Virus record (IMG/VR): IMGVR_UViG_3300021197_001673
Coordinates: 1 to 23,524 of that record
Strand: one strand, 5' to 3'
Length of the DNA: 23,524 bases
DNA from: a virus
This document shows, in pieces, positions 1 to 23,524 of this stretch. How positions within the stretch are numbered: position 1 is the first letter of the stretch; each line of letters starts with the position of its first letter. The notes beneath the pieces were generated by a model. It worked only from the letters and a program-made list of their open reading frames with translations, searched no databases and had not been told where the DNA came from. The translations under genes and the position numbers were made by a program.

Positions 1-2075
1 TCACTAGTGAACATTAATTTTTTAGTTTCAATAGAATTAACATAATTAGAACTGTAAGTAGTATTAGTAAGAGATATATTTGCTATAACCTCTGGAGCGC
101 CCATATCATAGTTACCCCAGCCAAATTGAATACCACCACTAATAGTTACAGCATTATATGTACTTGTAGATAATGCTTTAGTTGTAGCATCAACATAATA
201 TTTAGGGCTTAAATCATTTTCAGTACCTGCTATACCTTGACCTCTGATACGAACGTAAACTCTGTCTTCCCGATCTCTTCCGATTCTATAATACAAAGGA
301 TAAGATGTACCATACCATCGAGCTGTTGGGTTTGTTCCGTTGACTTGAGGGTTAGCAACTGCACCTGAAGACCCAGAGACGCTAGCAGCTACATTAGCTA
401 GACCAGATGTTGCTTGATGACCGTTAGCAAAATATGTAGTAAACATTACATAATCAGGTATGTTTATGTTTTGTATATGGCTATATGTTCCACCAGGTTG
501 TGTATACAACCATTCGTTACTTGCTTCTGCTGCAGCACTTGTTGGGAACATAGAAAAGCCATGCCAACCATAACCTCCAATAGCAAATTCTATTTCCCAA
601 TGACCAACAAAACCACCAGGTTTAGTAGTATTAGCTTCTCTAAAATCATTTGATCCTGGGTTAGACCACATTGTAATTGTAGGACCATATGTACCATTAG
701 TAGTCCAATTGAGTAGAGTACCATGAGAAGGTGCAAAACCTAAATTAGATACATTATCAGAATCATATACTACTACTATTTCTGAATCAGGTATTTTTCT
801 GTCAATAACATATACATCACCTACTTGACCTATAGGCCAACCAATCTCTGACTTAACTGGAGTCTCACTAATGACTCCAGCGACGCTATCTGAGTCTAAT
901 GTATACGCGCTTTGATTATCTATGAGCAATCTATAGAATGTATCTGAGTCAATAGCTATATGTCTAAGACCATTATACAATAGAGGGTTATCAGAATCGT
1001 TTGCTAAAAACTTTAGATTATCACTACCTATTAATCTACTTTCAGAGTCACTTGTTATTGTTACAACCTGACTTGATTGAATGTTGTTAGGTTTAAGATT
1101 ATCTACTTTAATTTTTGTTAAATTAGCTCTTGCCCATCTCTGATCAGAATCACCAATTGTACCACTACCATCACCATCCATTGGTAATAAGTTTCTTGTA
1201 ATTAAATCAATAGCTTGGATTAATGGTATCTCAGTACTACTTAAAATATCACCAAGTTCTGTCTGTTGATCAGAGTCGTTTTGTAATGAAAGTAATATAT
1301 GATCACCAAACTCATTACGTACCTCAGAGTCAGTTTCGTACACACTACTAATAACTTCTGTTAATGCTCTGGCTGCATCTGAGTCCCCACCAGGTGTAAG
1401 ACCAGATAAGGCAGTAATAGCAGTACGCAGAACTTCATTACGTACTTCAGAATCTGTTTGCATTACGTTGCTATAGAGCTCAACAACTCTTCTTGCTAGA
1501 TCAGAATCTTCTTCAACTGACTTTAAGAAGTTATCAGTATACCTAGATCTTAAATCAGAATCAACATCTAAGTTGTCCATTATTCTAGATGTAATTTTAA
1601 ATCTTTCAAAAGAATCGTATCTTAACCACCTATCTAAATGGGATTTAAGAAATAATAATATGTTTGTGTGTCTAATAGTACCATCAGAATCAGATGTTGG
1701 TACAGTATAATATTTTCTTTCGAAACCTGATGTTATAGTATTTTCAGTATTATCTATACTATAAAAATTATCTAATGAGTATAAAGATTTATTTAACCCT
1801 TTATATGCTATAAATGTAGCTTCATCTTTTACTGGAATGGTACCAGGTCCAATAGAATCACTATCATGGTAACTTACCATCTGACCTATATCAGTTATAT
1901 CTTTATATAAGCTAGCTGCATATTCCCATACACTATTACGCATAGCGTCAGAATCAAATGGTGTATTACCATCTTTATCTAAAAGCTCTACAATCTTAGT
2001 TTTATTCAGCTTTGCGTAGAAGCTGTAGAGTGTAAATCTTTTAGGTTGGTTTCTATATGTAAATTTACCTGACAT
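1..2075 (-). CDS. Fibre-like virion protein, distal copy of a tandem paralogue pair (3' end outside window)
   Basis: The frame is open from ATG at 2075-2073 to the window edge, giving 691 full codons without a stop. A Shine-Dalgarno-like AAGGT lies just upstream, and the paralogue's stop codon is 8 bp away. The first ~440 residues are clearly related to the next gene: shared LLDKDGNTP at 31-39, SVWEYAA at about 48-54, TDSEVRNEFGDH, and an IGDS..RW shaft-type motif near 306-312. Residues about 171-283 form 18-residue helical repeats that begin with DS[DE]. From about residue 440 the paralogy ends. The remaining 250+ residues are rich in Gly, Thr, Asn and aromatics with no DS[DE], which suggests a separate receptor-binding or tip region (inference). 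Sixteen DS[DE] tripeptides lie in the first 440 residues. I do not recognise a named family; a tail or side fibre role is inferred from the shaft motif, modular build and late structural context. Confidence 0.72.
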   Translation of the reverse strand, partial: MSGKFTYRNQPKRFTLYSFYAKLNKTKIVELLDKDGNTPFDSDAMRNSVWEYAASLYKDITDIGQMVSYHDSDSIGPGTIPVKDEATFIAYKGLNKSLYSLDNFYSIDNTENTITSGFERKYYTVPTSDSDGTIRHTNILLFLKSHLDRWLRYDSFERFKITSRIMDNLDVDSDLRSRYTDNFLKSVEEDSDLARRVVELYSNVMQTDSEVRNEVLRTAITALSGLTPGGDSDAARALTEVISSVYETDSEVRNEFGDHILLSLQNDSDQQTELGDILSSTEIPLIQAIDLITRNLLPMDGDGSGTIGDSDQRWARANLTKIKVDNLKPNNIQSSQVVTITSDSESRLIGSDNLKFLANDSDNPLLYNGLRHIAIDSDTFYRLLIDNQSAYTLDSDSVAGVISETPVKSEIGWPIGQVGDVYVIDRKIPDSEIVVVYDSDNVSNLGFAPSHGTLLNWTTNGTYGPTITMWSNPGSNDFREANTTKPGGFVGHWEIEFAIGGYGWHGFSMFPTSAAAEASNEWLYTQPGGTYSHIQNINIPDYVMFTTYFANGHQATSGLANVAASVSGSSGAVANPQVNGTNPTARWYGTSYPLYYRIGRDREDRVYVRIRGQGIAGTENDLSPKYYVDATTKALSTSTYNAVTISGGIQFGWGNYDMGAPEVIANISLTNTTYSSNYVNSIETKKLMFTS
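1227..1565 (-). repeat. 18-residue helical repeats in the paralogue, with one 5-residue insertion
   Basis: The same repeat block occurs from residue 171, with DS[DE] at 172, 190, 208, 231, 249 and 267. Spacing is 18 except between the third and fourth units (23), where GLTPG is inserted after TDSEVRNEVLRTAITALS. TDSEVRNE occurs twice, as in the neighbouring gene. Keeping the 18-residue register in both paralogues argues that unit length is structurally constrained. Confidence 0.82.
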
Positions 2076-2083
2076 GGTCTACC

Positions 2084-3745
2084 TTATGATAATACTAATC
2101 TTAACCACTGTCCACCATCCCAGAAAACTGGATATGCTGTTGAGCCTCCAATACTTTTTGGATCCCAGTTAACACCATCTGCGACAGTAATAGTTCCTGG
2201 TCTTAAACCTTCATAGCCCAACTCATCAGAATCAGGAGGGCTAGCCATTGGAGCAAAAACAATAACATCATCAAATGTTCTACCAGTACCAATTGTGTGG
2301 TATGTAGTACCATCATAATAGAAAGTCTTTTTATTAGTAGAGTTGTGGCTTATTCTACCTATTTTCATTGCAGCTTTAACAGCGGTATCTGTACCTGACG
2401 ATACATCAACTATAGGACCATTTGCTAGGGTGTTTTTATTATCTGAATCGATATAATAAATGTTACCAAAATCACCAGGAGGTACAGCTACAGTTGATAG
2501 AATAGTTGAATTCGCTATAATAGCTTCCACAGCATCTGAATCTAGACCTACAAACTGACTAAATTCAGAATCAACATTTTCTTTTAATAGACTATATAGT
2601 TTATCAGAGTCAATAGCAAGTATATTTTTACCATCATAAACTAGACCATCATTGTCATTAAATCTTAATCTATCACTTGTTACTAGCTTACCGGCACCGT
2701 CTTCTGAATCACCTACAAATACTACACCGTCTTTTTCTAAATTTCTTACTTTAACAGCATCAGCACTAATTGTAGCAAAATTACCAAAGCCCCATCTTGT
2801 TTCAGAGTCACCTATTCTACCAGTATCGTCGCTATCCATAGGTAGAACACGTCTAGCGTAAATTGTGTCAGCGTTTAATTCGGTTAGATCAATGTCACCT
2901 AACATACGTCCAAGTTCTACTTGTTGATCAGAATCGTTTCTAAGAGATACTAAGAAGTGATCACCAAACTCATTACGTACTTCTGAATCTGTATCTAATA
3001 CAGAACTTACAATCTCAACTAATTCTCTTGCTCTATCAGAATCATTTTGTAGTGCTGTAATAGTAGTTAGTAATATTTCATTACGAACTTCTGAATCAGT
3101 TTGGAGTACATTACTAACTTGTTCAACAAGTCTACGAGAAAGATCTGAATCCTCTTCTAATGCTTTAATTACATTATCAGCATATCTATATCTTACATCA
3201 GAGTCTTCATCTAAGTTATCAGCAATACGTGATGCTAGTTTACGTCTTTCGTAAGGATCAAATCTTAACCATCTATCAAAATGTGACTTCAAAAACGTAT
3301 ATACGTTTACATGTCTTAGCGTACCCTCAGAATCAGACAAAGGTAATGAGTAATATTTTCTATGAAAATTACCAGTAATAGTATCCATTGAATTGTTAAT
3401 ACCATTATCTGAATCTAAAGAATATAACCACATTTTGAGAGGCTTATACACGTCTTTTACTGTTACAGTTCTTGCAATTGTGGTCCAATTGTTAGAACCG
3501 GAACCATCTGAATCTGCTCTAAAATTATCTGAATCAAAATAAGATAAACGACCGCCGTGATCTTGAATATCTTTGTGAAGATATGCAGCATACTCCCAAA
3601 CGCTATTGTCTATAGAATCCGAATCGTAAGGAGTATTACCATCCTTGTCTAATAGTTCACGTACGTGAGCTTTGTTTAGAAACGAATAAAATGAGTTAAC
3701 ATCAAATCTTTTTGAGTTATTTCCGTGATTTTTTCTTCCGGCCAT
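2084..3745 (-). CDS. Fibre-like virion protein, proximal paralogue with 18-residue helical repeats
   Basis: This 553-residue protein starts at ATG 3745 with TAGGTAAAC before it, a usable ribosome site. The N-terminal ~440 residues parallel the downstream gene, including DSD at the same residues 41 and 71. Residues 180-287 hold six 18-residue units starting with [ETN]DS[DE]. LPMDSDDTGRIGDSETRWG (about 301-319) resembles the GS..RWG shaft motif of phage fibres. The C-terminus differs from the paralogue: it ends in YPVFWDGGQWLRL, like the short C-terminal cap seen in many marine phage fibres. Nineteen DS[DE] tripeptides are present, starting at residues 41, 71, 78, 111, 138, 181, 199, 217, 235, 253, 271, 304, 313, 346, 379, 392, 402, 433 and 505. 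It is the first gene of a leftward unit driven from the divergent gap. The fibre role is inferred; no enzymatic motif is visible. Confidence 0.75.
   Translation of the reverse strand: MAGRKNHGNNSKRFDVNSFYSFLNKAHVRELLDKDGNTPYDSDSIDNSVWEYAAYLHKDIQDHGGRLSYFDSDNFRADSDGSGSNNWTTIARTVTVKDVYKPLKMWLYSLDSDNGINNSMDTITGNFHRKYYSLPLSDSEGTLRHVNVYTFLKSHFDRWLRFDPYERRKLASRIADNLDEDSDVRYRYADNVIKALEEDSDLSRRLVEQVSNVLQTDSEVRNEILLTTITALQNDSDRARELVEIVSSVLDTDSEVRNEFGDHFLVSLRNDSDQQVELGRMLGDIDLTELNADTIYARRVLPMDSDDTGRIGDSETRWGFGNFATISADAVKVRNLEKDGVVFVGDSEDGAGKLVTSDRLRFNDNDGLVYDGKNILAIDSDKLYSLLKENVDSEFSQFVGLDSDAVEAIIANSTILSTVAVPPGDFGNIYYIDSDNKNTLANGPIVDVSSGTDTAVKAAMKIGRISHNSTNKKTFYYDGTTYHTIGTGRTFDDVIVFAPMASPPDSDELGYEGLRPGTITVADGVNWDPKSIGGSTAYPVFWDGGQWLRLVLS
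2885..3208 (-). repeat. Six 18-residue (54-nt) helical repeats
   Basis: Five exact 18-residue units and a partial sixth run without gaps from residue 180: EDSDVRYRYADNVIKALE, EDSDLSRRLVEQVSNVLQ, TDSEVRNEILLTTITALQ, NDSDRARELVEIVSSVLD, TDSEVRNEFGDHFLVSLR, then NDSDQQVELGRMLGDI. Units 2 and 4 resemble each other, as do 3 and 5, giving a 36-residue super-repeat. Each opens with [ETN]DS[DE], a good helix N-cap, followed by an amphipathic helix. The DNA copies have diverged, so the repeat is old at protein level. Confidence 0.85.
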
Positions 3746-3773
3746 GTTTACCTACAAGTTATCTATATATTTC

Positions 3774-3781
3774 TATTTATC
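3774..3781 (-). promoter_or_regulatory. Late-promoter-like octamer GATAAATA for the fibre operon
   Basis: Read on the minus strand, this octamer matches the T4 late consensus TATAAATA at 7 of 8 positions and is followed by GAA. Transcription would begin about 6 nt downstream, giving a leader of roughly 23 nt with an AGGT ribosome site before the ATG at 3745. It is the only minus-strand ATAAATA I found in the window. It forms a 7-bp inverted repeat with the plus-strand octamer at 3785-3792. Confidence 0.55.
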
Positions 3782-3784
3782 TAA

Positions 3785-3792
3785 AATAAATA
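3785..3792 (+). promoter_or_regulatory. Late-promoter-like octamer AATAAATA directly before gp25
   Basis: AATAAATA matches TATAAATA at 7 of 8 positions but ends only 4 nt before the gp25 ATG at 3797. With the usual T4 late spacing, transcription would start at about the ATG, giving a leaderless message. No Shine-Dalgarno sequence lies in the 20 nt upstream. Either gp25 is translated leaderless from this promoter, or the octamer is not the functional one and the A/T-rich stretch only aids initiation. Confidence 0.4.
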
Positions 3793-3796
3793 AAAC

Positions 3797-4204
3797 ATGG
3801 CACTACAACAAACATATGAAAGAAAGAATATCTATAAAGATTTTGATATTTCTTTTAACTTAAACCCTATCACGGGTGATATAGGTACTAAAACTGATGT
3901 TAATGCTATTAACCAAAGTTTAAAAAATTTGGTTAATACAAACTTCTACGAAAGACCTTTTCAACCGTTTTTAGGGTGTAATATTAGAGGTTTATTATTT
4001 GAATTGGCTGATCCGATTACTATGTCAGATCTTAAAACTGCTATAAATGAAACTATAAGTAATTACGAACCAAGAGTTTCTATTATAGAATTAAGATTAG
4101 ATGATTTATCTGATCAAAACGCTTATAATGTTAGAATTGTCTACAACATTCTTTCTTCTAATACTGTAAATCAATTTGAAACTATTTTAAAAAGGCTTAG
4201 GTAA
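3797..4204 (+). CDS. gp25: Baseplate wedge protein gp25 (lysozyme-like fold family)
   Basis: The 135-residue length fits T4 gp25 (132 aa) and the GPW/gp25 family. The hallmark stretch YERPFQPFLGCNIRGLLFELAD is at about residues 51-72 (RPF.P.LG..I..LLFE). The family is known to sit in the baseplate wedge, contacting gp6 and the sheath initiation site. The adjoining gene is gp6 with a 1-nt stop/start overlap (TAATG), the arrangement seen in related marine phages. It contains no DS[DE] tripeptide, unlike most neighbours. No Shine-Dalgarno site precedes the ATG; see the promoter-like octamer 4 nt upstream. The start is supported by family length. Confidence 0.9.
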   Translation: MALQQTYERKNIYKDFDISFNLNPITGDIGTKTDVNAINQSLKNLVNTNFYERPFQPFLGCNIRGLLFELADPITMSDLKTAINETISNYEPRVSIIELRLDDLSDQNAYNVRIVYNILSSNTVNQFETILKRLR

Positions 4205-6009
4205 TGGATCAAAGACCGGTAGTAAGTGATCTTGATTTTTCTTCTATTAAAGAAGATATGATTGAATACTTTAAAGAAAGACCAGAGTTTGCAGACTATG
4301 AATTTTCAGGTTCTAGTTTAAACTTATTAATGGATATTTTAGCTTACAATACACATTACAATGCATTAACTGCTAACTTTCAATTAAATGAATCATTTTT
4401 AGATACTTCGTTAATTAGAGGCAATGTAGTTTCCCTAGCTAAGTCTCTTAACTACATACCTAGATCAGCTAGATGTTCTACAACCACAATCACTGTTAAT
4501 GTTCCTAAAGTTAGTAATGAAGGTTTCTTTGTTATTCCAGCTGGTTCTTATTTTACAGCTTCTTCTGGAAGCACAAAATTTAATTTTTATACAATAGAAG
4601 ATAATACTGTCTCTTTTAATAGTAATCAGATTACTAACACTATTGATTTAAAAGTTTTTGAAGGTAAAATATTTACTCAAAGATTTGTATATAATAATTC
4701 TTTAGAAGAGTTTCCATCTTTTGATTTACAAATACCTAATATTGATACAACTACTTTATCTGTAAACGTTGATGGAATAAGATACACACAAATAACACCA
4801 GAAACAGAAGGAAGTGTTAATACAGATAAAAATTCAAAAGTTTATTTCGTAGAAGAGACTATGGATGGATCTCATAAAATTATTCTAGGTAATAATGTTA
4901 TAGGAAAAAAGCCAGATATAGGAAGTGTTATACTAGTAACATTTATTAAATCTTCAAGTGAAATATCTAACGGTGCTAAATTGTTTAGTGTTAATATACC
5001 AGGCAGAACAGATATTACTATTAACGGTACACCTAACGCATCACAAGGAGGACAATCTCCTGAGAGTATTCAGTCTATTAAAGACACTGCGCCACATTGG
5101 TTTCAATCTCAATTTAGAGCTGTTACAGAAAATGATTACAAAGCTTTCTTAATTAACAAATTTGCTGACATACAATCAATTAATGTTTACGGTGGTGAGA
5201 AAGTAAACGAGCCGGGTAAAGTTTTTATTGCTATCAAACCCAAATCGGGAGATAAACTTACCAATTCAACAAAAGACACTTTACTCTCTGGGCTTTTAAA
5301 CAAATCAAGCGTAGTTACTATTAGACCTGAATTTGTAGACCCTTCTATTTTAAATTTGGTATTAAAAACTGTAGTAGTTTATGATGAGAGTTTATTAAGT
5401 ACTAATAGAAGTGTAATAAAAACTAAAGTACAAAGTTTAATAGAAAATCTAAACAATGCATATATAGGTGACTTTTTATCTAATTTTAACGAATCAAGTT
5501 TTTCAAAACAAATTTCTGACTTAGATAATTCTATTCTAAGCTCAAATACTAGAGTGTCGATTAAAATTAAAACTAACGCGGTTAATGGTGTTCTTGATAA
5601 TTATGAATTAAAGTTTAACAATAAACTATATCACCCTAATGATGGTTTTAATGCTGTTAACGGTGGTGTTCTCACATCCAACTTATTTTTTAGAGAAGGC
5701 AGAGAATATCAATCTGGATTTGATGATGATGGTTTCGGTAATGTTAGATTATTTGATTTTGTTGACGATGAAAAGATCACGGTAGAACCAAATTCAGGTA
5801 GTATTGATTATGAAACAGGCACTGTATTGTTACAAGATTTTGATCCTGCTGATGGTGTAATTAACTTTACAGCTATACCAGATTCAGTAGATGTATTAGC
5901 TACAGAAAATACAATACTTCAAACTTCTGCAGAAGATTCAAGTATTGATGTAATAGAGAAGAACGAAACTTCAGTTATTAAAAATCTTAACTTATCGCGA
6001 AGCATCTAA
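4204..6009 (+). CDS. gp6: Baseplate wedge protein gp6 (baseplate J-like family)
   Basis: At 601 residues it is close to T4 gp6 (660). The N-terminal region has the strongly conserved pattern of marine T4-like gp6: DFSSIKEDMIEYF near residue 11, GSSLNLLMDILAYNTHYNA at about 36-54, then FLDTSLIRGNVVSLAKSLNYIPRSA. The middle (about 280-420) holds GAKLF.VNIPG, SIQSIKDTAPHWFQSQFRAVTENDYKAF and VFIAIKPKSG, typical of baseplate J-like proteins. gp6 dimers form the inner wedge ring joining gp25, gp53 and gp7 in T4. It contains no DS[DE] despite abundant D and S, a useful internal control for the motif found in other genes. Start and stop overlap both neighbours by 1 nt. Confidence 0.9.
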   Translation: MDQRPVVSDLDFSSIKEDMIEYFKERPEFADYEFSGSSLNLLMDILAYNTHYNALTANFQLNESFLDTSLIRGNVVSLAKSLNYIPRSARCSTTTITVNVPKVSNEGFFVIPAGSYFTASSGSTKFNFYTIEDNTVSFNSNQITNTIDLKVFEGKIFTQRFVYNNSLEEFPSFDLQIPNIDTTTLSVNVDGIRYTQITPETEGSVNTDKNSKVYFVEETMDGSHKIILGNNVIGKKPDIGSVILVTFIKSSSEISNGAKLFSVNIPGRTDITINGTPNASQGGQSPESIQSIKDTAPHWFQSQFRAVTENDYKAFLINKFADIQSINVYGGEKVNEPGKVFIAIKPKSGDKLTNSTKDTLLSGLLNKSSVVTIRPEFVDPSILNLVLKTVVVYDESLLSTNRSVIKTKVQSLIENLNNAYIGDFLSNFNESSFSKQISDLDNSILSSNTRVSIKIKTNAVNGVLDNYELKFNNKLYHPNDGFNAVNGGVLTSNLFFREGREYQSGFDDDGFGNVRLFDFVDDEKITVEPNSGSIDYETGTVLLQDFDPADGVINFTAIPDSVDVLATENTILQTSAEDSSIDVIEKNETSVIKNLNLSRSI

Positions 6010-9000
6010 TGAGCAATGTTGTACAACCATTTGTAAGTCAAAATTTACCTGAGTTTATTTCCTCAGATAACCCTACATTTAAACTTTTTATCGAAGCTTA
6101 CTACGAGTATTTAGAAAAAAGAAATGATTCTGAAGCTCTTTCTGTTAAAGAAATGTTTAAAGCTATCGATAACCCTGCAGCGGTTGTTAACAATAGTACC
6201 GATTACAAAGATGTAGACAGTACTTTAGAGAATTTTCTTGATTACTTTAAAAGAGAAGTTTTACCTATCGCGGTAAAAACTAATTCAGTAACCGACAGAT
6301 TTCTTATTAAAAAAATTAGAGATGTTTATTTAGCTAAAGGCTCGCCAAAATCATTTGAGCTTTTATTTAGAATGTTATATGATCAAGAAATAGATATTAT
6401 CGAAACAAGAGATAATATCTTAGAAGCTTCAGAAGGTAAATTTTTAGCTTTTCCCTTAGTTACTTTTAAAGTTACTCAATTTTCTGAAAAGCTCAGCAAT
6501 ATTAACTTTACTCTTGCTTCACTTACACATTCAGATGATAATTTTGTTACTGATTCAGAAGTTGCGACATGTCTAAGCGGACAAATTCTAGGTAAAACTG
6601 CAGATAGTGATAAAGCTTTTGTTATTAGTTTACAGCTTAATTTTGCATTTGAACCTGACAGTGACGCTGTTTATAGAATTACAGATCCGGATGATAATAC
6701 AATATTTTTAGAAGTTGTTCCGTTTTTATCCTTAGTTGATTTAGTTGCAAAAAATAACGCGCCGGGTTATAGTGAAGGTGATGTTATTAAAGTAAGATCA
6801 AAATCTTTAAATAAAAGCTTTAATGTTATTGTAGATAGTGTTAATAATGGCCCAGTCACTGGTTTACATTTTAGAGATAGAGGTGAGTTTTTTAACGTTG
6901 GTGATAGTTTTATATTAACACCTTCTTCTCCTGCTGACGGTTCTGGGGGTTCGGCTGTTGTTACAGAAGTTGATAATAATGGTAGAATTCTTTCAGTGGA
7001 TGGTTATGCTTTAAGAACAGGTGTAAATAATAACGGTTTCTTAGCAGATGATTTTGAAAATGTTACTGTACCTATTATTAACGGTGGTAGTTACAATAAA
7101 CTACCTGATGCAACAATAAACAACGGTACTACAGTAATGCAAGCTTTACCTTATGCTAGATCCAATACTTCTGGTCAAGGTCCGCAATTCTCTCCTATAT
7201 CAACTGAAATAGGGACTATTGCAAATTTAAATATTAATGACAGAGGTTATTTTGCAGATACAAATGACATTGTAGTTGAAGCGCCTATGAATGTCACCAT
7301 TGAAGGGTATACAAGATTTGTAAAAGGGCAGCTGGTTTCATTTCAATATATTGATCAAAAAAATCAATCGTTTTTTAATGACTCTGATAGATTAGATATT
7401 AGTATTAAAGTTAACAAAACTGTAGATGGTAACTCAAAATATAATGTTAAATCAATTAAGCTACCTTTTGATTTTGACAGCGAGTTATTTCAATGGACTG
7501 ATTCAGATTTTATGATCGATTCTGATCACGGTTTATCCTTAGCTACCACTAAATGGAAAACTTTATCTGGAAGGCATCTTAATATAGAAGTAATAGATGA
7601 TAGTGATTTAGGTTTTAAAGCTAGGTTAAGTAATAAGTTTCTTAACGGTTTAGATTCATATCACTTTAATCAGTTAAACAACTATACATTTAACGATTCA
7701 GATTATATTTTTAGTTGGAGAAATGATTTTAGTGATGCGAAACTTGGTGTAGATAGTGAAGTAGCAGAATGGAAAAATACTGGTTATTTTGGTATAGTAA
7801 GCAGAATAAATTCTAATAAAAGAACTTTATCAATATCATCTGTTTCTAATAGACCTTTTCCATCAGATAGTGATTTACAAAATTTTGATAAAGTAAAGAA
7901 TAGAATAATTAGAATAGTAGCTTTTAACCCAGCAACTGATTCTCCTGTTATAAGAGAAAGAGAAATTTTAGCTAATATTCTTACAAATTATAACAGAGCT
8001 TCCTTTACACCTGTTTTAAGTTCTTTTGGTTCTTCTACCAGAACTTTTATAAACGAAGATGGTTTTTTAAACTCTTCTTCAGGAGGTGTTGTACAAGACA
8101 ATTACTTGTATTCTGCTTACACTTATATTATTCAAAGTAATTTGTCGGTTAATATCTGGCGTGATAAAATAAAAGAAACTTTACACCCTGCAGGTCTTCT
8201 TATGTTTGGAGAGACTAATTTAAATGCAAACTCTAAAGTGCCTCTTAATATAACCGCTGTAACAGATATTGAAAATTATGATACAAACTTTACATTTGAC
8301 ACTGCTTTAGATCATTATTCTGACGTTAGTTTAGCAAATAGAGTAACCGCAGACAATACAAGATATGAAGCGAACGCTTTTTTGTTCTATAAACAAAATT
8401 TAACTACTTTAAATGCTCTTACAGCAAGTAGTTTTGAAAGAGGTTATGATGAAGCTATCGTATCCGAATATGGGTCTTCTTGGTTTGACTACGAACCTAT
8501 GGGTCTAGTTAGAAATGAAAAAGTAAATTATGATAATTTTTACAACAATTATAATAACTTTGATTCTGACGTGTTTAATAGATCTGTTTCAACACAAGAT
8601 TCAGATGGTAGTAGCTATGTAAAAGCTCTAACTATGAACTATAAAAAATATGACGGTACAGTGCAGGATTTGTATAAAAAAGAATCTAGAACTAGATCTA
8701 GTTATAGTCCTGTTAAAATTGTATCTACTAAGTTTATTGATCCTATTAACGATTTATATTCTGTATACGATTCAGATATACCATTAGCGGATCTTATTAG
8801 ATGGTCAGACAGTGAAGACAAGACTTTTAAAGCCATTGATTATAACAAACTTAAATCTGTTAATGACACTAGAACATTTAAATGGTATAATACAGATAGA
8901 AAAAAAGAAATGAAATTTAAAATGAACATCGATCTTAATAAAGCTATGAGATTAGATGGTACATTAAAATTTACAGAACAAGACGGTACTGTATATGAAA

Positions 9001-9368
9001 ATTTAGAAGCATATGAGAAGATTTGGAATACTGCAAATTCATACAGACAAGATAGTGACGGATGGGAAATAAATGGTTATAGCTCTTTTGTTCAAAATAT
9101 GAAAATTAAACCTAGAAAGCTTTATGTCAAATACGCAGAGAGAAGACCTGAAGAGTACTCAAAAGTTAAAACACCATTTAAATTAATTGTGTGGGATAAT
9201 ACTGATTCAGATAATATATTATGGAACACGCATTATCAAACAGGTGAAGATGCTGTATTAAATAATAGTGTAGGAGCAGTCTTTGACTTCTACAGTGTAA
9301 ATGAAAGAGCAAATATAGAAGAGTGGAGAGATCCCATTACTTCCATGAAGGGTAGAAAAGTAAAGTGA
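6009..9368 (+). CDS. gp7: Baseplate wedge protein, gp7-like
   Basis: The 1119-residue length is close to T4 gp7 (1032), and the position between gp6 and gp8 is that of gp7. The N-terminus has the recurrent baseplate pattern P.FI..DNPTFKLFIEAYYEYLE (about 14-36), D.DSTLENFLDYFKREVLP (about 69-86) and LIKKIRDVYLAKGSPKSFELLFRMLY (about 99-124). Residues about 250-320 look like a small beta domain (GYSEGDVIKV...). The protein carries 18 DS[DE] tripeptides, the first near residue 40 and the rest mainly between 182 and 620 and in the last third. Serine there is encoded by TCA, TCT, AGT and AGC. gp7 is a wedge arm protein in T4 and interacts with gp10 and gp8. The gp7 name rests on synteny and N-terminal pattern, so it is less certain than gp25 or gp6. 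Confidence 0.7.
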   Translation: MSNVVQPFVSQNLPEFISSDNPTFKLFIEAYYEYLEKRNDSEALSVKEMFKAIDNPAAVVNNSTDYKDVDSTLENFLDYFKREVLPIAVKTNSVTDRFLIKKIRDVYLAKGSPKSFELLFRMLYDQEIDIIETRDNILEASEGKFLAFPLVTFKVTQFSEKLSNINFTLASLTHSDDNFVTDSEVATCLSGQILGKTADSDKAFVISLQLNFAFEPDSDAVYRITDPDDNTIFLEVVPFLSLVDLVAKNNAPGYSEGDVIKVRSKSLNKSFNVIVDSVNNGPVTGLHFRDRGEFFNVGDSFILTPSSPADGSGGSAVVTEVDNNGRILSVDGYALRTGVNNNGFLADDFENVTVPIINGGSYNKLPDATINNGTTVMQALPYARSNTSGQGPQFSPISTEIGTIANLNINDRGYFADTNDIVVEAPMNVTIEGYTRFVKGQLVSFQYIDQKNQSFFNDSDRLDISIKVNKTVDGNSKYNVKSIKLPFDFDSELFQWTDSDFMIDSDHGLSLATTKWKTLSGRHLNIEVIDDSDLGFKARLSNKFLNGLDSYHFNQLNNYTFNDSDYIFSWRNDFSDAKLGVDSEVAEWKNTGYFGIVSRINSNKRTLSISSVSNRPFPSDSDLQNFDKVKNRIIRIVAFNPATDSPVIREREILANILTNYNRASFTPVLSSFGSSTRTFINEDGFLNSSSGGVVQDNYLYSAYTYIIQSNLSVNIWRDKIKETLHPAGLLMFGETNLNANSKVPLNITAVTDIENYDTNFTFDTALDHYSDVSLANRVTADNTRYEANAFLFYKQNLTTLNALTASSFERGYDEAIVSEYGSSWFDYEPMGLVRNEKVNYDNFYNNYNNFDSDVFNRSVSTQDSDGSSYVKALTMNYKKYDGTVQDLYKKESRTRSSYSPVKIVSTKFIDPINDLYSVYDSDIPLADLIRWSDSEDKTFKAIDYNKLKSVNDTRTFKWYNTDRKKEMKFKMNIDLNKAMRLDGTLKFTEQDGTVYENLEAYEKIWNTANSYRQDSDGWEINGYSSFVQNMKIKPRKLYVKYAERRPEEYSKVKTPFKLIVWDNTDSDNILWNTHYQTGEDAVLNNSVGAVFDFYSVNERANIEEWRDPITSMKGRKVK

Positions 9369-10795
9369 CTGCTAAAATAACCAATAATATTAATTTACTA
9401 CTAGCTAAAGCGATGTTTGATTCCTTAAAACAAAACAGGGATGATGAAACTTTCTATGCAGTAACAGCTTTCTCTAAAGATAGTGATTATTCAAATTACT
9501 CTAACTCTTTAGATAGTGAATCAGAATTTGCTGGTGGTGGTGATTCAGAATTTGCTATGGACGATCAGTCTTTCTATAGCCAAAATTCTCTAACCATGCA
9601 TAGAATTTTACCTGGTGGTGTAAGTAGATGTGTACCTAGAGTTGATTGGTTAGAGAACAGAATCTACAATGCATGGCCAAGCACTTATAATTCATATGTA
9701 TTAGTTAGAGAGTTTGTATCAGGTGTTGGTAGATTAAACGTGTATAAATGTTTATTTTCTCCTCTTAAGCCATCTTTAAACATACCTACAGGTGTATCAG
9801 CAACTCCTATAACAATGTCCGATGGTTATATCTGGCAGTATTTGTATACTATCTCTAATTCAGATGCTGTTAGGTTTTTAACGAGCGAGTATATTCCTGT
9901 ACCAGAAAGAGTTACAGCAGAAGAAGCAGTTAATTTAATTCCAGGTACTAATAGATATTTACAGTATGCGGCTCAAGAAAATGCTCAATTAGGCGCTGTT
10001 TACAGTTTTGCTTTTGATAGTGATACATTAGCATTAAACAGAGATAGTGATTGGTCAAGAGGTAGATCAGTAAAAGTAAGATTAATAGATTCAAGATTTG
10101 ATAGCGATCTAATAACTAATCATTTTAAAGCCACTATATCATTTGATTCAGATGAGAATAAATTTTTACCAGTGTTGCAAGAAAACGGATTAGGTTATGA
10201 AGGTGTGCTTAAAGTAGTCGATCAAGATGGTAAACGTATTGTTGGATGTACTGCTAAGATTGCAGGTGGGTTAGGTCACGGTTCTGATGCACCATCAGAC
10301 TTAAACGCTGTTAATTTAATGTTAGTAGCAAGAAACATACCACAAGATGATTTTGAACCTTTAGCTCAAGGTCAATATCAAATGACAAATCTAATAAGAA
10401 ACCCTATTGATGTCACTACTAGAAACATTGCTAATCAAGATTTTTACACAGCTTGTAAAAGTTTTAGAGTAGATGATATAACAGCTACATATAACGTAAA
10501 TGATATTATTAAACCTTACCCTGTAGATGATGGTAGAAAAGGTAGAGTAGTAGCTGTAGACAACAATAGAGTGTACTATATTAATTTTATTAATGATAAA
10601 GAAGATAATAAATTTAACGATAGTGAACAAATCTCTCTAATAGACGGTGTTAATAAAATACACACAATTAATAAAACTTTTGATAGAGATGTGATTTTTA
10701 ATTCAGGTGAACTTATTATCGCAGATTGGAAATCTACACCATTATTAAGATCTAAAGATCAAATTGAATCTATTAATTTCGTATTAAGTTTCTAA
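9365..10795 (+). CDS. gp8: Baseplate wedge protein gp8
   Basis: The start is GTG at 9365, overlapping the gp7 TGA stop in GTGA. Of 476 residues (T4 gp8 is 334), residues about 95-185 match the gp8 pattern: WLENRIYNAWPSTYNSYVL, VYKCLFSP, MSDGYIWQYLYTIS, FLTSEYIPVP. gp8 is a wedge subunit that binds gp7 and gp10. An unusual acidic insert, residues 38-62, carries DSD, DSE and DSE, placed between the conserved N-terminal helix and the W-containing core. Eight DS[DE] occur in total, including four at about residues 217-262. The gene ends 27 bp before the next ATG, and its stop codon overlaps a late-promoter-like octamer. Confidence 0.8.
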   Translation: MTAKITNNINLLLAKAMFDSLKQNRDDETFYAVTAFSKDSDYSNYSNSLDSESEFAGGGDSEFAMDDQSFYSQNSLTMHRILPGGVSRCVPRVDWLENRIYNAWPSTYNSYVLVREFVSGVGRLNVYKCLFSPLKPSLNIPTGVSATPITMSDGYIWQYLYTISNSDAVRFLTSEYIPVPERVTAEEAVNLIPGTNRYLQYAAQENAQLGAVYSFAFDSDTLALNRDSDWSRGRSVKVRLIDSRFDSDLITNHFKATISFDSDENKFLPVLQENGLGYEGVLKVVDQDGKRIVGCTAKIAGGLGHGSDAPSDLNAVNLMLVARNIPQDDFEPLAQGQYQMTNLIRNPIDVTTRNIANQDFYTACKSFRVDDITATYNVNDIIKPYPVDDGRKGRVVAVDNNRVYYINFINDKEDNKFNDSEQISLIDGVNKIHTINKTFDRDVIFNSGELIIADWKSTPLLRSKDQIESINFVLSF

Positions 10796-10802
10796 ATAAA
10801 TA
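10795..10802 (+). promoter_or_regulatory. Late-promoter-like octamer AATAAATA before the gp10-like gene
   Basis: The octamer (7 of 8 to TATAAATA) sits on the gp8 stop codon. A start about 6 nt downstream would give a leader of about 15 nt containing GGTGA before the ATG at 10823. This is the best-spaced plus-strand candidate in the window and would separate the wedge genes from the large downstream gene. Confidence 0.5.
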
Positions 10803-10822
10803 ATTAAACTAGACGGTGAAAA

Positions 10823-13800
10823 ATGGCTAATATAAATTTAAACGTATCTCCCTACTTTGACGATTATGATCCAGATAAAGATTTTCTGAGAGTATTATAT
10901 CGTCCTGGATTCCCAGTACAAGCTAGAGAGTTGACAACATTACAAACTTTCATGCAAAAGCAAATTGAAAGATTTGGTAGTCATATTTTTAAAGAAGGTT
11001 CTAGAGTCTCTGAAGGTAATATTACTGTAAATAGAACTGTTACTCGTCTATTTTTAACAGGGTCTGGTAATGCTAGTTTCCCGCTAGCTAATGCGCGCAC
11101 GGCTTCTTCCTTAGCTGATGTAGCTACATTACAAGGTAAAATTATTACTAACAGTGACGGTACAGTAAAAGCAAGAGTTTTACTACAGCCAACAGGTTCT
11201 GTAGGAACAAGTAATATTGGTAACTTGTTTATACAATACATTACCGCTAAAGAATTTGCTAGCACTGGTGATTTTATTTACGCTACTATTGCAGATAACC
11301 CAGGGTTAGTTACAGCAGAATTAGTAAACACTTTTAATGCTGTTTCACCTTCTTGTCTTGGTGAGATTACCGAAGGTGTTTACTACGCTAATGGTTTCTT
11401 TACTAGAGTTAATGCTCAAACAGTTGTTATTAGCTCAACTACAAATACACCTTCTGTTAAATTAGGTTTTAGAGCAGAGCAAACAATTGTTACTCAAAAC
11501 GCAGATGCAACTTTATACGATAATGCTAGAGGTACTTCGAATGAAGGTGCACCTGGATCTCATAGACTTAAACAAACTTTAGCTTTTGCTACATTAGCTT
11601 TAGATGCTGAAGAAGAAGAAAATTTCTTTAGAGTTGCCACCATTGAAAATGGTACAATGGTTGAAAGCGTAGTGGGTAATCCTCAATACTCTGATATCGG
11701 AAACACTCTTGCTAGAAGAACTTATGATGAATCTGGCAACTATTCAGTAAAGCCGTTTCCACTTACTATTTCTGATGCAGACTCAGATACTTATAACATA
11801 CGTATAGGTAAAGCGAAAGCTTATGTTAAAGGTTTTGAAGTTGAAATTATAGCACCTAAAATTATAAACTTTAGTAAAAATAGTGATTTTGTAAGAACTA
11901 AAAGTTATAAAATTCCTTTTAATAATATTACAAATTTTTTAGTGAATTCTAGTTCTGGTAATCTTCCTGGACAAACTGGAAGTGATCCTTACACATACGC
12001 TAACAGGTTAACTCTTAAAGATTCTGATGGTGATACAATTGGTGTTGCAAGAGCATATGGTTTCTTTAATAGTAGTTTATACATTTATGATGTAAAAATG
12101 TTTCAAGTTATTACCACTAGCTCACCTATAACCGTTTCGGATGGTAATGATATTTTATCTAATAGAAATACAGGGTATGTTTATAACAATGATGGACAAG
12201 CTGGAGTAGCTGGTAATGCGACTACGTTAATTAATTGGTCAGGTAGATTCGCAAACAATCAATCTATTTCGTCTACTGTAGCTAGTATCAGTTCATCCAC
12301 TACTATAACAAATTCGCAAATATTTGAATTAACAGATGTTGTTACTATTACCGGTGCAGGTGGTTTTACCGCTAGTGTTTCTGAACCGTTAAATCTTAAC
12401 CCAGAATTAATTAATACAGTTTCAGCTGAGATTAAAACTCTTAGAGGTACTGCAACTGTTTTTGATAACGACTTTACTATTGTTGAAAATACTGGCATTT
12501 CTTCAAGTACCATGAATGGTTATTGGAATGAATCTAGAGTTGACGACCAAGAAGAAGTAGAAAAAACTTTAAGATTTAAATACCTGAAAATTAAAAACAC
12601 AGGAGCAGCAGCACGTACAGGAACTAACTTTGGTTGGTCAGCTCAAGATAAACATATTTCTTTAGCATACCCTGATGTGTTTAAAGTATATGGGATAAAT
12701 GAAGCTTCAAGTTCTAGTTTTGCTACTGGTCAGTTCTCTAGAATAGAAGTTAATACTACTGGTTTAGTTCCTGTTGGTTCAACTATTATTGGTCAAAGCT
12801 CAGGTACCACAGCTATAGTTGCCCTTCAAAACGCTACTTCAACCGGAGCAGATGATATTGCATCCACAACCGGTTATCATAGTACATTAACTGGTACAGG
12901 CTCTACTTCAACTTTAGAAGTTATATATCAAAAGAACACAGCTTTTACAACTAGTGAGGTTCTAACAGTAGTTTCACCAGCTGGAGTTTCTGCTTATACT
13001 AGCCCTATTACTTTTACTAGCTCTACTAATCCAACTGGAAAAGATCTTTCTGGGATGTATACTCTAGACAATGGGCAAAGAAGCGAGTATTATGATATTG
13101 GTAGATTGATTCGTAAAAACGGTAAACAAGCTCCTGCGACCGGTGATATTATTATCTTCTATTCTTACTTTATTGCTTCACCTGTAAATAATTTCTATTA
13201 CAGTACAGATAGTTATAGCAAATTAGATTATTATAAAGATGATGTTAGGTATTATAGTGAGCCACAAGAAATAGGTTACGTTGCTAAAAACATTGGCAGA
13301 GATTTAAGAAACTCTATTGACTTTAGATTTAGAGTAGAAGATATCACTACTAATATTAATGATTCACCGTTTATGATTAGCAGTAGAAATTTCTACAATC
13401 AGCCTAGAATTAAACCTGATACAGTCTTCACTGCAGACTTTGATGAGTTCCAATCTAATATTACTTCTTTAAGTATTACTAAAGACGGATCTTTAACTTA
13501 TAAAAAAGGTCAACCAGCTTTATTCAATCCTAAAAAACCAGAAGAAGTAAAAGATGCTATGTCTCTTTTCTATCTTACTATACCAGGAGGTGTAAGATAC
13601 GCAGAAGAAGAAATAGAAATTGAGACTGTAGACAATAAGCGCTACACTATGAGAGACATAGGTAGAATTGAAGATAGAGTAAACAGAATTGAAGATGCTG
13701 TAGCTTTATCCCTGCTCGAATCTCAAGCTCTTCATGACGATATTCAAGGAAGAGCAAAGTCTGGATTTTTAGTAGATGATTTTTCTTTAGCTCAAAACAA

Positions 13801-16534
13801 TCCTAATAGTTCTGCAGACACTGAACATGAAGAGTATAGAGCATCTATCGACGTAATCGACAACATGCTGATACCAGGACAAACTGACGGTGTACAACTT
13901 CCATTACAATTTTCTAGTAAAATTAATATTGATGATTACTACTATCAAACTTCAGATATTATTATAAAAAAATATAATGAAGAAGAGTTCTTATCTCAAA
14001 ACAATGCAACTGGTTGTCATAGAATCAATCCTTTTGCTACATGGATTTATGTAGGTGAGTTGAAACTTACACCAAACGAACACCATTGGAGAACAAAAGT
14101 AAACAATTACTTTACTAACCTCTATGGTAGCGTAAGACCGTTCAGTGGTGATTCAGATCAGTTTAGCCAGTTCTTAAGAGTAACAACATCATCTCCTGGT
14201 GGCTCTTCAACTTCAAGACTCGAATGGTTTGGTAGAACTAACACAGTTAGCCGAAGAGTGGGTGGAAACTTTGTAGAAACTACTACTACACAAGCTCAAA
14301 GAAGAGTTACTACTACTTCTTTTGGCGCGCCAAGAGTGATAGCGGGTAAAAAACCAACTACTACTCACACTGGATCAGAAGTTATTCAAAACCTTCAAGA
14401 CTACTACATGGTTAATCCAGCTGGAGGTGTTGGGTTCAAAGCTACAAATTTAAGACCTAATACTGAACATGAATTGTATATGGGTCAAAAACTTATTGAC
14501 GCTTCTCTAACTTCTTTGAATGACGGAACTATAACCGGTAACTTTAATATACCGTATCAAACTTTTAAAGCGGGTGAAGAAAAAGTTATTATTAGAGATA
14601 AGACTTTAGGAGGCAAAGCTTCTAGCGCAGCTAATATCTTTAAGTCAGTAGGACACAGAGACTTTTATAATATAATTGCTGATGTAGATACTAAAAGAAT
14701 TAGAACTCAAAATTTAGGTACTAAAGTAAAATCGTTTACAAGAGAAGTGGATATTCCACCTGACCGCGGCGGACCTGATGGCGATGGCGGCGGTAACGGT
14801 GACCCAATTGCACAGCTATTTAAATTACCTACTAAAGGTAATCCTACTACAGCAGATATCTTATCTGGTACTGATCTTGCAACAGAGCCAGTTGGCATTA
14901 TTACATCAATAGATCTTTGGTTGTGTTTTGTAGATATTAGACCTGTAATGGATAAAATTATTATTGAAATAAGAGAAACAGTAAATGGTTATCCTGGAGG
15001 TCCTGACGAAACTATAGGTGATACAGGTTGGATTAATATTGATAAATCAATGGAAGTAAAATCGCCTACTTCTACTAATTCAACAAACTTTAGATTTAAA
15101 GAACCTGTATATCTAAAAGGTGATACAGAATACGCTATTGTAATAAAATCTCCTTCAGATGTTTCTGAAGTATTTGTTGCGGAAATAGGTAAACAGCTTT
15201 TAGATGGTTCTGGTATTCATGACCAACAACCTAACGTAGGTGGTTATTTTGGATCATTCTTTATATCTCAAAATCAAACTACATGGTCAGCTGAACAAAA
15301 TTTTGATCTAGCATTCAAACTTAATAGAGCTAATTTTGATATAGATGGTACAGGTACACCTCCTACATCTACATTAATAATGAAAAATGAATTATCAAAC
15401 CTTAAAGTACATAAAGCTGATATTGGTGCTTTCAATAGAGGATTAGCTATTGAGACATTTGAAAATTCTAATTATGTAAGAATTAACCACCCTAATCATG
15501 GCATGCATTTTAACAATGCTCAGGTTACATTGATGGGTCTAGATAAGTTTGGTACACCTAACAATTTTAATGGTATTCCAGACTCTGAGTTAAACTCTAC
15601 TCACGAAGTATTATTTGCAACTTTAGATTCTTACTTTATTAAAACAACTACTAAAGCTACATCATCTGGAACACCACCAGTACCAGTATTTGATACCTTT
15701 GCTACTCAACCGGTTGTATACGATAGCTTAATTGCAAACGTACCATTCTTTAAAGGTAAAGCAGATGATAGTGTTAACGGTTTCATAACTGCATCTAAAA
15801 GTAACTCACTTAATTTAGTAATTGATTCAAATAAAATTAAAAACGATTCTTTAGCTAATGTTGTACAAGGTGTAGAGACTCCAATTGCTATAAATGAATA
15901 TACTGAATTAGAAGAACCACATGTAGTACGTAACTTACTAAATTCTACTTCTAATGATCTTATTATGAAATATACTTTAGATAGTAATAGTATTTACAGT
16001 TCACCTGTATTTAGAATTGGGGACACTTTAAACCCTGTTGTGTTTAGAAATGTTACAGGTAAAGTTTTAAACGATTCTGATATTGAAGGTTTAACTACAA
16101 CTACAATAACTCCATCTAGTAATGATCAAGCACTTCAAGAATATACTTCTAGGTTATCAGCTATTAAGTCTGAAGAAGAATTTTCTGCTTACGTAACTAA
16201 ACAAATTGATTTAGAAATACCTGCAGATGGTTTCACTATAAAGTTTGATGCAGATATGGAACCAGGTTCTAAGTTAGAATTCTCATACAAAGCTAGACAA
16301 AAAGGAGATCTTACACCGTTTGATCAAATTGCTTGGGATGATTTTAAAGCTTCAGAATTTGTAACAGAAGCTAATAACGGACCGTTTACATCAGATACTG
16401 ACTTTAAAGAGTATACTGTTAATGCTACAGTTCCTTATGAGTATTCTTCTTTCAAAATTAGAATACGAATGATTACAACAAACGAAGCTCAAATTCCACG
16501 CATTAAAGATCTAAGAATTATAGCAGATATTTAA
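10823..16534 (+). CDS. Giant baseplate-associated structural protein (DUF4815 N-terminus, gp10-like)
   Basis: The protein has 1903 residues. The N-terminus (about 3-65) has the DUF4815 pattern NVSPYFDDYDPDKDF.RVLYRPGFPVQARELTTLQ followed by QIERFGSHIFKEGS. Near residues 940-970 a short coiled coil, MRDIGRIEDRVNRIEDAVALSLLE-like, matches the spot seen in large marine T4-like structural proteins. A Gly/Asp-rich linker (about 1313-1328) precedes a jelly-roll-like segment (about 1330-1510: SIDLWLCFVDIRPV, IEIRETVNGYPGGP, FKEPVYLKGDTEYAIVI, SQNQTTWSAEQNFDLAFKLNRA). Then come VRINHPNHGMHF (about 1552) and a C-terminal domain (about 1785-1903). Proteins of this type follow gp8 in marine T4-like phages and are often called gp10-like, but that label is uncertain. 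Only five DS[DE] occur, much sparser than in gp7 or the fibres. Confidence 0.75.
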   Translation: MANINLNVSPYFDDYDPDKDFLRVLYRPGFPVQARELTTLQTFMQKQIERFGSHIFKEGSRVSEGNITVNRTVTRLFLTGSGNASFPLANARTASSLADVATLQGKIITNSDGTVKARVLLQPTGSVGTSNIGNLFIQYITAKEFASTGDFIYATIADNPGLVTAELVNTFNAVSPSCLGEITEGVYYANGFFTRVNAQTVVISSTTNTPSVKLGFRAEQTIVTQNADATLYDNARGTSNEGAPGSHRLKQTLAFATLALDAEEEENFFRVATIENGTMVESVVGNPQYSDIGNTLARRTYDESGNYSVKPFPLTISDADSDTYNIRIGKAKAYVKGFEVEIIAPKIINFSKNSDFVRTKSYKIPFNNITNFLVNSSSGNLPGQTGSDPYTYANRLTLKDSDGDTIGVARAYGFFNSSLYIYDVKMFQVITTSSPITVSDGNDILSNRNTGYVYNNDGQAGVAGNATTLINWSGRFANNQSISSTVASISSSTTITNSQIFELTDVVTITGAGGFTASVSEPLNLNPELINTVSAEIKTLRGTATVFDNDFTIVENTGISSSTMNGYWNESRVDDQEEVEKTLRFKYLKIKNTGAAARTGTNFGWSAQDKHISLAYPDVFKVYGINEASSSSFATGQFSRIEVNTTGLVPVGSTIIGQSSGTTAIVALQNATSTGADDIASTTGYHSTLTGTGSTSTLEVIYQKNTAFTTSEVLTVVSPAGVSAYTSPITFTSSTNPTGKDLSGMYTLDNGQRSEYYDIGRLIRKNGKQAPATGDIIIFYSYFIASPVNNFYYSTDSYSKLDYYKDDVRYYSEPQEIGYVAKNIGRDLRNSIDFRFRVEDITTNINDSPFMISSRNFYNQPRIKPDTVFTADFDEFQSNITSLSITKDGSLTYKKGQPALFNPKKPEEVKDAMSLFYLTIPGGVRYAEEEIEIETVDNKRYTMRDIGRIEDRVNRIEDAVALSLLESQALHDDIQGRAKSGFLVDDFSLAQNNPNSSADTEHEEYRASIDVIDNMLIPGQTDGVQLPLQFSSKINIDDYYYQTSDIIIKKYNEEEFLSQNNATGCHRINPFATWIYVGELKLTPNEHHWRTKVNNYFTNLYGSVRPFSGDSDQFSQFLRVTTSSPGGSSTSRLEWFGRTNTVSRRVGGNFVETTTTQAQRRVTTTSFGAPRVIAGKKPTTTHTGSEVIQNLQDYYMVNPAGGVGFKATNLRPNTEHELYMGQKLIDASLTSLNDGTITGNFNIPYQTFKAGEEKVIIRDKTLGGKASSAANIFKSVGHRDFYNIIADVDTKRIRTQNLGTKVKSFTREVDIPPDRGGPDGDGGGNGDPIAQLFKLPTKGNPTTADILSGTDLATEPVGIITSIDLWLCFVDIRPVMDKIIIEIRETVNGYPGGPDETIGDTGWINIDKSMEVKSPTSTNSTNFRFKEPVYLKGDTEYAIVIKSPSDVSEVFVAEIGKQLLDGSGIHDQQPNVGGYFGSFFISQNQTTWSAEQNFDLAFKLNRANFDIDGTGTPPTSTLIMKNELSNLKVHKADIGAFNRGLAIETFENSNYVRINHPNHGMHFNNAQVTLMGLDKFGTPNNFNGIPDSELNSTHEVLFATLDSYFIKTTTKATSSGTPPVPVFDTFATQPVVYDSLIANVPFFKGKADDSVNGFITASKSNSLNLVIDSNKIKNDSLANVVQGVETPIAINEYTELEEPHVVRNLLNSTSNDLIMKYTLDSNSIYSSPVFRIGDTLNPVVFRNVTGKVLNDSDIEGLTTTTITPSSNDQALQEYTSRLSAIKSEEEFSAYVTKQIDLEIPADGFTIKFDADMEPGSKLEFSYKARQKGDLTPFDQIAWDDFKASEFVTEANNGPFTSDTDFKEYTVNATVPYEYSSFKIRIRMITTNEAQIPRIKDLRIIADI

Positions 16535-16722
16535 TGAGTAATACACGAATAAAAGGTCACAGTAATCTAGTTAAAAGAAATGGTGCTGTGATTAATACAA
16601 ATAAAAAAGTCTACGAAGCTGCTAAAAAACGTAAAGCTGATAAAGACAGAGTAGACTTGTTAGAAAATAAAATAAATAGAATAGAAACTTTATTGGAAAA
16701 GTTAGTAGAACAGAATGGCTAG
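16534..16722 (+). CDS. Small coiled-coil virion-cluster protein (62 aa)
   Basis: The ATG overlaps the previous stop by 1 nt (TTTAATGAG), and the 3' end overlaps the next gene by 8 nt, so translation is probably coupled. The N-terminal half is basic (KGHSNLVKRNGAV, then KKVYEAAKKRKADKD). Residues about 39-60 form an amphipathic helix with heptad-like Leu/Ile spacing (VDLLENKINRIETLLEKLVEQ). Small ORFs of this shape sit at the same position in marine T4-like phages, as far as I recall, without a known function. It has no DS[DE]. A role as a linker or assembly peptide is inference. Confidence 0.7.
   Translation: MSNTRIKGHSNLVKRNGAVINTNKKVYEAAKKRKADKDRVDLLENKINRIETLLEKLVEQNG
16671..16678 (+). 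promoter_or_regulatory. Possible internal late promoter AATAAATA
   Basis: This octamer lies inside the 62-residue gene and is followed by GAAT, the same downstream context as the octamer at 19403. It is 36 nt before the ATG at 16715, so a transcript from it would carry a leader of about 30 nt for the 255-residue gene. It could also be chance within an A-rich coding stretch (codons for ENKINRI). Confidence 0.3.
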
Positions 16723-17482
16723 ATACGCATCGTTAAATAGAAGACTTGATTACCACTTATACCCGCAAGGTCGCTCAGCTAGTGAGCCTTCTCTAATACC
16801 TAATGTGAAAGATTCAGATGGAAATATTGTACAGTATTATAGCGGGGATAGAATCACTTCTGAGTCGACAGTGGTTGACATTGGGTCTTCTCCTAATGCT
16901 AATGATGGTGACCCTTTACGTACTGCGTTTATCAAAATTAATAATTTCGTTGAAGCAGAGTATATCACAAATGAAATCATTGATCAAGAGCTTAACAGAT
17001 TAGAATTTAACGGTCCCTTTCTAGGTATACTCGACTATGTTGATTTACCTTTAACTATGATAAGTGATAAAAACGTTGCGGTGGTAAAAACAACTTTATC
17101 TGCAGCTGGTTATAGCAGTTGGAGTACTTTATACCCTAACATCTCGTCTTCAGGTATAACATTATCAGAAGGTAACGTAGTGTTACATAAAGGTTCTTTA
17201 GTACAATATAATAAATCCTTTAATAACTATGATGTAATATACCAAAACTCAGGCGATTTTACAGCTTATGATTTTGGTACTTCTCTAGCACGCTTTAAAG
17301 ATGGTATAGCAGATGCAGATTTGACACCAGCGCAACAATTAGAATTATATAACAAGTTCAATGAAACTGAAGCAGGTTCTAATATTAATAATAACGTGAA
17401 GTCGCGAAACGTAAACGATGCAATAACAGAAACACATTTACGTTTCTCCAACAGAGGGTTCGATTCAGGGTATTATGGCTAA
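16715..17482 (+). CDS. Structural protein with fibre-type KIN..F..Y motif (255 aa)
   Basis: This is probably a virion component. Residues 55-83, DIGSSPNANDGDPLRTAFIKINNFVEAEY-like, match the G.GD.LR.AF.KIN..F.ELY pattern at the start of many marine T4-like fibre and baseplate adaptor proteins. A related copy is at residues 6-36 of the 466-residue protein further on. The remainder shows no named domain. One DS[DE] is present (residue 33). The gene is coupled to both neighbours: 8-nt overlap upstream and 1-nt overlap with gp14 downstream. It occupies the position of gp13 in T4, but I see no gp13-like features. Confidence 0.65.
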   Translation: MARYASLNRRLDYHLYPQGRSASEPSLIPNVKDSDGNIVQYYSGDRITSESTVVDIGSSPNANDGDPLRTAFIKINNFVEAEYITNEIIDQELNRLEFNGPFLGILDYVDLPLTMISDKNVAVVKTTLSAAGYSSWSTLYPNISSSGITLSEGNVVLHKGSLVQYNKSFNNYDVIYQNSGDFTAYDFGTSLARFKDGIADADLTPAQQLELYNKFNETEAGSNINNNVKSRNVNDAITETHLRFSNRGFDSGYYG

Positions 17483-18534
17483 TGGCAATCAAGAACAACT
17501 ACTCCGGTTTTACGATAGCGTCTACCACAGACTACAACAACGCTGATAATGATTCAGACTTCGGAGTTAATCTCAATAGATCAATCCAAAAAGTCAATAG
17601 TGATTATGCCCTCTCTGCTGGAGTTACAAATACTTATGTTGATGGCTACATCAACCAGTTTGGAGCCTCTGCTCGCTTCTCCACAAACGAACAAAGATTA
17701 ATTCAAAATATGATTAGAGAGTCTATAAACGTTAACGGTATAACTGTGCGTTATATGCCTCGTTCTTCTCCTTATACTGATGAAGTGTTTAATGAAAGAC
17801 CTGAAAGTAGATTTCATAGAGGTCTACAAATGGATATGTTATTAGTAGCAGCTGCAGGGTTTGAAGGTGAAGGTGATGTTATGACTACTTACGGAATTGA
17901 GTTCCGTGAAGAGGTTATTATGTCTGTTGCTATCAATAATTTTGAAAATTTATATAATTCATTTGATTCTGATCTTAAAACTAGTGGCGACAGCGAAGAT
18001 GCTAAAATATTTGCAAGATCGAGACCTTTAGAAGGTGACTTGATTGTAATACCTTTTGGTAGATCTGCACAAAACAAAAATCAATACGTGCCTAAAGTAT
18101 TTGAAATTCTTAGAGTTACAACTTATCATGATGGAGCATTCTTTCAGATAGGAGATAACTATCAGTATAAACTTAGATGTAGATTGTTCGAACTCAGTGG
18201 AGAAGACCTTGAATTTAATCCAACAGTTGTGGAATACAATGAGGACGGAACTCAACAAAACCTTATCGATTCAGATACAGGACCTATCGCACGAGCCAAG
18301 ACTGGATTAGAATTAACAGATTCAGAAACTAAAAACTTAAACATTACAGATGACAGTGATGATCATTTTGATACTTGGGCTGAAAATAGAGCTATAGAAG
18401 AACGCTCTCAGAAAGAAGTTCGATATGATAATAAAGGAGAACCTTTAAAAGAAAAAGCAGATGTAGTTACAAAAGATTACACAGCAGAAGCGTTTGGATA
18501 CGCTGGTATAATTAATAGTATAGATGATATCTAA
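17482..18534 (+). CDS. gp14: Neck protein gp14
   Basis: The core from about residue 66 matches gp14 of T4-like phages: RFSTNEQRLIQNMIRESINVNGITVRYMPR, then AAGFEGEGDVMTTYGIEFREEV (about 124-145), RPLEGDLIVIPF (about 181-192) and VFEILRV...FFQIGDNYQYKLRCRLFELSGEDLEF. gp14 forms part of the neck joining head and tail. At 350 residues it exceeds T4 gp14 (256). Extra length lies in an N-terminal stretch of about 65 residues, in an acidic loop at about 154-180 with FDSDLKTSGDSEDAK, and in the C-terminal tail. Six DS[DE] fall at residues 24, 162, 170 and three in the C-terminal quarter, all in presumed loops or extensions. The gene is coupled to gp15 by a 1-nt overlap. Confidence 0.8.
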   Translation: MAIKNNYSGFTIASTTDYNNADNDSDFGVNLNRSIQKVNSDYALSAGVTNTYVDGYINQFGASARFSTNEQRLIQNMIRESINVNGITVRYMPRSSPYTDEVFNERPESRFHRGLQMDMLLVAAAGFEGEGDVMTTYGIEFREEVIMSVAINNFENLYNSFDSDLKTSGDSEDAKIFARSRPLEGDLIVIPFGRSAQNKNQYVPKVFEILRVTTYHDGAFFQIGDNYQYKLRCRLFELSGEDLEFNPTVVEYNEDGTQQNLIDSDTGPIARAKTGLELTDSETKNLNITDDSDDHFDTWAENRAIEERSQKEVRYDNKGEPLKEKADVVTKDYTAEAFGYAGIINSIDDI

Positions 18535-19400
18535 TGATAGGGCAACACTTTTATAATGAAACTATAAAAACAGCTGTATCCGTATTTGGTAGTTTGTTTA
18601 ATAATATAGTTTTAAAGAGAAGAGACGGTAAGTTTCTTCCTGTTCCTATTTCTTATGGGCCTAGAACTAAATGGATAGAAGCACAAAAACAATTTAAACG
18701 TGAAGAAGAAATGTTTGAAAAGCTTTTACCTAGAATGTCTTATGAAATTGTTGCTATGGTTTATGATCAAGATCGTAAGATAACAAACAAACAAACTATC
18801 ATTAGAACACCTGATAGTCTAAGCTTACCAAGACAAAGAGTTCATGCACCTACACCATACAATTTAGATTTTACTTTGTATCTTACTACTAAAAATTTAA
18901 ACGATGGTTGGCAAATTATGGAACAAATTCTTCCATTTTTTACACCTGCTTATACTGTAAGAGTAAGAAACTTTCCTTTTGATAATGACTCAGATACACC
19001 TATGCCAACTAATGCATATGATATGCCGTTTATATTAACAGCAGCTACTTGGGCTGATGACTGGACAGGTGATATAGGTGATAGAAGAATAGTTGAATGG
19101 ACATTAGAGTTTACTGCTAAAGTGTTTTTCTTTGGTCCTGCTGTTACTACTAATATAATATATGACTCTAGAGCTCTTATATCTATGCCTGGAAGAGATT
19201 CAGATGGAAATATACCCGAGTTATATACATTAAATAGAGCGTCTAATATAGAAGGATTAGAGACAGGTTGGGCTAATTTAACTAAGCCTGATTCAGACTC
19301 AGTTTTAGATAGCGATTCTAAAGTTAGTCCTACTGTGATTAATCTTTCTGATTCAGACGGTAACATTACTAAGATTGTTCGCGATTTAAGCTTAATTTAG
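18534..19400 (+). CDS. gp15: Tail terminator / sheath stabiliser gp15
   Basis: The first ~210 residues follow the marine T4-like gp15 pattern: MIGQHFYNETIKTAVSVFGSLFNNI, a basic turn then PVPISYGPRTKWIEAQ (about 36-51), LPRMSYEIVAMVYDQDRK (about 65-82), PTPYNLDFTLYLTTKNLNDGWQIMEQILPFFTPAY (about 106-140) and WTLEFTAKVFFFGPA (about 189-203). gp15 caps the tail tube and sheath and docks to gp14, its immediate upstream neighbour. The protein then continues for about 70 residues (219-288) beyond the conserved end. That tail carries four of its five DS[DE] (residues 222, 253, 259, 273), and the fifth sits in a loop at 152. This extension is the part most unlike the family. Confidence 0.8.
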   Translation: MIGQHFYNETIKTAVSVFGSLFNNIVLKRRDGKFLPVPISYGPRTKWIEAQKQFKREEEMFEKLLPRMSYEIVAMVYDQDRKITNKQTIIRTPDSLSLPRQRVHAPTPYNLDFTLYLTTKNLNDGWQIMEQILPFFTPAYTVRVRNFPFDNDSDTPMPTNAYDMPFILTAATWADDWTGDIGDRRIVEWTLEFTAKVFFFGPAVTTNIIYDSRALISMPGRDSDGNIPELYTLNRASNIEGLETGWANLTKPDSDSVLDSDSKVSPTVINLSDSDGNITKIVRDLSLI

Positions 19401-19402
19401 GA

Positions 19403-19410
19403 TATAAATA
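19403..19410 (+). promoter_or_regulatory. Perfect T4 late-promoter octamer TATAAATA
   Basis: This is an exact match to the T4 gp55-dependent late consensus, in the 14-bp gap between gp15 and the next gene. It ends 4 nt before the ATG at 19415, the same spacing as the octamer before gp25. No Shine-Dalgarno sequence intervenes. Normal late spacing would place the transcription start at about the start codon, so a leaderless message is predicted for the 466-residue gene. Confidence 0.6.
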
Positions 19411-19414
19411 GAAT

Positions 19415-20815
19415 ATGGCTTCTAAAGATTTAATTAATTTAGGTACTACACCAGATTCAGGAACAGGTGATTCAGCTCGTCAAGGCGGGTTAAAAATCAA
19501 CAACATGTTTGCTGATCTTTATTCTAATTTTGGTGATAACCCAATCGGTAATGATCCAAATAATACTTTTTATGGTTATAGAAGACCATTTAAAGATTAT
19601 GAATACAAAGTAGGTGAATTACATCCAGCTGGTAAATATACTATTGTAAATTTTAAATCTGGTGGTCCTACAACTCCTAGAGATACTATTAAGAATATGG
19701 GATATGGTGTTGATAGTGAGGGTGAGTTTGTTGACAGTAACGCTGACAACATTCCAGATATTTTTAGAGATAGTGAATGGTATTTTCTTTCTAGAGGAGA
19801 AAGAATTACTGCAGACTTAAGAGAAGTATCTCAAGGAAGAACTGTACATTTAGTTTTACCTTTAGCAAGAGCTGGTGATGTTATTGAAGTTAGAGATTCT
19901 TTCTCTTCTTGGCAACATAAAAACATTTCAATTTGGACTACACCATACGAGTTTAGAAACGTATCACAGATTACAGAATGGAAAACTCATACACCAGAAG
20001 CATTTTCTAATTATCCAGATTCAGATGCTGTAGCTTTAACCGATCATTTAAGTGTAAAATATTACCCTGTTTATAAAAGAGTAAACTTTAATCATGAAAA
20101 ATATGATTCAGATATAGCATTAAATTATCCTAAATTAGATCAAAAATTTAATATTAATGATGGTAAATCATTTGTTAACTTTAGTACGGCTCAAGATAAT
20201 ACACTTATTTTTACTTATCAAGGTCCAGATTCTGGTTGGGTATTAAGAAGAACTACTCTAATTAGTACGCAACAAATTATGAATGCTAGACAAGATAATT
20301 TTGAAGCGGGTGATTGGCTACAATGGAACAAACCTGACTTGACTGTTGCAGGTGAATTAGAACTTCAAAATGGTCAATACGTTTTACCTGTAGCTCCTTC
20401 TGCATTGCAAAGTGATATAGACGATGCAGTATCCCAACCAGTGTTTCAAGTATATAGAAGAATGACTGCTAACATGTATGATTCAGAAGCTTTAATTCAA
20501 ATTAATAGTTTCTTATATGATTACATTAATACAGAACAAGAAACTTCTTCAAATAGAAATACATTTAAAAGATTAAAAGCTGTATTTGGTAGAGATTCAG
20601 ATGGTGCCTTTAGTAATTCTCCAGACCTAGATTCTGATGGTCAAGGTCGTCCTAAAATTTATAACGGTTTTGCAGATGCAACACCTAGTCAAGTGTTTAA
20701 ACAAGTTACGGTTGGCTCAATAGTTGATCAAACAGGTAATATATTATTAATTACAGATCAGCCATTCCCAGGTATGGTTCAATTATTAGTACCAGGAGCA
20801 AGAGTAGATGATTGA
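19415..20815 (+). CDS. Fibre- or baseplate-associated structural protein (466 aa)
   Basis: Residues 6-36 (LINLGTTPDSGTGDSARQGGLKINNMFADLY-like) carry the KIN..FADLY motif that opens many marine T4-like fibre and adaptor proteins. This supports the ATG at 19415, because the motif would be truncated by the next Met (residue 31). The rest has segments such as GKYTIVNFKSG and RTVHLVLPLARAGDVIEVRDSFSSW, which read as beta-rich receptor-binding or decoration domains without a named family. Seven DS[DE] are spread through it; three use AGT and four use TCA or TCT. It overlaps the next gene by 8 nt, so the two are probably coupled. The function is inferred from motif and context only. Confidence 0.65.
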   Translation: MASKDLINLGTTPDSGTGDSARQGGLKINNMFADLYSNFGDNPIGNDPNNTFYGYRRPFKDYEYKVGELHPAGKYTIVNFKSGGPTTPRDTIKNMGYGVDSEGEFVDSNADNIPDIFRDSEWYFLSRGERITADLREVSQGRTVHLVLPLARAGDVIEVRDSFSSWQHKNISIWTTPYEFRNVSQITEWKTHTPEAFSNYPDSDAVALTDHLSVKYYPVYKRVNFNHEKYDSDIALNYPKLDQKFNINDGKSFVNFSTAQDNTLIFTYQGPDSGWVLRRTTLISTQQIMNARQDNFEAGDWLQWNKPDLTVAGELELQNGQYVLPVAPSALQSDIDDAVSQPVFQVYRRMTANMYDSEALIQINSFLYDYINTEQETSSNRNTFKRLKAVFGRDSDGAFSNSPDLDSDGQGRPKIYNGFADATPSQVFKQVTVGSIVDQTGNILLITDQPFPGMVQLLVPGARVDD

Positions 20816-21995
20816 TAGTGATAGCCAAATTCAAAGAGGTTTTGTACAACACCGTAGATCACTTACTAATGGTGTAAACGGTGAAGGTCAACCTTTAACA
20901 AGTCAAGTGCTTGAGGGTGAGATTGCAATAAATCTTGCAACTAGAAAACTTTATACTAAGCGGCAAAAATTTAGTACTTTTACTATGAGCAACACAGTAA
21001 ATGACTTTGAGCAGAATGCTGGTTTTATTCTTGACTTTAATAATTTTAGTTATGACTCTGACTCTATAAACATTTCATATGCTATTAATGGAAACGCAAA
21101 AACATTAGTGCTAGATTCTGATAGTAATTTAGCTTCTATTATTTTACAAGTAAAGAATGCTGCTATAGCAGAAGTTGGAGCTGCTCAAGTTGCGACTACA
21201 GATACTTCTGTAACATTTTTTATGACTACTGGAACTTCATCTATTACGTTTAGCTCTGACTTTGTACGCTTTATTGACTTTGATTTTAAGCCTGTTTTAA
21301 GAGTTGGTTTAAATGCTAGCGCTTCGTTACAAGGTTCCAATGCTAGTACTATTATTGATTTTGATTTAGCTACATCTGGTTTTAGAAGAACCCAAGGTAA
21401 TGGTAGATTAATATCCCATACAGGAGCTACTTTATACCTTAAAGACTTTGCAGGTATTATAGCAGCTGGTTATAAGATAACTCAAAGAGAGCCTAGAGAC
21501 GAATACGAAATTATTGAAATTAATAACGTACCAATAGTGTTACCTAAAGCACCAGAAAAAGCTCTTAACTCAGGCAATTTTTGGATTAGAAATAGAGATT
21601 CAGAGTCGGGTAAACTATATTGGTTAGACACTTCAATTACAGATGATTCTGATTTCCAAGTATCGATTCGTCAATTAGATTCAGATACCAAAGTAGAAAA
21701 AAATGCTGTTGTAGTTGATTCTGATGGTAATGGTAACTTAATGTATGGTGAGTGGAGAGCTATTGTATCTACTTCGTTGTTAGGTTCAGGCGGAGGTAAT
21801 ACATTTGAAGGTGATGTAACTTTTGCTAATGACGTGACTGTTGATTCAGATCTAACTGTTAAAGGTGACTTTATTTTTGATGAAAAAAGATTTAACGATA
21901 CATCGATGTTTACGGTTAAGGACGTCAATAGTAATATTGTTATTTCAGGACACTTATTTCAAATAGATAGTGATCTTCCCGATCCTGGAATTTAG
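20808..21995 (+). CDS. Virion structural / fibre-like protein (395 aa)
   Basis: A GGAG ribosome site lies 11 nt before the ATG at 20808, inside the end of the upstream gene. Residues 35-51 (LEGEIAINLATRKLYTK) are the L.GE.AIN.A..KLYTK motif common near the N-terminus of marine phage structural and fibre proteins. The C-terminal part contains a short beta-like shaft motif, GNTFEGDVTFANDVTVDSDLTVKGDF-like, typical of fibre repeats of the form GDVTF..DVTV. Nine DS[DE] occur in 395 residues, one of the densest in the window, including MIDSD at the very start. No enzymatic motif is seen. Role: probable fibre or baseplate decoration. Confidence 0.65.
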   Translation: MIDSDSQIQRGFVQHRRSLTNGVNGEGQPLTSQVLEGEIAINLATRKLYTKRQKFSTFTMSNTVNDFEQNAGFILDFNNFSYDSDSINISYAINGNAKTLVLDSDSNLASIILQVKNAAIAEVGAAQVATTDTSVTFFMTTGTSSITFSSDFVRFIDFDFKPVLRVGLNASASLQGSNASTIIDFDLATSGFRRTQGNGRLISHTGATLYLKDFAGIIAAGYKITQREPRDEYEIIEINNVPIVLPKAPEKALNSGNFWIRNRDSESGKLYWLDTSITDDSDFQVSIRQLDSDTKVEKNAVVVDSDGNGNLMYGEWRAIVSTSLLGSGGGNTFEGDVTFANDVTVDSDLTVKGDFIFDEKRFNDTSMFTVKDVNSNIVISGHLFQIDSDLPDPGI

Positions 21996-22006
21996 GGAGT
22001 TATATA

Positions 22007-22900
22007 ATGGCAAGACCATTTAAGTTAGACGGTTTTCGCGGAATAATTGAAATGTCAGATGCACACCTTGATAGGATGTGTTATTATTTAAGAAAAGCGT
22101 ATTCAGACCAACTAAATGCTGGCGGTAACGGTAGTTTAAATGTTGGTGGTTCTGGTACAACAATTGGTTCTATGAGTGATACTAGTAGAACACGAAGAGT
22201 TAATACAGGTAGTTCTAGACAAAGTTTTCCAGGAACAGGTACTGAAACTGATTCTAGTTACACATATAAACAAATACTAAACTTTCCATCTTCGCCTACA
22301 GACACTATATTAAACGATCAAGGTTTTGTTATTTTAGACGGTACGTCAGGTGTCATAACTGCTGACGAGGCTGAAATAGTTAACACAGTCATTGCACAAA
22401 CTATTACAGACATGAGAACAGGTGATGAGGTTGGAACATACAGAGTTGCAACAACAAATCCAGGTAATGGTACATGGACTAATAAAGGTACATGGTTTGT
22501 AGATACAACTTACTCAGGTTCAACAACTTACAAATTGTGGTTAAAAAGATCAGTGGCTGTTGAGCCAGGTACTTATGTTTACCCTATTAGTAAAGATGGA
22601 ACATCAGGTTTAAAAGAGGTAGATATAGCTGTATCAAGTAATCTAATACAAAATATTTTACTTCCTATTTTAACTAGAGACTTGGCTACGAATAACAGTT
22701 TACGTTACAACCAACAAGTAACTCAACACACAGGAGTAGCCCGAGGCACTATTAGTGACACAAGATTATCTGGTACAAGTGAAACTAGATCAGAACCACC
22801 AGGAGGAACTGATCCAGGTCCGAGTGATGTGTATAAAGCATTCAGTACTCCATCTGGTTCTGCGGCAAATCACAACGTACAAATTTTTTATATGATTTAA
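22007..22900 (+). CDS. Conserved-type marine phage structural protein (297 aa)
   Basis: A GGGAG site lies about 10 nt before the ATG. The N-terminus (MARPFKLDGFRGIIEMSDAHLDRMCYYLRKAYSDQL, then a Gly/Asn/Ser stretch NAGGNGSLNVGGSGT) resembles a small structural protein found next to fibre genes in marine T4-like phages. That resemblance is from memory and unconfirmed. The middle contains IADEAEIVNTVIAQTITDM-like helical sequence and Gly/Thr-rich segments, and the C-terminus is Ser/Gly/Pro-rich. No DS[DE] occurs, unlike the two preceding genes, which hints at a different evolutionary source or structural class. Function unknown. Confidence 0.6.
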   Translation: MARPFKLDGFRGIIEMSDAHLDRMCYYLRKAYSDQLNAGGNGSLNVGGSGTTIGSMSDTSRTRRVNTGSSRQSFPGTGTETDSSYTYKQILNFPSSPTDTILNDQGFVILDGTSGVITADEAEIVNTVIAQTITDMRTGDEVGTYRVATTNPGNGTWTNKGTWFVDTTYSGSTTYKLWLKRSVAVEPGTYVYPISKDGTSGLKEVDIAVSSNLIQNILLPILTRDLATNNSLRYNQQVTQHTGVARGTISDTRLSGTSETRSEPPGGTDPGPSDVYKAFSTPSGSAANHNVQIFYMI

Positions 22901-22909
22901 GGAATCATT

Positions 22910-23335
22910 ATGAACATTGCGAATTGTATTTTTATAAGTGAAGATGATGACGAAGTAAAAACTTTAAAATTGTTTCACGAAGACAACACCTCAGAAATTA
23001 TAACTTTTAATTTAAACGATGCAAGAGTCTCTAGTATTGTTAGTCAGTGTGGTGGTGTAGAAAAGATTGAACACAACACCAAAGAGTATAATAAAAATTG
23101 GGAAAAAGAAACTTTACTTTACGAAAAGTTTAGAAAACATTTACAACACAATGATGAACTCAGTCTGCTTCTAACTAGAGATTATTCTGATGAAGAGTTG
23201 TTTAATTTAAAGATGTGGGTTTTTGAACAACCTGAAGTAGAAAGTTGTAAAGACAGAGAACTAAAGAAAAAAATTAGAACTTCGAAAAGTCTTGTAGAGA
23301 TTATCGGGGTTTACTATCAGATAAAATCCATTTAA
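22910..23335 (+). CDS. Hypothetical acidic protein (141 aa)
   Basis: AAGGAATC precedes the ATG by about 7 nt. The protein is short and charged, begins with a possible small beta hairpin (NIANCIFISEDDDEVKTLKLF) and continues with helix-like Lys/Glu-rich sequence. It has three cysteines (residues 5, 46 and about 113). I recognise no family. It follows the structural genes with a 9-bp gap and ends in a tail-to-tail overlap with a minus-strand gene, which suggests it closes this transcription unit. It has no DS[DE], and its composition is less Ser/Asn-rich than the virion genes, so it may not be a virion protein. Confidence 0.6.
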   Translation: MNIANCIFISEDDDEVKTLKLFHEDNTSEIITFNLNDARVSSIVSQCGGVEKIEHNTKEYNKNWEKETLLYEKFRKHLQHNDELSLLLTRDYSDEELFNLKMWVFEQPEVESCKDRELKKKIRTSKSLVEIIGVYYQIKSI

Positions 23336-23524
23336 ACTGTTTGTTTATAAAATGATAAAAATTTGATTCGTGTCTATCAAAAACATTCTTACTATCTACC
23401 CCTGTAAGTATAGTATGCCATTTACCATTTAAGTTCTCTATTACTATATCTTCTTCTGCTATTATGTTAGAAAGCATAGCTTCGTTATTAAGTTTAAATT
23501 TTTTCCTCAAACTTTCTGGTATAT
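23301..23524 (-). CDS. Hypothetical protein, C-terminal part (5' end outside window)
   Basis: The frame is open from the right edge to TAA at 23301. An in-frame TTG at 23510 exists, but codons continue upstream (IPESLRKKF...), so the true start is probably outside. The visible ~73 residues include an NGKWHTILTG segment and RHESNFYHFINKQFKWILSDS, a plausible folded alpha/beta sequence with aromatic spacing unlike random antisense. It overlaps the 141-residue gene by 35 bp tail to tail. No family recognised. Confidence 0.5.
   Translation of the reverse strand, partial: IPESLRKKFKLNNEAMLSNIIAEEDIVIENLNGKWHTILTGVDSKNVFDRHESNFYHFINKQFKWILSDSKPR

Follow-up and report, generated by a model that had tools for sequence, protein, structure and literature searches.

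A strict Asp-Ser-Asp/Glu word in the tail-exterior proteins of marine T4-like phages as a putative modification sequon

The window analysed here, 23,524 nt of IMG/VR virus record IMGVR_UViG_3300021197_001673, comes from a marine T4-like phage and covers a block of late genes. Open reading frames were called mechanically and genes were named by homology; by the genes tested, the nearest isolates infect Pelagibacter and Methylophilales. Since pelagimyophages are reported to lack T4 gp7 and to carry VrlC in its place (PMC7029224), "gp7" is used for the 1119-aa protein as a label of convenience. The genes are given below with their numbers of DS[DE] tripeptides (DSD or DSE); R1 and R2 are two lineages of related contigs described further on.

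3..2075, minus strand: tail fibre-like protein A, 691 aa, open at the window end; 16 DS[DE], several opening 18-residue repeats
2084..3745, minus strand: tail fibre-like protein B, 553 aa; 19 DS[DE]
3797..4204, plus strand: gp25-like inner baseplate wedge protein; 0 DS[DE], an internal negative control
4204..6009, plus strand: gp6 / baseplate J-like protein; 0 DS[DE], an internal negative control
6009..9368, plus strand: large baseplate wedge protein (gp7 of the earlier note), 1119 aa; 18 DS[DE]
9365..10795, plus strand: gp8-like baseplate wedge protein; 8 DS[DE], no position common to R2
10823..16534, plus strand: VrlC-like baseplate protein, 1903 aa; 5 DS[DE], all kept in R1, none common to R2
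16715..17482, plus strand: 255-aa protein; 1 DS[DE]
17482..18534, plus strand: neck protein gp14 (head closure Hc2); 6 DS[DE]
18534..19400, plus strand: gp15-like tail sheath stabiliser; 5 DSD
19415..20815, plus strand: baseplate-fibre connector-like protein, 466 aa; 7 DS[DE], all kept in R1
20808..21995, plus strand: long-tail-fibre-like protein, 395 aa; 9 DS[DE]
22007..22900, plus strand: 297-aa protein at the block border; 0 DS[DE]
22910..23335, plus strand: 141-aa protein at the block border; 0 DS[DE]
23304..23522, minus strand: GT-A-fold (GT8-like) glycosyltransferase gene, C-terminal 73 aa, cut by the window end; 90% identity to L034:6033-6878

Recounting the window gave 94 DS[DE] tripeptides (69 DSD and 25 DSE) in ten proteins, in exact agreement with the earlier note, which had reported about 94 copies in ten proteins and per-protein numbers of 16, 19, 18, 8, 5, 1, 6, 5, 7 and 9; the gp25, gp6, 297-aa and 141-aa proteins have none in the same recount. 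The residue-shuffled controls that the note had suggested place this count far above chance: with residues shuffled within proteins, 7.5 +/- 2.7 copies were expected (z = 32; maximum of 17 in 500 shuffles). When the two repetitive fibres were left out, 59 copies were observed against 5.8 expected, with a maximum of 15 in 2000 shuffles. DSD (69 versus 4.6) and DSE (25 versus 2.9) rank first and second among the over-represented tripeptides of the window. The 1903-aa protein, with five copies, and the 255-aa protein, with one, differ little from their shuffled versions, although all relatives keep the five sites of the former.

The word is strict. Near-words occur at or below chance in the window (DT[DE], four; ES[DE], one; DN[DE], four; DG[DE], four; DA[DE], four), DS followed by any other third residue is slightly under expectation, and the flanking residues are nearly free, with little constraint; some copies read DSDG. 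A short, strict consensus from which conservative substitutes are excluded is the pattern of sequon-directed modification. Alternatively, DS[DE] could be a structural motif, capping helix N-termini or forming tight acidic turns and in this way stabilising loops and the beginnings of repeats. Its residues (D, S and D/E) all make good N-caps, and many of the fibre copies stand at the start of a helical repeat of 18 residues, with 11 DS[DE] spacings of exactly 18; because this repeat sets the spacing in the two fibres, a capping role is possible there. Caps accept T, N and G, however, and would not exclude DT[DE] or ES[DE], and we regard the structural motif as an unlikely explanation. Ca2+-binding acidic turns of the EF-hand or DxDxDG-like type, which the acidic character of the word and its DSDG copies would suit, are very improbable, as DGD, DND and DTD are not enriched, which counts against a DxDxDG-type series of ligands.

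The signal lies in the protein. Among the nonamers in the window capable of coding for the motif, 94 of 96 fall in the sense frame, and codon usage is mixed, with five Ser codons and both Asp codons represented; we therefore conclude that selection acts on the protein. TCA is somewhat over-used for the motif serine (0.40 versus 0.23), as might be expected of a DNA-level or mutational artefact such as a repeat or uptake-like DNA word. We give such an artefact a negligible probability in light of the frame and codon data, and a DNA-repeat origin is rejected by the frame test.

Relatives with the same word form lineage R1, which comprises 11 related contigs, plus one (L161) from the control scan described below; R1 genomes are fragments. 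According to whole-contig ORF tables, the motif in R1 contigs is found in the same proteins as in the window and is almost absent from other genes. In the motif-rich R1 proteins, DSD was observed 416 times against 23 expected (~18-fold) and DSE 116 times against 11 (~10-fold), with DSA exactly at expectation (17/17, 1.0). Of 96 aligned sites, 63 are present in every relative, and in most R1 proteins motif sites are better conserved than other serines, as in gp7 (17/23 versus 27/88). Where a site is lost, it is replaced by unrelated residues, and D and E interchange at position 3; none of the lost sites in the R1 alignments reads DTD, DTE, ESD or ESE.

A second lineage, R2, uses another word. 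It was found by a scan with the glycosyltransferase-like gene that adjoins the block, with no motif asked for; in about twenty of the resulting 80 loci, DSA or DSD is the top or near-top over-represented tripeptide. R2 includes about 25 contigs, some of 78-153 kb. In the pooled motif-rich proteins of four of these contigs, the observed and expected counts are 199/18 for DSA, 122/17 for DSD, 66/19 for DSG, 61/22 for DSS, 37/15 for DSN and 2/7 for DSE. The proteins in the R1 and R2 third-position pools were picked by motif count, but whole loci show the split just as clearly. From these counts, D and S are fixed at positions 1 and 2, and position 3 follows a rule that depends on the lineage. This rule is left unexplained by the structural motif, and the preference for Ala at position 3 in R2 counts against Ca2+ turns, since Ala cannot ligate calcium.

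The two lineages also place their words at different sites. No alignment column is common to the eight R1 and six R2 sites of gp8, nor to the five R1 and 17 R2 sites of VrlC, and a single column is common to R1 and R2 sites in the sheath stabiliser. Sites tend to lie near indels, in 16 of 24 cases for R1 (10 expected) and 30 of 60 for R2 (16 expected), and these indel-near sites are probably in surface loops. Residues that serve folding or catalysis would be expected to keep their positions; we therefore favour a portable tag that would be read by an enzyme. A structural motif does not account for the shift of sites between orthologues with a common fold, or for the lack of the motif in gp6 and gp25. 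The earlier note had offered three possible roles, and serine modification fits best; helix caps and Ca2+-binding turns fare poorly, given that DT, ES, DN and DG words are not enriched and that sites differ between orthologues. The possibility that the words are shared ancestral residues of T4-like tails was rejected, because orthologues lack the motif and R1 and R2 sites fall at different columns. In R2, non-virion proteins are under-supplied with DS[ADSGN] (48 versus 74.8 expected; controls, 43 versus 43.2), a post hoc comparison whose trend is not seen in one genome (G022); this avoidance may be a further, weak sign that the word is read as a sequon.

To place the motif within the virion, orthologues were mapped via the annotated Mosig genome. 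In the lineages that bear it, the motif is enriched in the sheath stabiliser, gp8, VrlC and the fibres, and additionally in the sheath in R2 and in neck protein gp14 in R1. In the same R1/R2 orthologue table, counts are zero or at background for gp25, gp6, the tube, tube initiator, tail cap, hub, capsid, portal, prohead protease, SSB and polymerase. The motif is thus confined to proteins of the tail exterior: baseplate periphery, neck, sheath and stabiliser, and fibres. The split between exterior and interior and the proximity to indels would both fit exposure of the sites; the structure model of gp8 has a pLDDT of only 34.

The motif is a property of particular lineages. The same proteins are near zero throughout in Pelagibacter phage Mosig, Methylophilales phage Melnitz and contig G023, and 79 of 80 T4-like control contigs, chosen by VrlC homology, lack enrichment; the lone exception, L161, falls in the R1 clade. 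The earlier note had also proposed a comparison with homologues in other T4-like phages, and these do not carry the tripeptides. Ubiquity among T4-like phages was rejected on the basis of the control contigs. In trees, R1 is one clade, and R2 together with intermediates is another; with regard to a single versus a double origin, the gp6 tree gives an AU p of 0.44, and the VrlC tree needs two changes. Searches of isolate records with the DS-rich fibre proteins tested returned no match, we found no isolate with DS-rich tail proteins, and we did not find the motif described in the literature.

Genes likely to handle sugars adjoin the block. The earlier note stated that no transferase gene was visible, which is incorrect at the window edge: there, a minus-strand stretch of 73 codons (23304-23522) shares 90% identity with the C-terminal end of a glycosyltransferase-like protein of 282 aa encoded by a sister contig, G001. 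An AlphaFold model of this sister protein (pLDDT 92.7) has a GT-A-like fold, with a DxD motif (YLDHD, invariant D102 and D104); the window covers only the C-terminus. The best PDB match of the model is a PBCV-1 glycosyltransferase whose entry describes it as acting on the major capsid (E 6.5e-6), followed in Foldseek by LARGE1, XXYLT1 and LgtC, with modest TM-scores of about 0.4-0.58; a 276-aa relative has a Pfam GT8 match (5.6e-9). Around the GT8-like gene are genes for a methyltransferase-like protein, carbamoyltransferases, a DegT aminotransferase, radical-SAM proteins and Asp/Asn hydroxylases. A 237-aa protein near the block, a putative second glycosyltransferase, is suggested by a DxD motif only, and its family gave no Pfam match and no relative in a PDB profile search. 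One R1 contig, G003, has a different glycosyltransferase-like ORF in place of the GT8-like gene. R2 genomes carry a further cluster with epimerase, GT25, GT8-like and methyltransferase genes, which is missing from Mosig, Melnitz and G023. Mosig does carry the block-adjacent cluster (DegT, carbamoyltransferase, methyltransferase and GT8-like genes) but lacks motif enrichment, and the block-adjacent cluster is therefore insufficient. The GT8-like gene as a sufficient cause was rejected in the same way, since Mosig and about 45 GT8-bearing loci show no enrichment. No gene common to R1 and R2 yet missing from non-rich phages was found among the genomes at hand, of which those of R1 are incomplete.

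We propose that DS[DE] acts as a sequon for a modifying enzyme, and that its serine is most likely O-glycosylated; judging from the sequences, we consider this somewhat better than evenly probable. In this model, a phage-controlled, sequence-reading enzyme, for which the glycosyltransferase-like genes next to the block would be candidates, would recognise DS[DE] in the host cytoplasm and modify its serine. Because the exterior of the contractile tail and the fibres bear so many copies, the assembled tail and its fibres would be coated with modified serines. Such a coat could tune adsorption, or it could act as a shield from host receptors, proteases or competing binders. O-glycosylation appears the likeliest chemistry, since sugar-handling genes adjoin the block and a peptide as short as DSD is an acceptor for GlcNAc transfer by the staphylococcal enzyme SdgB (PMC8561734).

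Other chemistry is possible at the same sequon, given that the neighbours of the block include Asp/Asn hydroxylases and radical-SAM enzymes. Serine could be phosphorylated, or the first Asp could be beta-hydroxylated by the neighbouring hydroxylases; position 1 is strictly Asp, and the hydroxylases that adjoin the block belong to PF05118. Nonetheless, Mosig has the same hydroxylases without the motif, Asp hydroxylation would leave the serine at position 2 unexplained, and no kinase family was detected among the flanking proteins scanned. We therefore consider these alternatives quite unlikely. A strict short word, a surface location, many copies and independent gain of sites would also suit a recognition tag that is not modified at all, in which case the word would be a short linear epitope for some partner, from the phage or from the host, such as a decoration protein, chaperone, receptor or exopolymer. 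We judge this improbable: a candidate partner was not found, and about 94 copies across ten proteins of unlike folds would be unusual for a binding motif, modification sequons being the commoner precedent.

The sequon model can be extended to both lineages. In two marine lineages of T4-like phages, the whole tail exterior may be the substrate of a phage-encoded modification that depends on sequence only, with each lineage having its own sequon (DS[D/E] versus DS[A/D/G/S/N]) and with sites gained and lost independently of fold. The result would be a tail glycocalyx that is virion-wide and whose code can evolve, a broader claim that we hold tentatively, at a little under even chances. If it is correct, some hundred modified serines per phage genome could be predicted from sequence alone, and the large glycosyltransferase clusters of pelagimyophage-like viruses, which have so far lacked an explanation, could be read as virion-coating machinery. 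Enzymes that read DSx words with differing specificity would also be on offer as a natural series, and a simple text signature would serve to spot decorated virions in metagenomes.

Short Asp-containing sequons and decorated virions both have precedents. The O-glycosylation sequon of Bacteroidetes, D(S/T)(A/I/L/V/M/T), is likewise a three-residue word that begins with Asp, and it allows Ala at position 3, as in R2. In the phages described here, however, Thr is never enriched and Asp, Glu or Gly can occupy position 3; moreover, the Bacteroidetes system is periplasmic, whereas phage tails assemble in the cytoplasm. Among phages, the virion glycans of mycobacteriophages are made by phage glycosyltransferases. 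Their capsid and tail tube proteins are reported to be glycosylated at subunit C-termini (Freeman et al. 2023, as cited in PMC12619734), whereas the motif described here marks the tail exterior and is missing from capsid and tube. The chlorovirus PBCV-1 decorates its virion proteins with virus-encoded glycosyltransferases (PMC4691112), and the GT-A structure of one of these, A64R, is the best fold match to the gene adjoining the block. PBCV-1 differs in being an algal virus with N-linked glycans that have no common site pattern, and the fold similarity is remote (TM about 0.42-0.58).

Closer to the phages studied here are the auxiliary GT8 genes of pelagimyophages, which come from the same kind of phage, with the same glycosyltransferase family and a VrlC-type baseplate; modification of the host O-chain has been proposed as their function, in a study in which we found no discussion of virion proteins as a target or of a sequon (PMC7029224). 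A further system resembling the one proposed here is the O-GlcNAcylation of Ser-Asp repeats by staphylococcal SdgA and SdgB (PMC8561734, PMC3794999), in which a cytoplasmic, nucleotide-sugar-dependent enzyme acts on surface-bound proteins at serines between aspartates. The minimal acceptor of SdgB, DSD, is also the commonest word in R1, a correspondence that by analogy would fit a similar reading of the phage tripeptide. The two differ in that SdgA and SdgB are GT-B-fold enzymes with DUF1975, whereas the adjacent phage candidates are GT-A-like and no SdgB-type family was detected among the flanking proteins scanned. The staphylococcal sites lie in long SD repeats of a few adhesins, whereas those of the phages are single tripeptides spread across ten unrelated virion proteins, with DSA as the preferred word in R2.

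Both minus-strand tail fibre-like proteins of the window (3-3745, minus strand) contain 18-residue repeats, as in residues 172-267 of fibre protein A; each repeat in both fibres is opened by DS[DE], and we read them as suggesting a helical repeat shaft.

In non-virion proteins of four genomes of the second lineage, R2, DS[ADSGN] occurs 48 times against an expected 74.8; for control genomes the corresponding values are 43 and 43.2. This shortage, a possible avoidance signal, is located at 13.1-108 kb of the R2 genome G014 and in the orthologues in G015 and G016; none was seen in the non-virion proteins of G022, also R2. In the R2 phage locus L072 (20015-20863, minus strand), the baseplate protein VrlC is broken into separate ORFs, the upstream of which includes a Hint/intein-like segment (CFLAGTMVEMEDG) with Pfam Hint matches under the cutoff (E 0.006-0.03).

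Further genes were noted at the window edge and, as dense cassettes, between tail block and terminase:

Window 23304-23522, minus strand: glycosyltransferase-like gene, C-terminus only, cut by the window end
G003 (R1; L024-L025), 36-48 kb: cassette
L034, 6-20 kb: cassette
L027, 1-9 kb: cassette

The glycosyltransferase-like C-terminus overlaps the end of the opposite-strand 141-aa gene. The cassettes encode radical-SAM, Asp/Asn hydroxylase, carbamoyltransferase, DegT and nitroreductase-like proteins, and numerous 180-240 aa proteins without assignment.

Strong tripeptide excesses also occur in three other T4-like contigs, in words unlike DS[DE] (L223, QAF/QAN; L187, YAN/NSA; L168, KQG/NEL), and these look like ordinary tandem repeats.
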